NCBI RefSeq assembly: GCF_032302195.1
Contig: NZ_CP135275.1
Coordinates: 7,399,001-7,463,000, forward strand
Reading direction: 5' to 3'
Source of the DNA: Paenibacillus sp. MMS20-IR301
Lineage (GTDB): Bacteria; Bacillota; Bacilli; Paenibacillales; Paenibacillaceae
DNA length: 64,000 nucleotides
Position 1 is the first letter of the stretch, and each line of letters begins with the position of its first letter. The notes under the pieces were generated by a model. It saw nothing but the letters and a program-made list of their open reading frames with translations, had not been told where the DNA came from and did no database searches. Positions 1-64,000 of this stretch are shown one piece after another. The position numbers were made by a program, and so were the translations under genes.

Positions 1-360
1 ATGCCGATTTTATCAACAGGACCGATTGAGAATAATGCCGTATCGGGAGTGAGACCCACGCAGACCGTTACGGTCAGGCTGGTGAAGCGGGATGCCATGG
101 GCGTGTCCGCAGTCAGTATTCAGGGCTATTTGCTTAATGGAACAAGAACGCTGTATGTAAGTGAGGTTATTACTATTGCTCCGAATGAAGTGGTGACCAG
201 GGATTATTTTGCCGATCTGGATGCCTTTGAATTTATTTTTACAACTGGAGAAGCAGCAGTGGAGGAGCTCGGAATTTCCATATGGGGCAAAAACGCTGCC
301 GGTGAGCTGGTAGATGCCCATCGTGTGGTTTCGCAGGAGATTTTAAACCCGGAAGTATAA
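1..360 (+). CDS. Exosporium head-domain protein, no collagen stalk
   Basis: A 119-residue protein opening with LSTGPIENN. It is homologous over its full length to the N-terminal about 120 residues of the collagen-like protein that follows: both share GPIENN, SGVRPT, VLYVSE or [16 protein letters not shown] and an AHRxVS end. It is therefore a stand-alone copy of that head domain, without Gly-X-Thr repeats or the BclB-like tail. There is no signal peptide, as expected for spore-surface proteins made in the mother cell. The ATG is the first base of the window, so its ribosome-binding site and promoter are not visible and a longer upstream start cannot be excluded. A spore-surface role is inferred only from the neighbour. 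Confidence 0.6.
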   Translation: MPILSTGPIENNAVSGVRPTQTVTVRLVKRDAMGVSAVSIQGYLLNGTRTLYVSEVITIAPNEVVTRDYFADLDAFEFIFTTGEAAVEELGISIWGKNAAGELVDAHRVVSQEILNPEV

Positions 361-1656
<1,296 letters not shown>

Positions 1657-1696
1657 AACCGTTAGTGGATTCTAGTATAAAAGGATAATTTACAAG

Positions 1697-1746
1697 CACA
1701 AAGGGACCTCCGAGCCGATGGCTGACGGACGTCCCTTTGTGTGTTT
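1697..1746 (+). terminator. Rho-independent terminator after the collagen-like gene
   Basis: An 11-bp perfect outer stem (CACAAAGGGAC with GTCCCTTTGTG) encloses a second inner pairing (CCGAGCC with GGCT and CGG) and is followed by TGTTTT. It separates the exosporium genes from the thiopeptide cluster. Confidence 0.8.
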
Positions 1747-1808
1747 TATCTGATGCGCAGCTGCACGGCCAACGATTTTGTTATGCCTCTGCAAAAAATC
1801 CTAATATT

Positions 1809-1877
1809 ACCTTTTAAGATGGAAAAATCACCTTTTAGGAGCAAAGACTTAAAAAAAGGCGATTGAGCTACTATATT
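1809..1877 (+). promoter_or_regulatory. LytTR-type direct-repeat operator and promoter of the thiopeptide operon
   Basis: Two direct repeats, ACCTTTTAAG (1809-1818) and ACCTTTTAGG (1830-1839), start exactly 21 bp apart, two helical turns. AgrA/ComE-type LytTR regulators bind pairs of about 9-bp direct repeats with this phasing. A -10-like TATATT lies at 1872-1877, about 32 bp downstream of the second repeat, with only a poor -35, as expected of an activated promoter. The only LytTR regulator in the window is encoded at the far end of this cluster, so it is the natural ligand. The operator call rests on sequence pattern only. Confidence 0.65.
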
Positions 1878-1910
1878 GTTGTAAAAGAGAAGAGGAAAGA
1901 GGAGCTGGAA

Positions 1911-3677
1911 ATGAATCTGATTGCGGCAATCTTGGATAGGATTGAAACAGGTTGTCCCAATAATTCCATTTCTGACTTATATCTGCGGATTTCGGGGATG
2001 TCTGTATTCATCTCACTTACCGGTAAAGAAATTGAGTTGCACCGCAAAGTTGATGTTTGTGTTGCTGTCGGGCATTCCAAACTGTATGTATTTCCACTGA
2101 AGCCGCAAGGGGGAAATTGTGTAAACAGCTTTTTAAGCAGGCTGAATTTATATTATGAAAGCTTCTTTATCTCTAATTCTAATACCCGGCTCTTTGAAAC
2201 TATAAAGAGAATCAAGGGGGAACTGTTGAATAGGACGATTGATTTTCCCCCGCATAAATCAAGTAGGGGTGAATCTTTAAGTTACTTGTCCGTTACTTAT
2301 GATCCATGGAGCATTAAACAAGAGGTGTTTGTTCAAGGACATGGATGCCCCGGGTGTACAAGTGCAAATGTCAATCAGATCCGGCAAGAGGAATTTCAAT
2401 ATATAGCTCCCGTAAAAGCAGCAAATAATTATTATCAAACCCCGCCCTCAGACAAATTATTAGAGATGATCTGTTCAGAGTTGCCGATATTCATGAGCAG
2501 ACAAGAGTACAAGGAGGGGTTATATAAAAGTGATGTTTTCTTCTTTAATCATCATTTTGGCCAATATATGAATGCTTCCAGTCTTAAAGGAAATTCTGAG
2601 CAAAGCATGAAGCTAGCGATCTTAGAAGCTGTTGAAAGATATTCCGGTACATGTAAACCCAGCAATCAGGTTACTTACCGTGGAAGTTACGACAAACTCA
2701 TTGAAGAAAAGAAAAAGATTGTGAATGTACAAGAGTTTGGTTTAGAAGGACAAAACAAAACTGTTGTTGACTGGATTGAGGTGTTCTCATGGAAAGCACA
2801 GAATCAAGTATTAATTCCGGAGGAACTGGTGTATTACAAACACCGCAGGAATAATAATTTACCTATTATTGGAAATTCAAATGGAAATTCAGTAGGCACA
2901 AACCTTATAGAATCTGTTTTTTATGGTGTGCTTGAAGTAATAGAAAGAGATGCATTTCTGAATCACTGGTATTTGAGGAGAAGGCCCAAGCGAATAGACT
3001 TATCTTCTGTAAAAAGTAAAGGAACAATAGCTGCAATCAATAGAATCCAGGAGCTTGGATATAGTTTGCACTGCTTCGATATAACTACCGAACTTGGAAT
3101 TCCAACAATATGGTTATTTGCAGAGGGTTGTGTGGAACCTTCATTTGCCACCTACACGACAACAGGGATAAGCATAGATCCAGCGAAGGCTTTGGATAAA
3201 GCCCTTGAAGAAATGCTATATGCATTCCTTACCTATACAGATTTTGACACAATTAAAGAACAAGCCTTGAGGGTATTAAGCGGTAAAGTTAGTGTTATGC
3301 AGGATCATCCGTTATTGTACGCTTTACCACAAATGCGGGGAGAATTCGACTTTTTGTTTGGGGATACGATAGAGGAACAAGACTTTGACGATAATTTTCC
3401 TGAGTTTATCCCCGCCGAAATCAACCTTACTGCGAAGTTGCAGCATTTGCTAACGCAAATCGGGCAGCTCTATGGAAATGTGTATATTGCAGATCTTACT
3501 CCAAAAGGGTTCATAGATTACAACATTAAAGCGGTCAAAGTAGTGATTCCTGGCCTCCAGCAACTTTGGTTTGGAGCAGATTACATAAGTATTTCTGAGC
3601 AGAGATTAAGGCAGATTGCGAATTATTGGAAAATGGTAACATATGAAGTAAACGTGGGCATGCATCCTTATCCGTAA
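1911..3677 (+). CDS. YcaO-family protein, thiopeptide cluster (copy 1)
   Basis: A protein of about 588 residues with an N-terminal region of about 150 residues containing CPGC, then a YcaO domain. Typical nucleotide-binding blocks are seen: KGNSEQSMKLAILEAVER (about 225-243), NGNSVG and LEVIERDAF (about 323-348), and GISIDPAKALDKALEE. YcaO enzymes use ATP to cyclise Cys/Ser/Thr to azolines on a leader-bearing peptide. The protein ends MHPYP, a partly degenerate form of the C-terminal PxPxP found in azoline-forming YcaOs. The ATG is chosen because AAAGAGGAG lies about 8 nt upstream; a TTG 16 codons earlier would overlap the promoter. It is the first gene of the operon. Its division of labour with the second YcaO protein is unknown. 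Confidence 0.85.
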   Translation: MNLIAAILDRIETGCPNNSISDLYLRISGMSVFISLTGKEIELHRKVDVCVAVGHSKLYVFPLKPQGGNCVNSFLSRLNLYYESFFISNSNTRLFETIKRIKGELLNRTIDFPPHKSSRGESLSYLSVTYDPWSIKQEVFVQGHGCPGCTSANVNQIRQEEFQYIAPVKAANNYYQTPPSDKLLEMICSELPIFMSRQEYKEGLYKSDVFFFNHHFGQYMNASSLKGNSEQSMKLAILEAVERYSGTCKPSNQVTYRGSYDKLIEEKKKIVNVQEFGLEGQNKTVVDWIEVFSWKAQNQVLIPEELVYYKHRRNNNLPIIGNSNGNSVGTNLIESVFYGVLEVIERDAFLNHWYLRRRPKRIDLSSVKSKGTIAAINRIQELGYSLHCFDITTELGIPTIWLFAEGCVEPSFATYTTTGISIDPAKALDKALEEMLYAFLTYTDFDTIKEQALRVLSGKVSVMQDHPLLYALPQMRGEFDFLFGDTIEEQDFDDNFPEFIPAEINLTAKLQHLLTQIGQLYGNVYIADLTPKGFIDYNIKAVKVVIPGLQQLWFGADYISISEQRLRQIANYWKMVTYEVNVGMHPYP

Positions 3678-3692
3678 AAGGAGAACTTTAAA

Positions 3693-6218
3693 ATGACTAT
3701 TTCACCAGTGTTTATCCGTAGAGATACTAGTTTCTCAATTAGTTCAATGCATTTTCTAATGGAAGACAATCTGCTTGTACTGCTGAAGAGAAAGAATGAA
3801 GTAGGCGACCGGTTTAAAGAAACCCAGGATAACGTCATAAAGCTAATGGAGCAAGAAATATACACGGCCGACGAATATGCACGAAAAAAACTGCTTAAAC
3901 TTAAAAGAAAAATCATTAAAGGTGAATTTCCCGATTTATCGATAGTAGAGACTGCTGAATTAAAGCATGCGCTTGATTGTTATATTGATATTTTTGAAAA
4001 ATACAAGTCCGCTCAGCAAAGACTCGAAGAAGAATTCATTCAAGCTTTTAAGAATGAGCGAAAAAGTCTGCAACAGGTTTTTAAGAACAGAGAGCTTCAG
4101 AACGCAGTGGGTATTACTATCGGGGAAGAAGTATATAACAAATTAAATAATTATCTAGATACAAATACTGAAGAACATAATAGAAATCTGCGTAAACTGG
4201 ATAATTTCCTGCTGAAATTTCTAACTAGGGCGTCATTGAAAACAAGTCCCTTAGCCAACCTGACAATTACCGGCGTTTTTGATGGTACAGAAAAAAAGTC
4301 GGTTAATAAATTGTACACTAAGTTAAATTATGCCGTTCTTTTTAATCTTATAAATTCCATTTGTCTTGAAGAATCTATATTGCCCTCTTTTGAATATGTT
4401 ATAAACGATACGTTCATTGAATCCGGGGATTTCTATTATGTTACAACTACAACAAGCAGCAAGCAGGCACAATTAAATCTGTATAATAATGCACAGCAGT
4501 TAGGTTCAATTAAAAGGAATGCTCTTATCGATTACATTTTTAAAGAACTGAGAAGCCGGCAATTTTCTTATTCAGATTTCCATAAGCTTTTCCGGGAGAG
4601 CATTTCCGATGAGAAGCAAAGAAATAATATCCTGATAAAATTGATGAAAAGCGGATTTATTTTAAGAGTGGATTACTTTATGGAGACAGACAAAGATTTA
4701 TTGGAAAACCTGATTCAGTTTCTGTATCAAGTAAATTACAGAATGGATATTATCGGTAAATTCGAGAGATTACATGAATTATGTTCCCCAACGGAAGTAA
4801 TCATGGAGTTTGCCACAGCCAAAGAAATCTACTTGATTATAGAAGAATTATCAGATTTATATCAGGTGGATAAAGTAAATCGTAAAAATATGCTGTACAT
4901 AGATTATATAAAGCATGATCAACAAACGGACAGCAATCATATTGCAGACCTAAAACCGCTGTTGGAGGAGTATCAATATTTAACATTAGCTTTTGATCCT
5001 ACCCAGAGAAGCCGGTATGTGGTAAGCCGGAAATTTAATGAAAAGTTCGGAGAAACCTATATACCGGGAAATAATAAGGAGCTCTCAGAGGTTCTAAGAT
5101 TTATTGGCGAATCTATACAGCAGACAGAGGAAGCTAATATTTTCAACGGGATCTATCCTTGGAACAAGATTTACGAGGAGCCGGTATTAAACCAATATAA
5201 TCAAGCAGCCAAAAGCTTTATGAAATCTATCGAAGATAGGGAACCGTATGCTGAAATTATTTTCACATTAAATGAACTCAAGCATTTTACCGGTCCAATC
5301 CGTGAGATAACGAAGCTGGATCTGATTTCACACTCGTTTTTTTATCAGCACAGCCAAGAGTTCCAAATTATAATACTTAACCATATCTACAGGGGATACA
5401 GTAACTTTATGGCCAGATTCATGAAGTACGGGCAGGTAAACCCGGATTTCAGAACGTATATCTCAGAATTCTTTGATTCCAAAAATATAATGGATCTTCA
5501 ATATTCATACGGATTCAACGCAAATATTCGTGATCCGATTGTCTCCAGAAATTTCATCTTACCCTATGACAACGGTCAAATGCATTGTGCAGATTGGAAC
5601 GATGTTTATATGTATTTCAATAAGCAGAATGGACTTCTTGAATACCGGGATAAAAAGACTGATGAGCAGATAAGACCGCTCTTCTTGGGAACGCTCATAT
5701 CTGCCTTTTGTCCGCCTATTCAAAATGTCTTTGATCTTATGTCATCTCACGGGACCATCTATTCTGATTTTGGTGAAATCGCCCTTAGAATGAAGATAGC
5801 GGAGAAGAAATTGAATGATATTGTGATTATTCCAAGAATCAGTATTGGTGACGTTGGGGAGTGTACAATTTCAAGGAAAAAGTGGCTGATAAAAACCAGT
5901 GTAATAAAAATTGAGGATGAACATGATGATTTTCATATTTGGGAAAAACTTAATGACTTTCTGGAAAAACAAGGGATAGGCGGCCGTTTTTATGTCCGGA
6001 ATTTCTTGATGGATCTGTTGCAGGAAACCAGCAAGGTGACAGATGCCAAACCGCAATTTATTAATATGTCATCGGTATCTCTTTTTAGGCTTCTGAAAAG
6101 TATTATCAACAATACAGCCTATATATTAATAGAAGAGGAACATCCGGTTGCCGAAGGTGATTATATCTCGGAATACATTATTGAGAACACTATAAAGGAT
6201 GATATTGTTCTATGCTGA
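3693..6218 (+). CDS. LanB-type dehydratase, glutamylation protein (split LanB)
   Basis: An 841-residue protein with features of the lantibiotic dehydratase N-terminal domain: the long helical N-terminus leads to FLTRASLKTSPLANLTITGVF (about residue 175-195), matching the family's RxSPxG-like block. It stops before the SpaB_C elimination domain found in full-length LanB proteins, as in thiopeptide systems where the glutamyl-transfer and elimination steps are separate polypeptides. The expected role is to glutamylate core Ser/Thr from glutamyl-tRNA. An AAAGGAG lies just upstream of the ATG. The 3' end overlaps the next gene by 7 nt, indicating translational coupling. Confidence 0.85.
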   Translation: MTISPVFIRRDTSFSISSMHFLMEDNLLVLLKRKNEVGDRFKETQDNVIKLMEQEIYTADEYARKKLLKLKRKIIKGEFPDLSIVETAELKHALDCYIDIFEKYKSAQQRLEEEFIQAFKNERKSLQQVFKNRELQNAVGITIGEEVYNKLNNYLDTNTEEHNRNLRKLDNFLLKFLTRASLKTSPLANLTITGVFDGTEKKSVNKLYTKLNYAVLFNLINSICLEESILPSFEYVINDTFIESGDFYYVTTTTSSKQAQLNLYNNAQQLGSIKRNALIDYIFKELRSRQFSYSDFHKLFRESISDEKQRNNILIKLMKSGFILRVDYFMETDKDLLENLIQFLYQVNYRMDIIGKFERLHELCSPTEVIMEFATAKEIYLIIEELSDLYQVDKVNRKNMLYIDYIKHDQQTDSNHIADLKPLLEEYQYLTLAFDPTQRSRYVVSRKFNEKFGETYIPGNNKELSEVLRFIGESIQQTEEANIFNGIYPWNKIYEEPVLNQYNQAAKSFMKSIEDREPYAEIIFTLNELKHFTGPIREITKLDLISHSFFYQHSQEFQIIILNHIYRGYSNFMARFMKYGQVNPDFRTYISEFFDSKNIMDLQYSYGFNANIRDPIVSRNFILPYDNGQMHCADWNDVYMYFNKQNGLLEYRDKKTDEQIRPLFLGTLISAFCPPIQNVFDLMSSHGTIYSDFGEIALRMKIAEKKLNDIVIIPRISIGDVGECTISRKKWLIKTSVIKIEDEHDDFHIWEKLNDFLEKQGIGGRFYVRNFLMDLLQETSKVTDAKPQFINMSSVSLFRLLKSIINNTAYILIEEEHPVAEGDYISEYIIENTIKDDIVLC

Positions 6219-7264
6219 CAACAATTAAATGCTTTTTATATGACAATATTAGACTGAACACCTTTTTGAAAGAAATTTTTAATTATCTGTCTATACATGA
6301 ATGCCCGGGAGTTTCATTGAAAAAGGGTTATGCTCAAGGTTTCCATATTTCAATCCGGATTGAAGAGGAAAATGAACCCTTCATTGATTTCATTAAAGAG
6401 CAGTATATCTTGTATACAGCTCCCGGAGCGGTAGACTATGAGAAAGCCGAGCGGCTGATTAAAGCAGTAGCAAGAATGGAAGAGAATGGGGAGGTTATGC
6501 TCCCGTTACTCCAGGACGGCAGCTTGCTTATATCTGGCGATCTTAATTTTAGTCCGAGAAAAAAGGTTTATAGCATACAAACTCAAGCAGCTATTGAAAA
6601 AATTCAAACAGAATTCCTCACCGGCATATATGCATATTGGTCGAATATTGATGAAAATCAGCAAAACTATATAATGGCATATTTATTTATGCTGCTGGGT
6701 TCGTATAGCCCCGATGGACTCAAATCAGGCTATTTGGCTATGCGTTCGAATTATGAATACTTTGTTGAGCAGTTAAAAGATATCGGCCATGAGGATAAAC
6801 GCAAGGAGTGGAAACACTATATTTCATTCCGGAATGAACAAGATCTTTACTTTATTCAAAATGGAGTAGCAGATTTTTTTGAGAAAAAATGCCCGGTTGA
6901 AAAGGAAGCAGAAAAATATCTTGAGAAGCTGCGGGAGCTCCTAAGAGATTCATATAACAACGGAGGAGTTAATACACAGGCTCTTTATTCGGCAGCTACC
7001 TTTTTTGAGCGGCATGAGCATTCCAGCAGTTTTCATCAATTATTTTATAAGAATAATGAATTCCTGGAAAATTATGAAGAAAAGAATTTTACTTTGTACC
7101 GGTTAATTCTGGGAGAAATATATTCTCTATTCCCGGAATTAAATATGAGCAATCTTAGGAAGCAGAAGATTACTGGACTGACTGCCGAGGCTGTTGAAGC
7201 TTACTATAAAATTTCATGGAAGGATGTTTATGACGGGTGGCTCAAAACGAATCGGGATATCTAA
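6212..7264 (+). CDS. Candidate pyridine synthase (SpaB_C-like fold), TclM/TbtD position
   Basis: A 350-residue protein with GFHISIRI near residue 45, a diverged counterpart of the GGPHIRLR strand of SpaB_C domains, and a helical second half containing SPDGLKSGYLAMRSNYEYF. Because a canonical elimination-domain protein is encoded separately at 10280-11152, this diverged relative best fits the thiopeptide cycloaddition enzyme. That enzyme joins two dehydroalanines into a six-membered N-heterocycle and expels the leader. This is inference from fold-level resemblance and cluster completeness; it could instead be a second elimination-like protein. It overlaps both neighbours. Confidence 0.6.
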   Translation: MLTTIKCFLYDNIRLNTFLKEIFNYLSIHECPGVSLKKGYAQGFHISIRIEEENEPFIDFIKEQYILYTAPGAVDYEKAERLIKAVARMEENGEVMLPLLQDGSLLISGDLNFSPRKKVYSIQTQAAIEKIQTEFLTGIYAYWSNIDENQQNYIMAYLFMLLGSYSPDGLKSGYLAMRSNYEYFVEQLKDIGHEDKRKEWKHYISFRNEQDLYFIQNGVADFFEKKCPVEKEAEKYLEKLRELLRDSYNNGGVNTQALYSAATFFERHEHSSSFHQLFYKNNEFLENYEEKNFTLYRLILGEIYSLFPELNMSNLRKQKITGLTAEAVEAYYKISWKDVYDGWLKTNRDI

Positions 7265-8475
7265 TTGCGGACGCTCAGAACCTATTTCTATTTCACAACG
7301 GCGGATTGAAGGAGCTGAAATTACCTTCTTCGAACAAAGAGCATCTTCTTGCACAATTTGAAGCGCCAGAGGAAGTTATATTCTTGAACAGCGAAACTAT
7401 AGCAAAGCTTATACCAGATCGTCCTGAATTTATAAGCTCTGAGGTGACGTGGAAGGATGTAGCCTTAAATTCTAATACTATTTTATATATCAGGGAAGAC
7501 TGGTATTCAAATGATAGAGTGAAAAATGAAATAAATCTTGTGAAAACAGCAAGCGGTAATTATACAGATGTTAATGATATATACAGAGAAATATTTTATA
7601 GCCATGTGCAGAAGAATTCTGAGTTAGCCTATTTGTTCGAGGGCGAAGCTGATGGATCGTTAATTAGTGAAAAGTTGCTCATGGCTGTATTGGATTTTGA
7701 AGTGAAGAGCTTTACTGACATGTATCCGGCTGGCCGGGACAGGGATTTACTTCAATCAATCGATACACTGTTAACGCTAAACGGCAGGCTCATTTTTGAT
7801 ATCACGGTGAAGGATACGACTATTATTGAGGTTCCGTACCGGGTATCTGAGAGTTTAGATCAAACCTACAGCATTAGTGAGGATGTACAAACCTCTTTTT
7901 TTGATACGATGATCAATAATTTCCAGTATTTTATTAAAAAAATATACGGCAGCAATTATATCGTATTCACCTCTTACGATCATATGTTAAAGAGGCTTGT
8001 GCGGCACTGCTTTGAACAACAGCTCTTTGCGCTTGAGACTTATCAGCTGAGTTATTCGGATTCCATTCATGAGCAAGCCGTTGCAGAACTGTTTTCTTTT
8101 AACGGGATCGATCATAGTCAAGTCACTTACGAATTAACAAGGGATACCAAATTCAATGCTATTTGTGTCAAGGCGCATCTTGATAATAAAGGCTCATCCT
8201 GTTGTTATTATGGGACTCACTTAACGGAGCTTGTAGAACAGGCAGATAAAGAATTGATTGTGAAATATATACAGAATAATTTCGCGGAGATCTCTTCTTC
8301 TTCTGAGGCTGTAGCCGGAAGTTCTGATGAGCAAAGAAATCATCCGGCTTTGGAATTTAAGTTTGAGGAGTTTAATCGTTTTATTTCTGATCATTTCATG
8401 TTGAGGATAGCTAAGCTGCCTCAGTTAGCGGATATTGATGTATATATAGCAGGGATCGGTGATTTTGATGATTAA
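7237..8475 (+). CDS. Unrecognised thiopeptide-cluster protein, possible cyclodehydratase partner
   Basis: A 412-residue protein starting at GTG inside the end of the preceding gene (28-nt overlap). I see no catalytic motif. The N-terminus alternates short strands (GYLIADAQNLFLFHNGG), and a C-terminal part has FNAICVKAHLDNKGSSCCYYG. It lies just before the second YcaO gene, where other thiopeptide clusters encode the leader-binding/E1-like partner of the cyclodehydratase. A recognition-element or ocin-ThiF-like role is therefore a reasonable guess. I cannot see a ThiF nucleotide-binding motif or CxxC pairs to support it, so function is left open. Codon and base use match the rest of the cluster. 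Confidence 0.5.
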   Translation: MAQNESGYLIADAQNLFLFHNGGLKELKLPSSNKEHLLAQFEAPEEVIFLNSETIAKLIPDRPEFISSEVTWKDVALNSNTILYIREDWYSNDRVKNEINLVKTASGNYTDVNDIYREIFYSHVQKNSELAYLFEGEADGSLISEKLLMAVLDFEVKSFTDMYPAGRDRDLLQSIDTLLTLNGRLIFDITVKDTTIIEVPYRVSESLDQTYSISEDVQTSFFDTMINNFQYFIKKIYGSNYIVFTSYDHMLKRLVRHCFEQQLFALETYQLSYSDSIHEQAVAELFSFNGIDHSQVTYELTRDTKFNAICVKAHLDNKGSSCCYYGTHLTELVEQADKELIVKYIQNNFAEISSSSEAVAGSSDEQRNHPALEFKFEEFNRFISDHFMLRIAKLPQLADIDVYIAGIGDFDD

Positions 8476-10252
8476 CTTAATCAGGAATGATTCGGCAGCC
8501 TTTATGCACATGAAAACTCTTTTGAGCCAGGAACAGATTCCTTACCGCATAGCGGATTGCTTTGAGGCATCTACAGTACTCTATGTAACAGATGTTCTTG
8601 GAGATTACCTGGAAGAAACAACAAATAGAGTGATGTCAATTTTCTACTTTGAAAATCTTTTAATGATGGGCCCATTCAATAGTCAGCATGACCCCGGCAA
8701 GCTAAGTGCAGCTATTATTGAAATGAGGAATCAAGGATTGAAGAATCTTCCGGTGATTCTTTTCGGTAAAAAAATCCCGTTCCGGGCAGATGAGGCAAGT
8801 GATTCATTTCTTGTGAACTTTATAAAAGCTTTTGATCAGAAGGAAGAGCTGCTGCACGAATATTCAGACTCCTTATTTGTATTGAGCTGGAAGCATAATG
8901 AGTTTCTCCGATATAAATTAATCGATAAGAAACCTAAAGCTGCAGCTGATCTCAAACAAAATCATAACGATGATCAGAGAGTGCATAAAATTGGCTACTA
9001 TGACCATTTATACGATACGTACACTGCCAACTCAGGAGGCGTATTTATCCACCGCTATTTGGATCTGATGTCTAAGCATATTCCTGCATTCGGAACACAG
9101 CTGAAGGTATCAAGTAATTATACAGAATCAGGTTATGGACGTGGTTATAGCCGGGCGATAGCCAAGACCTTAAGTACAGTAGAAGCTTTTGAAAGATATG
9201 CAGGCATGTTCAATAAGACGGATGCGGAAACGGTATGCTCTACTTATAGGCAGATCAAGGATCAAGCCTTAGATCCCCGGAAGTTGATTTTGCATTCAGA
9301 GGAAGAGTATTCCAATCCAAACTTCAAATTAAAGCGTTATGACGATAATCTCAAATTCAACTGGATCAGGGCGACTTCTTTAAAGAATGGAAAGGAAGTG
9401 TTTATACCTGAACAGGCGGTTTTTTTTGGTTCAAAAGAAAAGAAAGAAAAGGAAAATTATTTCTTGTATGAAACCTCAAATGGCGCTGCAGTAGGGGGAA
9501 GTATTAAAGAAGCCATCCTCTATGGTTTATATGAAGTCATTGAAAGACATAATTTTCTTTCCACTTGGTATAGCAGGGCTAAGTGTACAGAAATAGCTCT
9601 GGAGTCTGCTGGAATTAAGGAAATCAATAACTTAAATGTACTTCTAAAACGCGATAACAAAGAGATAAAACTGTATGATATTTCAGCAGATCTAGGTATC
9701 CCAAGCATATGGGCGTTAGTCCGGTCTAAAGACCAAAATGCAGTAATGGCGGCATATAACGCAGCAGGCACTAATCTCTCACCGGTCAAAGCCGCGGAAT
9801 CGGCCCTGCTGGAGGTTTGTACTTCTTATCCTATTTATGAGTACCTGTTGAGGCACGATTCCAAGATTATGGACAGGGCCAAATATGTTATTCAATCAGC
9901 AGAGCGTGTAACAGAATTTCAAGATCATGTATTGTATTACTCTTCATCCCGAAATTCGAAATACTTACAATTTGCTGATAACGGAGAATCCGCGAAAGAC
10001 ATCAGAGATGTATATAAAAATGCCGGGGAGCCCTCCTCCAAGGGTACCGAGGAATATTTAAGAATAGTTCTTGCAAAGTTGCTGTCTTGTTTTGAAGATG
10101 TTCTTTATTTAGATATCACTCCTGATTTCTTAAGGAATGAAGAATTATTTTGTGTGAAGATTATTGTTCCGGGAATGTTGCCAATGACGTTCGGACAACA
10201 GTATAAGAGAACGATATATGCAACTCACAAAGAGCCCCACCCCTTTCCATAA
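8468..10252 (+). CDS. YcaO-family azoline-forming protein, thiopeptide cluster (copy 2)
   Basis: A protein of about 594 residues with a N-terminal region of about 170 residues including MGPFNSQ, reminiscent of the partner-domain GP block but without its cysteines. A YcaO domain follows: GYGRGYSRAIAKTLSTVEAF (about 222-241), NGAAVGGS (about 337), YEVIERHNF (about 355) and GTNLSPVKAAESALLE. It ends PHPFP, a full C-terminal PxPxP motif, so it is the better candidate for the core azoline-forming cyclodehydratase. ERD of copy 1 is ERH here. The start is uncertain: ATG 8468 with GGTGAT just upstream, or GTG 8459. It overlaps the upstream gene by 8 nt. Confidence 0.85.
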   Translation: MINLIRNDSAAFMHMKTLLSQEQIPYRIADCFEASTVLYVTDVLGDYLEETTNRVMSIFYFENLLMMGPFNSQHDPGKLSAAIIEMRNQGLKNLPVILFGKKIPFRADEASDSFLVNFIKAFDQKEELLHEYSDSLFVLSWKHNEFLRYKLIDKKPKAAADLKQNHNDDQRVHKIGYYDHLYDTYTANSGGVFIHRYLDLMSKHIPAFGTQLKVSSNYTESGYGRGYSRAIAKTLSTVEAFERYAGMFNKTDAETVCSTYRQIKDQALDPRKLILHSEEEYSNPNFKLKRYDDNLKFNWIRATSLKNGKEVFIPEQAVFFGSKEKKEKENYFLYETSNGAAVGGSIKEAILYGLYEVIERHNFLSTWYSRAKCTEIALESAGIKEINNLNVLLKRDNKEIKLYDISADLGIPSIWALVRSKDQNAVMAAYNAAGTNLSPVKAAESALLEVCTSYPIYEYLLRHDSKIMDRAKYVIQSAERVTEFQDHVLYYSSSRNSKYLQFADNGESAKDIRDVYKNAGEPSSKGTEEYLRIVLAKLLSCFEDVLYLDITPDFLRNEELFCVKIIVPGMLPMTFGQQYKRTIYATHKEPHPFP

Positions 10253-10279
10253 TATGCTCTATTGAAAGAAGGGATAGAC

Positions 10280-11152
10280 ATGATCTGGCATTCCTATCAT
10301 ATCTACTACTACGATCAACTAAAACAGGATTCTTTAATATTGTATATATGTAATCAGATGGAACAAGCAGCCTTAAATAATACCATTAGCAAATGGTTTT
10401 ATATTAGGTACTGGGAGGGAGGGCCTCATATAAGATTAAGGTATCTGTCTGAATTTGAGCATTCTGAAATAATTGAGGCGATCAATGATTTTGTACAAGC
10501 CAATAAATCCGGAATTAGGATAAGCAAACAAGCTTACTATGAATCAATAAATCTAAACAGTGAAGGTGATACCCGGCAGCTGGAGCAGCTTCCCTGGTAT
10601 CCTGAAGGTGAAATAGTGAACATTCTATACAAGCCTGAATATGAGCGGTATGGCGGAAATGAAGCAATCGGCATGTCCGAAACTTTATTTATGTACTCAA
10701 GTCTTCTGGCTGCTGAAATTATCAGTAAATTAAAATCAAGCAGCTTCATAATAAGATGGCTGACTGCCCTGAATTTTATGAATGAATTACTGTCTTATCT
10801 AGATAATCACCAGTATTTGAATATACCCGCAATAGATTTCCTGAACAACTGTACTCAATTCTGGAGGAATTCATCTGGGGAGCTACCGGATTCTGTCCGG
10901 AAAATGTTGAAGCTAAACTATGAGAAAAGTAATAAAGATATTCAAATCAGACTTGAACAGGTTTTATTTGTTGAATGCGCAGCGCTGTTTCAGCAAATAG
11001 CAGCCGGAATTTCAACACTATATTGTGTTATAAATGACGATACAGCTTTCAGAAAGATTATATTTTCTCATATGCATATGTTTAATAATCGGCTGGGAGT
11101 AGAGCCGCTTTATGAAAATGAACTCTATTCAACCTTAATCGGAGGGGTTTGA
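10280..11152 (+). CDS. Thiopeptide-type biosynthesis protein, SpaB_C glutamate-elimination domain
   Basis: A 290-residue stand-alone SpaB_C protein. The signature strand FYIRYWEGGPHIRLRY (about 40-55) and the block YKPEYERYGGNEAIGMSE (about 115-132) are intact, and HMHMFNNRLGV lies near the C-terminus. In LanB enzymes this domain eliminates glutamate from glutamylated Ser/Thr to give dehydroalanine/dehydrobutyrine. It is the missing second half of the split dehydratase. ATG 10280 is preferred over TTG six codons upstream because GAAGGGAT precedes it. The stop is immediately followed by the start region of the dehydrogenase gene. Confidence 0.85.
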   Translation: MIWHSYHIYYYDQLKQDSLILYICNQMEQAALNNTISKWFYIRYWEGGPHIRLRYLSEFEHSEIIEAINDFVQANKSGIRISKQAYYESINLNSEGDTRQLEQLPWYPEGEIVNILYKPEYERYGGNEAIGMSETLFMYSSLLAAEIISKLKSSSFIIRWLTALNFMNELLSYLDNHQYLNIPAIDFLNNCTQFWRNSSGELPDSVRKMLKLNYEKSNKDIQIRLEQVLFVECAALFQQIAAGISTLYCVINDDTAFRKIIFSHMHMFNNRLGVEPLYENELYSTLIGGV

Positions 11153-11153
11153 G

Positions 11154-11972
11154 CTGGACAATCCATCTAACATTTCTCAAATCGATTTTTTCAACTACTC
11201 TGAGTTATTCAATCAAATCAATGATCAGGAGATGAGAGCGGCCGGATGGTTCATTAATTATAAGCCTAATGATGATTATCTGCTGCCGCCAAGCATCTAT
11301 ACACCGGCAGCCTATGACGATGTGTATGAATTGCAGTACAAGTGTCCTGAGGAAGGTGATTTATTTGATATTATCCGGGCCAGGAAGTCGTCGCGATTAA
11401 ATCATCTGAATAAACCATGGACTCTTGAAGAATTGAGTGTGCTGCTTGAGGAAGGACTTGGATTACGAGGAGAATCCCGCCTGGTAATGAAAGAAAATAA
11501 AAAAGAAAAGATAGAATTCAGGATGTATCCATCAGGAGGCTCGCTCTACCCTATTCATGTATTTCTTTATATTAACAAACTGCAGTCAGTGCAGCCGGGG
11601 TTTTATTATTATGCTGTGACTGAGAAAAAATTGTATAGAATCCATAAAGAAATTAAGGATTCGGACTATGAAAAACTGTTCCCGATGAGTAAATACAAAC
11701 TCGACCAAGATAATTGTGATGTTTTACAAAGTGCGTTCTCCCTATTCTTCATCGCAGATTATTATTATGCATTCAATAAATATGGAAAGCTCTCTAATAA
11801 GCTCTGTCTGCTAGAATGTGGTCATATGGCGCAAAACTTGCTGCTAATCTCAACTTTGCTGAAGAAGAACAGTCTGCCGATCTGCGGTTACTTCCGTGAT
11901 AAGGTCGAGCATTACTTGGGGCTTGCTAATGATCCGTACAAGTTTTGTCACTACTCTATTATCTTCGGATAA
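11154..11972 (+). CDS. SagB-type FMN-dependent azoline dehydrogenase, probable CTG start
   Basis: A nitroreductase-fold protein with IRARKSSRLN, MYPSGGSLYPIHVFLYI and ECGHMAQNLLL blocks typical of SagB/ThcOx dehydrogenases, which oxidise azolines to azoles with FMN. The first ATG (11232) has GGAG directly abutting it, too close to work well. The frame is open upstream, and a CTG at 11154 stands 6 nt after GGAGGGG, 1 nt past the previous stop; no ATG/GTG/TTG lies between. The extra 26 residues (DFFNYSELFNQINDQ) look coding. The CTG start is inference; starting at ATG gives 246 residues. Confidence 0.75.
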   Translation: MDNPSNISQIDFFNYSELFNQINDQEMRAAGWFINYKPNDDYLLPPSIYTPAAYDDVYELQYKCPEEGDLFDIIRARKSSRLNHLNKPWTLEELSVLLEEGLGLRGESRLVMKENKKEKIEFRMYPSGGSLYPIHVFLYINKLQSVQPGFYYYAVTEKKLYRIHKEIKDSDYEKLFPMSKYKLDQDNCDVLQSAFSLFFIADYYYAFNKYGKLSNKLCLLECGHMAQNLLLISTLLKKNSLPICGYFRDKVEHYLGLANDPYKFCHYSIIFG

Positions 11973-11998
11973 AATGCCAAGGAAGTGAGCATTGTACT

Positions 11999-12802
11999 AT
12001 GTTGAATCCGTTCTATATAACGAAGGAAGACCAGAATACCTCGATTGAGTTATGCAGTGTCTATGATGAGAGTTTTACTGCAGCTACATTCAGGAAGGTT
12101 GCGGATCAAACTGCAGTTCTCGCCTTAATACATGAACAGGATGAGGCTGCTGTGGAATCCGGCCATACCTTGCACCAATTAAGAAAGCAATTGATTCTAA
12201 TTAGTAAAGAAAAAAGTGAAATCCTTCACAAGATTAAGGCGATATTTGATGACTCAACCTCCATTTACAACAGAGCGTATACCTCTGCCTTGACTTTGAA
12301 TTTTTTTAAGAAAGCCAGATTTGTGCCTGTAAACGGGTTATGTGAAGAGTTAAATCCACTTTTCTCATGGAACCGGGGGAATAAAGAGGCTGACGAAGAA
12401 CATCTATTGATATTCTATCAAACCATCCAGGAATTGACTTCATTATTGGAGGAAATCAGGCTGTCAGGCAGAAACAGGACGGTCTGCTTCGTACAGATGG
12501 ATGGGGCGAGGATGCTTTCCATTGGACCTGTGTATGAGCTAACCAGCAATAACCTGCTATCGTTTTCATATATTCTCCCGGAGCAAAGATCCAGAATTCA
12601 AATCAAAAGTATGCAGTCTATAGAACCTGTTAATCAATACTTTGCTGAAGAATATCTTAAAGCGTGTGTGGACATCAGCACAGATTATTTAACGTATGAG
12701 TCATGTTTGCTTGAGCGGCGCCTATTTATTGAGGGGGATTCTGTCTGTTTATCAAGACTTATTCCGCAGGACTACAGCCTAAAGGTGGGAGAGTATGTTT
12801 GA
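11999..12802 (+). CDS. Unrecognised protein of the thiopeptide cluster
   Basis: A 267-residue protein with no motif I recognise. It has a charged helical middle (LHQLRKQLILISKEKSEILHK), a patch with FFKKARFVPVNGLCEELNPLFSW, and a C-terminal block with SIGPVYELTSNNLLSFSYI. There is no signal peptide or membrane segment, so it is probably cytoplasmic. ATG 11999 is chosen because GGAAGTGAG lies about 10 nt upstream and it starts after the previous stop; an upstream frame extension overlaps the dehydrogenase gene. Its place between the dehydrogenase and the ABC transporter, with 8 nt overlap to the ATPase gene, implies a role in maturation or self-protection, but which cannot be told. Confidence 0.55.
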   Translation: MLNPFYITKEDQNTSIELCSVYDESFTAATFRKVADQTAVLALIHEQDEAAVESGHTLHQLRKQLILISKEKSEILHKIKAIFDDSTSIYNRAYTSALTLNFFKKARFVPVNGLCEELNPLFSWNRGNKEADEEHLLIFYQTIQELTSLLEEIRLSGRNRTVCFVQMDGARMLSIGPVYELTSNNLLSFSYILPEQRSRIQIKSMQSIEPVNQYFAEEYLKACVDISTDYLTYESCLLERRLFIEGDSVCLSRLIPQDYSLKVGEYV

Positions 12803-13622
12803 ATTCAGAGACGTGGCAAAGTCCTTTAATAACAAGGCAGTGCTGAATGAATTTAATGTTTGTGTGGAACGTGGAGAGTGTGTGGCGCTGCTGGGGCCAA
12901 ATGGAGCTGGGAAGACGGTTTTTTTAGAAATTTTATTAGATTTTTTGCATCCTGAGAAGGGCGAAGTTTTAAGGGGATTTGATTTAATCAGGGATATTGG
13001 TTTTATGCCGCAAAAGGATTTGTTCCCGGATAATCTGAAAACACACGAGATTCTTCAGACACAACAGGCCTATTTTGGGAAGAAAAACAATGAAGCAATA
13101 GACCGGTTATTAAATGAACTGGAATTGTCCGCCAGCAGGAACGTCTTCACAAAACAGTTATCAGGTGGACAAAAAAGAAAATTGACATTTATTAAAGCAA
13201 TAATAAATCATCCAAGACTGCTACTGCTTGATGAGCCTACAGTTGGAATGGATCTGGAAGGATGTATTCAGTTCTGGGATAAAATCAATGAAATGAAAAA
13301 ATCAGGACTAACCACAATCATTACCCTGCACCATTTTGATGAATTAAATGAGTATTGTGACAGATTTCTGTTCCTGAAGGATGGAAGGATAGAAAAGGAT
13401 TTGTCCAAAAGTGACATTGATAATTTGGAGATATATGAGATTGCCGGAGATGAAGCTCTATTGAAGGAGATTCAGCAAGTCACCGGCGGATTCGTTGAGC
13501 ATAATAAATTAACTACTTGTTACCCGGAGAGATTAGCTGAATGGACAATCAACAGAGAAATAGTTGTCAATAAACGAAAAGCTTCATTGAAAGATTTCTA
13601 CCAAGTCATATATAAAAGGTGA
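12795..13622 (+). CDS. ABC transporter ATP-binding protein, probable thiopeptide export/immunity
   Basis: A 275-residue ATPase with Walker A GPNGAGKT (about 34-41), signature LSGGQKRKL (about 126), and Walker B LLLLDEPTVGMD (about 148) followed by the switch histidine in TIITLHHFDEL. It is the CcmA/drug-exporter type. The adjacent gene encodes its membrane partner. The ATG overlaps the end of the preceding gene, with GGGAGAG upstream. In a peptide antibiotic cluster this pair most likely exports the product and protects the producer. Confidence 0.85.
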   Translation: MFEFRDVAKSFNNKAVLNEFNVCVERGECVALLGPNGAGKTVFLEILLDFLHPEKGEVLRGFDLIRDIGFMPQKDLFPDNLKTHEILQTQQAYFGKKNNEAIDRLLNELELSASRNVFTKQLSGGQKRKLTFIKAIINHPRLLLLDEPTVGMDLEGCIQFWDKINEMKKSGLTTIITLHHFDELNEYCDRFLFLKDGRIEKDLSKSDIDNLEIYEIAGDEALLKEIQQVTGGFVEHNKLTTCYPERLAEWTINREIVVNKRKASLKDFYQVIYKR

Positions 13623-13629
13623 GATCGAA

Positions 13630-14367
13630 TTGGGCACACTGATATCATTAGAATTTTTGAAAATAATCCGAAATAAGAGATTTCTTACGTTCACTATTTT
13701 ATTCCCGGCAGTATTTTACTTAGGATTGTATTATTTAGGTCCCAGTGTATCAAGCACAATGGATGATAAAAGCTTAATCTTATTTATCACATGTTCCTTA
13801 TACGGAACACTGGGCAACGGTGTAATCACATTAAGTACAAGAATTACCCGCGAAAAAGAGTATATGCTGACTGCAATTAAAACAACACCTTTTTCGATTG
13901 CTAAATATATATGCACTGCTTCCATAGTCCAGTTTGTGCTAAATGCGCTCATTATAGCGGTGCTTGCAATGATTGGGGTGGGCATTTGCGGGCTGCATAT
14001 TAATGCCATCATGTTCAGGCAGAGCGGAATAATACTAATTTTAAGCCTTTACTTTATATTTGTCGGTATTATGCTAGGGTTCATCTTCGATGTGGTCACT
14101 TTACAGTCTATTTCCATGCCGTTGTACTTTATATTAATTCTGGCCAATATTACGAACAAGCTGATTCCGCAAATGCCCGAAGCTATTACAAAGGTTCAAA
14201 TGCTGCTCCCTGGTTACTATGCGACGAATGTAATCCTAAAAGTGTACCAGCACTTGTCTTTTTCTAAAGAGCTTCTGATCCTGTTAAGTCATATTATATT
14301 CATGCTAATGGCGGTACTTATCATACTGAGTATCTACAAAAGAGGAAATATCAAGCGAGGGATATGA
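13630..14367 (+). CDS. ABC-2-type transporter permease
   Basis: A 245-residue integral membrane protein with about six hydrophobic segments (for example FLTFTILFPAVFYLGLYYL, ILILSLYFIFVGIMLGFIF and LLILLSHIIFMLMAVLIIL). This is the size and layout of ABC-2 permeases that pair with the upstream ATPase. Translation starts at TTG, preceded by AAAGGTGAG, 7 nt after the ATPase stop. The substrate is presumed to be the mature thiopeptide. Confidence 0.8.
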   Translation: MGTLISLEFLKIIRNKRFLTFTILFPAVFYLGLYYLGPSVSSTMDDKSLILFITCSLYGTLGNGVITLSTRITREKEYMLTAIKTTPFSIAKYICTASIVQFVLNALIIAVLAMIGVGICGLHINAIMFRQSGIILILSLYFIFVGIMLGFIFDVVTLQSISMPLYFILILANITNKLIPQMPEAITKVQMLLPGYYATNVILKVYQHLSFSKELLILLSHIIFMLMAVLIILSIYKRGNIKRGI

Positions 14368-14370
14368 TTA

Positions 14371-15456
14371 ATGGAGGAGCTCGTTGGATTAAGAAGGAGT
14401 TTGCACAAACATCCGGAAATCGCTTTTCATGAGCTGGAGACCCGGGCCATCATAAAAGCCTTTGTTACAGAACGGGCGGGTTTATTCGAGCCATTCTATG
14501 ATGGACAATGTGGATTGGTATTTGTGAAAAGATGTAAAGACAAACCTAAAAAGACGGTTGCTTTCCGTGCAGAAATGGACGGGCTGCCGGTTAAGGATGA
14601 GAAGAAAACGGATTATGCCAGCTTGAATCCAGGATATTGCCACAGCTGTGGTCATGATGCCCATATGGCCATGCTGCTAAGTGCGATGGAGAAAATAAAT
14701 GATGCTGAACTGGAGAATGAGCTTGTCTGTATTTTTCAGGCGGGAGAGGAGGTCTTTGGCGGGGCTAAATATCTGATGGAAAAAATATCGAACTTATCCA
14801 TTGATTATTTGTTTGGGATGCACATCACTCCTGATATGAAGGCGGGCTCCTTTTCAATCGCAGCAGGCGAGATGATGGCTTCCAGCTACACAGCTGAGGT
14901 TCAGTTGAATCTGGCATGCAGCCATGTCGGGCAAGGGGCAGATCGTCTGGAAATATTCAACTTGCTCTACGAGGCTGCTAATCAGTTCAATAATGATACT
15001 CAGCTGATGAAGATCCCGCATATCCGGGATAATGGCTATTATAACGTGAACGCTAGTGAAATAACGCTTTGCATTAATATTCGAAGCTTTCTGGAAAAGG
15101 ATTGGAAGAGTGAAATTATTAAATTAGTTAAAAGAATTTCTGACAAAGCAGCATTAAACAATGCGACTTTCAAGGAAATTTCATATTACCCGATACTAAT
15201 AAATACAGAATCAGCTACCAGAAAGGCAACAGAGATTATCGGAAAATGCGGCGGTAATCTGGTGGAAGCCCCAAGAAGCTATTCAAGTGATGATTTTGCA
15301 TTTTATCGAAATAGGATTAAGGAAACTGCATATTTTTTTATAGGCTGCTATCTCGGACCTGAACATCAATGCCATACCGCGTCATTTGATTTGGATGAAA
15401 GCTGCCTGGCACACGGCGAAGGAGTTATAGTAGAGCTGTTCAATTCGACATTCTAG
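14371..15456 (+). CDS. M20-family metallopeptidase/amidohydrolase
   Basis: A 361-residue M20D-type enzyme. Its metal-ligand motifs look intact: CHSCGHDAHMAML (about 90-102), AGEEVFGGAKYL (about 127), GMHITPD (about 149) and CHTASFDLDE near the C-terminus. The dimerisation-domain motif usually read as GxGGHxAxP is replaced by a diverged SHVGQGADRL. Relatives hydrolyse N-acyl amino acids or small peptides. The gene starts 3 nt after the permease stop and lies just before the precursors. A role in leader removal, C-terminal trimming or resistance is plausible but unproven. Confidence 0.8.
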   Translation: MEELVGLRRSLHKHPEIAFHELETRAIIKAFVTERAGLFEPFYDGQCGLVFVKRCKDKPKKTVAFRAEMDGLPVKDEKKTDYASLNPGYCHSCGHDAHMAMLLSAMEKINDAELENELVCIFQAGEEVFGGAKYLMEKISNLSIDYLFGMHITPDMKAGSFSIAAGEMMASSYTAEVQLNLACSHVGQGADRLEIFNLLYEAANQFNNDTQLMKIPHIRDNGYYNVNASEITLCINIRSFLEKDWKSEIIKLVKRISDKAALNNATFKEISYYPILINTESATRKATEIIGKCGGNLVEAPRSYSSDDFAFYRNRIKETAYFFIGCYLGPEHQCHTASFDLDESCLAHGEGVIVELFNSTF

Positions 15457-15492
15457 GTGAGAAGTATATTAAGTAAAGGAGGTGAAATATTT

Positions 15493-15675
15493 ATGCAACC
15501 GACCAAACAAAGCGAAAGCATTACAGAAAATTTGTTCCGCGATATTGAAGTAGAGACTATTGAATTGGATAACGTACAGAATGTACCAAGCATCGCAGCA
15601 TCAGGAGGCAGTAATTTCAGTTGCTCTACCTGTGGCTCATCATCTTCTTCAACCTGTTCTTCCAGCTGCGGATAA
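15493..15675 (+). CDS. Thiopeptide precursor peptide 1
   Basis: A 60-residue peptide with an acidic leader (FRDIEVETIELDNVQN) leading to VPSIAASGG and the Cys/Ser/Thr-rich C-terminus FSCSTCGSSSSSTCSSSCG. This is the layout of thiazolylpeptide precursors. The ATG has a strong AAAGGAGGTGA 8 nt upstream; the longer frame beginning at 15457 lacks a ribosome-binding site and is rejected. From VETIELD to the end the peptide is identical to the other two precursors. The core offers four Cys for thiazoles and eleven Ser and two Thr for oxazoles or dehydration. Confidence 0.9.
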   Translation: MQPTKQSESITENLFRDIEVETIELDNVQNVPSIAASGGSNFSCSTCGSSSSSTCSSSCG

Positions 15676-15721
15676 ATTAAGAAGCATACCAAATAATTTA
15701 ATTTGAGAGGATGGAATAATA

Positions 15722-15904
15722 ATGAATAATGAACTTAAGGGAAAAGATGCTGTGAAGGATTTATTTAAGGATATCGTAGTAGAGACTATTGAACTGGATA
15801 ATGTACAGAATGTACCAAGCATCGCAGCATCGGGAGGCAGTAATTTTAGCTGCTCCACCTGCGGGTCATCTTCGTCTTCCACCTGTTCCTCAAGCTGTGG
15901 TTAA
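15722..15904 (+). CDS. Thiopeptide precursor peptide 2
   Basis: A 60-residue peptide whose N-terminal part (MNNELKGKDAVKDLFKDIV) differs from the others but whose last 41 residues are identical to precursors 1 and 3. GAGAGG precedes the ATG. Relative to precursor 1, about 15 of the 41 shared codons differ, all silently. It is placed 46 nt after precursor 1, and both are probably on the same transcript. Confidence 0.9.
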   Translation: MNNELKGKDAVKDLFKDIVVETIELDNVQNVPSIAASGGSNFSCSTCGSSSSSTCSSSCG

Positions 15905-15932
15905 GTTGTGCGGGATGGAGAAAAAAGCACAG

Positions 15933-15983
15933 GGTGAATTTAAATAATATGGGGGCTGCACCTGCCATTTCTAAAAATTCACC
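15933..15983. repeat. Inverted repeat between precursors 2 and 3
   Basis: GGTGAATTT and AAATTCACC form a 9-bp perfect stem around a 33-nt loop in the 170-nt gap between precursor genes. It has no T-tract. It could be a partial terminator or an mRNA-stabilising hairpin that sets the ratio of precursor to upstream enzyme transcript; there is no further support. Confidence 0.4.
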
Positions 15984-16074
15984 ATGAGCTTATTTATTGT
16001 AGCATAGTAAAGCAGCTTACACATAATAATCAGAACTGTAAATAGGATAAAAACATTGAGAGGAAGTATTATTA

Positions 16075-16254
16075 ATGGATAAAGAATTCAATAAAGAAAC
16101 GCTGACGGATTTATTCCGTGATATCGAAGTTGAAACCATTGAGCTTGATAATGTGCAAAATGTTCCAAGCATTGCGGCATCCGGGGGGAGTAATTTCAGC
16201 TGTTCCACCTGCGGATCTTCTTCATCTTCGACTTGTTCCTCGAGTTGCGGCTGA
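16075..16254 (+). CDS. Thiopeptide precursor peptide 3
   Basis: A 59-residue peptide (MDKEFNKETLTDLFRDI then the shared 41 residues) ending in the same Cys/Ser-rich core. The ATG follows GAGAGGAAG. Some 28 of the 41 shared codons differ silently from precursor 1, with no amino-acid change. It is the last gene before the operon terminator and is separated from precursor 2 by 170 nt, so it may have its own control. Confidence 0.9.
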   Translation: MDKEFNKETLTDLFRDIEVETIELDNVQNVPSIAASGGSNFSCSTCGSSSSSTCSSSCG

Positions 16255-16288
16255 TAAAGATTAACAATATAGCTAACTCCTTTTTAAA

Positions 16289-16318
16289 GAACGAGAGAAT
16301 TCTCTCGTTCTTTTTTTT
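16289..16318 (+). terminator. Strong terminator ending the thiopeptide operon
   Basis: A perfect 22-bp palindrome (arms GAACGAGAGAA and TTCTCTCGTTC) followed by eight T. It separates the biosynthetic genes from the two-component system. Confidence 0.9.
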
Positions 16319-16410
16319 GGATGGAATTAGCAATTTGTTTTTGATATAATAAAGGGATAAATTACCTTATTTTTTATATTTTACATCAGTGAGGAGTCTT
16401 TTGTTGGAGT

Positions 16411-17733
16411 ATGATTATAATCCAATGTATTCAATTATTTTCTACTTTATTCATCTTTTTGTTAGTTTCAAATAAAAAAAATGGTTTTTTTGAAATAATG
16501 CTTTGCCAACTTGTATTCTTGTTGCTATCAATAATTTTAAAAGAAAATTTGAACTATTCATTTATAGAAATAATACTTGTAGTGTTGTTTAGTTTTTATA
16601 AATTTAAATGGAGAAAATATTTGTTACCGCTCTTTTTTTCAGTATGTGCTATTTTATTAAATTCTTTATTGAATTATCTATTAATTAACTATGCTTTTGA
16701 TTTAATGAATGCTCTAGTTGACCAATGGTTCTCAGATAATGATTTTTACTTACAAGCCTTGTGTTCTTTTGCACCCATTATAGTAGTTTGGTCTATAAAA
16801 CGTATGTTGATAATATCGAATACTAAATTATTTAGAAGAATTCATAGAGCTTTGTATCTTGAGCAAAAGAAAATTCTTATCGTCAGTATTAGCATGGTTA
16901 CTACATTGTTAATTTTATTGCACGTTATCTTTTACTTTGAACAGATTGAAGGAGAAACCCAGCCTGAAAGAATACTCACTATAGTTTTATATACGTGTGC
17001 AGTAATGGGAATAATGTTGTTTATTAATAATCAATATATAAAAACTAAAAATTCTGAGCATCAAAAATTCAAGGAAACCCAGTTCCAGAATCTGGTCGCC
17101 TATGCTGAGCAAATGGAACTGCTGCATGATGAAATTAAGAGCTTTCGTCATGATTATGTCAACATTCTTACTAGTATTGAGCAAGCAATACTCATGCGGG
17201 ATATTGATCTTGTAAAAGAAATCTACGAAAAAACAATTAGACCTACGGGCACTTTAATGGAAAGCAATCATTTCTGTTTTATTAAACTTAAGTATATTCT
17301 GGTAGCTGAACTAAAAAGTATATTAGCCTCGAAAATACTTTTTGCCGAAAAGACTAAAATTGATTTGCATTTAGAAATTGAAGATTTTATCGAAAAGATA
17401 CATATGGATATAGTAGATTTTTGCCGTGTTCTCTCCATATTGCTAGACAATGCTATTGAGGCAGCGAAGGAAACGCAATCTCCCAAAATAATAATAGCCA
17501 TTATTGAAGAAAAGGAAGCCCAGCGAGTTATTATTAAGAATACAACTGCAGGCCAGGATATTGATATATTGAAGATTTGGGAGAAAGGGTATTCTTCTAA
17601 ATTCAACAATCATTCAGGTTTAGGATTATATGCTGTCAAGCAGCTGCTTGACCAAAACAGATATGTTACCTTGGAAACTTCCTACCATCAATGCTGGTTT
17701 TGTCAGAGCTTGATATTAATAAAAACGGGGTAA
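16411..17733 (+). CDS. AgrC-like sensor histidine kinase
   Basis: A 440-residue protein. The first about 210 residues hold around six membrane segments without a large extracellular domain. A cytoplasmic kinase follows, with the H-box SFRHDYVNILTSIEQAI (about 248), N-box LDNAIEAAKE (about 349) and G-box GLGLYAVKQLL (about 408). RHDY is typical of HPK10 kinases such as AgrC and ComD, which sense peptides at the membrane. GAGGAG lies about 14 nt before the ATG, a long spacing. TATAAT at 16345-16350 may be its -10. The partner regulator follows by 4 nt. No AgrB or AgrD is visible, so the mature thiopeptide is a candidate signal. Confidence 0.85.
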   Translation: MIIIQCIQLFSTLFIFLLVSNKKNGFFEIMLCQLVFLLLSIILKENLNYSFIEIILVVLFSFYKFKWRKYLLPLFFSVCAILLNSLLNYLLINYAFDLMNALVDQWFSDNDFYLQALCSFAPIIVVWSIKRMLIISNTKLFRRIHRALYLEQKKILIVSISMVTTLLILLHVIFYFEQIEGETQPERILTIVLYTCAVMGIMLFINNQYIKTKNSEHQKFKETQFQNLVAYAEQMELLHDEIKSFRHDYVNILTSIEQAILMRDIDLVKEIYEKTIRPTGTLMESNHFCFIKLKYILVAELKSILASKILFAEKTKIDLHLEIEDFIEKIHMDIVDFCRVLSILLDNAIEAAKETQSPKIIIAIIEEKEAQRVIIKNTTAGQDIDILKIWEKGYSSKFNNHSGLGLYAVKQLLDQNRYVTLETSYHQCWFCQSLILIKTG

Positions 17734-17737
17734 TCAA

Positions 17738-18493
17738 ATGATGAATATTTGTATTTTAGAGGATGATATTGTTCAGCAAAAGCGTCTGGAAAAAATTGTG
17801 GTAACATTGCTTGAAAAACACGGGATCTCTTGCAACCACTTATTTACAACCTCCAGAGCGGATAACTTATTATTAGAAATTGATACGAACTGCAGCAGTA
17901 TTTATTTTCTGGACATTCAAATTAAGAAAATGAATTACAGAGGATTAGAAATTGCCAAAGAAATTAGGGATAGAGATCCTTACGGATCAATAGTTTTTGT
18001 AACGACACATTCTGAGTATGCTCCACTAACTTATTCATATAAGGTATCCGCTTTGGATTTTATTGATAAAACACAAGCTGAGCTTGATTTCGCAAAACAA
18101 ATAGAAGAATGTTTATTGATAGCTAATCAAGAAAAATGTAAATTAAACTTACCAGATTATTTTATTTTTGATAATAATTATTCAAAGTTTAAAGTTCCAT
18201 TATATGAAATTTTATATTTTGAATGTATGGAGATTCCACATAAATTGAGGCTCGTAACCAAAACAAAAGTGATGGAGTTTTATGGGGAATTATGTGACAT
18301 CTCCCTTCACAATAATCAATTCTTCAGATGCCACCGCTCTTATATTGTTAATATTGCTAATATAGTATCCGTTCATAAAAGAGAGAAAAAAATAATATTG
18401 AAGGATGAAAAGCAATGTTATGTTTCTCGGAGACTGTTGAAGGATTTAATTCAAAGAATTGAAGAAGAAAGAATATTTTGCAATTACATATAA
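17738..18493 (+). CDS. AgrA-like LytTR response regulator
   Basis: A 251-residue protein: receiver domain (about 1-125) with acidic pocket LEDD and phosphoacceptor in YFLDIQI, then a LytTR DNA-binding domain (about 145-245) with ILYFECMEIPHKLRL, FFRCHRSYIVNIANI and LKDEKQCYVSRR. LytTR regulators bind paired direct repeats phased at 21 bp, such as the pair at 1809-1839. It should be phosphorylated by the adjacent kinase and activate the cluster. Confidence 0.85.
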   Translation: MMNICILEDDIVQQKRLEKIVVTLLEKHGISCNHLFTTSRADNLLLEIDTNCSSIYFLDIQIKKMNYRGLEIAKEIRDRDPYGSIVFVTTHSEYAPLTYSYKVSALDFIDKTQAELDFAKQIEECLLIANQEKCKLNLPDYFIFDNNYSKFKVPLYEILYFECMEIPHKLRLVTKTKVMEFYGELCDISLHNNQFFRCHRSYIVNIANIVSVHKREKKIILKDEKQCYVSRRLLKDLIQRIEEERIFCNYI

Positions 18494-18552
18494 AAACGCT
18501 CTGAGACCATACAAATCCTTCGGTCGCTTGGAGCATTATCTATTTGCACTGC

Positions 18553-18605
18553 TGGTTCACCTTTGGCATGTACTTGCTCTAAAAGCAGTAGCCAAAGGTG
18601 AACCA
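18553..18605. repeat. Long inverted repeat, probable transcription barrier
   Basis: Perfect 15-bp arms, TGGTTCACCTTTGGC and its complement, enclose a loop that can pair further (TACTTGCT with AGCAGTA). It lies between the convergent response-regulator and SNF2 helicase genes. It has no clear T-tract, so it may be a bidirectional terminator or a dispersed palindromic repeat. Confidence 0.5.
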
Positions 18606-18688
18606 TTTCCTTTCCACGTTGTTCCTTCCCGGCACATTACCGTGCGCAAAACTAGGCTTACTCTTACCTGCTTACAGCCTGCCGCAGC

Positions 18689-21600
18689 TTATATCGCCAG
18701 AATCTCGCGGATATCCTGCTCGCTCAGGCTGGACAAAGCTTCTTGCCCCGGCTGAACTACTTCATCAATCAGGTTCTTTTTCTTCTGCTGCAGCTCGTAC
18801 ATCTTGTCTTCCACCGTTCCCTGCGCCACGAGACGGATTACCTGTACAACCTGCTTCTGCCCGATCCGGTGGGCACGGTCTGCCGCCTGCTGCTCGACAG
18901 CGGGGTTCCACCACAGGTCATAGAGAATGACCGTATCGGCACCGGTCAGATTGAGGCCGGTGCCGCCTGCTTTGAGCGAGATCAGGAACAGGTCGCGTTC
19001 ACCTTCATTGAAGCGGCTGCAAAGCTCGACACGCTGGGCGGCAGGCGTCTGCCCGTCCAGGTAGAAGTGCGGAATGCCGAGCAGGGCCAGCTCGCGCCCG
19101 ATCATCCCGAGCATCTGCGTGAACTGCGAGAAGACCAGCATCCGCTTGCCGGAGCTGCGGCATTCCTCAATAATCTCCAGCAGCTGCTCGAATTTGCCGG
19201 AGCCGCCGGAATACCCGTCTACGAACAGAGCAGGATGACAGCATAGCTGGCGCAGCCGGGTAAGCCCGGCGAGGACCTTGATCCGGCCGTGGCCGAAGCT
19301 GTCATTGTCCAAATGCTTGAGCGCTTCCTTGCGCAGTCTGGCCAGATAAGCAACGTAGAGTTTCTTCTGCTCAGGCAGCAGCTCCGAGGCCTGCAGCGTT
19401 TCGATTTTGTCCGGCAGCTCCTTCAGCACATCGCTCTTCAGGCGCCGCAGGAGGAAAGGACGGGCGCGCCTGGCAACCGCCTCCCGCTGCAGGTCGTGAA
19501 AAGCCTTCTTACCGGGGAACAGTCCCGGGAACACTACACCGAAGATTGACCACAGGTCCTCCAGCGCATTCTCGACCGGTGTTCCGGTCAAGGCGAAGCG
19601 GTAACGGGCCTGAAGAAGCTTAGCCGCCTGGGCAGTCTGTGTGGCCGCATTCTTGATCATTTGCGCCTCATCCAGAATAAGCGTATGGAAGGAGCGCTTG
19701 GCGTAATCCTCTGCATCTCTGCGCAGCAGCGGATACGAAGTGATGATCACGTCATTCCCGGCCGGATTCCGCAGAATGCGGCTGCGTTCATTAGCGTTGC
19801 CGTCAGCAATAACCGCTTGGATCTCCGGGGCGAAACGCTTCAGCTCATTGTGCCAGTTGTAGAGCAGCGATGCCGGAGCCACAATCAGCGCGGGGATGCC
19901 GCTGAGCCGGATGTCAGCAAGCTCCGACAGCAGGAACGCGATGCTTTGCAGTGTTTTGCCGAGGCCCATATCATCGGCCAGAATTCCGCCGAACCGGTAA
20001 TGGGCCAGCGTCTTCATCCACTGGAAGCCGTATTGCTGATAGTCCCGCAGTACGGGAACGAGACTCTCCGGTACAGGGAAGTCCAGATTCTCGGGACTCG
20101 ACATATTGGAGAGGAGCCGCCGGAAGGACCGGCCGAGCCGGATGGCATCGCCTTTGCCGGCATCACCCTGCAGCTGAAGGCCCCGGACCAAGGGCAGGGA
20201 GAATTCTGAGCCATGTATATCCACGGCATGGACACCAAGCTCATTCATCAGGGCGATGATTTCCTGAAATTCCGCTGTCTCAAGCGGCAGCAGCGCACCA
20301 TCCGGCAGCCGGTAATATCTCCGCTTTTCCTGCAGCGACTTCAGCACCAGGACAATCTCCTTCTCCGGGATGCCGTCCATGGCAAATTTGAAATCGAGCC
20401 AGTCGGTCTTCTCATTCCAGCTCAGGTTGACCTTGGGCATAACCTGCCCGGTGAGCACCCTCTCCTTGACGGCAGTGGTGGCATAGACCTGCAGCAGCGG
20501 CTCCAGCAGCGGAATGGTATGATGGAGGAAATCGAATTCCCCCTCCTCATCCTGCATAATATAGCCGCTTTCTGTCCGCGCGAAGGATTCATGCGCCATC
20601 AGGTCCAGAATCCGCCGCTCAGCCTCTCCGTCACGCATCAGAATAACCTCGCTGCCCCGCGCATGTGCCTTCTCATCGAGCGGGTTAATAACAATCCCGC
20701 CATACTGGAATTCCAGTCCGGCCAGCAGCCGGTCCCGTACCCGGTCGAGGTACAGTCTTGCGTGAAGCTGTGCCTGCACGATCCGGTCCGCAATCGAATC
20801 GGCAATGAATACCTGGCCTAATTTTTTGAGACCGGGAACTACCCCCTCAAGGAACGGCTCCATCTGCTCCGGGGCAATAGATATTCCGTCTTGCTGTGAG
20901 CCGCTTAGCATTCGTCTCAAGCCGGTGAGCCGGCCGCATTCCTGCACCGGAAGCTTCAGCAGGCGGCCTTCGGACAAGACCAGCCCATAGTCTTCCAGGA
21001 TGGTAAGCTGCCCGAGCCCCTGGACATCCAGGCGGTAACCTTCCCCTTGTGCCTGATCGAACCGGAAGCTCAGCGGAAGGGCTTCATCGCTGAGGATCAA
21101 CTGGTCATGGAGCACCGTTCCTTGCTGTAACCGGACAGCAGGCGCTGCGGTGAGGGCGGGCAGGAGGCTCTCCCAGAAGAAGGGGGGAACCGGCAGCAGC
21201 CGTTCATTCCCCGCATTACCCGCACGCGGGGCGGAGGGAGTGCTGCTGCGGACCATTTGTTCATTCAGCATCACTTCAATCAGCTTCAGCACTACGTCAT
21301 TATCTTCCTTGGTGAAGCTGTGCAGCGCAGGGTCATAGCGGAAATGCCTGGAGAATTCATACGGCTCCCCGCGGTGAACATGATCGAGAAATACTCTGAT
21401 TCCGGATACGTTATAGAGACGGGTCTGGCCTACTCTGAGTTCAATACCAAGCAGCATGCTGCTGCCCCAGGACAAGGGCTTGCAGATGAACTCGGCCTGC
21501 AGCGGTGTCCGTACATCGCTGTAAATGCCGGCCCCGCTTGGACGCTGCCGCGCCCCGGTGAACATCCCGAGTATGCTGCTCACCAGCTGCCGGTCACTGC

Positions 21601-22021
21601 TGCCTTCTGTACGCCCGTCTCCGGCAGCTCCGGAACTGCGGGCGGACAGGATGCCGGTCTCTCCGGTGAAATCCTGCTGCTGCCGGCCTTCTGCATCCGC
21701 AAGCTGTTCAATTTCCCCGTGATTGCCAAGATAGAGGACAGCCACCAGGGCGGCCGCAATATGCTTGCAGAAGGGTCCGCCATGGTAATATGCCGGGCAG
21801 CTGCACTCCCCGTTCACATCCCCGTCATTATCTATAATCAGCGCTACCTCATGGCTCTCCAGCCCATGAACCATAGCGCGGTATTTGGAATATTCCCCGT
21901 CACCGCCATGCTCGGTATAGATAAGGTTAACTCTCTGTGCCTGATAATAGGCCAACCCCTGATCCCAGCCAGCTCTTCCGCACAGCAGCTTAATCACCCG
22001 TTCCGGTACATGTAAACCCAA
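18689..22021 (-). CDS. SNF2-family helicase with SWIM zinc finger
   Basis: A 1110-residue protein. The N-terminal SWIM motif CSCPAYYHGGPFCKH (about 73-87) is a zinc-binding site. A bacterial SNF2-associated middle region and a C-terminal SNF2/RapA-like motor follow: DDMGLGKT (motif I), DEAQ (motif II), LTGTPVEN (III), SQFTQML, SLKAGGTGLNLTGAD (V) and QAADRAHRIGQ (VI). Such proteins translocate on double-stranded DNA and may remodel protein-DNA or transcription complexes. Translation starts at TTG with AAGGAAGTGA upstream. It is a single-gene unit facing the thiopeptide cluster. Confidence 0.85.
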   Translation of the reverse strand: MGLHVPERVIKLLCGRAGWDQGLAYYQAQRVNLIYTEHGGDGEYSKYRAMVHGLESHEVALIIDNDGDVNGECSCPAYYHGGPFCKHIAAALVAVLYLGNHGEIEQLADAEGRQQQDFTGETGILSARSSGAAGDGRTEGSSDRQLVSSILGMFTGARQRPSGAGIYSDVRTPLQAEFICKPLSWGSSMLLGIELRVGQTRLYNVSGIRVFLDHVHRGEPYEFSRHFRYDPALHSFTKEDNDVVLKLIEVMLNEQMVRSSTPSAPRAGNAGNERLLPVPPFFWESLLPALTAAPAVRLQQGTVLHDQLILSDEALPLSFRFDQAQGEGYRLDVQGLGQLTILEDYGLVLSEGRLLKLPVQECGRLTGLRRMLSGSQQDGISIAPEQMEPFLEGVVPGLKKLGQVFIADSIADRIVQAQLHARLYLDRVRDRLLAGLEFQYGGIVINPLDEKAHARGSEVILMRDGEAERRILDLMAHESFARTESGYIMQDEEGEFDFLHHTIPLLEPLLQVYATTAVKERVLTGQVMPKVNLSWNEKTDWLDFKFAMDGIPEKEIVLVLKSLQEKRRYYRLPDGALLPLETAEFQEIIALMNELGVHAVDIHGSEFSLPLVRGLQLQGDAGKGDAIRLGRSFRRLLSNMSSPENLDFPVPESLVPVLRDYQQYGFQWMKTLAHYRFGGILADDMGLGKTLQSIAFLLSELADIRLSGIPALIVAPASLLYNWHNELKRFAPEIQAVIADGNANERSRILRNPAGNDVIITSYPLLRRDAEDYAKRSFHTLILDEAQMIKNAATQTAQAAKLLQARYRFALTGTPVENALEDLWSIFGVVFPGLFPGKKAFHDLQREAVARRARPFLLRRLKSDVLKELPDKIETLQASELLPEQKKLYVAYLARLRKEALKHLDNDSFGHGRIKVLAGLTRLRQLCCHPALFVDGYSGGSGKFEQLLEIIEECRSSGKRMLVFSQFTQMLGMIGRELALLGIPHFYLDGQTPAAQRVELCSRFNEGERDLFLISLKAGGTGLNLTGADTVILYDLWWNPAVEQQAADRAHRIGQKQVVQVIRLVAQGTVEDKMYELQQKKKNLIDEVVQPGQEALSSLSEQDIREILAI

Positions 22022-22074
22022 CGCGTATCACTTCCTTTTGTACCATAATAACAGAACAGGCGTACGCCTTCAAA

Positions 22075-22119
22075 AAAGAAAAACCCGGAGAAGCAGCATG
22101 ATATGCCGCCTTCCCCGGG
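22075..22119 (-). terminator. Terminator of the TetR/ABC operon
   Basis: On the minus strand CCCGGGGAAGGCGGC pairs with the complementary GCTGCTTCTCCGGG, with minor mismatches, followed by TTTTTCTTTTTT. It ends the ABC exporter/TetR operon and insulates the SNF2 gene. Confidence 0.85.
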
Positions 22120-22136
22120 CTAAATGGTCCTGCCAA

Positions 22137-22847
22137 CTATTCCGCTTTGCCGATACCATGCATAATGAAGCTCACCGTCTGCCTGATCTCTTCTTCGTCA
22201 TTCCAGTCATGATCCGGCATCAGCAGCAGGCGGGCCAGCAGGAAGCCGACCACGGATGAGATAGTGAACCGGATGACCGCCGGGGTAGGCGCTTGAATGA
22301 GTTCCCCCTGCTCCTTGAAATGCTCAACAATGGCATTGACCCGTTCCAGCACATGGCTGAGGATATTCTCCATAATCTGCTCTCTGAGCGCAGGCTGGAA
22401 GGGGATCTCCTGGATAAGAATTCTGATGATCTTGAGATTCTTGCGGGCGAATTCAAGCCGGTTGGCTGTGAAGGCCTGCAGGAAGGCTTCAAAGCTCTCG
22501 AAGGGAACATCCAGTACGCCGCCGAAATTACGAATGACGAACGGAGCGAGCATCCGGCTCATTATAGGGACAACGATGGCCAGCAGCAGATCCTTTTTGG
22601 TTTTGTAGTACCGGAAAATCGTCCCCTCGGCAACTCCTGCCTTCTGGGCGATTTCGCTGGTGGCTGCTGCCGAGAACCCTTTCTCGGAGAAAATATCAAT
22701 AGCCGCCTGCAGAATGGATATCTGCTTCTGAGTCATTTTGTCCCGCTCGCTGAGGGCCAGCAGCTCTTGAACCCACTGCTCCAGCTCCGGCTGCTCCAGC
22801 TTCCGGCCTTCTTGGCCTTGCTGCCCCGCAGCATTGTCTTTCTGCAT
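22137..22847 (-). CDS. TetR/AcrR-family transcriptional regulator
   Basis: A 236-residue protein with an N-terminal helix-turn-helix (ILQAAIDIFSEKGFSAAATS and IAQKAGVAEGTIFRYYKTK, about 43-82) and a divergent ligand-binding C-terminal domain. GGAGGT precedes the ATG. It is the third gene of an operon with the ABC transporter pair (66 nt after the permease). The palindrome at the operon promoter has the TGAGTGA/TCACTCA form often bound by TetR regulators, so it most likely represses the operon until the transported compound is bound. Confidence 0.85.
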   Translation of the reverse strand: MQKDNAAGQQGQEGRKLEQPELEQWVQELLALSERDKMTQKQISILQAAIDIFSEKGFSAAATSEIAQKAGVAEGTIFRYYKTKKDLLLAIVVPIMSRMLAPFVIRNFGGVLDVPFESFEAFLQAFTANRLEFARKNLKIIRILIQEIPFQPALREQIMENILSHVLERVNAIVEHFKEQGELIQAPTPAVIRFTISSVVGFLLARLLLMPDHDWNDEEEIRQTVSFIMHGIGKAE

Positions 22848-22913
22848 GTATAGACCTCCAAATCTCTCGCTTTATATCCAAGTGTACCATAGCCCGCATG
22901 GCGGTTTCACGGT

Positions 22914-23951
22914 CTACATCTTCCGGTGCTTGCGCAAAGCGAGTACGTTCAGCAGCATGAAGAGCAGCGAGAAGCCGATCAGCATGAATACATCCAGGGC
23001 GATATCGCTCCAGCCCTTGCCGCGGATCATAATATCCATCAGCGCCTGGGCGCCGTAATAGATCGGCGTTGCCAGACCTACACGCTGCAGCCAGAGAGGG
23101 AGCGTATCCAGCGGAAACAGTCCGCTCAGGAAGATCTGCGGCACAATGACAAGCGGGATGAACTGGATCATCTGCAGCTCATTAGCGGCAAATGCGGATA
23201 ATAGCGTGCCGAGCGTCAGCGCCGACATCGACAATAACAAGGTCATCAGCAGAACATAGCCGAAGCTGCCGGCCATCATTATACCGAGCACCTGAATCGA
23301 GAACCAGGAGATCAGGAGCGCCTGGAAGACGGTGAAGATCCCGAAGCCGCAGACATAACCAAGGACAATTTCCCAGCGTTTCAGCGGAGTCGACAGCAGG
23401 CGCTCCAGCGTGCCTGTAGTCCGCTCGCGCAGGAAGGAGACGCCGGCGATCAGGAAGACGAAGAAGAAAACGAAGACCCCGATCATAATCGGGCCGAAGC
23501 GGTCGATTGTCTTCATATCTTCCGCACCGTACAGATAGCTGATCTGCGGCTGGACTTGCCCGCCAGCGGCGGATGCAGGCTGCAGACTCTGTACCGCTTC
23601 CTGCAGCGCCATCATGACCGCGCGGTTAGCGGACGGGTTGCTGCCTTCCAGAACAACCTGGGGAGAGGTTCCTTGTAAAGTAATGTATGCATCAATATCT
23701 CCTGACCTCAGGGCAACATCGCCTGCTTCATCAGTAGCGTATTCCGTAATGTCAGCCTTCTGGGCTTCGAATGCGGTGCTTAATATGGTAGCGCCGGCGG
23801 ATACTCCGATCTTAGGCTCATAGGCATCGCCGTTGAATACCAGACTCATCAGGCTGAGGACGAGCAGCGGGGCGATGAACATCAGCGCCATTGTTCTTTT
23901 ATCATGAATGAATTGCTGCAGAATTCTTAGGGTAATTGCCCGGATTCTCAT
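22914..23951 (-). CDS. ABC-2-type exporter permease
   Basis: A 345-residue YhgE/ABC-2-like permease. It has one N-terminal membrane helix (TMALMFIAPLLVLSLMSLVF), an extracytoplasmic domain of about 150 residues, then five C-terminal helices including the conserved SFLRERTTGTLERLLSTPL loop. Its ATG overlaps the ATPase stop by 4 nt. It probably exports a drug-like or lipid substrate. Confidence 0.85.
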   Translation of the reverse strand: MRIRAITLRILQQFIHDKRTMALMFIAPLLVLSLMSLVFNGDAYEPKIGVSAGATILSTAFEAQKADITEYATDEAGDVALRSGDIDAYITLQGTSPQVVLEGSNPSANRAVMMALQEAVQSLQPASAAGGQVQPQISYLYGAEDMKTIDRFGPIMIGVFVFFFVFLIAGVSFLRERTTGTLERLLSTPLKRWEIVLGYVCGFGIFTVFQALLISWFSIQVLGIMMAGSFGYVLLMTLLLSMSALTLGTLLSAFAANELQMIQFIPLVIVPQIFLSGLFPLDTLPLWLQRVGLATPIYYGAQALMDIMIRGKGWSDIALDVFMLIGFSLLFMLLNVLALRKHRKM

Positions 23952-24679
23952 TTGCGCACACCTCCATAGTAGAGGAAGGCTTCCTCAAGCGCAGCTGAAC
24001 CGGTAGCTTGGAGCAGTCCGGCGGGAGTGTCCACGGCCAGCAGCACGCCATCCCTGATCATTGCGAGCCGGTCACATTTCTCGGCCTCATCCATTACATG
24101 GGTGGTCAGGACAATCGTTGTTCCATTGCTGTTGAGCGCCTTGAGCTCCTTCCAGATGGACTGGCGCAGCACAGGGTCGATACCGACGGTAGGTTCATCC
24201 AGAATCAGCAGCGGCGGCTCATGCAGCAGGGCGATTGCCAGCGACAACCGCCGTTTCATGCCTCCGGAATACTGATCCACCCGTTTGCGCAGATGCTCCT
24301 GAAGATTGACGAGCTCCATCACATCCCTGATCCGGCGTGTGCGGTTGCCGCCTTTCAGGCCGTACAGGGAAGCGAAGAACTCCAGATTCTCCTTGGCGCT
24401 GAGCTCCGTATACAGGGCATCCGACTGGGCCATATAACCGATTTGCTGCAGCATGGCCAGCTTTGGCATGCGTACACCCAGTACGTTAACCTCGCCTGAG
24501 GTCACTTCATCGATGCCGGTAAGCAGCTTGACGAGGGTTGTTTTCCCGGAGCCGGAAGGGCCGAGAATCCCGAAGGTTTCCGCCTGGGCCACCTGAAGTG
24601 TAATATCCTTCAGTACAGTCTTACTCCCGAAAGCACGGTCCACATGATTGACCTCAATAACTGAACGGTTCTCTTTCAT
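23948..24679 (-). CDS. ABC transporter ATP-binding protein
   Basis: About 243 residues with Walker A GPSGSGKT, signature YSGGMKRRLS, Walker B LLILDEPTVGID and H-loop LTTHVMDEAEK. I chose the ATG opening MKENRSVIEV because GGGGAG stands 6 nt upstream; an upstream frame extension of nine codons (start 24706) would run into the promoter region. It is the first gene of the exporter/TetR operon. Confidence 0.85.
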   Translation of the reverse strand: MKENRSVIEVNHVDRAFGSKTVLKDITLQVAQAETFGILGPSGSGKTTLVKLLTGIDEVTSGEVNVLGVRMPKLAMLQQIGYMAQSDALYTELSAKENLEFFASLYGLKGGNRTRRIRDVMELVNLQEHLRKRVDQYSGGMKRRLSLAIALLHEPPLLILDEPTVGIDPVLRQSIWKELKALNSNGTTIVLTTHVMDEAEKCDRLAMIRDGVLLAVDTPAGLLQATGSAALEEAFLYYGGVRK

Positions 24680-24708
24680 CTGTATCTCCCCAATTCTTGT
24701 CATCACTT

Positions 24709-24730
24709 AATGAGTGAGCACTCACTCATT
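24709..24730 (-). promoter_or_regulatory. Palindromic TetR operator over the -10 region
   Basis: Perfect 10-bp arms AATGAGTGAG and CTCACTCATT with a 2-nt centre. On the minus strand TATAAT directly abuts the palindrome (24729-24734 region), so a bound repressor would block the promoter of the ABC operon. The operator type matches many TetR-family sites. Confidence 0.8.
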
Positions 24731-24897
24731 ATAATATGCCTTCCCCGGTTAAATGTAAATCTCTTTCTTGCAGCGGGATAGACCTGTTTAAATTTTATGG
24801 AATATCCGTTTCCATATGAGGGATATCCGTTTAATAAATAGTATAATCCAGCGGATTGCCGGTAAGCCGGACCCGCAATACCAAAGGCGGTGGGCAG

Positions 24898-25341
24898 ATG
24901 ACAGGATTTAAGCTGTTCCTTGCAGCGGGAGTCCTTCTGGCAGCGGCAGGACTCAGCGGCTGCAGCAGTAGCGGCGGGGAAGATAACGGCGGATATTTTC
25001 ATACACTCGCGGAAGAGGATACGCAGACGCAGCAGTATTTTCCTGGCGACCTGCCGATTCCGCAAGGTGCGGGCATTACTTTTACCAAAGGTGAAGTAGC
25101 CGAAGGCAAGAAATCCTCCATGCTGATCTATGAGACCGAAGCCAGCATGGCTGCTCTTGGAACTACATATCAGAAGTATGTAAGAGAGAAGAAGCTGGAG
25201 CTTGAAACTGAAATTGTGGACAACCAAAACATCCTGATTAACGGTAAAGTGAGCGGCTCCTACTCGTATTCTATTATTGGCAGCAGCTCGGAATCAAAGC
25301 CCGGTGCCAGTGAGATTATTGTGACGTGGATAGTGAATTAA
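24898..25341 (+). CDS. Small lipoprotein of unknown function
   Basis: A 147-residue protein with a signal peptide ending in lipobox LSGC (Cys about 22), followed by a Ser/Gly linker and a compact domain (YFPGDLPIPQGAGITFTKGE, YEKTEASMAALGTTYQKYV-like helix and a C-terminal strand). The layout suggests a membrane-anchored, exported single-domain protein. ATG 24898 is preferred because a GGCGGTGGG precedes it and the lipoprotein signal begins there. It is divergent from the ABC operon; nothing in the context defines its function. Confidence 0.65.
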   Translation: MTGFKLFLAAGVLLAAAGLSGCSSSGGEDNGGYFHTLAEEDTQTQQYFPGDLPIPQGAGITFTKGEVAEGKKSSMLIYETEASMAALGTTYQKYVREKKLELETEIVDNQNILINGKVSGSYSYSIIGSSSESKPGASEIIVTWIVN

Positions 25342-25354
25342 CATAGATTTTACA

Positions 25355-25394
25355 AAAGGCCGGCCCCGGTTGAATTCCAGGGCCGGCCTTTCTA
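25355..25394 (+). terminator. Terminator after the lipoprotein gene
   Basis: AAAGGCCGGCCC pairs perfectly with GGGCCGGCCTTT around a 13-nt loop, followed by TCTAGGTT. Very GC-rich stem with weak T-tract. Confidence 0.75.
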
Positions 25395-25424
25395 GGTTCA
25401 CCCCTAATTGCTTTTCATTCTTAG

Positions 25425-25636
25425 ATAGATTGAGCGTAAATACTTGAGTGGAAGAAAAGGAGCGGCGGAGGGGAATTTTGGAACTGGAGGAGCGGTAGCG
25501 TCCGCCTTTATCTGAAGATTTCTACCGCTAACAGCGGTATTCATCAGGAAATCTGCAGATAACAGCGGCTGGAAGTCCAAATATTCACCGGAGTGGCGAC
25601 TGGTTTTATTCTCCCAAAGTTTTAAGTTCAATCTAT
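25425..25636. repeat. MITE-like intergenic repeat with terminal inverted repeats
   Basis: A non-coding segment of about 212 bp bounded by ATAGATTGA (25425-25433) and TCAATCTAT (25628-25636). The match extends imperfectly inward to about 17 bp (GCGTAAA against TTTAAGT). Inside are further short palindromes such as ACCGCTAACAGCGGT. No transposase or long frame is present. The shape is that of a miniature inverted-repeat element or a dispersed intergenic repeat. The rest of the gap up to the next gene shows no feature apart from AT-rich sequence. Confidence 0.55.
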
Positions 25637-25759
25637 TGTAGAGAGCAAAATGTATTTACTTTTACAATTAATATTTCCATAACATTCCTCTGCAACAGAA
25701 TTCACATTCGTAGACGAAAATAACATTAGCAGTTACCTATAGGAAAAGGGTGAATCTAA

Positions 25760-27178
25760 TTGACAAACAGTAAATGGATCGGCGCAGCTTTGGCTTCAGC
25801 ACTTCTCGTAACAGGGGGAGCAGTAGGTGTTCTGGCTCCAAGCAGCAATGTCAGCGCCGCCGCCGTCAAGACAACCGCAGTGCAGGAGGGAAGCACTACT
25901 TGGAGCATTAACGGTACTCCAGTTGCACTCAGCACAATCAACAGCGGTGGTTACAAACTCTATTCGCTAAGCCAGGTTGCCGGAGAGCTTGGAGCAGGTC
26001 TAGTGCTCGGCAGCAACGGATTCCAATTAAATGACAGCAAAGGTCTACATACTGTACAAATTCAAGCAGGTGTAAAGAGCTATCAGGTTGATGGTGAAGC
26101 ACAGCAGTTCACAGTAGCACCGGTAGTTCATAACAACAAAACCTATGTGGAATTGACCAAGCTGGTTACAGCACTTGGCGGTGAGCTTGAGGCTGATACA
26201 AGCAGCATCCTGAGCTTCGCTCGCCCAGTAGGCCAATTCGATACACTTCACTGGAGTGCGGACGGAAGCCTGATCGCTAACCAAAGCGACGCCGAATCCA
26301 CACTGCTCTATAAATTCAGCCAGACCCCTGGCAACTTCGATCTGTTCTCTTCCAATAGCAGTGCAGTAGATTATGCGGTATCCGCAGATCATGAGTGGGG
26401 CGCGTTCAGCGATGAGACAGGCCTTCTGCAATTGATTAACCTGTCCTCCGGCGTAGTTACTCCTCTCGGCAAAGATACCAGCGTTAAGACTGATATCGTA
26501 TGGTCGAATGACGGCAAGACAATCTATTTCGTTCAAGGTGACAAACAAGAGAAGCTGGCGCAGATCTCTGTAGAGACTGGCGCAGTTAAAGCAGTTCTTG
26601 AAGACAAGGTAGAGAACAAATCCGAACTGCGTGTATCCGCAGACGGCAAAACTGCAGTGTACATTGTCAATATCACAGGTACTGCGAAGAACGATGCAGA
26701 CAGCACTGAAGATTCCCTCACAGTAGACTACAGTAAAGCCGGAGAACAGCTGTTCAAGCTGGATCTTGGAACTAAGGATGCTAAGCCTGTAGCGCTGACT
26801 ACTGCTCTTGACAACAAGCTGTATCCGGAAATTCTTTCTAACGGAACTGTAGCTTACCTGAGCGCTGATCCGGAAGGCAAAACAGCCAACACACTCAAAA
26901 TCATTGCGGCTGACGGCACTAGTACAGCAGTTACTTTGAGTGCAGAAGCTACCTGGTCTACTGGCGTAAACGGAGGTCTGGTTGTATCTGGTCTGACGGC
27001 AGACGGCAGCACAGTAATCTACTCTGTTGCTAACGGCGCTGCTCCGGTTGAACTTTACCGCACAGCAGAAGATGTATCTGAAGTATCCGTATCGAAGGAC
27101 GGCAGCAGGCTGGCTGTAGTAAGCGACGGCAAAGTCCTGTTGATTCAAAGCGGCAAGGCTGTACAACTGACTAACTAA
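25760..27178 (+). CDS. Secreted stalk-domain plus beta-propeller protein
   Basis: A 472-residue exported protein. The signal peptide ends near SNVSAAA; a copper-amine-oxidase N-terminal-like stalk domain follows (about 45-150; for example LSQVAGELGAGLVLG, KTYVELTKLVTALGGEL). From about residue 155 there are WD40/TolB-like repeats (DTLHWSADGSLIA, DIVWSNDGKTIYF, ELRVSADGKTAVYI). Such proteins are probably cell-wall or envelope associated. TTG start with AAAGGG upstream. It precedes pstS by 60 nt without a visible terminator, so it may be cotranscribed. Confidence 0.65.
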   Translation: MTNSKWIGAALASALLVTGGAVGVLAPSSNVSAAAVKTTAVQEGSTTWSINGTPVALSTINSGGYKLYSLSQVAGELGAGLVLGSNGFQLNDSKGLHTVQIQAGVKSYQVDGEAQQFTVAPVVHNNKTYVELTKLVTALGGELEADTSSILSFARPVGQFDTLHWSADGSLIANQSDAESTLLYKFSQTPGNFDLFSSNSSAVDYAVSADHEWGAFSDETGLLQLINLSSGVVTPLGKDTSVKTDIVWSNDGKTIYFVQGDKQEKLAQISVETGAVKAVLEDKVENKSELRVSADGKTAVYIVNITGTAKNDADSTEDSLTVDYSKAGEQLFKLDLGTKDAKPVALTTALDNKLYPEILSNGTVAYLSADPEGKTANTLKIIAADGTSTAVTLSAEATWSTGVNGGLVVSGLTADGSTVIYSVANGAAPVELYRTAEDVSEVSVSKDGSRLAVVSDGKVLLIQSGKAVQLTN

Positions 27179-27238
27179 GACCAGCTTCGTAAGTATAACA
27201 ACATTTATCGGCGATACCGCCGGGAGGAGAATTATTAC

Positions 27239-28102
27239 ATGAAGATTTTCAAAAAATTAACAGTTACAGCGCTGACTGCAGTTCTTGCAGTTACCGCATC
27301 ATTTGCAGGGATTGCCGCTGCTGCGGACAATCTTTCCGGTAAAATCACCGTTAACGGCTCTACTGCACTGCTTCCATTGACTTTGCAGGCTGCTAAAGAG
27401 TTCCAGAAGCTGCACCCTAAAGTGAAGATTGCGGCTTCAGGTAAAGGTTCCGTTACCGGACCACAGGCCGTGAAGAAGGGTATCGCTGATATCGGAGCTT
27501 GTGACTGGGATGCAAGTGTTGATGTTCCAGGCTTCAAGGCCTTCGACGGACAGGTAGCAAACAAGGTAGCTGTCATTCCTTTCGCAACCATCGTGAACAA
27601 GAATGTCGGTGTAGACAACCTGACCACTGAACAGCTTAAAGGCATCTACTCCGGTAAAATCACGAACTGGAAGGAAGTAGGCGGTTCGGATGCGGATATC
27701 GTAGTTATCACCCGTGCTTTCGGTTCCGGTACCCGTGTTAACTACCAGGCTAAAGCCCTTGCCGGCGGAGATATCGTTAAGAAAGAAAAGAACTATAAAG
27801 AAACAGGTTCCAGCGGTGACATGAAAACAGCCGTAGGTACTACACCTAACGCTATTGGCTACATTGACCTTGTCTATGTAACAGGCAGCGACATCAAAGC
27901 CGTGAAATTCAACGGGATTGCTGCTACTACTGACAATGTTATCAACGGATCTTACAAGATCTGGGCTTACGGTTACTACATGACTAAAGGCCAGCCAACC
28001 GGCGCAACTAAAGAATTCATCGAATATGTACAGAGCAAGAAGTTCCAACAGGGTTCTTTGAAGAAGCTTAAATTCATCCCGATCTCTGCAATGCAGTCCT
28101 AA
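27239..28102 (+). CDS. pstS: Phosphate ABC transporter substrate-binding protein
   Basis: A 287-residue PstS-type protein. Phosphate-binding features include NGSTALLPL, SGKGSVTGPQAVKKG, TRAFGSGTR and SSGDMKTAVGTTPNAIGY. The N-terminus is a signal peptide with a type-I-like end (GIAAAADN) and no lipobox cysteine, unusual because Gram-positive PstS is generally a lipoprotein. GGGAGGAG precedes the ATG. The transporter permeases follow directly. Confidence 0.9.
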   Translation: MKIFKKLTVTALTAVLAVTASFAGIAAAADNLSGKITVNGSTALLPLTLQAAKEFQKLHPKVKIAASGKGSVTGPQAVKKGIADIGACDWDASVDVPGFKAFDGQVANKVAVIPFATIVNKNVGVDNLTTEQLKGIYSGKITNWKEVGGSDADIVVITRAFGSGTRVNYQAKALAGGDIVKKEKNYKETGSSGDMKTAVGTTPNAIGYIDLVYVTGSDIKAVKFNGIAATTDNVINGSYKIWAYGYYMTKGQPTGATKEFIEYVQSKKFQQGSLKKLKFIPISAMQS

Positions 28103-28192
28103 GTTTATTCATAACGCAAGCTATATATTGAGAGGTAACAGCGGCCAGCTCCGGAGAACAATGCGGAGTTGGCCTCTTACAGGAGGGAAAGT

Positions 28193-29137
28193 ATGGGGGC
28201 ACCGGTTCACGGCCTGACATCGCGAGAGCAGAATAGCCTTGAGAAAGTTCAAGTGGATAGCAAACGGCACCAGCGGCATTTACTCGGCAATACAATATCC
28301 CGTTATTATTTCTTATTCAGTATCCTGGCACTATGTCTGGTGCTCGGTCTAGTTATCGTATTCATCGGCAAGACGGCGCTGTTATTGTTCGCCAATATTT
28401 CACCGCTCGATTTCTTCTTCTCTTTCAACTGGACACCGGAAGAGGACTTCTTCGGCGCCGCTGCCTTTATCCTAAATACATTGTCTCTCACAGCGCTGAC
28501 ACTGGTGATTGCGGTGCCGATCTCGGTAGGGATGGCAGTGCTCTGTGCGGAGATTGCTCCGAAATGGATGAAGAGCTTTATCCGCCCGGTGCTCGATCTG
28601 CTGGTCGGTATTCCTTCTATTGTATACGGCTATCTGGGCCTGACCGTTCTGCTTCCCTTCCTGCGCAGAGTCAGCGGTGAAGGTCTTGGAGACGGGCTGC
28701 TAGCTGCAGCGCTGGTCCTGGCACTGATGGTGCTGCCGACGATCTGCCGGATCAGCGATGATGCCATTGTCTCGGTTCCGCGGAAGTACCGTGATGCCGC
28801 CTATGCGCTTGGCTCAACCCGTATTCAAGTCATCATGCGTATTGTGCTGCCTGCGGCCAGCCGGGGTATTATCTCGGCAGTGATTCTTGGCATGACGCGG
28901 GCCATCGGTGAGACTATGGCGGTGGTTATGGTCATCGGAAATACACCGCAACTGGCGAAAAGCCTCTTCTCGCCAACCTCCGTGCTGACCAGTAATATCG
29001 TTATGCAGATCTCGAACGTAGAGTTTGATTCCACCTGGAACTACGCACTGCATATGATGGCATTCCTGCTGCTGCTGATCTCTTTCGTACTTATTCTAAT
29101 TATCCGCCTCCTGGGCCGTAAACGGAGGGACGCCTAA
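28193..29137 (+). CDS. pstC: Phosphate ABC transporter permease PstC
   Basis: 314 residues with six membrane segments and the EAA-type loop (YALGSTRIQVIMRIVLPAA) of binding-protein-dependent permeases. ATG 28193 is chosen because AGGAGGG lies 5 nt upstream; a TTG eight codons earlier has none. It touches pstA (stop TAA then ATG). Confidence 0.9.
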   Translation: MGAPVHGLTSREQNSLEKVQVDSKRHQRHLLGNTISRYYFLFSILALCLVLGLVIVFIGKTALLLFANISPLDFFFSFNWTPEEDFFGAAAFILNTLSLTALTLVIAVPISVGMAVLCAEIAPKWMKSFIRPVLDLLVGIPSIVYGYLGLTVLLPFLRRVSGEGLGDGLLAAALVLALMVLPTICRISDDAIVSVPRKYRDAAYALGSTRIQVIMRIVLPAASRGIISAVILGMTRAIGETMAVVMVIGNTPQLAKSLFSPTSVLTSNIVMQISNVEFDSTWNYALHMMAFLLLLISFVLILIIRLLGRKRRDA

Positions 29138-30019
29138 ATGAACGGATTCGCTCGTACACCACATTCCGCCCGGGCACAACGCCGCAATAAATTAGCAACC
29201 ATCGGTTTCTATACACTGGGCGTTCTGGTGCTGCTGCTGATATTCTGGCTGCTGTTCACCATACTGGGCAAGGGGCTGCCCGCCTTGCGCCCCGACTTCC
29301 TGATCAAACAGCCGGAAGAGATTGATGCCGGCGGCGGGATCGGTCCTGTCCTGTTCAACTCCTTCTATATTCTGATTATCTCGCTGCTGATCTCCGTTCC
29401 GATCGGGATCGGTGCAGGGATCTATATGGCAGAGTATGCACCGGATAATGCCTTCACAGCCGGACTGCGTATCTGCGTGGAATCCCTGGCTTCGGTCCCG
29501 TCTATCGTGTTCGGTCTCCTCGGGCTGGCCATCTTCGCCGAGTATTTCGGCATCGGCCTGACGATCATCGGCGGGGGCGTCAGCCTGGCACTGCTGAATC
29601 TGCCGACACTGGCCCGCGTCACGGAAGAATCCATCCGTGCGGTTCCGGGGGATATCCGTGAAGCCGGCTATGCACTCGGGATGACGAAGTTCCATGTCAT
29701 CCGCAAGGTTGTGCTGCCGGTTGCCCTTCCGGCAATCGTTACCGGCGTCTGCCTTGTGGCCGGACGCGCCTTTGGCGAATCGGCGGTCATTATCCTGACC
29801 GCCGGCCTCAGCACCTCCGGTGAGATGTGGGATTTCAATCTGTTCTCACCGGGTGAGACGCTGGCAGTCCATCTCTGGTATGTGCAGTCTGAAGCGATTG
29901 TTGAGGATGCACGCCAGATTGCCGACAAATCTGCTGCGGTGCTTGTATTTATCGTGCTGCTGATCAACTTCTCGTTCCGCTTCCCGCTGTGGCTGGGCAA
30001 CCGCCGTAAGGGACGCTGA
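29138..30019 (+). CDS. pstA: Phosphate ABC transporter permease PstA
   Basis: 293 residues with six hydrophobic segments and loop AGYALGMTKFHVIRKVVLPVA. It heterodimerises with PstC. It is the last gene of the operon: a strong terminator follows and no pstB or phoU is present here, so the ATPase must be encoded elsewhere. Confidence 0.9.
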   Translation: MNGFARTPHSARAQRRNKLATIGFYTLGVLVLLLIFWLLFTILGKGLPALRPDFLIKQPEEIDAGGGIGPVLFNSFYILIISLLISVPIGIGAGIYMAEYAPDNAFTAGLRICVESLASVPSIVFGLLGLAIFAEYFGIGLTIIGGGVSLALLNLPTLARVTEESIRAVPGDIREAGYALGMTKFHVIRKVVLPVALPAIVTGVCLVAGRAFGESAVIILTAGLSTSGEMWDFNLFSPGETLAVHLWYVQSEAIVEDARQIADKSAAVLVFIVLLINFSFRFPLWLGNRRKGR

Positions 30020-30048
30020 GGCTTGAACTGTAATTGACTGGTTTGAAT

Positions 30049-30099
30049 AGAAACAGGCTGCTCTGCTGTGGATGAATCACAGCAGAGCAGCCTGTTTCT
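30049..30099 (+). terminator. Strong hairpin terminator after pstA
   Basis: A 22-bp perfect stem (ends AGAAACAGG and CCTGTTTCT) with a 7-nt loop GATGAAT. There is only a short T stretch inside the right arm, but the stability and location at the pst operon end indicate a transcription stop, or an mRNA 3' stabiliser. Confidence 0.8.
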
Positions 30100-30164
30100 G
30101 CATTGCTTAAAGCAGTTAATAATACTAAACTGAAGACAGAGCTTGGAACAGGAGGTGTGCCATT

Positions 30165-32036
30165 ATGCCTGACCGTATGTCTGAACAGGAATTGAATAAG
30201 CTGATTAATATGCTGGAGCTGTCCCAGGATCATAGTGATCTTGAACTGGACTTTTCGTTTATGGTTCCCGAAGAAGAGGGCAATGACAATGGCGGACGGC
30301 TGCTTGTCCGGGCCGACAAGATTTTCATACAGGACCCGCTTCCGGGCGGGCCGCCGGCAATGGTTAAGGCCGTTCCTCCGGTTGTCCTGCATATCAATGG
30401 TGAGCCTGTCACCGGGCTGGTAGAGGTCACCACCGCAGACAGTATAGAATGGGAGATTGCCGAGCCCCCGCTCTATTCGGTGACGATGTCGGAGGACCGC
30501 CTGCGGGCTTTTTTTACCTTGCATTCTACAAAGAAGTTCGCCTGGAAGCTGAATGATCAGCTGTCTGCCGGGATGGTGGAAGTAGATGCTGTAATGGATT
30601 CCGAGAGCATCACCTCGGTGCTGGGCCTCAATCAGATCCTCACCGATTTCGAGCGCCGCGGAATTATCCAGAATCTGAATATTTCCGGCATCCACAGCGA
30701 ACTGCAGAATCCCACCTACCAGCCGATTACTGCGGCCAAAGGCAGGGCGGCTGTGCCAGGTGAGAATGCCCATCTGGAGCTGCTGTTCTCCGAAGTAATT
30801 GAGAATCAATTCAATGAAACTGAGGGCCAGGTGGATTACCGCAATCATCTACGCATTCCTTCGGTCATCCGGGGTGAAGTGCTGGCCCGTAAAATTCCGG
30901 TGGTTGAGGGGATTCCCGGCTATGATGTATTCGGAGAGATTATCTACCCTCCGCCGCCGGCGGATATAACCATCCTCGGCAGGAACAACACCGTGCTGCT
31001 GGCAGGCAATGAGATCCGCGCCCTGCGCGAGGGCCGGCCCCGGGTTACGGGTGACCGGATCAAATATTTTGACATCTGTACCTCCTACATGGTCCCGGGT
31101 AATGTGAATATAAGATCCGGCAATATTGTATTCTCCGGCGATGTTATTATCCGCGGCGATGTGGAAGATAACATGATCATTGAGTCGCTGGGCAATGTGT
31201 ACGTTGCCGGCAGTGTGTATAACTCAACAATCACAGCCACCGGCAGCATTCTGGTCAAAGGCAATGTGGTGAACAGCAAGCTGTATTCCGGCTACTTCGG
31301 CGTCATGTACAACCGGATCTATAACTGCTCCAAGCTGCTGATTGAAGAGACACGGCTCCTCCAGAAAGCGGTGCGGATGCTGGTACAGGCCGTTCATGGC
31401 CGGAAGCAGAGCGTCAAATATGGACAGGCTGTCCTGCTGCTGCTGGAGAGCAAATTCCAGAAGATTCCCCAGCTGATTAAGGAGCTGCTGTCCGTGCTGG
31501 CCACGGTTCAGGCCTCCTACCATCAGGATCTGGAGCAGACGCTGCATTTCCTCGGGATGTTCCTGAAGCCGGCACAGCTGGTGGATTATATGAATGAGGC
31601 TGCACTTGGCGGAGTGATCGGCATGCTGGAGGAGCTGCACATGGGAGTGGCCCGGATGCAGGAGACGAAGGTCGAGGTTAACATCGGCCAATGCCAGAAC
31701 AGCACACTGAAATCAAACGGCGACATTACCATACACAGGGATGGTATTGTGCAGAGTGAGCTGTTCTCCTCCGGTAACATTTCCTTTCTGAAGACGCTTT
31801 CGGTCTGCCGCGGCTCCAAGCTGGAGGCGGGAGGCAGCATAACAGCTTCCTATGTCGGCGGGGAGAGCGGAGCCCAGTCCTACCTGAAAGCCAGACACAG
31901 CATCTCCGTCCGCAAAATGTATCAGGGCAGAGTCACCGTTGACCGCTATGCCGCTGATATCACTGAACCGATGGAGAACCGTGTATTCGATGCTGAGGCT
32001 GTACGGATGATTAAGCTGGCGGCAGAGACAAAGTAA
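30165..32036 (+). CDS. FapA-family (DUF342) polymer-forming protein
   Basis: A 623-residue protein. The N-terminal domain leads to a repeated beta-helix region typical of FapA proteins (GNVNIRSGNIVFSGDVIIRG, GNVYVAGSVYNSTITATGSI, GDITIHRDGIVQSELFSSGN), with a coiled-coil insertion (about 395-505; LLEESKFQK-like helices). Family members have been named flagellar assembly protein A, but their role is uncertain. GGAGGTG precedes the ATG. No flagellar genes are nearby. Confidence 0.75.
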   Translation: MPDRMSEQELNKLINMLELSQDHSDLELDFSFMVPEEEGNDNGGRLLVRADKIFIQDPLPGGPPAMVKAVPPVVLHINGEPVTGLVEVTTADSIEWEIAEPPLYSVTMSEDRLRAFFTLHSTKKFAWKLNDQLSAGMVEVDAVMDSESITSVLGLNQILTDFERRGIIQNLNISGIHSELQNPTYQPITAAKGRAAVPGENAHLELLFSEVIENQFNETEGQVDYRNHLRIPSVIRGEVLARKIPVVEGIPGYDVFGEIIYPPPPADITILGRNNTVLLAGNEIRALREGRPRVTGDRIKYFDICTSYMVPGNVNIRSGNIVFSGDVIIRGDVEDNMIIESLGNVYVAGSVYNSTITATGSILVKGNVVNSKLYSGYFGVMYNRIYNCSKLLIEETRLLQKAVRMLVQAVHGRKQSVKYGQAVLLLLESKFQKIPQLIKELLSVLATVQASYHQDLEQTLHFLGMFLKPAQLVDYMNEAALGGVIGMLEELHMGVARMQETKVEVNIGQCQNSTLKSNGDITIHRDGIVQSELFSSGNISFLKTLSVCRGSKLEAGGSITASYVGGESGAQSYLKARHSISVRKMYQGRVTVDRYAADITEPMENRVFDAEAVRMIKLAAETK

Positions 32037-32209
32037 AGATGGAGTGCCTGGCTGGAGTATACGACAAGGGAGCCGAGGCCCCGGCTGTATGAATAGGGTG
32101 GAGATACGATCCACTCCTAAACTGGCTGAAGAATCGGGCTTGGGAAACGCATCTTATCTGGAACGGTTGCTGCAAGGAAACAAAGAATATTATAAAAAGG
32201 AGCATAAGA

Positions 32210-33436
32210 ATGTTTAATGCTGAACAAGTGAAAAAATTTATCCTCCATCCCGAGTCTGTTGTGAGCAACTTCGCACTGCGTTTTTTTGCCGAGAGCTTTT
32301 TATATGAGAATGATACTACCTTGATGCCGCTTGTGATAGACAAACTGAAGCAAACTAAGAATACGGGAACTATTCATCTGCCCTATGCCTACAACTTCCC
32401 GCAGACTGAAGAGACCATCCGCGAGCTGCTGGATTTACGCAAGTCGCCGTCTAACAGTAAGAATACGAATATGCTTATACAGAACATCTTATATCATTGT
32501 GAGCCTCAGTTGCTGATCCCCTTCAAGGAGACAATCGAACAAGACCCGGTCTGGAAAAAACGGGTTGAGCAAAAGAATAATCTAGCAAAAATGAACGATC
32601 AGGAACTGCTGGATGTCTTCAGAGTATTTATTGAGCAAAGCACCGGGAAATATTGGGGAGAATTTGATGCGGAGTACGGAGATGATATCGTAAATGAACT
32701 GGCCCGCCGGAGCTGTATGGATTCCGAAACGGTGCTGCAGAAGCTGCGCAATAGTGATCCGGGCGACTCAAGCTATGAAGTACCTTATCTTATCCAGCTT
32801 GCAGGCCTAATGAAGCTGGAGGCGGCTATTCCAGTACTGTGCGGTTTCCTGGCGGAAGAAGATGACCTGCTTCAGTCTAATGCCGAAGAGGCGCTTGTGC
32901 GAATCGGGACACCGGAGGTTATAGTGACGCTGAAGGAACAATATCCTGCTAGTGAAGATGAATTCCACCGGCAGTTTGCGGCAAGTGTATTGGGTAAAAT
33001 TAAACTGCCCGCCTCCGAGGAGGCGGTGCTTGCACTGCTGCCGGAAGACCGCTATCTTACTAGTGCGACTACGCTGGCTGATTCTCTCTGCGAGTTGGGG
33101 GCAAGTAAGGCTCTTTCAGTTGTTGAGACTATGATGGAAGAAGGATACGCCAGAGAATTGCTGAATCTTACGGATTCCATATATGCATATTGCGTCATTT
33201 CAGGCAGGTCGCATCCGCTGTTATCAGACTGGAAGAAAGAGCTTGCTGTGCAAGAACGGCGGATGGTCAAGCATGAAGCTGAACTCAACAGGATGTTCAG
33301 TACTAAAACTCCCATAGGAACTCATAACCGGTTAAACGGAACGGAGAAAACTTATGTAAGCCCGGAAAAAGTAGGCCGCAACGATCCTTGTCCTTGCGGA
33401 AGCGGGAAGAAGCATAAGAAATGCTGTGGCGCTTAG
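32210..33436 (+). CDS. HEAT-like repeat protein with C-terminal SEC-C motif
   Basis: A 408-residue protein. The central part (about 130-320) has helical pairs resembling HEAT/PBS lyase repeats ([20 protein letters not shown] and [16 protein letters not shown]). The C-terminus [17 protein letters not shown] is a complete SEC-C zinc-binding motif. The combination suggests a protein-interaction role. AAAAAGGAG precedes the ATG. Confidence 0.75.
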
Positions 33437-33599
33437 CTGCTCATCTCTGGCCTGAAACGGGGGCAGGTAAATGAGCTGGATACGAACTTATTGAGGATCG
33501 CGCTGGCGGCGGACCTGCCCATGCAGACTCAGCCGGCTGGTGAGGACCCATGCGGACTTAGGAGACCTTATTTGGCGGAAAAGCCGGCTTTCGTGCCGG

Positions 33600-33682
33600 T
33601 TGCGGACACAGGGGCCCTTATTTTGCTCAATAGCGCTCAAAATGAGGGGAAACGGGTTACTTAACGGCTCCTGTGTCCGCAA
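33600..33682. repeat. Long palindromic intergenic element
   Basis: Perfect 13-bp outer arms TTGCGGACACAGG and CCTGTGTCCGCAA, with a second inner pairing (CCCTTATTTTG against CAAAATGAGGG, one G-U). The whole 83 bp would fold as one near-continuous hairpin. No T-tract and no coding frame. The flanking 33437-33599 and 33683-33747 hold no gene that I can support. Confidence 0.6.
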
Positions 33683-33747
33683 GGACTGCGGAATGCCGGA
33701 ATCCGCCCGAATAACGGCTCTCCAGTCCGCAACGCTCACCCCGCAGA

Positions 33748-34524
33748 CGCCCAGGCTTCTCATCCTCCGGACGCAAAAACAGCCTTCCCGAAGGAAGGCT
33801 GTTTGCTTACGTCCCGGAAGGGATACAGCCCATTCGGGCTGATTGCGAAGCGGGTGCTAACGAAGCTTATGCTCCAACGAACCCGGCTGCCGCCCAGGCT
33901 TCTCATCCCCCGGACGCAAAAACAGCCTTCCCGAAGGAAGGCTGTTTGCTTACGTCCCGGAAGGGATACAGCCCATTCGGGCTGATTGCGAAGCAAGTGC
34001 TAACGAAGCTTATGCTCCAACGAACCCGGCTGCCGCCCAGGCTTCTCATCCTCCGGACGCAAAAACAGCCTTCCCGAAGGAAGGCTGTTTGCTTACGTCC
34101 CGGAAGGGATACAGCCCATTCGGGCTGATTGCGAAGCGGGTGCTAACGAAGCTTATGCTCCAACGAACCCGGCTGCCGCCCAGGCTTCTCATCCCCCGGA
34201 CGCAAAAACAGCCTTCCCGAAGGAAGGCTGTTTGCTTACGTCCCGGAAGGGATACAGCCCATTCGGGCTGATTGCGAAGCGGGTGCTAACGAAGCTTATG
34301 CTCCAACGAACCCGGCTGCCGCCCAGGCTTCTCATCCCCCGGACGCAAAAACAGCCTTCCCGAAGGAGGCTGTTTGCTTACGTCCCGGAAGGGATACAGC
34401 CCATTCGGGCTGATTGCGAAGCGGGTGCTAACGAAGCTTATGCTCCAACGAACCCGGCTGCCGCCCAGGCTTCTCATCCCCCGGACGCAAAAACAGCCTT
34501 CCCGAAGGAAGGCTGTTTGCTTAC
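33748..34524. repeat. 143-bp tandem array of tRNA 3' ends plus terminators
   Basis: Five near-identical 143-bp units (one is 142) lie immediately beside the tRNA-Arg gene. Each unit contains a terminator hairpin (AAACAGCCTTCC paired with GGAAGGCTGTTT, loop TTCG on the minus strand), then GTCCCGGAAGGGAT, identical to the last 14 nt of the tRNA gene, at 33811, 33954, 34097, 34240 and 34382, and a second hairpin CAGCCC/GGGCTG. The real tRNA continues the same period at 34525. The unit copied is therefore tRNA tail + terminator + spacer. One terminator has lost 1 nt. Confidence 0.9.
34491..34518 (-). terminator. Terminator of the tRNA-Arg gene
   Basis: Stem AAACAGCCTTCC/GGAAGGCTGTTT with a C(TTCG)G tetraloop on the minus strand, followed by TTTTTGCG, 6 nt after the end of the tRNA. 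Five further near-copies follow downstream in the tandem array. Confidence 0.85.
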
Positions 34525-34597
34525 GTCCCGGAAGGGATTCGAACCCCCGACCGTGCGCTTAGAAGGCGCATGCTCTATCCAGCTGAGCTACCGGGAC
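34524..34597 (-). tRNA. tRNA-Arg (anticodon TCT)
   Basis: A 74-nt cloverleaf on the minus strand: acceptor GTCCCGG with CCGGGAC, D-arm GCTCAGCTGGATAGAGC, anticodon arm TGCGC-CTTCTAA-GCGCA with anticodon TCT, and T-loop TTCGAAT. The 3' CCA is not encoded; the discriminator base is G. The acceptor 3' half is copied in each unit of the adjacent tandem array. Confidence 0.95.
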
Positions 34598-34666
34598 ATG
34601 ACCACTAACTGAAAAGCAAGCAAAAATTATGTTATCATACATACTTAAGTTTTTCAACCTGTTTTT

Positions 34667-34694
34667 TTGAAACGATACAGGGATATGCTATAAT
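34667..34694 (+). promoter_or_regulatory. SigmaA-type promoter upstream of the tig-proximal gene
   Basis: TTGAAA (34667-34672), 16-bp spacer with TGC extended element, then TATAAT (34689-34694), 42 nt before the coding start. Confidence 0.7.
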
Positions 34695-34735
34695 CTACAA
34701 TGGACTCAAGGAACGGAGAAAAAGGAGGTGCCCTC

Positions 34736-35665
34736 ATGAATCAATTCGATTCCCCCGCCAAAGAGAATATTGTACTGTTTCCGAAGACACTGGATTATTA
34801 CCAGATTCAGCTAACGGTCATGCTGGAAAGTGAACGCTACGGGGAGGCGATGGAGCTGCTGCGGTTTCTGCTGCAGTGCCAGGGTCAGGAAGAGCGGCAC
34901 TATGAGGAATGGCAGTCGCTGCTGGAATGGCTGGAGGCAGCCTTCCCTTACGCCGCACAGGGCGGAGATGCAGGCCCTGCACCGGCTGCGGCGGAACAGG
35001 ATCTGAAGGAAGAGGATATGGCGAGGATTCTGGCCAGGTCCAAGCTGGAGGAGGATGCCGGCTACCCCGAGAAGCTGCTGAAGCGGGTGATGGAGGAGCC
35101 GTTGTCTGAGGCGACAGTGCTCGCGCTGGAGCAGCTCTCCTACCTGGAAGGAACACAGGTGGATGAAGCCCTGACCGGCTGGCTGCAGCAGGCCGAGGTG
35201 CATCCGCTGCTGCAGTTCCGCACGCTGCAGACCCTCCGCCGCAGAGGCGTGCAGGGCGCGGTCAGGATAAGCCGCGGCCACGAGGCCGCTGAGGTGGAGA
35301 TCGAGACTGTGCCGCTGCAGAACGAGGAGTTTCCGCCGCAGGTGAGCCAGGTGCTGGAGCGGGTGGCGGAGCAGGCGGAGGTGCATGAGCCGACGCTGTA
35401 TTATTTTGCCCAGGAGCTGTGGGGGCAGTTTATAATGTCGATTTACGGGACCCGGGAATACCGCGAGCTGCTGGACGGCGAGTATTACCTGCTGGATATT
35501 TGGGCCGGAGCGCTGCATCAGATGGTATCGGAGAGCCTGAACGGGAACCGCAAGGAAGAGGAGACGCGGAGCATGTACGGAATCACCGACAGCATGCGCT
35601 TCCAATTCGAAGGGGCTTACCGTTCGCTAAAAGGATTTGTAAAGAGTTCTCTACTTGATAAATAG
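34736..35665 (+). CDS. Conserved hypothetical protein upstream of tig
   Basis: A 309-residue acidic, helix-rich protein (for example LTVMLESERYGEAMELLRFL and LEQLSYLEGTQVDEALTGWL) with a TPR-like look but no motif I can name. ATG 34736 is chosen because AAAGGAGGTG stands 6 nt upstream; the longer frame starts 12 codons earlier without ribosome-binding site. Its sigmaA-type promoter is upstream and a second promoter for tig starts inside its last codons. Confidence 0.6.
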   Translation: MNQFDSPAKENIVLFPKTLDYYQIQLTVMLESERYGEAMELLRFLLQCQGQEERHYEEWQSLLEWLEAAFPYAAQGGDAGPAPAAAEQDLKEEDMARILARSKLEEDAGYPEKLLKRVMEEPLSEATVLALEQLSYLEGTQVDEALTGWLQQAEVHPLLQFRTLQTLRRRGVQGAVRISRGHEAAEVEIETVPLQNEEFPPQVSQVLERVAEQAEVHEPTLYYFAQELWGQFIMSIYGTREYRELLDGEYYLLDIWAGALHQMVSESLNGNRKEEETRSMYGITDSMRFQFEGAYRSLKGFVKSSLLDK

Positions 35666-35683
35666 AGTAATGTTGTATATAAT
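35655..35683 (+). promoter_or_regulatory. SigmaA-type promoter of tig
   Basis: TTGATA (35655-35660), 17-bp spacer, TATAAT (35678-35683), 79 nt before the tig ATG. The -35 lies in the last codons of the upstream gene. Confidence 0.75.
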
Positions 35684-35761
35684 ATAATGGTTATTCTGTG
35701 CGTGAATTGTATGTCTTTTTTCAAGTAAACATGTAACCAATTTTGGAGGGAAAAGTATATT

Positions 35762-37102
35762 ATGAAAGCAACTTGGGAAAAAATAGAGAAGAACCTCGGA
35801 GTTCTTGAAGTCGAAGTAGGCGCAGACCGCGTAGCTGCAGCACTCGACAAAGCTTTTAATAAAGTGGTAAAGAAAGCAAACGTTCCTGGCTTCCGTAAAG
35901 GTAAAGTGCCGCGGCCGATTTTTGAATCCCGTTTCGGCGTAGAAAGCCTGTACCAGGATGCCATTGACATCCTTCTTCCTGAAGCTTACAGCGAAGCTGT
36001 TGATCAGACTGACATCTTCCCTGTAGACCGTCCTGAAGTAGACATCGAGCAATTCGCTAAAGGCCAGCCGTTCATCTTCAAAGCGAAGATCACTGTTAAG
36101 CCTGAAGTGAAGCTGGGCGAGTACAAAGGTCTGGAAGTTCCTGCACAGAAGGCAGAAGTATCTGACGAAGAGCTGGATGCTGAACTGAAACGTCTGCAAG
36201 AGCGTCATGCTGAGCTGGTTGTAGTTGAAGAAGGCGCAGCAGTTAACGGCGACATCACTGTAATCGACTTCGACGGATCCGTTGACGGCGTTCCATTTGA
36301 AGGCGGACAGGCTGAGCGTCACTCCCTGGAGCTTGGAAGCAACTCCTTCATCCCTGGCTTTGAAGAGCAGGTTGTAGGTATGGCTACCGGAGACTTCAAG
36401 GATGTTGAAGTTACTTTCCCTGAGGCTTACCACGCTGCTGAGCTTGCCGGCAAAGCTGCTGTATTCAAAGTGAAGCTGCACGAAATCAAACGCAAACAGC
36501 TTCCTGAGCTGGATGATGAGTTCGCTAAGGATGTAAGTGAATTCGACACGCTGGAAGAATACAAAGCAGACCTGAAGGCACAGCTTGAGTCCCGTAAACA
36601 GGACGAGCTGAAAGGCATCCGTGAATCTGCAGTAGTTGACGCAGCAGCAGCAAACGCTGAAGTTGAAATCCCTGCAGCTATGATCGCCAGCGAAGTGGAC
36701 AACATGGTCCGCGATTTCGACACCCGTCTCCGCCAGCAGGGCATGAACATGGATATGTTCCTTAGCTTCTCCGGCCAGACCCGTGAAGACCTGCAAGAGC
36801 AAATGAAGGGCGATGCTGAGAAGCGTGTCCGCAATAACCTTGTTCTGGAATTCATCGCCAAGGAAGAGAAGATTGAAGTGTCCGACGAAGAAGTTACGCA
36901 AGAGCTGGCTACTATGGCTGAAGCTTACAAGCGTACTCCTGAAGAAATCCGCAGCATCCTGACAGCCAACGGTTCCCTGAGCAGCCTGAAGGAAGAAATC
37001 TCGCTGCGCAAGACCATCGACCTCCTCGTTAGCAATAGCGTAGAAGTTGAAGCGCCAGCAGCACCGGCAGAAGCTGCTGCTGAGGAAGCAAGCGCTGAGT
37101 AA
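35762..37102 (+). CDS. tig: Trigger factor, ribosome-associated chaperone/PPIase
   Basis: A 446-residue protein. The N-terminal ribosome-docking motif GFRKGKVPRP (about 42-51), a central FKBP-type prolyl isomerase domain (GDITVIDFDGSVDGVPFEG, about 160-178, then HSLELGSNSFIPGFEEQVVG) and a helical C-terminal chaperone cradle are seen. It binds nascent chains at the ribosome exit. GGAGGG precedes the ATG. It stands immediately upstream of clpP-clpX, the usual tig-clp order. Confidence 0.95.
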   Translation: MKATWEKIEKNLGVLEVEVGADRVAAALDKAFNKVVKKANVPGFRKGKVPRPIFESRFGVESLYQDAIDILLPEAYSEAVDQTDIFPVDRPEVDIEQFAKGQPFIFKAKITVKPEVKLGEYKGLEVPAQKAEVSDEELDAELKRLQERHAELVVVEEGAAVNGDITVIDFDGSVDGVPFEGGQAERHSLELGSNSFIPGFEEQVVGMATGDFKDVEVTFPEAYHAAELAGKAAVFKVKLHEIKRKQLPELDDEFAKDVSEFDTLEEYKADLKAQLESRKQDELKGIRESAVVDAAAANAEVEIPAAMIASEVDNMVRDFDTRLRQQGMNMDMFLSFSGQTREDLQEQMKGDAEKRVRNNLVLEFIAKEEKIEVSDEEVTQELATMAEAYKRTPEEIRSILTANGSLSSLKEEISLRKTIDLLVSNSVEVEAPAAPAEAAAEEASAE

Positions 37103-37157
37103 CCATGACATTAATTAACTTAGAACGGCCAGCTTTACCGGCCTCCATACAGAATAG

Positions 37158-37194
37158 ATAAGGCACGTAAGTTTTCTTTACGTGCCTTATTTTT
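37158..37194 (+). terminator. Terminator of tig
   Basis: AAGGCACGTAA pairs with TTACGTGCCTT, loop GTTTTCT, then ATTTTT. It lies 56 nt after the tig stop. Confidence 0.9.
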
Positions 37195-37309
37195 ATCGGA
37201 TCAGAGGCCGGGAATACATACCGCGAAGCAGTGGATTGGCATTGTCTCCGGATTTGCGATATAATGGCTTGCACATGAGCAGTGCGGCCAGAAGTGCACC
37301 AGTGAATAA

Positions 37310-37338
37310 ATGACATCCCGCTTTGAACGTGTTAAAAT
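37310..37338 (+). promoter_or_regulatory. SigmaA-type promoter of clpP
   Basis: ATGACA (37310-37315), 17-bp spacer, TAAAAT (37333-37338), 49 nt before the clpP ATG. No CtsR heptad repeats were recognised around it. Confidence 0.65.
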
Positions 37339-37387
37339 ATTTCTGAAACGGTAAGACTAATCTGTATAGAGAAAAGAGGTTGGTGGC

Positions 37388-37978
37388 ATGAGTCTGGTAC
37401 CAATGGTTGTGGAAACGACAAGCCGGGGAGAACGCTCATACGATATCTATTCCAGACTGCTGAAGGATCGCATCATTTTCCTGAGCAGTGCGATTGACGA
37501 TGATGTCGCCAATCTGGTAATCGCCCAGTTGTTATTCCTGGCAGCAGATGACCCCGAAAAAGACATTCACTTGTACCTCAACTCGCCCGGTGGTTCTGTT
37601 ACAGCCGGCATGGGTATATATGATACGATGCAATATATCAAACCGGATGTTTCAACGATTTGTGTAGGGATGGCGGCCAGTATGGGATCATTGCTCCTGA
37701 CTGCCGGAGCCCCCGGCAAACGGTATGCGCTGACTAACAGCGAGGTTATGATTCACCAGCCGCTCGGCGGCGTTCAGGGGCAGGCATCCGACATCTGGAT
37801 CCATACCGACTGGATTCTCAAGACCAAGGCGAAGCTGAATCAGATTTATGTGGAGCGCACAGGTCAGCCCCTTGACAAAATCGAACGGGATACAGACCGC
37901 GATAACTTCATGAGCGCGGAAGAAGCCAAGGAATACGGGCTCATTGACCAGGTTCTCTCTTCACCGATCATATCTTAA
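37388..37978 (+). CDS. clpP: ATP-dependent Clp protease proteolytic subunit
   Basis: A 196-residue serine protease. The catalytic triad is visible as GMAASMGS (Ser about 98), MIHQPLGG (His about 123) and DRDNFMS (Asp about 172). It forms a double heptamer that degrades substrates fed by ClpX or ClpC. It ends 12 nt before clpX, so the pair is one unit. Confidence 0.97.
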
Positions 37979-37990
37979 AGGGGTGGTAAG

Positions 37991-39247
37991 ATGTTTAAAT
38001 TTAATGATGAAAAAGGGCAGCTGAAATGTTCTTTTTGCGGTAAATCACAAGAGCAGGTCCGCAAGCTCGTAGCCGGACCTGGCGTTTATATATGTGACGA
38101 ATGCATCGAGCTGTGCACAGAGATTGTAGAAGAGGAGCTCGGCCACGAGGAAGAGCTGGATATGAAGGATATTCCGAAGCCGAAGGAAATCCGCGATATT
38201 CTGGATCAATATGTAATCGGCCAGGAGCAGGCGAAGAAATCGCTCTCCGTTGCCGTATACAACCACTACAAGCGTGTGAACAGCCAGAGCAAGATTGAAG
38301 ATGTGGAGCTGACGAAGAGCAACATCCTGCTGCTTGGACCTACGGGTTCCGGTAAGACGCTGCTCGCGCAGACGATGGCGAAGATCATCAACGTGCCTTT
38401 TGCCATTGCCGATGCTACTTCCCTTACGGAAGCAGGTTATGTGGGCGAAGATGTTGAGAACATTCTCCTGAAGCTGATTCAGGCGGCTGACTATGATGTG
38501 GAGAAGGCCGAACGCGGCATTATCTATATAGATGAGATTGATAAAGTAGCGCGTAAATCGGAGAATCCGTCCATTACCCGCGACGTTTCCGGTGAAGGTG
38601 TACAGCAGGCGCTGCTGAAGATTCTGGAAGGTACGGTAGCTTCAGTTCCACCGCAAGGCGGGCGCAAGCACCCGCACCAGGAATTCATTCAGATCGATAC
38701 AACGAACATTCTGTTTATCGTAGGCGGTGCTTTCGACGGTCTGGAGCAGATGATCAAACGCCGTATCGGCAAAAAAGTCATCGGCTTCAACGCAGCTGTT
38801 GAAGGCCAGAAGGACCTCAAAGCAGGCGAATACCTCTCAATGGTATTGCCGGAGGATCTGCTCAAATTCGGTCTCATTCCCGAGTTTGTCGGCCGTCTCC
38901 CGGTTATCTCGACGCTGGAGCCGCTTGACGAGAACACCCTGGTACGCATCCTCTCCGAGCCGAAGAATGCGCTTGTGAAGCAGTATGTGAAGCTGCTGGA
39001 GATGGATAATGTTGCGCTGAAGTTTGAGCCGCTGGCCCTTGAAGCGATTGCCAAGGAAGCGATCAAACGCAACACCGGTGCCCGCGGACTGCGTGCCATC
39101 ATTGAGAGCATTATGCTCGACGTGATGTACGAGGTGCCTTCGCGTGATGACATCAAGGATTGTGTCATCACTGAGAAGGTAGTCCAGGAGAAGTCCCTGC
39201 CGGAGCTGAGCCTCAAGAAAGACAAGAAAAAAGAAGAAAGCGCCTAA
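37991..39247 (+). CDS. clpX: ATP-dependent Clp protease ATPase subunit ClpX
   Basis: A 418-residue AAA+ unfoldase. The N-terminal C4 zinc-binding domain CSFCGKSQ and CDECIELC, Walker [13 protein letters not shown], pore loop GYVGED, Walker B YIDEIDK and the ClpP-binding loop RIGKKVIGF are all present. GGGGTGG precedes the ATG. Confidence 0.97.
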
Positions 39248-39293
39248 GCAGACCGAAGAATAGCTTACGCTGCTAAACAATACAATTCAGGGT

Positions 39294-39346
39294 CTCCACT
39301 TTCTCCCGCATACTCCGCATGACCTGCGGAGGCGGAGGGAGTGGAG
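39294..39346 (+). terminator. Stem-loop between clpX and ispG
   Basis: Interrupted long hairpin: CTCCACT with AGTGGAG (outer), CTCCC with GGGAG, and CTCCGCA with TGCGGAG (inner). It has no long T-tract, so it could attenuate, or process, the transcript between the clp genes and ispG. Confidence 0.55.
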
Positions 39347-39374
39347 CTTTGATCGTTATGGGGGAGAGAAAACC

Positions 39375-40529
39375 ATGTTCTTGAGACACCAGACCCGTCC
39401 CGTCAATGTCGGCGGGGTTATTATTGGGGGAAACAACGAGGTTGCGATCCAAAGCATGTGTACGACCAAAACCGCTGATGTGGAAGCCACCGTTGCCGAG
39501 ATTCTGCGGCTGGAGGAAGCCGGATGCCAGCTCGTGCGTGTAACGGTCAACAATGAAGAAGCGGCGGCGGCAATTAAGGAAATCAAGAAACAGATTCATA
39601 TCCCGCTGGTAGCGGATATTCATTTCAACTATAAGCTGGCTCTGCTGGCCATCGAGAACGGCATCGATAAGGTGCGGATCAATCCCGGCAATATCGGGCG
39701 CCGCGACAAGGTGGAAGCTGTAGTTAAGGCCTGCAAGGAGAAGGGCATTCCTATTCGTATCGGGGTTAATGCCGGTTCCCTGGAGACGCATCTGCTGGAG
39801 AAATACGGTTATCCTACACCGGAAGCCATGGTCGAGAGTGCCCTGTATCATATCGGGATTCTCGAAGAGCTGGATTTCCATGATATTATCGTATCGCTGA
39901 AGGCTTCCGATGTGCCGATGGCGATCGAAGCTTACCGCAAGGCAGCGGAAGTCATTCCTTACCCGCTGCACTTAGGCATCACCGAATCCGGTACGCTGTT
40001 CGCCGGAACCGTGAAGAGCTCGGCCGGGATCGGCGCGCTGCTCTCGATGGGTATCGGCAGCACTGTACGTATCTCTCTGAGCGCTGATCCGGTGGAAGAA
40101 GTGAAGGTAGCCCGGGAGCTGCTCAAGACCTTCGGTCTGATCTCGAACGCCGCTACGCTAATCTCCTGCCCGACCTGCGGACGCCTGGATATTGATCTTT
40201 TCTCGATCGCGAACGAAGTGGAAGAGTATATCTCCAAGCTCAAGGTGCCTATCAAGGTATCGGTATTAGGCTGCGCGGTGAATGGTCCGGGGGAAGCCAG
40301 AGAGGCAGATATCGGTATCGCCGGAGCACGCGGAGAAGGCCTGCTGTTCCGTTACGGCAAGATGATCCGCAAGGTTCCTGAAGCGGAGCTGGTCTCCGAG
40401 CTGAAGAAGGAGATTGACATCATCGTGGCCCACTTCGAAGAGACCGGTGAGATTCCCGGCCGTAAGCATGCAGGACTTGCTCCGGCTGTAAGCATCGGTA
40501 CGTCTGAGGGCAGCAATTCAGCGGAATGA
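39375..40529 (+). CDS. ispG: 4-hydroxy-3-methylbut-2-en-1-yl diphosphate synthase
   Basis: A 384-residue GcpE protein of the MEP isoprenoid pathway. The Fe-S-cluster cysteines are seen in [11 protein letters not shown] (two) and [13 protein letters not shown] (one), and the TIM-barrel start [13 protein letters not shown] is typical. It reduces MEcPP to HMBPP using flavodoxin/ferredoxin electrons. The usual length is about 370-420. GGGGGAGAG precedes the ATG. Confidence 0.95.
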
Positions 40530-40565
40530 TCCTATCGTTCATATAGCCTTTATCTATATTCATGA

Positions 40566-40619
40566 AGCGCCCCGCTTGCAGGGTCTGTCCGTTCAGACCC
40601 TTGCTGCGGGGCGTTTTTT
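40566..40619 (+). terminator. IspG terminator overlapping the gerAB-like gene end
   Basis: A long stem (GCGCCCCGC and GCAGGGTCTG with CAGACCCTTGC and GCGGGGCG) ends in TTTTTT on the plus strand. The right half is at the same time the last codons of the convergent germination gene, whose TGA lies in the loop-proximal part. Confidence 0.85.
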
Positions 40620-41690
40620 GGTAAGCAGAGTAATCAGATACAGAATGAAGGGAATCAGCAGCAGGTGGATGAACGAGAAGTTCCCCCACACGGTGGCAAT
40701 GATCTCATTGACATAAACCGTGTTGATATAGGTATTCCAGGCGATGAGAATGAAGAGTACCGCCAGCGGGTAGATCAGATGCCCCGGTGACTTGAGGCGG
40801 AAGACGGTCTGAATCCCCTTCAGGATGGAGTGGTAGAGCAGTGAGATTTTGATGAAAAAGGTTAAGACCCAGATCGTGATCAGGATGCCCTCTACGCGCT
40901 GCAGAACGTTCGCAATATTAATGGTTTTGGAGAGGGCGTAGGCCGGGAAGGTGCTGTTCTCCGTCTGTTCAATGCCAAGAATAAGGATGCTGAGCAAGAC
41001 GATAATGCTGAGCATGACACCGCCTGCGAATGTCCCCAGCAGAAAGGCCCGCTCTCCGTCACGGGGCTTTTTGACCAGCGGGAGGAAAGTCATAAGGACA
41101 ATAACTTCCTGAAACATGGCTGACTGATACCCGGCTTTGAATATAGGAGTCCAGCCGCCCTCCAGAACAGGCTTGATATGATTCCACTCAATTTGGGGCG
41201 TTAGAGCCAGTGTCAGGATAAGGAACAGGAACAACACCCAGGGGAACAGCAATTCACCGACTCTCGCCAGGACAATAATCCCCTTACCCGCACTGACTAC
41301 GGCTGCAGTCAGGAAGATGATCTGGACAACCTCCATCGGTGTTTCCGGCATAATCTCACTGGAGATGAAGAATCCGAGATCACCGAGCAGCGTACCCGTA
41401 AGAATCAGAAAGTAGAAAAGATAGAGCAGCGAGACCGCTTTACCCAGCCATTTGCCGAGGGTATCCTCGAAGATCTCAAAGATATTCCTGCCGGGATGAA
41501 GCCGGGCAAGCGCAATATACAGCACAACCATGATCAGGTTGATCGCAAGGCTGCAGAGCGCAGCAATCCAGGCATCTTCTCTCGCGGTACGTGCCATTCC
41601 GCTGGGTACGACCAGGATCGAGGTTCCGATGGTAAGGCCGAACGTCATGATATAGAACTGTCTGAAGGAAATGCCCGAACGGTTCTTCAA
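40593..41690 (-). CDS. Spore germination receptor permease subunit, GerAB/GerKB family
   Basis: About 365 residues with about ten hydrophobic segments and the amino-acid/polyamine-organocation-transporter fold of GerB proteins (ISFRQFYIMTFGLTIGTSIL near the start). It would form the ligand-binding membrane subunit of a germinant receptor. A TTG start (LKNRSG) is chosen because AAAGGAG lies 11 nt upstream; the upstream extension lacks a ribosome-binding site. It is the last gene of an A-C-D-B operon; the C-terminus is embedded in the ispG terminator. Confidence 0.85.
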   Translation of the reverse strand: MKNRSGISFRQFYIMTFGLTIGTSILVVPSGMARTAREDAWIAALCSLAINLIMVVLYIALARLHPGRNIFEIFEDTLGKWLGKAVSLLYLFYFLILTGTLLGDLGFFISSEIMPETPMEVVQIIFLTAAVVSAGKGIIVLARVGELLFPWVLFLFLILTLALTPQIEWNHIKPVLEGGWTPIFKAGYQSAMFQEVIVLMTFLPLVKKPRDGERAFLLGTFAGGVMLSIIVLLSILILGIEQTENSTFPAYALSKTINIANVLQRVEGILITIWVLTFFIKISLLYHSILKGIQTVFRLKSPGHLIYPLAVLFILIAWNTYINTVYVNEIIATVWGNFSFIHLLLIPFILYLITLLTKKRPAARV

Positions 41691-41724
41691 GCGTATTCTC
41701 GCTCCTTTCCTGGAATACAAGGAT

Positions 41725-41934
41725 TCAGGATAACAGCTGCATAATGCTGCGTACCCAGTCAAGCGGTCTGAACTGTGGAAGCTCGGCCATATCTGCAAGA
41801 GTGACCAGGAAAGAGAGACTCCAGAACCCGTAGAAAGCGGCGATATCCCGGGCGGACCGGAGCCTTAGGACGGCAGGTGTTTTTACAACCAGCACGAACA
41901 GCAGGATGAAGAGCAGCAGCAGACTCCAGTTCAT
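41725..41934 (-). CDS. Small two-helix membrane protein, candidate GerD-type receptor D subunit
   Basis: A 69-residue protein with two hydrophobic segments (LLLLFILLFVLVVKTPAVL and IAAFYGFWSLSFLVTLAD) between the GerC-like and GerB-like genes, overlapping the former by 4 nt. Small two-helix proteins of this size are encoded in several GerA-type receptor operons (D subunits) and modulate receptor function. I rely on size, topology and position, not on a motif. Confidence 0.6.
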   Translation of the reverse strand: MNWSLLLLFILLFVLVVKTPAVLRLRSARDIAAFYGFWSLSFLVTLADMAELPQFRPLDWVRSIMQLLS

Positions 41935-43142
41935 TTCTCCTCAATCTCCTTTTTAAGCGGTTGAATGATGGAGCCGATGCGCCGGATCGCAACCTTGGAG
42001 TGGACATCGACTTTGACAGTCTTGAAGGTATCCTCCCAGTGCTCGCGGTAATCCTTCCACAGGCGGGGATATTTCCGGTGCAGCGCTTCTCCGAAGCCGA
42101 AGATATCGGAATTGTATTTCTCCTGTATCTCCCGGATGTCACTGGACATCTTGATGTTGAACCGGTTCTGCAGATTATCCTCAATGATCTTGAGATTCGC
42201 CGGATTGTTCAGGTCAAGCGGACCCTCTACCGTAGTCAGGTCAGCTTCGATATTAAGCTTAACGATGAATTCCGGCTTGCCCTCTTCATTAATCTTAATA
42301 TCCAGCCGGGTATCTGCCTGGGTTACAATGAAGCCTGCAGTGCCTCCTTCAGGGCTGGGTACATTGCCGACAGTGGTATCCACTTCATTCAGCGCATAGT
42401 TAACACTTTTACTGAGCGGTTCTCCCAGCCAGCCGACCAGCTTGTCTTTTTTGAACACGGCAATCCCGGCATGCTGAATTAAGGTCTGCGGGCTGATGTT
42501 CTGCACATTCTTGGGTGACTCCCCATTCTGCAGGTTTCCGCGCAGCTGCACTCCGGACATGATCGGATTAGAGCCGCCGCGCTCAAGCTCGGTAATGAAT
42601 TGCTGCAGAGTGACCTTGCCGGTTGCCGCCCATTTCTTATGGGAGACCAGGATCGAAGAATAGAGGGAGTTCGCCGGAATATGCTCGAAGGGAGTCACGA
42701 TCTCCAGGATTTTGGACGCAGTAGAGTTCTTGGCCACCAGCAGATAAAAGTCAGTACGCGTCTGGTTGTCACGGGAGAGGAAATCCAGGGCATCACTCAC
42801 ACCGCTGCGGGCCAGCTCCTCCCCGAACACAATGACACGGATATGCGCCAGATACAGCATACGGGGCGTCATGCTCAGCATGCGCTGCAGTGCATCAGGG
42901 ACGGTCTTTCCTACGGATTTGTAGGTAACGACAGGCAGACTTCCGGAGGAAGCGCCTTTCTGGTTGCCTGCCTCACTGGGGTTCATTACCTGTGCGGATA
43001 CCGCATATCCCTCCGGGTCCAGATCGATGCCAAGCGCCATGACGAGTGCCAGCTCGTTCAGTTCTTTACGGCTCCAGCAGCCGGTAAGCATTGAAGCCAG
43101 TCCCAGGATCAGGAGGATGGCCAGCATTCGTCTTCCCCGCAT
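41931..43142 (-). CDS. Spore germination lipoprotein, GerAC/GerKC family
   Basis: A 403-residue protein with a lipobox LTGC (about residue 20) then WSRKELNELALVMALGIDLD, the typical GerC start. ATG 43142 is preferred (AAAGGA upstream; a shorter lipoprotein signal). It is the lipoprotein subunit of a germinant receptor anchored to the inner spore membrane. Confidence 0.85.
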   Translation of the reverse strand: MRGRRMLAILLILGLASMLTGCWSRKELNELALVMALGIDLDPEGYAVSAQVMNPSEAGNQKGASSGSLPVVTYKSVGKTVPDALQRMLSMTPRMLYLAHIRVIVFGEELARSGVSDALDFLSRDNQTRTDFYLLVAKNSTASKILEIVTPFEHIPANSLYSSILVSHKKWAATGKVTLQQFITELERGGSNPIMSGVQLRGNLQNGESPKNVQNISPQTLIQHAGIAVFKKDKLVGWLGEPLSKSVNYALNEVDTTVGNVPSPEGGTAGFIVTQADTRLDIKINEEGKPEFIVKLNIEADLTTVEGPLDLNNPANLKIIEDNLQNRFNIKMSSDIREIQEKYNSDIFGFGEALHRKYPRLWKDYREHWEDTFKTVKVDVHSKVAIRRIGSIIQPLKKEIEEK

Positions 43143-43181
43143 GGGCAGCCGTCCTTTCGTTGTGGGTTTCAAGATCATGTG

Positions 43182-44645
43182 CTAATTTTGTCCAAAATAT
43201 TTCTTCATGGCTCGCCGGGATAAACGGACGAACGTATCCTTCTGGCTCTGCCAGCGGGTTGGTGCGAATGAGGTCATGTAAGGAACGCCCACCGATTCCA
43301 GGCTGCACAGATGCAGTCCCAGTATAATTAACGCGATAATCATCCCGAATAAGCCGAAAGAGGCGGCAATCGCCATGAGCACGAAACGCAGCATCCGCAC
43401 GGAGATCCCGACATTGAAGGCAGGCAGGGCGAAGTTGGCAATGGCAGTAATGGACACTACAATGACCATCGCAGCCGAGACCAGTCCTGCATCCACCGCC
43501 GCCTGGCCGATGACCAGTGTTCCGACGATGGAGACCGATTGGCCGATGGATTTGGGCAGCCGGATACCGGCCTCGCGCAGCACCTCGAAGGTGATCTCCA
43601 TAATGAAGGCTTCCAGGAATGCCGGAAAAGGAATTCCCTCACGCTGCCCAATCAGGCTGATCAGCAAGGTAGTCGGAATCATCTCCTGGTGGAAGGTGGT
43701 GATGGCGATATAGAAGGAGGGCGTCAGCAGCGCGACAGCGAAGCAGAAATACCGGAGCAGCCGTACCAGACTGGCGAAGTCGCTCCGCTGGTAGTAATCC
43801 TCGCTGGACTGGAAGAATTGCACCAGCAGTGCAGGAACCACAAGTACAAACGGAGTACCCTCCGTCAGAATGGCGATCCGCCCTTCCAGCAGCGCCGAGG
43901 CTGTAACATCCGGACGCTCTGTGTTATAGACCGTAGGAAAAGGGCTGTACTGCTTGTCCTGAATCATCTCCTCGATGTAATTGCTCTCCAGTACGCTGTC
44001 CAGATCAGCTTCATCCAGCCGCCTGCGCAGCTCCTGCAGCACGACCGGATCGGCGTTGCCTTCAATGTACATTACGGCGACATCCGTCTGGGTCTGCTTC
44101 CCCAGCTTGCGCGACTCGATCCGCAGCTTGGGGTTCTGGATGCGCCTGCGCACCAGCGCCGTATTCTCCCGCAGGGACTCCGTGAAGCCTTCGCGGGGGC
44201 CGCGCACGACCGACTGGGAGCTGGCATCCTCTACCGCGCGCTGCTTCAGCGCTTCTGTACCGGCTGACAGGGCGGTAACACTTCCTTCGATAACAATAAT
44301 CGTGTTGCCGGCGAGAATCTCGGTCTCTACCTCTGTATAGTTATGGATCTCCCCAACCTTGCCGAGGGTAAGTGTCCGTTCCAGCAGCAGCTTCCGGCAG
44401 CGCTCCGGCTGAGGCTCCGTGAATTCACCGAAGAGGCTGGCATCTTCATGAATTGCCTGGATTACACTATCCGGATCAGCCATCCCTTCAATGAATACAA
44501 CAGCAGCGGGCGAGGGGCCAAGCGTGAGGAAGCGGTAGATAATATCCGTACTTGTGCCCAGGCGGGCCTGCATGCCTTCTACGAAAGCAGACAATGAAGC
44601 CGGCAGCTTCTCCCCGGGTGCTCCTGCATGTTCCAGCTGTGTCAT
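43182..44645 (-). CDS. Spore germination receptor protein, GerAA/GerKA family
   Basis: A 487-residue protein. It has a N-terminal cytoplasmic domain of about 240 residues and a C-terminal part with about five to six membrane segments; VSIVGTLVIGQAAVDAGLVS and MLRFVLMAIAASFGLFG are GerA-family hallmarks, as is NPIM-like ESNYIEEMIQDKQYSPFPT. It is the first gene of the receptor operon. A GGGGGG ribosome-binding site and a candidate sigmaG promoter precede it. Confidence 0.9.
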   Translation of the reverse strand: MTQLEHAGAPGEKLPASLSAFVEGMQARLGTSTDIIYRFLTLGPSPAAVVFIEGMADPDSVIQAIHEDASLFGEFTEPQPERCRKLLLERTLTLGKVGEIHNYTEVETEILAGNTIIVIEGSVTALSAGTEALKQRAVEDASSQSVVRGPREGFTESLRENTALVRRRIQNPKLRIESRKLGKQTQTDVAVMYIEGNADPVVLQELRRRLDEADLDSVLESNYIEEMIQDKQYSPFPTVYNTERPDVTASALLEGRIAILTEGTPFVLVVPALLVQFFQSSEDYYQRSDFASLVRLLRYFCFAVALLTPSFYIAITTFHQEMIPTTLLISLIGQREGIPFPAFLEAFIMEITFEVLREAGIRLPKSIGQSVSIVGTLVIGQAAVDAGLVSAAMVIVVSITAIANFALPAFNVGISVRMLRFVLMAIAASFGLFGMIIALIILGLHLCSLESVGVPYMTSFAPTRWQSQKDTFVRLSRRAMKKYFGQN

Positions 44646-44671
44646 GTAAATAACCCCCCTGTCATCCCGTA

Positions 44672-44702
44672 TAGTCTTTTCCGTTTGTGGAAATCGTATG
44701 CA
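44672..44702 (-). promoter_or_regulatory. Candidate sigmaG (forespore) promoter of the germination operon
   Basis: On the minus strand TGCATA, an 18-bp spacer and AAGACTA resemble the sigmaG consensus TGMATA-N18-CATACTA (-10 five of seven). It lies about 27 nt before the GerA-like ATG. GerA-type operons are known to be forespore-expressed. Confidence 0.55.
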
Positions 44703-44748
44703 GATGCCGGCGGAGAGGCTGCGGTTAGTCTGTTTTTTTGCTGCGGGA

Positions 44749-44777
44749 GTTTATGAAAGTTTGAAACGGCTATACTA
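44749..44777 (+). promoter_or_regulatory. Candidate sigmaF promoter of lonB
   Basis: GTTTA, 14-bp spacer and GGCTATACTA resemble the sigmaF consensus GywTA-N15-GgnrAnAnTw. In Bacillus subtilis lonB is known to be sigmaF-dependent. The distance to the lonB ATG is about 56 nt. Confidence 0.5.
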
Positions 44778-44833
44778 CCTAGTAGCAGTTAAATATAGGA
44801 TTAGGCAGACGGAAGGAAACAGGAGGGTGTGCT

Positions 44834-46543
44834 ATGGAACTAAGTATACTGCTGATGATCGTGCAGCTCTTTTTCGCGCTGGTCATCGGCGTTTATTTTT
44901 GGAATCTGCTGCGCGGGCAAAAGACAAACAAGACGGCGGTAGACCGGGAATCGCGCAAGGAGCTCGATAAGCTGCGCAAGATGCGGATGATCTCACTGAC
45001 CAAGCCGCTCTCGGAAAAGACCCGTCCGGCCTCTATCGGCGATATCGTCGGCCAGAAGGACGGGCTGCGTGCGCTCAAGGCGGCGCTTTGCAGCGCCAAC
45101 CCGCAGCATGTCATTATCTACGGCCCGCCGGGTGTAGGCAAGACGGCGGCGGCCCGCGTGGTGATGGAGGAAGCGAAGAAAAATGCGCTGTCCCCGTTCA
45201 AGAAGGATGCCAAGTTCACGGAGATTGATGCCACGACTGCACGCTTCGATGAGCGCGGAATTGCTGATCCGCTCATCGGCTCGGTGCATGACCCGATCTA
45301 TCAGGGTGCGGGGGCCATGGGGGTGGCCGGGGTTCCGCAGCCGAAGCCGGGGGCAGTGACCAAGGCGCATGGCGGGATTCTGTTCCTGGATGAGATCGGG
45401 GAGCTGCATCCGATCCAGATGAACAAGCTGCTGAAGGTGCTGGAGGACCGTAAGGTGCTGCTGGAGAGCGCCTACTACAATTCTGAAGACAACAATACAC
45501 CGGCTTACATCCACGACATCTTCCAGAACGGCCTGCCTGCCGATTTCCGGCTGGTCGGGGCAACGACCCGTTCACCGGATGAGATCTCACCGGCGCTGCG
45601 TTCGCGCTGCATGGAGATCTATTTCCGTCCGTTGCTGCCGGAGGAGATTGCGGTCATCACCCGCGATGCCGTGCAGAAGATCGGACTGAAGCCGAGTCCG
45701 GAGGCGGTGGAAGTGGTGAAGCAATATGCCACGAACGGCCGCGAGGCCGTGAATATGATTCAGCTGGCCGCCGGACTGGCCTTGACTGAAGGCCGGGATA
45801 CGCTGAGTGCGGCTGAAGTGGAGTGGGTGGCAGGCAGCAGCCAGCTGCCGTTGCGGGCGGAGCGCAAAGTTCCTTCATCCCCGCAGATCGGCCTCGTCAA
45901 CGGGCTGGCGGTATACGGCCCCGGCATGGGCACCCTGCTTGAGATCGAAGTCTCGGCTGCGCCCGCTGCTAACGGGCAGGGCAGACTGAACATCACTGGT
46001 GTAGTCGATGAAGAGGAGCTGCGCGGAGGCTCGCGGACGACCCGGCGCAAGAGCATGGCCAGAGGGTCCATCGAGAATGTGCTGACCGTGCTGCGCATGA
46101 TGAAGCTGGACCCGGACCGCTATGATCTGCATGTGAACTTCCCCGGCGGTACGCCAATCGACGGCCCGTCAGCAGGGGTGGCTATGGCGGTGGCGATTGT
46201 CTCCGCCATCCGCCAGCTGCCGGTCGACAACACCGTGGCGATCACGGGGGAGATCGGCATCCACGGCCGGGTGAAGCCGGTCGGCGGCGTTGTCGCCAAG
46301 GTGGAGGCCGCCTTCCAGGCCGGCGCCACCACCGTGCTTATCCCGAGGGAGAACTGGCAGTCGCTGTTCGCCGACCTCGGCCAGCTGCGGGTCATCCCCG
46401 TGGATAACGTGGAGGAGGTCTTCCGCCACCTGTTCGGCACAGGCACCGCAGACATAAGGCTGCCTGCGGTATCCGGCGAGACCTTCTCTTCGCCGCCTTC
46501 GCTGCTGAAGGCGGATGCTTCGGGGGAGATCTTGGGCGGGTAG
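44834..46543 (+). CDS. lonB: Sporulation ATP-dependent protease LonB
   Basis: A 569-residue LonB. A N-terminal membrane helix (MELSILLMIVQLFFALVIGVYF) is followed by an AAA+ domain with Walker [11 protein letters not shown] (about 97), Walker B LFLDEIGEL and a C-terminal Lon protease domain: catalytic Ser in DGPSAGVAM (about 447) and Lys in GGVVAKVEAA. LonB localises to the forespore. AGGAGGG precedes the ATG. Confidence 0.93.
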   Translation: MELSILLMIVQLFFALVIGVYFWNLLRGQKTNKTAVDRESRKELDKLRKMRMISLTKPLSEKTRPASIGDIVGQKDGLRALKAALCSANPQHVIIYGPPGVGKTAAARVVMEEAKKNALSPFKKDAKFTEIDATTARFDERGIADPLIGSVHDPIYQGAGAMGVAGVPQPKPGAVTKAHGGILFLDEIGELHPIQMNKLLKVLEDRKVLLESAYYNSEDNNTPAYIHDIFQNGLPADFRLVGATTRSPDEISPALRSRCMEIYFRPLLPEEIAVITRDAVQKIGLKPSPEAVEVVKQYATNGREAVNMIQLAAGLALTEGRDTLSAAEVEWVAGSSQLPLRAERKVPSSPQIGLVNGLAVYGPGMGTLLEIEVSAAPAANGQGRLNITGVVDEEELRGGSRTTRRKSMARGSIENVLTVLRMMKLDPDRYDLHVNFPGGTPIDGPSAGVAMAVAIVSAIRQLPVDNTVAITGEIGIHGRVKPVGGVVAKVEAAFQAGATTVLIPRENWQSLFADLGQLRVIPVDNVEEVFRHLFGTGTADIRLPAVSGETFSSPPSLLKADASGEILGG

Positions 46544-46548
46544 AGCTG

Positions 46549-46586
46549 TTGGAGGCACCTCCCCGGGATTGGGGAGGTGTCTCCAA
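46549..46586 (+). terminator. Hairpin after lonB, at the intron insertion point
   Basis: TTGGAGGCACCTCCCC pairs with GGGGAGGTGTCTCCAA (one G-U) around GGGATT. The T-tract expected after a terminator is missing: the group II intron remnant starts 2 nt after the stem. Confidence 0.75.
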
Positions 46587-46587
46587 T

Positions 46588-47040
46588 GTGTGCGCCTGGC
46601 ATGGGCGATAACTTGGCGCTGAAAGTCCGCTACAGGCTTGGCAGCAGGAGCTGTTTGCCAAAGGCAAGGGTGTCCGCCGCGAGGCGGAATCAGAAGGAAG
46701 CCTGAGGAAAAACCTCGGTCTAACGAACAAAAATCACATACAAGGCATACTGGGATGGACGAGCTTGCATATCAAAGCGAAGTCCATTACCGCCTAATCG
46801 GTATACAGACGACATCGTGATACTAGCGAAAAGCAACGGGCAGCGACACGGCATCTAGAATCCTGCCGGAAGTATCTGGAGAACAAACTAAGACTCCAGA
46901 TGAATCCCCAGAAGAGTAAGGTTGTGAGCGTAAAAGCGCGGAAGAATTTCAAGTTTCTTGGCTTTGCTCTGGGCAAGAATGGAAAGGGGCTGTATATTCG
47001 CGCCGATAGACAATCCCTTGCCAAAGCAACAGTTGAAATT
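46588..47040 (+). mobile_element. Group II intron remnant with broken reverse-transcriptase fragment
   Basis: It begins GTGTGCGCC, matching group II intron 5' ends, followed by CTGAAAGTCC and CCGCGAGGCGG-type domain I sequence up to about 46780. Then a fragment of the intron-encoded protein appears: YTDDIVILAKS (46802-46834, the YxDD reverse-transcriptase box). After a 1-nt frameshift near 46834 it continues as SCRKYLENKLRLQMNPQKSK and KFLGFALGKNGKGLYIRA in another frame. The N-terminal part of the reverse transcriptase, the X/endonuclease region and domains V-VI are absent, so the element is dead. It is placed directly after the lonB hairpin, the site type preferred by group IIC introns. Confidence 0.75.
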
Positions 47041-47046
47041 ACTGGA

Positions 47047-47080
47047 AATAAGAACCTATCAACTGTGATAGGTTCTTATT
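47047..47080. terminator. Hairpin at the 3' end of the acyltransferase gene
   Basis: AATAAGAACCTATCA and TGATAGGTTCTTATT, 15-bp perfect arms around ACTG. On the plus strand a GTTTCTTCCTTTTT tract follows. The acyltransferase stop codon lies within it. Confidence 0.75.
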
Positions 47081-48213
47081 GTTTCTTCCTTTTTACTGCT
47101 ATTAATTCCATTTAGGACAGAAAATAATCGTTCTCTAAGCCAATTCGATAGCCGTTTTTCTAAAAATTCATAAGATATCGCTGCAAAAACTATACTTAAT
47201 GCTGTCAAAAATAAGATATAAGGCATTCCTTGGAGTGCGACTTGTAAGGGTTCGTATTCCCAGGCGATATTTGCAATTGGATGCACTATGATCGGGTGCA
47301 CCAGATAAAGAGAGTAGGATATATTACCAAGCCACACTAAAACAGGAGGTATTTTGAATTCAAGGGTTTTGCTTGTTATCGCCAGTGTAGAAAATAAGAA
47401 GATGTAAGAAAAACCCCAATTTAAGATTCCGTAACCTGGTCTAAAGCCGCCAAGAAGCATCCAAGCAGTAAAAGAAGTAGTTAGCATAACCAAAAGCCAA
47501 CAAATTTGTTTGTTTCTGATTTTAAAAGGGGATAAGTAAAGCAAGCCGATAATAACGCCAGCAACGAATTCCCAAATAAGTGGTGATGACATCAGATTAA
47601 TGTATCCCTGAAAACCATAGTAATGCTTTGAATCGAAGGAGATGGCTCCTGTAAAAGAAGGTATGATTAATAATGTAGTGGCCACCCAACCAAAAAAGAC
47701 AGCCCAACGAAATCGACCAAATAATAAACAAAGTGCAAAAAACACATAGAAATATACCTCGTAGTTTAGAGTCCAACCTGTATGTAGTACAGAACCCCCC
47801 CAAAAAGGGGCATCTGCTTTAGAGGTTATAAGTGGTACAAAAAGCAGTGTCTTTACCATATCGGTTACTGAAGGATTGACATCTACTCGGTTAATAATGG
47901 CAGCACTTAAGGCCATTGCAGGCAAGTAAATTATTGTCAATATAGCGTAAGTCGGCCATAGCCTAGCAAATCGTTTGATTAAGAATTTAAAAAAGTATAT
48001 AAATGAGCTGTCATTCTTTGTCGTTGTAATGACCATAATAAATCCGCTAAGGATAAAGAAAATATCAACACCAGATGAAGCAGCGGAGAAAAACCATTGT
48101 GTAAATGGAGATTGTTCAGGCAGATGGCCTTTGGCGTGGAAAATTGTAACAGCCACAGCAGCTAAGCCACGGAGCATTTGAATGAATTGAATTTTTTTTT
48201 GATCATTTACCAT
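47059..48213 (-). CDS. Acyltransferase 3 family membrane protein (OafA/YrhL type)
   Basis: A 384-residue protein with about ten hydrophobic segments. The N-terminal IQFIQMLRGLAAVAVTIFHAKG holds the catalytic-type histidine (RGLAAVAVxxFH), and SGVDIFFILSGFIM and SYSLYLVHPIIV are family hallmarks. Such enzymes O-acetylate or O-succinylate extracellular glycans. GGAAAGGA stands before the ATG. The gene is clearly AT-richer than lonB and lonA, which it separates together with the intron remnant. Confidence 0.85.
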   Translation of the reverse strand: MVNDQKKIQFIQMLRGLAAVAVTIFHAKGHLPEQSPFTQWFFSAASSGVDIFFILSGFIMVITTTKNDSSFIYFFKFLIKRFARLWPTYAILTIIYLPAMALSAAIINRVDVNPSVTDMVKTLLFVPLITSKADAPFWGGSVLHTGWTLNYEVYFYVFFALCLLFGRFRWAVFFGWVATTLLIIPSFTGAISFDSKHYYGFQGYINLMSSPLIWEFVAGVIIGLLYLSPFKIRNKQICWLLVMLTTSFTAWMLLGGFRPGYGILNWGFSYIFLFSTLAITSKTLEFKIPPVLVWLGNISYSLYLVHPIIVHPIANIAWEYEPLQVALQGMPYILFLTALSIVFAAISYEFLEKRLSNWLRERLFSVLNGINSSKKEETIRTYHS

Positions 48214-48261
48214 TATGAAAAATCCTTTCCTTTGCGAAAAAAGAGTTTAAGAGTCAAAAAA

Positions 48262-48290
48262 ATTATAAGTTTATATGCAGGAATAGGCAA
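48262..48290 (-). promoter_or_regulatory. SigmaA-type promoter of the acyltransferase gene
   Basis: On the minus strand TTGCCT, 17-bp spacer, TATAAT, 49 nt upstream of the ATG. The gap from 48214 to 48536 (about 320 nt) holds this promoter, the lonA promoter and otherwise no recognised feature. Confidence 0.75.
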
Positions 48291-48461
48291 ATAGAATTTG
48301 TTTTATTGAATAGGTAAGCCATTTCCCAACTGCAACTGGCATAGTACACCAAACTATAGCAAATACTAAAGTGCGTCCGTGCATTTTATGCTGCCATTCC
48401 ACAGCTCAATCACAAAACATTGGCAGGACTCTGAATTACAAATGCATCTGCACACACCCTG

Positions 48462-48491
48462 TTGGTGTTTTCAACCCGCTTTTGTTAAAAT
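48462..48491 (+). promoter_or_regulatory. SigmaA-type promoter of lonA
   Basis: TTGGTG, 18-bp spacer, TAAAAT (48486-48491), 45 nt before the lonA ATG. No CIRCE or CtsR operator was recognised. Confidence 0.55.
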
Positions 48492-48536
48492 GAATGCATA
48501 TGACACTACTTATGAACCATGGGAGGTGCGAAAGCG

Positions 48537-50924
48537 ATGATACAAAGCAAATCCAAAGGTCGTCGTTTTCCTTTATTACCGCTTAGAGGTCTTCTTGTAT
48601 ACCCCAGTATGGTTCTGCATCTGGACGTAGGCCGCGAGAAGTCAGTCCGGGCACTAGAGAAAGCTATGGTCGAAGATAACCTGATTCTCCTCTGCTCCCA
48701 GTCGGAAGTGAATATAGAGGAGCCGGGACAAGAAGATATTTTTCGGATCGGTACGGTTGCGAATGTGCGGCAGATGCTCAAGCTTCCTAACGGCACCATC
48801 CGTGTGCTGGTGGAAGGCGTAGAACGGGCCGAGATTATTCATTATACGGATAACGAAGAGTTCTATGAGGTGATGGCGCGTGAGCTGCCGGAGCAGGAGG
48901 ATGTGGATCAGGAGAGCGATGCGCTGATGCGCACCGTCCTGAGTCAATTCGAGCACTACATCACCTTGTCGAAGAAGGTAACTCCCGAGACGCTCGCTGC
49001 GGTCTCCGATATTGAAGAGCCGGGCCGGCTGGCCGATGTCATCACCAGTCACCTGGCACTGAAGATTAAGGACAAACAGGAGATCCTGGAGACCATCGAT
49101 GTCAGCAAACGCCTGGAGAAGCTGCTCGATATCCTCAACAATGAGCGCGAGGTGCTGGAGCTGGAACGCAAGATCAGCCAGCGTGTGAAGAAGCAGATGG
49201 AGAAGACCCAGAAGGAGTATTACCTGCGCGAACAGATGAAAGCGATCCAGAAGGAGCTTGGCGAGAAGGAAGGCCGGGCAGGAGAAGCCGATGAGCTGCG
49301 CGCCCAGATGGAAGAGAAGAATCTGCCGGAACGGGTGCAGGAGAAGATTGAGAAGGAAATCGACCGTCTGGAGAAAATGCCGGCAAGCTCGGCGGAAGGA
49401 AGCGTCATCCGCAACTATGTGGATTGGCTGCTTGGCCTGCCTTGGAGCGAGGCTACGGAAGATGATCTGGATATCAAGAAGGCGGAGCAGGTGCTGGATG
49501 CCGATCACTATGGCCTTGAGAAGCCGAAGGAACGCGTGCTGGAATATCTCGCTGTCCAGAAGCTGGTCAAAGGTCTGAAGGGTCCGATTCTCTGTCTGGT
49601 TGGCCCTCCGGGTGTCGGCAAAACCTCGCTCGCCCGCTCTATCGCCCGCTCCCTGAACCGCAAGTTCGTCCGCATTTCACTCGGCGGCGTGCGGGATGAG
49701 GCGGAGATCCGCGGACACCGCCGGACTTATGTCGGGGCCATGCCGGGACGAATCATCCAGGGGATGAAGACAGCAGGCAGCGTCAATCCGGTCTTCCTGC
49801 TGGATGAGATCGACAAGATGGCAGCCGATTTCCGCGGCGACCCGTCAGCAGCGCTGCTGGAGGTGCTTGATCCGGAACAGAACAATACGTTCAGCGATCA
49901 TTTTGTAGAGCTGCCGTTTGATCTGTCGAATGTCATGTTCGTCACTACGGCGAATGCCGTGCACAACATTCCGCGCCCGCTGCTGGACCGGATGGAGATG
50001 CTGTTCATTCCCGGCTATACGGAGCTTGAGAAGCTGCAGATTGCCAGCCGTTACCTGCTGCCGAAGCAGCGTAAGAATCACGGTCTTGAAGAGGAACAGT
50101 TATCCATTGAAGAGGATAGCCTGCTGAAGATTGTCCGCGAGTACACCCGGGAATCGGGAGTGCGCAGCCTGGAGCAGCAGATTGCCGCCCTCTGCCGCAA
50201 AGCCGCCAAGCAGATTGTCTCGGAAGAGAAGGAGCGGGTCAGCATTCTGCCGGATGAGATCAAGGATTATCTCGGTATCTCCAAATACCGTTATGGTATG
50301 GCGGAGCTGGAGGATCAGATCGGTACCGTAACCGGACTGGCTTGGACCGAGGTCGGCGGCGATACGCTGCTGATTGAAGTGACGGTTGTCCAGGGTACCG
50401 GGAAGCTGACGCTGACCGGACAGTTGGGCGATGTGATGAAGGAATCGGCACAAGCCGCCTTCAGCTACACCCGTTCGAAGGCGGAGGAGCTGGGGCTGGC
50501 GCCGGACTTCCACGAGAAGAACGACATTCATATCCACATTCCCGAAGGAGCTATTCCGAAGGATGGCCCGTCGGCAGGTATCACGATTGCTACCGCCCTG
50601 ATCTCTGCTCTGACGAAGCGTTATGTATCGAAGGATGTGGCGATGACCGGTGAGATTACACTGCGCGGACGTGTGCTGCCGATCGGGGGCCTCAAGGAGA
50701 AATCCCTGGCTGCCCACCGTGCCGGCTACAAGAAGATTCTCCTGCCTAAGGACAACGAGCGTGACCTGAAGGATATTCCGGAAAGTGTCCGGAATGATGT
50801 GGAATTCGTGCCGGTAGCCCATATGGACCAGGTGCTGAAGCATGCGCTGGTGGAACCTTTTGAGAGCAGAAGCACCCGAACAGATAACGAAATAAGCATT
50901 GAAGCGCCAAGTAGTGTGCATTAG
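48537..50924 (+). CDS. lonA: ATP-dependent protease LonA
   Basis: A 795-residue Lon protease with N-terminal substrate domain, AAA+ module (Walker [10 protein letters not shown], about 355; Walker B LLDEIDKM) and protease domain with Ser in DGPSAG (about 676) and Lys in [13 protein letters not shown] 48537 is chosen because GGGAGGTG lies 8 nt upstream; an earlier ATG (48519) overlaps this site. It degrades misfolded and regulatory proteins. Confidence 0.95.
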
Positions 50925-50936
50925 AAAGGAAGTCTT

Positions 50937-51602
50937 ATGAAAGTTAATAACGCCGAATTTGTGATTAGTGCCGTTGGCCCTGATCAATACCCTGTGGATG
51001 CCTTGCCGGAGATTGCTCTGGCAGGGCGCTCCAATGTAGGGAAGTCCTCACTGATCAACCGCATGATTAACCGCAAGAATCTCGCCCGCACCAGCTCTAC
51101 GCCGGGGAAGACGCAGCATATGAACTATTACCGGGTGAATGAGAGTATGTATTTCGTCGATTTCCCGGGTTACGGATATGCCAAAGTATCCAAGACACAA
51201 CGCGCTTCCTGGGGTAAAATGGTAGAGAAGTACATGGCTGAGCGCGAAACGCTCAAGATGGTACTTCTGGTGGTAGACCTGCGCCATCCGCCGACCGGCA
51301 ACGACAAGATGATGTTCGACTGGCTGAAGCATTACGATCTTCCGCTCTGTGTAGTGGCAACGAAGGCAGACAAAATTCCGAAGACCCGCTGGCCGAAGCA
51401 TATCAAAGTTATGAAGCAGGAGCTCGGCGTATTGCCGGGGGACAGCTTCATCGCGTATTCTTCGGAAATCGGGCTCGGCAAAGATGAACTATGGGAACTT
51501 ATCGACAGACATACTCTACCTACCGAAGAAGAGCTTCCGGCAGAACCGGATGATCAGATTTCCGGGGATGAACCGCTGCAAGAAGAGCCTTCTGAGGCTT
51601 AA
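50937..51602 (+). CDS. ysxC: Ribosome biogenesis GTPase YsxC/EngB
   Basis: A 221-residue GTPase with G1 GRSNVGKSS (about 30), G3 DFPGYG, and G4 TKAD motifs. It is needed for late 50S assembly. It starts 12 nt after lonA, with AAAGGAAG upstream, matching the lonA-ysxC order in Bacilli. A acidic C-terminal tail ([20 protein letters not shown]) is extra. Confidence 0.93.
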
Positions 51603-51624
51603 GGGGTTGTCAGAGAATTGAGGG

Positions 51625-52218
51625 ATGAATATGGCTCAGCGTCTGGCTATGGAATATGTAAATGTAACGATGCAAATGACCGAATTTCAGCTGAACCAGT
51701 TTCTGCTTAGTGCCGATACCAGCTATATCAGTCACCGCGTGAAGATTCTGGGTGCGGGTGAACAGGAGATTGTGCTGGAGGAGGCCGGGGGCGAGGAGGT
51801 TCATTTGTCTTTTGAACGCAAAGGCGGCATCTATATTGGTTCCTTGTCCTGCAGGGTAGTGAATCCTCATCTGATTAATATGATCCGCAAGCTGTTCTTT
51901 ACATATAAAGGTACGGGAACGGTGAACCGGATCTACAAAGACCTGACCATGATGTATTACTATGAAGGAGGCTCCGTGCGCCGGATCTCGGAGGTGAGGC
52001 CTGGCGGCACGAAGCTGATCTATGAGCATAAATATTCATTAGTAGAGATGATGTCCTTATTCAAGCTTCAGACTGTAGAACAGGAAATCGAACTTATCCA
52101 TCAGAAGATTAATAGTTTGCTGGATCTGCGTAATACTTGCCGTCATGAAGCGGCTATCCGGGAAGTCGATGACGAGCTCGCCAAGGCCGCTGCCAGGCTC
52201 TTTCAATTAGAGGCTTAG
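51625..52218 (+). CDS. Conserved hypothetical protein downstream of ysxC
   Basis: A 197-residue soluble protein with alternating strand segments (VHLSFERKGGIYIGSLSCRV) and a C-terminal helical pair (YSLVEMMSLFKLQTVEQEIE). I recognise no family. GAGGG precedes the ATG (a second ATG follows two codons later). A terminator follows. Confidence 0.55.
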   Translation: MNMAQRLAMEYVNVTMQMTEFQLNQFLLSADTSYISHRVKILGAGEQEIVLEEAGGEEVHLSFERKGGIYIGSLSCRVVNPHLINMIRKLFFTYKGTGTVNRIYKDLTMMYYYEGGSVRRISEVRPGGTKLIYEHKYSLVEMMSLFKLQTVEQEIELIHQKINSLLDLRNTCRHEAAIREVDDELAKAAARLFQLEA

Positions 52219-52239
52219 GGATTAATATTTTAAAATTTA

Positions 52240-52274
52240 GCAATCATTTCCTAGTGAAATGGTTGCATTTTTTT
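52240..52274 (+). terminator. Terminator before the phosphatase gene
   Basis: GCAATCATTTC pairs with GAAATGGTTGC (one G-U) around CTAGT, then ATTTTTTT. It separates the ysxC unit from the polysaccharide-control genes. Confidence 0.85.
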
Positions 52275-52319
52275 GCGAAATCTATACATATCCTCTCGAA
52301 AAGGACCGATAAACTTAAT

Positions 52320-53102
52320 ATGATCGATATCCACAGTCACATTCTACCCTTCATGGATGACGGAGCCGCTGATCTTACGGCCGCTCTCGCCATGGCGCAA
52401 GACGCCAATAACGACGGAATCACTACGGTAGTAGCCACGCCGCATCATGCCAACGGAGTCTATATGAATCCGGCCGGAGGGATTATCCCGGCTGTGCAGA
52501 TGCTGAATGACAAGCTGCGTGAGGCCGGCAATCCGCTTCAGGTCCTTGCGGGACAGGAGATCCGCCTGTACGGGGATTTGCTGGATGATCTGGAACGGGG
52601 CGAGCTTCTCACCCTGGCGGGCTCCAGATACATTTTGCTGGAGATGCCTTCATCACGCGTTCCGCGCAATATGGAGGAGGTCTGCCATGAGCTGATTATT
52701 CAGGGCTATGTACCGGTGATTGCCCATCCGGAGCGCAATGCGGAGATTGCGGGCGATCCGGCCAAGCTGGAGCGGCTGATTGAGCTTGGAGCACTCGGGC
52801 AGCTGACAGCACAGAGCCTTGCCGGTACATTCGGGAGCAAGCTGCAGAAGCTGTCGATGGATTTGTGCCGGCGGGGGACTATACAGGTAATTGCATCCGA
52901 TGCGCATGATTCCGTGAATCGTCCGTTCAAGTTAAGCGAAGCCTACGAAGTCGTGAAGAAAGAATGGGGTGCGACAGCGTTCGACGTATTCCTACAAAAC
53001 GCGCAAAATATCACTAGGAATAACGAGGTAATTCGAGCAATTCCTCTACAAACGAAGACGCAACTTCATAAATTGTTCGGTTTTTTTTCTCGTAAGGGGT
53101 GA
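52320..53102 (+). CDS. PHP-family tyrosine-protein phosphatase (CpsB/YwqE type)
   Basis: About 260 residues starting MIDIHSHILPFMDDGA, with PHP metal ligands HxH, VVATPHHA, AHPERN and SDAHD. CpsB/YwqE enzymes dephosphorylate BY-kinases. The start is ATG 52320, since the longer frame begins inside the terminator. The matching kinase modulator and kinase genes lie about 2 kb downstream, beyond an SLH gene. Confidence 0.88.
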   Translation: MIDIHSHILPFMDDGAADLTAALAMAQDANNDGITTVVATPHHANGVYMNPAGGIIPAVQMLNDKLREAGNPLQVLAGQEIRLYGDLLDDLERGELLTLAGSRYILLEMPSSRVPRNMEEVCHELIIQGYVPVIAHPERNAEIAGDPAKLERLIELGALGQLTAQSLAGTFGSKLQKLSMDLCRRGTIQVIASDAHDSVNRPFKLSEAYEVVKKEWGATAFDVFLQNAQNITRNNEVIRAIPLQTKTQLHKLFGFFSRKG

Positions 53103-53187
53103 TCTTCCTATTCTTTAATGGTAGAATGGGTATTACTGGGTTATTGCTATTAATCTATAAAAATACATACAAAGAGGTGGATGACAA

Positions 53188-55164
53188 GTGACTTTGAAGA
53201 AAAAACTGGCAGTTTCGACACTAGCAGTTAGTATGGCGGCGGCATCCGTAGCCGGATTGCCACTGGGCAGCAAGAGCATTATCGGAAAATCGGGGATTGT
53301 GGGTACGGCTTCTGCAGCAGCAGACCTTGCTACAGTGAAACAGAAAGTGGACGCTTTGTACGCAGCACTGGGCACTGATGGCCGCGCTGCACTGCGTGCA
53401 ACACGCGATGAAGTCAACAGCAAGATTGACCAGGCTAAATTCGACACTATTTTCGCTCCAGTCCTGAGCAAGCTTGCAACGGATGTAGACCGTACAGAAT
53501 TGTACAATCTGTTCCATGCTGTAGCTAATGTCTACTATTCTGTAGATTATAGTTCAGTTGAAGCGATCCGTAACAACCAGACTTATATTGATCTGCTGAA
53601 AGGTCTTGCAGTAGATGCTGGCGTTGCTGACCTTACAGTGGAAGATGTGATCACCTTCGTGTTCGGAGTGGAAGATTCCCTTCGCACTCTTGTAAGTTCA
53701 AAGACAACTTCCGAGCTGGTCACGATCGCTACTAATGCAAGCGCTCAGCAAGATTTGATTGATGATGCCATTGAGATTGTTCTGGGCAAGACTGCCGGAA
53801 CTAATGCATACACCGTAAGCACTGTACTGAACAACCTGCATATTGATACTGCATCGGTTAAGCAGGCGCTGAATGCACTGCGTGCTGAACTGACTACAGA
53901 CAAGGCTTCGGCTTCGGCTCTGGCCCTTGCATATATCAAGGCTTTCGGTTTAGGTTATACTCCGGATCCGGGATCTGTCCCTTCAACTCCAGGTACAACC
54001 ACAACCACAACTACACCTACAACAGTGAAGGCAGACGGAATCTACGATGTATCCAAGCTGGTCACTATCGTTGGTGATAAGGCAACACTCAAGCTGGTTG
54101 ATGCAGATGTACTGAAAGCATTTGACGCACTGGTTGCTGCAAGCACTGTGAAGACCGGCCTCACTCTTACCCTGGATCTTGGTACAGTGAATGCTGCTAC
54201 TGTAGATGTATCACTGTCCAAGGCAATTATTGAAGCTGCTAAGGCTAAAGGTATTGCTAACGTTGCTGTCAAATTCAATGGTTTAACCGTAACGATTCCA
54301 GTGGAACAATTCAATGAAGTGATTACACTGACAACGTCCAAGCTCCCTGAGGCTACAGTAACTTCGATTACTTACCAGCCGCTGGCATCCGGCGTGTATG
54401 ATTTTTCTCTGACAGTAGGCGGTGTTCCTACAACAAGCTTCCAGAAGCCAATTCTTGTTAGCATTCCGCTTGTTTCTACGAGCTTTGATCAAGAGCTTCT
54501 AACTCTGGCAAAGATTATCAACAGTAAACTGGAGTATCATGGCGGTAGAGTTATCGGGAATAACCTGATTGAAGCTCGTAATTCCTTCTCTACTTATGCA
54601 GTAATTGAGAACAAAGTAAGCTTTAATGATATTGCAAATGTTCAAGCCTGGGCCGGCAGACAGATTGCTGTTGTAGCTGCCAAAGGCGCAATTGAAGGCG
54701 TAGGCAACGGCAATTTTGCTCCGAAGAGCAATGTAACCCGTGCTGAATTCTCCAAGATGCTGATCCGTGCCCTGGACCTGGAGAACAATTTTGCGAAACA
54801 GAGCTTTAGTGATGTGGACTCCACTTCCTGGTATGCTCCATATGTAGCCGTTGCTGCTGAGAAGGGAATTGTAACCGGACGCAGTGCAACTAAGTTTGAT
54901 CCGAATGCTACAATTACCCGTGCTGAGATGGCTACAATGATTGCACGTGCAGTCAAAGCCGAGAATCCGGATGCAGCTACCAATGCAACTGCACTTAGCC
55001 AATTCTCGGATGCAGCTAAGATCAGTGCAACGCTGAGAGACGGAGTAGCCTTCGCTGCCAGCAACAGCCTGGTAATCGGTAATGATGGTAAGTTCAATCC
55101 GAATAACACTGCTACCCGTGCTGAAGCAGCCGTAATTATCTACCGTACAATCAACTTCAAGTAA
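53188..55164 (+). CDS. SLH-domain surface protein
   Basis: A 658-residue secreted protein. It begins with a signal peptide (GTG start, AAAGAGGTGG upstream; cleaved around TASAAA, residue about 45). A long Ala/Asp-rich region follows (about 50-265), then a Thr-rich linker (PSTPGTTTTTTTPTTVK), a second beta-rich region, and three C-terminal SLH modules (about 480-655: AIEGVGNGNFAPKSNVTRAE, IVTGRSATKFDPNATITRAE and LVIGNDGKFNPNNTATRAE). SLH modules bind pyruvylated secondary cell-wall polymer. Confidence 0.88.
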   Translation: MTLKKKLAVSTLAVSMAAASVAGLPLGSKSIIGKSGIVGTASAAADLATVKQKVDALYAALGTDGRAALRATRDEVNSKIDQAKFDTIFAPVLSKLATDVDRTELYNLFHAVANVYYSVDYSSVEAIRNNQTYIDLLKGLAVDAGVADLTVEDVITFVFGVEDSLRTLVSSKTTSELVTIATNASAQQDLIDDAIEIVLGKTAGTNAYTVSTVLNNLHIDTASVKQALNALRAELTTDKASASALALAYIKAFGLGYTPDPGSVPSTPGTTTTTTTPTTVKADGIYDVSKLVTIVGDKATLKLVDADVLKAFDALVAASTVKTGLTLTLDLGTVNAATVDVSLSKAIIEAAKAKGIANVAVKFNGLTVTIPVEQFNEVITLTTSKLPEATVTSITYQPLASGVYDFSLTVGGVPTTSFQKPILVSIPLVSTSFDQELLTLAKIINSKLEYHGGRVIGNNLIEARNSFSTYAVIENKVSFNDIANVQAWAGRQIAVVAAKGAIEGVGNGNFAPKSNVTRAEFSKMLIRALDLENNFAKQSFSDVDSTSWYAPYVAVAAEKGIVTGRSATKFDPNATITRAEMATMIARAVKAENPDAATNATALSQFSDAAKISATLRDGVAFAASNSLVIGNDGKFNPNNTATRAEAAVIIYRTINFK

Positions 55165-55173
55165 GATATAAGC

Positions 55174-55218
55174 AAGTGGAGAGCCTCCTCTCGTCTGTCA
55201 GAGAGGGGGCACTTTTTT
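55174..55218 (+). terminator. Terminator after the SLH gene
   Basis: CCTCCTCTC with GAGAGGGGG and outer AGTG with CACT, with a small bulge, followed by TTTTTT. Confidence 0.75.
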
Positions 55219-55254
55219 ACCAATATTACAGAAATAGCTTGGAGGGAAATTCAC

Positions 55255-56031
55255 TTGTCAGCACAAGAATTGGATCTGCGCGATTATTTCCAGATTGTCA
55301 GGAAGAGACTGTGGATGATTGTCAGCATTGTTATCGTGGCCTGTGTACTTGCCGGGGTCTACAGCTTGTATATCAAGAATCCGGTCTATGAAGCTTCAAC
55401 GAAGATTATTGTGAATCAGACGCCTACGCAGTCTACGGCAGCACAGCTGGACCTGAATCAGATTAATACCAATATTCAGCTCATTAATACGTATAAAGAA
55501 ATTATTAAGACTCCGGCAATTCTCGATGTTGTAGCTAAGAATTATCCGCAATTCGGTATTACGGCAGAAGAGATGCTGAAGAAGATCAACGTGAGTTCGG
55601 TAAATAACACGCAGGTGATGACACTTGTCGTTCAAGATAATTCCTACCAGAGAGCCGCAGAGATTGTGAATGCCATTTCACTTGTGTTCAAGCAGGAGAT
55701 TCCTTCCTTGTTCAATGTACAGAACGTATCCATTCTGAATGAAGCCAAGCTGAATCCGCCAGTTGCACCAGGACCGGTTGAGCCGAATGTGGTGATGAAC
55801 CTGGCGATTGCTTTCATCATGTCGCTGATGATCGGACTGGGGATTGCCTTCCTGCTGGAATATCTGGATGACACGCTGAAGACCGAAGATGACATTAAGA
55901 AGTATCTTGGACTGCCAACGATCGCTATGATTACACGTCTGGGCCAAGAAGAGACGAAGGCTACAGAACAACAAGTTCAGACACAGACCAGAAAGGCGGG
56001 CGAACTCGAGCATGTCACAGCAGCCAAATAA
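55255..56031 (+). CDS. Capsular polysaccharide chain-length/BY-kinase modulator (CapA/YveK/CpsC type)
   Basis: A 258-residue Wzz-type protein with two membrane segments (VSIVIVACVLAGVYSLYI, about 26; VVMNLAIAFIMSLMIGLG, about 180) and a P-rich motif before the second helix (APGPVEPNV). The cytoplasmic C-terminus activates the split kinase. Translation starts at TTG with GGAGGG upstream. It overlaps the kinase gene by 20 nt. Confidence 0.88.
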   Translation: MSAQELDLRDYFQIVRKRLWMIVSIVIVACVLAGVYSLYIKNPVYEASTKIIVNQTPTQSTAAQLDLNQINTNIQLINTYKEIIKTPAILDVVAKNYPQFGITAEEMLKKINVSSVNNTQVMTLVVQDNSYQRAAEIVNAISLVFKQEIPSLFNVQNVSILNEAKLNPPVAPGPVEPNVVMNLAIAFIMSLMIGLGIAFLLEYLDDTLKTEDDIKKYLGLPTIAMITRLGQEETKATEQQVQTQTRKAGELEHVTAAK

Positions 56032-56698
56032 ACAACGCCATCTGATTACCGTGACCAACCCGCGCTCTCCGGTATCGGAAGCCTTCCGGGCGTTGCGGAC
56101 GAACATTGATTTCTCCTCCGTGGATGAACAGATCCAGATCATCATGGTTACTTCTTCCGGACCGGAGGAAGGAAAGTCAACGGTTACAGCTAACCTGGCG
56201 GCAGCGTATGCCCAGGCCGATAAGAAGGTGCTGTTAATTGACGGCGACTTGCGTAAGCCTACAGCGCATAAGACGTTCTCGCTCAGTAACCGCTATGGTC
56301 TATCCTCGCTGTTATCCCAGCAGGCCGATCTGTCCGACGTGATTCAGGAGTCAGGAGTGAATAATCTGTCACTCATGACCTCCGGCCCGATTCCGCCGAA
56401 TCCTGCAGAGATGATGGCCTCCAACCGGATGAGTGCAGTGCTGCAGGAGCTGCGCCAGCTATATGATGTGATCCTGATTGACACACCTCCATTATTAGCG
56501 GTTACAGATGCACAGATTGTTGCTTCCAAGAGTGACGGTGTGATTATGGTGGTCAGCTACGGTAAGGTGAAGCGGGATATTGCTGTTAAGGCCAAGGAAG
56601 GTCTCGACCGGGTAGGTGCAAGAATGCTGGGTGTCGTGCTGAATAATGTCAAACGTAAAGCCAGTGAAGGCTATTACTATTACTACTATGGCAACTGA
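56012..56698 (+). CDS. Bacterial tyrosine kinase (CpsD/YwqD/CapB type)
   Basis: A 228-residue BY-kinase with Walker A SSGPEEGKSTV (about 46-57), Walker A' LLIDGDLRKPTAHKTF, and Walker B VILIDTPPLL. The C-terminus has a six-tyrosine cluster (GYYYYYYGN), the autophosphorylation site that controls polymer export. The phosphatase is upstream. Confidence 0.93.
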   Translation: MSQQPNKQRHLITVTNPRSPVSEAFRALRTNIDFSSVDEQIQIIMVTSSGPEEGKSTVTANLAAAYAQADKKVLLIDGDLRKPTAHKTFSLSNRYGLSSLLSQQADLSDVIQESGVNNLSLMTSGPIPPNPAEMMASNRMSAVLQELRQLYDVILIDTPPLLAVTDAQIVASKSDGVIMVVSYGKVKRDIAVKAKEGLDRVGARMLGVVLNNVKRKASEGYYYYYYGN

Positions 56699-56748
56699 GT
56701 GTTCGCTTGATCAAAGAATGAAAATTGTTATTTTTGGAGGCACTGAAA

Positions 56749-58581
56749 ATGACAGCTAAAACTAGAGTGCTTATGCTGTTCCTGATTGATATTGCCATTA
56801 TCTGGTTCAGCATAGTGACATCTTATTTGTTCCGTTTTTATAATGAAATCCCGCAGGAATATGTTATCCAAATGATACTATATGGCATAATTTCAACGGC
56901 AGCATTTGGGGGAAGCCTCGTCTATTTCGGCCTCTACCGCAGAATGTGGCAATATGCCAGTATCGGCGAGATTATATCGGTACTCAAAGCTATTGTGGTA
57001 GGAGCCGTAATCTCATACTCGGTAGCTTTCTTTATTCTGCCTCAGCACATACCGTTAAGTATTGAAGTACGTTCAGTCGAGACCATTCTGTTGTTGGTTG
57101 GTGGGGTACGGTTTATATGGCGGGTCTTCCGAAATGAGCGGATGAACAATAAGGATACGGAGACGCATACCCTTATTGTCGGAGCCGGGGATTGCGGGAT
57201 CCTGATTGCCAGAGAGCTGATGGGGCCTTCATTCGCCCATACACGGCTGACAGGCTTCATTGATGACAGTCCGGACAAATATCACCTGAGAATATTGGGC
57301 GTCCCGGTACTCGGCAACCGTTATGATATTCCGCGGATTGTGAAGGAACGGGAGATTCATGAGATTATTATTGCTATGCCTTCTGTATCCAGAACCGAGA
57401 TATCCGAGATTATTAATCTGTCCAAGGCAACAGGGGCCAAGCTGAAGATTATTCCGGCGCTGAATGACCTGATTGCCGGCAAGATCTCCGTGAAGAAGCT
57501 GCGGGATGTCAGCGTCGAGGATCTGCTTGGCCGGGAGCCGATTGTGGCAGACATGAATGGTATCTTAGGTTATGTCCATAACAAGACGGTACTCGTTACT
57601 GGGGCAGGCGGATCAATCGGTTCAGAGCTGTGCCGGCAGATCTCACCCTTTGCACCGGACAAGCTGCTGATTCTCGGCCACGGAGAGAACAGCATCTATA
57701 CGATTGAGATGGAGCTGCGCAAGAGCTTCCCGCATCTGAATATTGTGACGATTATTGCCGATGTGCAGGACCGCACAAGACTGATGGATGTATTCCAGTG
57801 CCATAAGCCGCAGGTAGTCTTTCATGCGGCAGCGCATAAGCATGTTCCCTTGATGGAGCGTAATCCTTCTGAAGCGATTAAGAACAATGTCTTCGGTACC
57901 CGTAATGTTGCTGACTGTGCAGATAAGTACGGAGCGGAACGGTTTGTATTAATCTCCTCCGACAAGGCAGTCAACCCGACAAGTGTTATGGGGGCAACGA
58001 AACGGATTGCCGAGATGTATGTCCAGAGCCTCAATACGACCAGTCCGACCAAGTTCTCTGCGGTCCGTTTCGGTAATGTACTGGGCAGCCGTGGCAGCGT
58101 AATTCCGGCATTCAAGCAGCAGATTGCTGCTGGCGGACCTGTCACCGTTACCCATCCGGAGATGATACGTTACTTCATGACCATCCCGGAAGCGGTTCAG
58201 TTGGTCATTCAATCCGGGGCGTTCGCGAACGGCGGTGAAGTCTTTGTACTCGACATGGGTGAACCGGTGAAGATTCTGACACTGGCCGAGGATTTGATTA
58301 CCCTCTCAGGCTATGAGCCTTACAAGGACATCGACATTACCTTCTCAGGAATCCGTGAAGGCGAGAAATTGTATGAAGAGCTCCTGACAGATGAAGAGAA
58401 CTTAGGCGCTACACAGCATGACCGGATCTTCATTGGCCGGCCTGCGGTCCTCAGCCAGAACCAAATGGAGCTGGAATTCAAACGGTTAGAACGTGTGCTC
58501 ACGGAAGACGGAGACGCTATCCGTGAAGTAATTAATCAGATCGTGCCAATGCAGCCGGTAGCACGTGCTGCTATAAGTTAA
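56749..58581 (+). CDS. CapD/EpsC-type nucleotide-sugar 4,6-dehydratase
   Basis: A 610-residue membrane-anchored extended SDR. It has four N-terminal helices, a first Rossmann domain (GAGDCGILIARELM, about 148), and a second, catalytic one (VTGAGGSIGSELCRQI, about 283). The Tyr of YxxxK is replaced as in other long CapD proteins (SVMGATKR). It makes a 4-keto-6-deoxy UDP-GlcNAc precursor. ATG 56749 is chosen because TTTGGAGG lies 8 nt upstream. Confidence 0.9.
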   Translation: MTAKTRVLMLFLIDIAIIWFSIVTSYLFRFYNEIPQEYVIQMILYGIISTAAFGGSLVYFGLYRRMWQYASIGEIISVLKAIVVGAVISYSVAFFILPQHIPLSIEVRSVETILLLVGGVRFIWRVFRNERMNNKDTETHTLIVGAGDCGILIARELMGPSFAHTRLTGFIDDSPDKYHLRILGVPVLGNRYDIPRIVKEREIHEIIIAMPSVSRTEISEIINLSKATGAKLKIIPALNDLIAGKISVKKLRDVSVEDLLGREPIVADMNGILGYVHNKTVLVTGAGGSIGSELCRQISPFAPDKLLILGHGENSIYTIEMELRKSFPHLNIVTIIADVQDRTRLMDVFQCHKPQVVFHAAAHKHVPLMERNPSEAIKNNVFGTRNVADCADKYGAERFVLISSDKAVNPTSVMGATKRIAEMYVQSLNTTSPTKFSAVRFGNVLGSRGSVIPAFKQQIAAGGPVTVTHPEMIRYFMTIPEAVQLVIQSGAFANGGEVFVLDMGEPVKILTLAEDLITLSGYEPYKDIDITFSGIREGEKLYEELLTDEENLGATQHDRIFIGRPAVLSQNQMELEFKRLERVLTEDGDAIREVINQIVPMQPVARAAIS

Positions 58582-58605
58582 TTAAGTGACTTGGAGGGAC
58601 CAGAA

Positions 58606-59265
58606 GTGAAACGATGGAAGAAAGTATTGATCTGGACGCTGTCAGTCATTGTGGTGCTGGGAGTAGGCGGTTTGTTCGCAGCGAATTATGCTGTGGACAA
58701 GCTGATGAACTCGATGGCAGGCGGGTTTGATGTCGATAATGACGATGCGGCTAGCGTACCTCAAGGACAAGTTGTTGAGCCTGTGGTGGCTTCGTCTAGC
58801 GAACAAACAGCTTCACCTGATCCGGCATCAACAAGTTTATCAGTCAGCCCTTCAGCTTCTAGTAACGCTGGAGAAGGGAAATATGGAAGTTCTGGTACAA
58901 CTAATCCATCAAATACTCCAGCTCAAACATCAGAAGGTGTAGATGGAATAGCCCATATTTCTAAGGATAAGGCTAAAGAAGTTCAAGAGAGCGTATCTAT
59001 GAAAGATAAAGCAGATGTGGCTTCAATAGTACTTCAACAACTAAGTGTATCTGATATCAAGAGACTTCAAGAGTTGGCTAAAGGTGGCCTAACGATTGAA
59101 GAGAAGCGGGAAGCCCGCAGTATTATTCTTGGTAAAGTTTCGGAAGAACAATATAACGAGCTCTCACAAATAGCCAAGAAATACGGTGTGAGTCAAGGTA
59201 AGACGCGAGAACAAGTAATCGCTGGAGAGGAACGAATTAAAGCAAAGGAAAAGGGAAGTGAATGA
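58606..59265 (+). CDS. Membrane-anchored hypothetical protein
   Basis: A 219-residue protein with a N-terminal helix (VLIWTLSVIVVLGVGGLFAA), a Ser/Thr/Pro/Ala-rich linker (about 55-115) and a helical C-terminal domain (VQESVSMKDKADVASIVLQQ then LSVSDIKRLQELAKGGLT). The anchor-linker-domain layout suggests an extracytoplasmic protein. GTG start with TTGGAGGG upstream. It ends overlapping the next gene. Confidence 0.6.
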   Translation: MKRWKKVLIWTLSVIVVLGVGGLFAANYAVDKLMNSMAGGFDVDNDDAASVPQGQVVEPVVASSSEQTASPDPASTSLSVSPSASSNAGEGKYGSSGTTNPSNTPAQTSEGVDGIAHISKDKAKEVQESVSMKDKADVASIVLQQLSVSDIKRLQELAKGGLTIEEKREARSIILGKVSEEQYNELSQIAKKYGVSQGKTREQVIAGEERIKAKEKGSE

Positions 59266-60293
59266 TTATGTTTAAACTGAAAATTCCAGCAGCAGCGTTA
59301 CTAACTGTAGCGTTAATTAGTTCAGCGCCACTAACTGCTTCAGCTCCGATATCTGCAGCAGCAGCTTCTACAACAAGTGTTAAAGTGTCTAATGCAATTA
59401 AAGTACAGAATATAGATGTGAAGATGCTCTTTGACGGTGTAGCCATGCAACCACCTGCAGGACAGCACGTGTTTATGTACAATAACACCACATATGTTCC
59501 TTTGCGCTTCATGTCATATGCACTGCAGAAGAGTGTAAGCTGGGATGCAAAGAATCTTAAGGTTACAGTCGCTGAGCCAACCAACTCAGAATTAGTCATC
59601 ATTAAAGAATATTTAATGAATGCTACTACTAACTCTTCTTTCACAGCGAAGAATATTTCCCTCAACAATGTTAATGCAAGTTATGTATTTAATGAGAAGG
59701 CTGCTGTATTACCACAAGGTCAATCCAGCTATTTGCTGAACGGTTCCTTATATGTGCCACTAAGATTCTTATCGGAATCCGTAGGCAATTCCATTAGTTG
59801 GAATCAGAAGACGAAGACCATTACTGCAAACTCACCGGGTTTTGAAGATAGTACAGCTGGAAATACGAACAACAACAGTGGCAACACTTCTGCCAGCGCT
59901 ACGCCAAAGCCAACTGCAACGGCAACTACTGCACCAAGCGGAGCAACTGATTTAGGAGCATCTGGTGGAAGTAGCGGTAAGGTTTCCTATGAGTCGATTA
60001 CAAACGCAACAAAAGCTAAGTTAGATGCATTACAGTCAGAAAGTCAATCTACACTGATGGGGATTGCTCTGGAATATGTAAATGCAAAGGATGCAACAAC
60101 TAAACAAAGTATTAAAGCCAGAGGGGTCCAGCAGTTAAATTCCTTTAAAGCTTCCTTTAATAGTATAATCGCTGATACTGAACAAACTCTGAACAGCAAC
60201 GGATATAGCACAACTATTATCCAGCAATATAGAGCTGTGTTTGAAGCCCAACTGCTAGCAGGGCAAGCTATAGCGGAGGGCATGGCAAACTAA
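59262..60293 (+). CDS. Secreted stalk-domain protein (copper-amine-oxidase N-terminal-like)
   Basis: A 343-residue exported protein. The signal peptide ends near PISAAAA. Two copper-amine-oxidase-N1-like modules (about 45-110 and 130-195: MYNNTTYVPLRFMSYALQKS and LLNGSLYVPLRFLSESVGNS) are followed by a Thr/Ser/Asn linker and a helical C-terminus. No copper catalytic domain is present. It is translationally coupled to the upstream gene. The following gap (60294-60487) is AT-rich with no gene. Confidence 0.7.
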   Translation: MIMFKLKIPAAALLTVALISSAPLTASAPISAAAASTTSVKVSNAIKVQNIDVKMLFDGVAMQPPAGQHVFMYNNTTYVPLRFMSYALQKSVSWDAKNLKVTVAEPTNSELVIIKEYLMNATTNSSFTAKNISLNNVNASYVFNEKAAVLPQGQSSYLLNGSLYVPLRFLSESVGNSISWNQKTKTITANSPGFEDSTAGNTNNNSGNTSASATPKPTATATTAPSGATDLGASGGSSGKVSYESITNATKAKLDALQSESQSTLMGIALEYVNAKDATTKQSIKARGVQQLNSFKASFNSIIADTEQTLNSNGYSTTIIQQYRAVFEAQLLAGQAIAEGMAN

Positions 60294-60487
60294 ATGATTA
60301 AATGAATAGTGCTACTACACCAATGCTAACCAGTCATTGAATTATTATTGGTTTTGTAAGAGTTTCTGCTCGTGATCGATTCTCGTAATAATGATTTACT
60401 CTTAATTAGTATGAAATAGGGTTTATAGTTTCTCTTACAACACTTATATATTTTGATAAAGTAAATTGGATTATAGGAGCATAGACA

Positions 60488-61600
60488 ATGACTGACAAGA
60501 TTTGGCTAGCTTCACCACATATGAGTGATGAAGGATATGAAATGGAATTTATTAAAGAAGCATTTGATACAAATTGGGTAGCACCACTGGGGGCTAATGT
60601 TACTGGTTTTGAAAACGAATTAGCTGCAAAGATTGATACAAAGGCGGCAGCAGCACTTACAACAGGTACTGCTGCGATACATTTGGCACTTAAAGCAGTA
60701 GGTGTTAGTTCAGGGGATATTGTATTTTGTCAATCTTTAACCTTTTCTGCAACTGCCAATCCTATTATTTATCAGAATGCTGTACCAGTATTTATAGATA
60801 GTGATTTGGAAACTTGGAATATGGACCCTTCTGCATTAGAAAAAGCCTTTATTAAATATCCAAGTGTTAAAGCCGTAATAATTGTGCACTTATATGGACT
60901 TTCGGCTGATATGGATAAGATTATAGAAATATGCAGTAATTATAACGTTCCTATAATAGAGGATGCTGCAGAATCGTTAGGAACCTATTATAAAGGGAAG
61001 CATACAGGTGCTTTGGGGGATTATGGAGTTTTTTCATTCAATGGAAATAAAATCATCACTACCTCAGGTGGTGGGATGTTAGTTTCTAATAATGAAGAGC
61101 AAATTGCAAAGGCAAGATTTTGGGCGACTCAAGCTAGAGATCAGGCAAGACATTATCAGCACAGTGAGTTGGGATTCAATTATCGGATGAGTAATATTTC
61201 TGCAGGTATCGGTAGAGGACAGCTTAAAGTATTGGAGCAACGTGTTGCTAAGAAGAGAGACATATTTGATATTTATAAAAAAGAGCTTGGCGGTTTGGAT
61301 GGCCTTGCATTCATGCCGATTAACGACTGGAATGTACCAAATTGCTGGTTGAGTTGCATTACATTAAATGGAGCGGTAAGACCACTGGATGTAATGGTAG
61401 CCCTTGAACAAGAAAATATTGAATCAAGACCTGTATGGAAGCCGATGCATATGCAGCCTTTTTTTGCTGAATATGATTATATTGGAGGAACTGTCTCAGA
61501 GCAATTATATGAAAATGGCGTTTGTTTACCATCTGATACTAAAATGTCGGGTAAAGATCTGGAGCGAGTTTGCACCTTAGTTAAGGGGTTGTGGAAGTAA
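60488..61600 (+). CDS. DegT/DnrJ/EryC1-type sugar aminotransferase
   Basis: A 370-residue PLP enzyme of the sugar aminotransferase family, with LTTGTAAIHLALKAVG (about 55-70), IEDAAESLGTYYKGK and the PLP lysine in FSFNGNKIITTSGGG (about 183). It would aminate the 4-keto sugar made by the CapD-like enzyme to an UDP-4-amino sugar. TAGGAG precedes the ATG. The gene and those after it are AT-richer than the CapD gene. Confidence 0.88.
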   Translation: MTDKIWLASPHMSDEGYEMEFIKEAFDTNWVAPLGANVTGFENELAAKIDTKAAAALTTGTAAIHLALKAVGVSSGDIVFCQSLTFSATANPIIYQNAVPVFIDSDLETWNMDPSALEKAFIKYPSVKAVIIVHLYGLSADMDKIIEICSNYNVPIIEDAAESLGTYYKGKHTGALGDYGVFSFNGNKIITTSGGGMLVSNNEEQIAKARFWATQARDQARHYQHSELGFNYRMSNISAGIGRGQLKVLEQRVAKKRDIFDIYKKELGGLDGLAFMPINDWNVPNCWLSCITLNGAVRPLDVMVALEQENIESRPVWKPMHMQPFFAEYDYIGGTVSEQLYENGVCLPSDTKMSGKDLERVCTLVKGLWK

Positions 61601-61601
61601 A

Positions 61602-62234
61602 ATGGTTCGTAAAAAAGGGGTATACGAGAGGTACATCAAAAGACCACAGGACCTATTACTTTCGTCTGTTGCTCTTCTTTTACTAAGTCCCATACTGCTT
61701 ATTGTAGCTGTACTTGTAAGAATGAAATTAGGTGGACCAGTATTATTTTCACAAGAACGACCAGGATTGAATGATAAGATTTTTAAAATGTACAAGTTTA
61801 GAACAATGACTGATGAGCGAGATTCCAATGGAGAACTACTCTCTGATAGTATAAGGTTAACATCATTTGGCAAGTTACTTCGTTCTACTAGTCTGGATGA
61901 ACTTCCAGAGCTTTGGAACATTGTACGAGGAGATATGGCACTAATTGGGCCAAGACCTTTGTTAGTTCAGTATTTGTCTTTATATAATGAACACCAAAAA
62001 CGCAGACATGAAGTAAGACCAGGTTTAACTGGTTACGCTCAAGTAAATGGTCGCAATGCGATTAGTTGGGAGCAAAAATTTAATCTGGATGTTAATTATG
62101 TAGATCAAATTAGTTTTTCAGGGGATTGGAGAATCATCTTTTTTACAATAAAAAAGGTGTTTATAAGAGAAGGAATTAATTCGGAAACTTCAGCAACAAT
62201 GGAATATTTTCAGGGAAGTAAGGTGAAGAGTTAG
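61602..62234 (+). CDS. Sugar-phosphate (initiating) transferase, PglC/WbaP family
   Basis: A 210-residue bacterial sugar transferase (PF02397-type). One N-terminal helix (LLSSVALLLLSPILLIVAVL) is followed by KMYKFRTMTDERD and LDELPELWNIVRGDMALIGP (about 92-111). It transfers a phospho-sugar to undecaprenyl phosphate, the first step of glycan assembly. Confidence 0.9.
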   Translation: MVRKKGVYERYIKRPQDLLLSSVALLLLSPILLIVAVLVRMKLGGPVLFSQERPGLNDKIFKMYKFRTMTDERDSNGELLSDSIRLTSFGKLLRSTSLDELPELWNIVRGDMALIGPRPLLVQYLSLYNEHQKRRHEVRPGLTGYAQVNGRNAISWEQKFNLDVNYVDQISFSGDWRIIFFTIKKVFIREGINSETSATMEYFQGSKVKS

Positions 62235-63217
62235 TGAATGATTTAAATATACTGATACTGAGTGCAGGACGAAGGGTTGAGTTGGTTCAATGTTTTAAGG
62301 CTGCAGCACAAAAGTTACAAATAAGTGCTAAAGTAGTTGCGGGAGATTGTTCGAATATTGCCCCTGCCCTTTATTTTGCTGATAAGGCGGTTGTTCTGCC
62401 GAAAATTCATGAGCCTAATTACATTGATGAAATTATAAATATATGTAAAGCAAATGAAATTGCATTAGTTATCCCGACAATAGACACTGACTTGCTTTTG
62501 TTGGCTGAACAAAAGGAAAGAATTGAATCAATAAGTGGTACAAAACTACTGCTCTCTGATCTTAATGTAGTAGCTATTTGCCGAGATAAAGTGGAGTTTC
62601 AGAGATTTCTTGAGAATCATAAATTTCAAATCCCAAAAATGTATACAAATAATGAGTTAGATTCTACAGAGTTATCATATCCTTTATTTATAAAGCCTAA
62701 ATCAGGAAGTTCAAGTGTTAATACTTTTAAAGTATGCAATAGGGCTGAGCTTAATACTTATCGACAGATCGTAAACCAACCTATTATCCAAGATTATATT
62801 TCCGGACAGGAATTTACTGTAGATGTTTTTCTGGATTTCTCAGGAAAAGTAATAACGATTGTGCCTCGAGAAAGAATCGCTACACGAAGTGGTGAAATTT
62901 CGAAGGGTAAGATTGTGAAGGATACTGATATCATTGAGGATGTTAAGAGATTAGTTGATGTTTTAAAACCTATTGGACATATTACTGTTCAGTTAATGAA
63001 AACTGAAAAGGGAATTGAATATATAGAAATCAATCCTCGATTTGGTGGTGGCGCACCCATGAGTATAAAAAGCGGTGCGGACAGCTGTGAAAACTTATAT
63101 AAACTTCTTATGGGAGAAAAACTTGATTACAACGAGTCTTATCGTGATCAAGCTCTATTTCTTAGATACGACAGTGCTATAGCTCTTGACGAGAATATGG
63201 AGATCATTGAATGGTAA
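62234..63217 (+). CDS. ATP-grasp protein, carbamoyl-phosphate-synthase-like
   Basis: A 327-residue ATP-grasp enzyme, with the N-terminal preATP-grasp domain (NILILSAGRRVELVQCFKAA), the ATP lid (PLFIKPKSGSSSVNTF, about 150) and the acidic metal site YIEINPRFGGGAPMS (about 271). It ligates a carboxylate to an amine or thiol. Its location after a sugar aminotransferase raises the possibility that it attaches an amino acid or similar acid to an amino sugar. GTG start overlapping the preceding stop. Confidence 0.8.
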   Translation: MNDLNILILSAGRRVELVQCFKAAAQKLQISAKVVAGDCSNIAPALYFADKAVVLPKIHEPNYIDEIINICKANEIALVIPTIDTDLLLLAEQKERIESISGTKLLLSDLNVVAICRDKVEFQRFLENHKFQIPKMYTNNELDSTELSYPLFIKPKSGSSSVNTFKVCNRAELNTYRQIVNQPIIQDYISGQEFTVDVFLDFSGKVITIVPRERIATRSGEISKGKIVKDTDIIEDVKRLVDVLKPIGHITVQLMKTEKGIEYIEINPRFGGGAPMSIKSGADSCENLYKLLMGEKLDYNESYRDQALFLRYDSAIALDENMEIIEW

Positions 63218-63882
63218 AGGCAGTTATTTTTGACCTTGATGATACATTGATTTCTGAAAAGGAATATATTAAAAGTGGGTACATGCATATTTCTAATATT
63301 TTGCATCAAAAGTATGGCGTTCATCAAGAGACTTGCTATAATGACTTGTTATATATATTTAATGAAAGCCCTAGAAAAGTGTTTGACAGACTGTTGACAA
63401 GCTACGAGATTGACTATATGCCTGAGGAAATAATGGGATTAATAAGTGCATATCGTGAGCATTACCCTACGATTAGTTTCTATAGTGATGTACTACCTTG
63501 TATTCAATTGCTAAAAAATAAAGGAATACTTACGGGGGTTATTACTGATGGATATGCATTCGGTCAAAGACAAAAGCTTAAGGTATTAAATGCAGAATCT
63601 TTATTTAATGAGATAATTGTTACTGATGAACTCGGCAGAGACTATTGGAAGCCCCATCCCAGAGCTTTTGAATTAATGAGCTCCAAGTTAAATGTTTCAT
63701 TTGAAGATATGACATATGTAGGAGATAACCCTGAAAAGGATTTTTATATCAGCAAACTATATCCAATTACAACTATTCGTATACATCGCAAGGGCGTTCA
63801 TCAGAATAAAAGTTATTTTGAGGGTATACTCGAACATAATAGTTATAATAGTTTATCTGATTTTGCTGTAACTGTAACATAA
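63211..63882 (+). CDS. HAD-family hydrolase
   Basis: A 223-residue protein with HAD motif I VIFDLDDTLIS, motif II GVITDGY, and motif IV YVGDNPEKDF. This is a phosphoglycolate-phosphatase-like phosphatase. It is translationally coupled to the ATP-grasp gene by a 7-nt overlap, so a joint pathway is likely. Confidence 0.85.
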   Translation: MVKAVIFDLDDTLISEKEYIKSGYMHISNILHQKYGVHQETCYNDLLYIFNESPRKVFDRLLTSYEIDYMPEEIMGLISAYREHYPTISFYSDVLPCIQLLKNKGILTGVITDGYAFGQRQKLKVLNAESLFNEIIVTDELGRDYWKPHPRAFELMSSKLNVSFEDMTYVGDNPEKDFYISKLYPITTIRIHRKGVHQNKSYFEGILEHNSYNSLSDFAVTVT

Positions 63883-63896
63883 AGAGGGGAACGGAT

Positions 63897-64000
63897 ATGG
63901 AAGAAGTTTTGGGTATTCTTTTCTATTTAAGTGGTTTTATTATTATATGGGCAATGATTGGCTACAAATTATCCTTAAAAATAATACATCGGTTGTTTAA
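63897..64000 (+). CDS. Start of a membrane protein, possibly glycosyltransferase (partial)
   Basis: Only 34 codons lie in the window. They encode MEEVLGILFYLSGFIIIWAM followed by a short basic stretch, with AGAGGGGA upstream of the ATG. Membrane-anchored GT2-family glycosyltransferases often begin like this, and the operon context fits, but the sequence is too short to decide. Confidence 0.45.
   Translation, partial: MEEVLGILFYLSGFIIIWAMIGYKLSLKIIHRLF

Follow-up and report, generated by a model that had tools for sequence, protein, structure and literature searches.

A 17-kilobase block of genes in the window (the whole stretch of Paenibacillus sp. MMS20-IR301 DNA that was analysed, 64,000 nucleotides) is very probably an acquired island for thiopeptide biosynthesis. 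An earlier note had read two YcaO proteins, a LanB protein, an elimination protein, a SagB-type dehydrogenase, an ABC exporter, an M20 enzyme, precursors and a LytTR system as lying together here, and Pfam and NCBIfam matches place them so, with the biosynthesis genes as + strand open reading frames at the coordinates first read (Table 1). The thiopeptide class proposed in that note is also supported: the pyridine synthase family is confirmed by profile, and a split LanB, YcaO, SagB and precursors are present.

Table 1. Features of the thiopeptide block, in window coordinates.
Feature	Position	Strand	Evidence or remark
Possible LytTR operator	1809..1839	+	ACCTTTTARG twice, 21 bp apart, ahead of first gene
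YcaO1, cyclodehydratase with N-terminal extra domain	1911..3677	+	PF02624 3.8e-54; C-terminus HPYP
LanB glutamylation protein (split dehydratase, first half)	3693..6218	+	Lant_dehydr_N, PF04738 3.3e-11
Pyridine synthase, [4+2] macrocyclase	6212..7264	+	NF045556 3.3e-16; family profile to PbtD/TbtD
Probable YcaO2 partner protein, 412 aa	7237..8475	+	residues about 144-410 model as degenerate YcaO
YcaO2, main cyclodehydratase	8459..10252	+	PF02624 2.9e-67; C-terminus PHPFP
Elimination protein (split dehydratase, second half)	10262..11152	+	PF14028 5.7e-40; TIGR03891 97 bits, cut-off 48
SagB-type azoline dehydrogenase	11232..11972	+	TIGR03605 101 bits, cut-off 78
Probable E1-like leader-binding partner (discrete C protein), 267 aa	11999..12802	+	11999 is the likely start
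ABC transporter ATPase (export)	12795..13622	+	PF00005 3.3e-25
ABC transporter permease	13630..14367	+	PF01061/PF12698 about 1e-5, under cut-off
M20 amidohydrolase/carboxypeptidase, presumably for trimming	14371..15456	+	PF01546 3.4e-27; TIGR01891 above cut-off
Precursor peptide 1, 60 aa	15493..15675	+	start corrected to 15493
Precursor peptide 2, 60 aa	15722..15904	+	
Precursor peptide 3, 59 aa	16075..16254	+	
Intrinsic terminator 3' of precursors	16286..16318	+	12-pair stem, then T run
GHKL-type sensor kinase	16411..17733	+	PF14501 1.6e-14
LytTR response regulator	17738..18493	+	PF04397 8.4e-20, PF00072 4.3e-10

The block lies between a collagen-like (exosporium) gene and an SNF2 gene and is AT-rich, as first noticed: its G+C content is 31–41%, against 50–59% just outside, a contrast that applies to the adjacent flanks only, with further AT-rich DNA elsewhere in the window, away from the block. 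In three of six relatives examined, the collagen-like and SNF2 genes adjoin, with a gap of about 90–860 bp, and the DNA that separates them in the window has no match in the stretches (9–10 kb each) of any of the six; the block is therefore most likely an inserted or acquired island. In the tree, the window cluster is placed on a long branch (1.38) with a support of 50.

The three precursors each have a leader and a Ser/Cys-rich core, as expected of a thiopeptide cluster. Their 37 C-terminal residues that were compared are identical, whereas the DNA of this region differs by 15, 26 and 21 bases between precursors. All of the changed codons (15, 25 and 21) are synonymous and none is non-synonymous, a pattern far from chance, which shows that the core is under selection. 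The shared core, read from a predicted start, is SGGSNFSCSTCGSSSSSTCSSSCG and contains no Cys-Ser-Cys site. The terminator pattern that follows the precursors was found once, compared with 0.6 expected in shuffled sequences.

A contig scan with the single pyridine synthase sequence yielded no loci, and a scan with the pyridine synthase alignment yielded 12. Because these loci were located via the pyridine synthase, its presence there is no evidence, and the accompanying genes are what counts. The core gene set surrounds it in nine loci of the same genus, in Clostridium manihotivorum and, in similar form, on plasmids of Streptococcus salivarius, so that the name 'Paenibacillus type' used previously is too narrow. 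In the clusters of C. manihotivorum CT4, P. piscarius, silagei, sinensis, dendrobii and cookii, the core enzymes have about 29–42% identity, and from position 9 to position 23 the core of C. manihotivorum is identical to that of the window. The G+C content of the copies is 53–58% in six named Paenibacillus, 45% in G163 and 32% in C. manihotivorum. The uncharacterised cluster of the S. salivarius megaplasmid pSaLI10 shares two YcaOs, the ABC pair, M20, LanB and pyridine synthase, likewise the elimination protein, SagB, the small partner, and the LytTR and GHKL genes, and its core ends TCGSTSCSSCSSSCA; it differs in having nine precursors, a 175-aa protein where the window has the 412-aa protein, and a 258-aa protein before YcaO1. 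S. salivarius precursors are annotated as thiazolylpeptide-type bacteriocins.

The dehydratase is of the split LanB type expected for thiopeptides: the glutamylation protein has 6ec7 as its sole solved-structure match (6e-9), and the elimination protein scores above its cut-off. In the nine same-genus loci and in C. manihotivorum (where it is interrupted), a second LanB with a partner protein precedes YcaO1, but this pair was found neither in the window nor anywhere in the genome, in searches without a positive control of their own. On pSaLI10 too, BLAST of frames of at least 60 aa recognised no second LanB. The earlier word 'complete' is therefore to be taken with caution, and because the pair is missing, the pathway could be reduced. 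Alternatively, the thiopeptide island might be decaying and no longer functional, having already shed these two genes; the YcaO2 and E1-like proteins also lack Cys pairs that are present in all other alignment rows. This is rather unlikely, however: the remaining frames are open, the precursor cores differ synonymously only, and the E1-like protein has its Cys losses in common with a 74% identical relative, so that they did not arise recently. In the distant G283 cluster and in that of L. curvatus, each with one YcaO, no second LanB was recognised nearby either.

The acquired thiopeptide island remains the preferred reading, and its class had been made to depend on a relationship between the 6212–7264 protein and pyridine synthases. 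That relationship is borne out: the family profile matches PbtD (5w98, 2.5e-11) and TbtD (5wa3, 6.4e-9), and all 11 aligned family members match NF045556. With 59 bits against an orthologue cut-off of 325, which places it outside the equivalog, the protein appears from its sequence to be a distant pyridine synthase relative of TbtD and PbtD rather than an orthologue. The gene alone proves no thiopeptide, because five other genomes carry it without YcaO or elimination protein. Such homologues, outside azole and elimination machinery, indicate that the fold can serve otherwise, and together with the low score and the core lacking Cys-Ser-Cys they would suit a goadsporin-like linear azole/dehydroamino peptide, with a pyridine synthase homologue that no longer closes a ring. 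Against this, the gene is unbroken, and 20 columns are invariant in its alignment with 10 relatives that are 24–32% identical. Among relatives, the copies that lie in full clusters show strong purifying selection (dN/dS 0.079–0.084, three pairs), and goadsporin-type clusters are described without a pyridine synthase gene in the available part of a 2015 survey (PMC4603692). A goadsporin-like product was accordingly retained as no more than a rival, given the profile confirmation of the pyridine synthase family, and it is improbable.

For azole formation, the thiopeptide reading has two YcaO cyclodehydratases and a SagB dehydrogenase above its cut-off. YcaO2 scores 251 bits against TIGR03604 and YcaO1 197, above and under the cut-off of 219, respectively, and in the alignment both have the columns that are invariant across the two YcaO groups. 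The YcaO1 frame opens at 1863, and the ATG at 1911 is the likelier start given its ribosome-binding site. A C-terminal motif like HPYP or PHPFP is a mark of azoline-forming YcaOs, and the work is probably split between the two proteins. The presence of two YcaOs in one cluster, one of them under the cut-off, could also mean that the second installs a thioamide, of which thiopeptins are an example, or another non-azole change. However, YcaO1 ends as azoline-forming YcaOs do, and nothing points to thioamidation, as no TfuA (PF07812) match occurs in the genome (the control matched in 1 of 14, Methanosarcina acetivorans); this alternative, too, has a low probability. Dehydrazoles, a class treated in the available part of PMC10676384, were rejected, since no DUF4135 LanM-type dehydratase match was found among the cluster proteins scanned.

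Two proteins that the first reading left unassigned, and took for a possible undescribed step, most likely serve the ring-forming enzymes as partners. The 412-aa protein has no Pfam or NCBIfam match and no C-terminal PxP, and so lacks both the PF02624 match and the motif that identify a catalytic YcaO. One structure model (mean pLDDT 64) and a fold comparison suggest that its C-terminal part may well have a degenerate YcaO fold, in which the ATP-site glutamates appear, by eye only, to be lost. Its homologue in G283 was found by profile (E 1.4e-5, probability 80). Profile–profile comparison of its family with YcaO was not significant (E 0.044, probability 1.2), nor was a second such comparison (E 0.025); the same comparison gave 0.011 for the family of the partner before YcaO1 and 0.3–0.56 for four others. 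Comparisons of the E1-like protein with its G283 slot-mate and with the YcaO family were likewise not significant. Both proteins presumably act in ring formation.

By analogy with other thiopeptides, the E1-like and partner proteins would bind the three precursors via their leaders, and the two YcaOs would form azolines from Cys and Ser/Thr, which SagB would then oxidise to azoles. Other Ser/Thr would become dehydroamino acids through the action of LanB and of the separately encoded elimination protein, and the pyridine synthase would couple two dehydroalanines, closing the macrocycle and freeing the leader. The ABC exporter would send out the product, which may be antibacterial, the M20 enzyme would trim one end, and the GHKL/LytTR pair would turn the operon on. 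Six sites are open to Ser1, and five of them would give rings of 41, 44, 47, 56 or 62 atoms, compared with 26–35 in all thiopeptides known in 2020. That such a ring is made by a new assembly of two catalytic YcaOs, a YcaO-fold pseudoenzyme and an E1-like scaffold is a tentative proposal, with the balance tilted against it. If true, the pseudoenzyme would be a new partner type in heterocycle formation, and a ring of more than 35 atoms would go beyond what pyridine synthases are known to make in nature.

The discrete-cyclodehydratase thiopeptides berninamycin, TP-1161 and geninthiocin share with the window separate E1-like and YcaO proteins, a split LanB, a pyridine synthase and a Ser-rich core. 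What sets the window apart is a short SagB next to an E1-like protein of its own, M20, the extra partner whose fold is probably YcaO-like, control by GHKL/LytTR and another core sequence. The lactazole cluster has one YcaO. Its pyridine needs Ser10-Ser11-Ser12-Cys13, with Ala14 important, and unlike the window the pathway requires five enzymes and gives a 32-membered ring with a tail behind the motif, according to the available part of PMC7210931. The Ser-Ser-Ser-Cys motif is seen again, as SSSCG/SSSCA, where the window core ends, and likewise in four of the six other core types compared. An additional fused cyclodehydratase occasionally accompanies discrete-cyclodehydratase thiopeptides, as stated in the available part of the 2015 survey (PMC4603692). 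The TIGR03693 ocin-ThiF-like protein (F-protein, thiocillin-like) had no match in this genome or in any control genome. Among the open PMC literature matches listed, which cover few subscription journals, neither a near-identical characterised cluster nor a paper on the cluster family turned up. The loci thus outline a Firmicutes thiopeptide family across soil Paenibacillus, Clostridium and oral Streptococcus for which no characterised product was found, and since some of its natural clusters have the second LanB with its partner and others lack them, it offers a direct test of second YcaO function.

The paired ACCTTTTARG pattern of the possible operator was derived from that site itself, so its rarity carries no statistical weight, and one copy by itself occurs 4 times against 7.6 expected, so it shows no enrichment. 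The M20 protein matches the YxeP structure at 1.1e-33.

The gene block described in the earlier note is real. Domain searches recognize both YcaO proteins, LanB as a glutamylation protein, a discrete elimination protein of the thiopeptide type and a SagB dehydrogenase. They likewise confirm the ABC pair and the M20 hydrolase, as well as a two-component pair formed by a GHKL kinase and a LytTR regulator. The plus-strand genes overlap or are closely spaced; behind them come three small genes for precursors, then a terminator and the two-component pair. Both YcaO proteins found by a search of the whole 7.69-Mb genome lie in this cluster. The collagen-like and SNF2 genes flanking the block adjoin each other in 3/6 related genomes read, and the DNA that separates them in the window has no match in any of the six relatives' stretches; the block is therefore most likely an inserted island. 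Its G+C content is 31–41%, whereas that of the adjacent flanks is 50–59%. AT-rich DNA is also present elsewhere in the window, e.g., at 47–49 kb and 59–64 kb; these stretches (34–41% G+C, in a window that is mostly at 50%) are possibly other acquired DNA.

The protein at 6212–7264, proposed earlier as a candidate pyridine synthase, indeed shows this relationship. As a single sequence it scores no better than E 0.27 against PbtD, but it matches the NCBIfam pyridine-synthase model with 3.3e-16, far below the strict cut-off for orthologues. When 11 relatives are aligned, all 11 of which match that model, the alignment detects the solved structures of PbtD (2.5e-11) and TbtD (6.4e-9). LanB has one solved relative, 6ec7 (lantibiotic dehydratase domain protein; 6e-9), which we take to be TbtB of thiomuracin. 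As azole and dehydroamino-acid enzymes accompany the pyridine synthase family match, the cluster has all tested gene-content features of a pyridine-containing thiopeptide, and the thiopeptide assignment is well supported. The proteins at 7237–8475 and 11999–12802, which the earlier note left unassigned, are explained with moderate confidence as partner proteins.

Doubled YcaO proteins are not new, because a 2015 survey records an additional fused cyclodehydratase in occasional thiopeptide clusters whose cyclodehydratase proteins are separate (PMC4603692), and split azole enzymes, shared with the window cluster, are described for geninthiocin and berninamycin (PMC6306032). The gene set as a whole seems to be new; it comprises the probable YcaO-like partner, M20 and the core and, in relatives, the second LanB and the partner that goes with it. 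Among the matches listed in the open-access literature, no publication describes it, which does not imply absence from print.

The pyridine synthase is present in 17 of 394 Paenibacillaceae genomes, including that of the window, and 17 loci from the other 16 were read. Nine (six in Paenibacillus-named genomes) count as full clusters: they combine both YcaOs and LanB with the 412-aa slot, the elimination protein, SagB, the E1-like slot, ABC pair and M20; two hold only pyridine synthase, partner slot and YcaO2 within the stretch read, five hold pyridine synthase alone, and one (genome G283) is a distant cluster with a single YcaO. Each of the nine is preceded by between one and three precursors and by two frames, of 805–849 aa and 352–452 aa. 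Profile comparison identifies the larger frame as a second LanB (probability 99.8, E 7e-28; four sequences), with homology checked in eight clusters and the ninth recognized by frame only. Second LanB and 352–452 aa partner are absent from the window cluster and were not found in the search of its genome. In genome G163, SagB and the E1-like protein occur in two tandem copies.

Two Cys pairs, likely zinc ligands, are kept in 8/8 other YcaO2 rows and 7/7 other E1-like rows; both window proteins have lost them, and a relative 74% identical to the window E1-like protein lacks them as well.

Features and their coordinates (L numbers, loci read in other genomes)
Feature	Locus	Coordinates
YcaO2 lacking both Cys pairs	window	8459–10252
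E1-like protein lacking both Cys pairs	window	11999–12802
AT-rich stretch	window	47000–49000
AT-rich stretch	window	59000–64000
Tandem SagB and E1-like genes	L027 (G163)	11710–15050
Interrupted second LanB	L049 (C. manihotivorum)	823–4452
Single-YcaO thiopeptide-type cluster	L078 (L. curvatus plasmid)	8689–24323
ComQXPA-like locus	L022	13408–17702
ComQXPA-like locus	L031	
ComQXPA-like locus	L035	7674–11946
ComQXPA-like locus	L036	
Pyridine synthase without cluster	L031	
Pyridine synthase without cluster	L032	
Pyridine synthase without cluster	L033	
Pyridine synthase without cluster	L035	6441–7565
Pyridine synthase without cluster	L036	6418–7539

Outside the genus, Clostridium manihotivorum has the full gene set and a core identical to that of the window from position 9 to 23. 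A 240-aa other reading frame interrupts its second LanB, the loss of which may be tolerated there too. On a Streptococcus salivarius plasmid the gene order is similar; YcaO1 is preceded there by a 258-aa protein, and no second LanB was recognized in the cluster. Because of these differences in gene content among window, relatives, C. manihotivorum and S. salivarius, the clusters seem to combine two modules. One, the core, consists of LanB, pyridine synthase and partner together with YcaO2, elimination protein, SagB and E1-like protein; the other is accessory and consists of second LanB, partner and YcaO1, and the window cluster retains only YcaO1 from it. The Latilactobacillus curvatus cluster, which also carries AgrB, GHKL and LytTR genes, is on a plasmid typed as mobilizable and has an L. 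sakei relative.

The 37 C-terminal residues compared are identical in all three precursors, whose genes differ pairwise at 15, 25 and 21 codons, always synonymously. Provided that it begins after the conserved AA, the core is SGGSNFSCSTCGSSSSSTCSSSCG. Five of seven core types compared (window, C. manihotivorum, P. piscarius, G163, S. salivarius) terminate in SSSCG or SSSCA, but the G283 and L. curvatus cores do not. This block resembles the SSSC-Ala block of lactazole, in which pyridine formation is impossible without Ser1 and Ser10-Ser11-Ser12-Cys13, and Trp2 and Ala14 are important; the source of these data also gives ring sizes of 26 to 35 for known thiopeptides (PMC7210931). With Ser1 and partner sites of the pattern Ser/Thr-azole-Ser-azole, rings of 23, 41, 44, 47, 56 or 62 atoms are predicted for the window core, and the P. 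piscarius and S. salivarius cores might form one of 35 atoms as well; Ser4 with Ser15 would instead give 32 atoms in the window core. By analogy, the product might inhibit the ribosome or EF-Tu.

Two copies of ACCTTTTARG, 21 bp apart, lie just upstream of the first gene, and LytTR proteins are expected to bind repeats so spaced. A similar 21-bp repeat occurs in the L. curvatus cluster. In P. piscarius-type relatives the neighbouring genes instead encode a polyprenyl synthetase and a ComX-like peptide, along with a kinase that matches PDZ and another regulator (gene families tested in L022 and L035). Such ComQXPA-like loci encode a polyprenyl synthetase, a peptide of 57–60 aa that carries Trp close to its C-terminus, a sensor kinase and a LuxR-type regulator (peptides from L022, L030, L031, L035 and L036), and adjoin one thiopeptide cluster and also orphan pyridine synthases.

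Solo pyridine synthase homologues are full-length in five genomes (G158 P. albidus, G231, G193 P. monticola, G221 FJAT-27264 and G157 P. agri), none of which yielded YcaO or Lant_dehydr_C anywhere in a search that covered these two families. A solo enzyme acting on an unknown substrate would, if true, be very unusual. The dN/dS values of solo copies (0.056 and 0.068 in two close pairs; 0.083 in a third, saturated pair) are similar to those of copies in full clusters.
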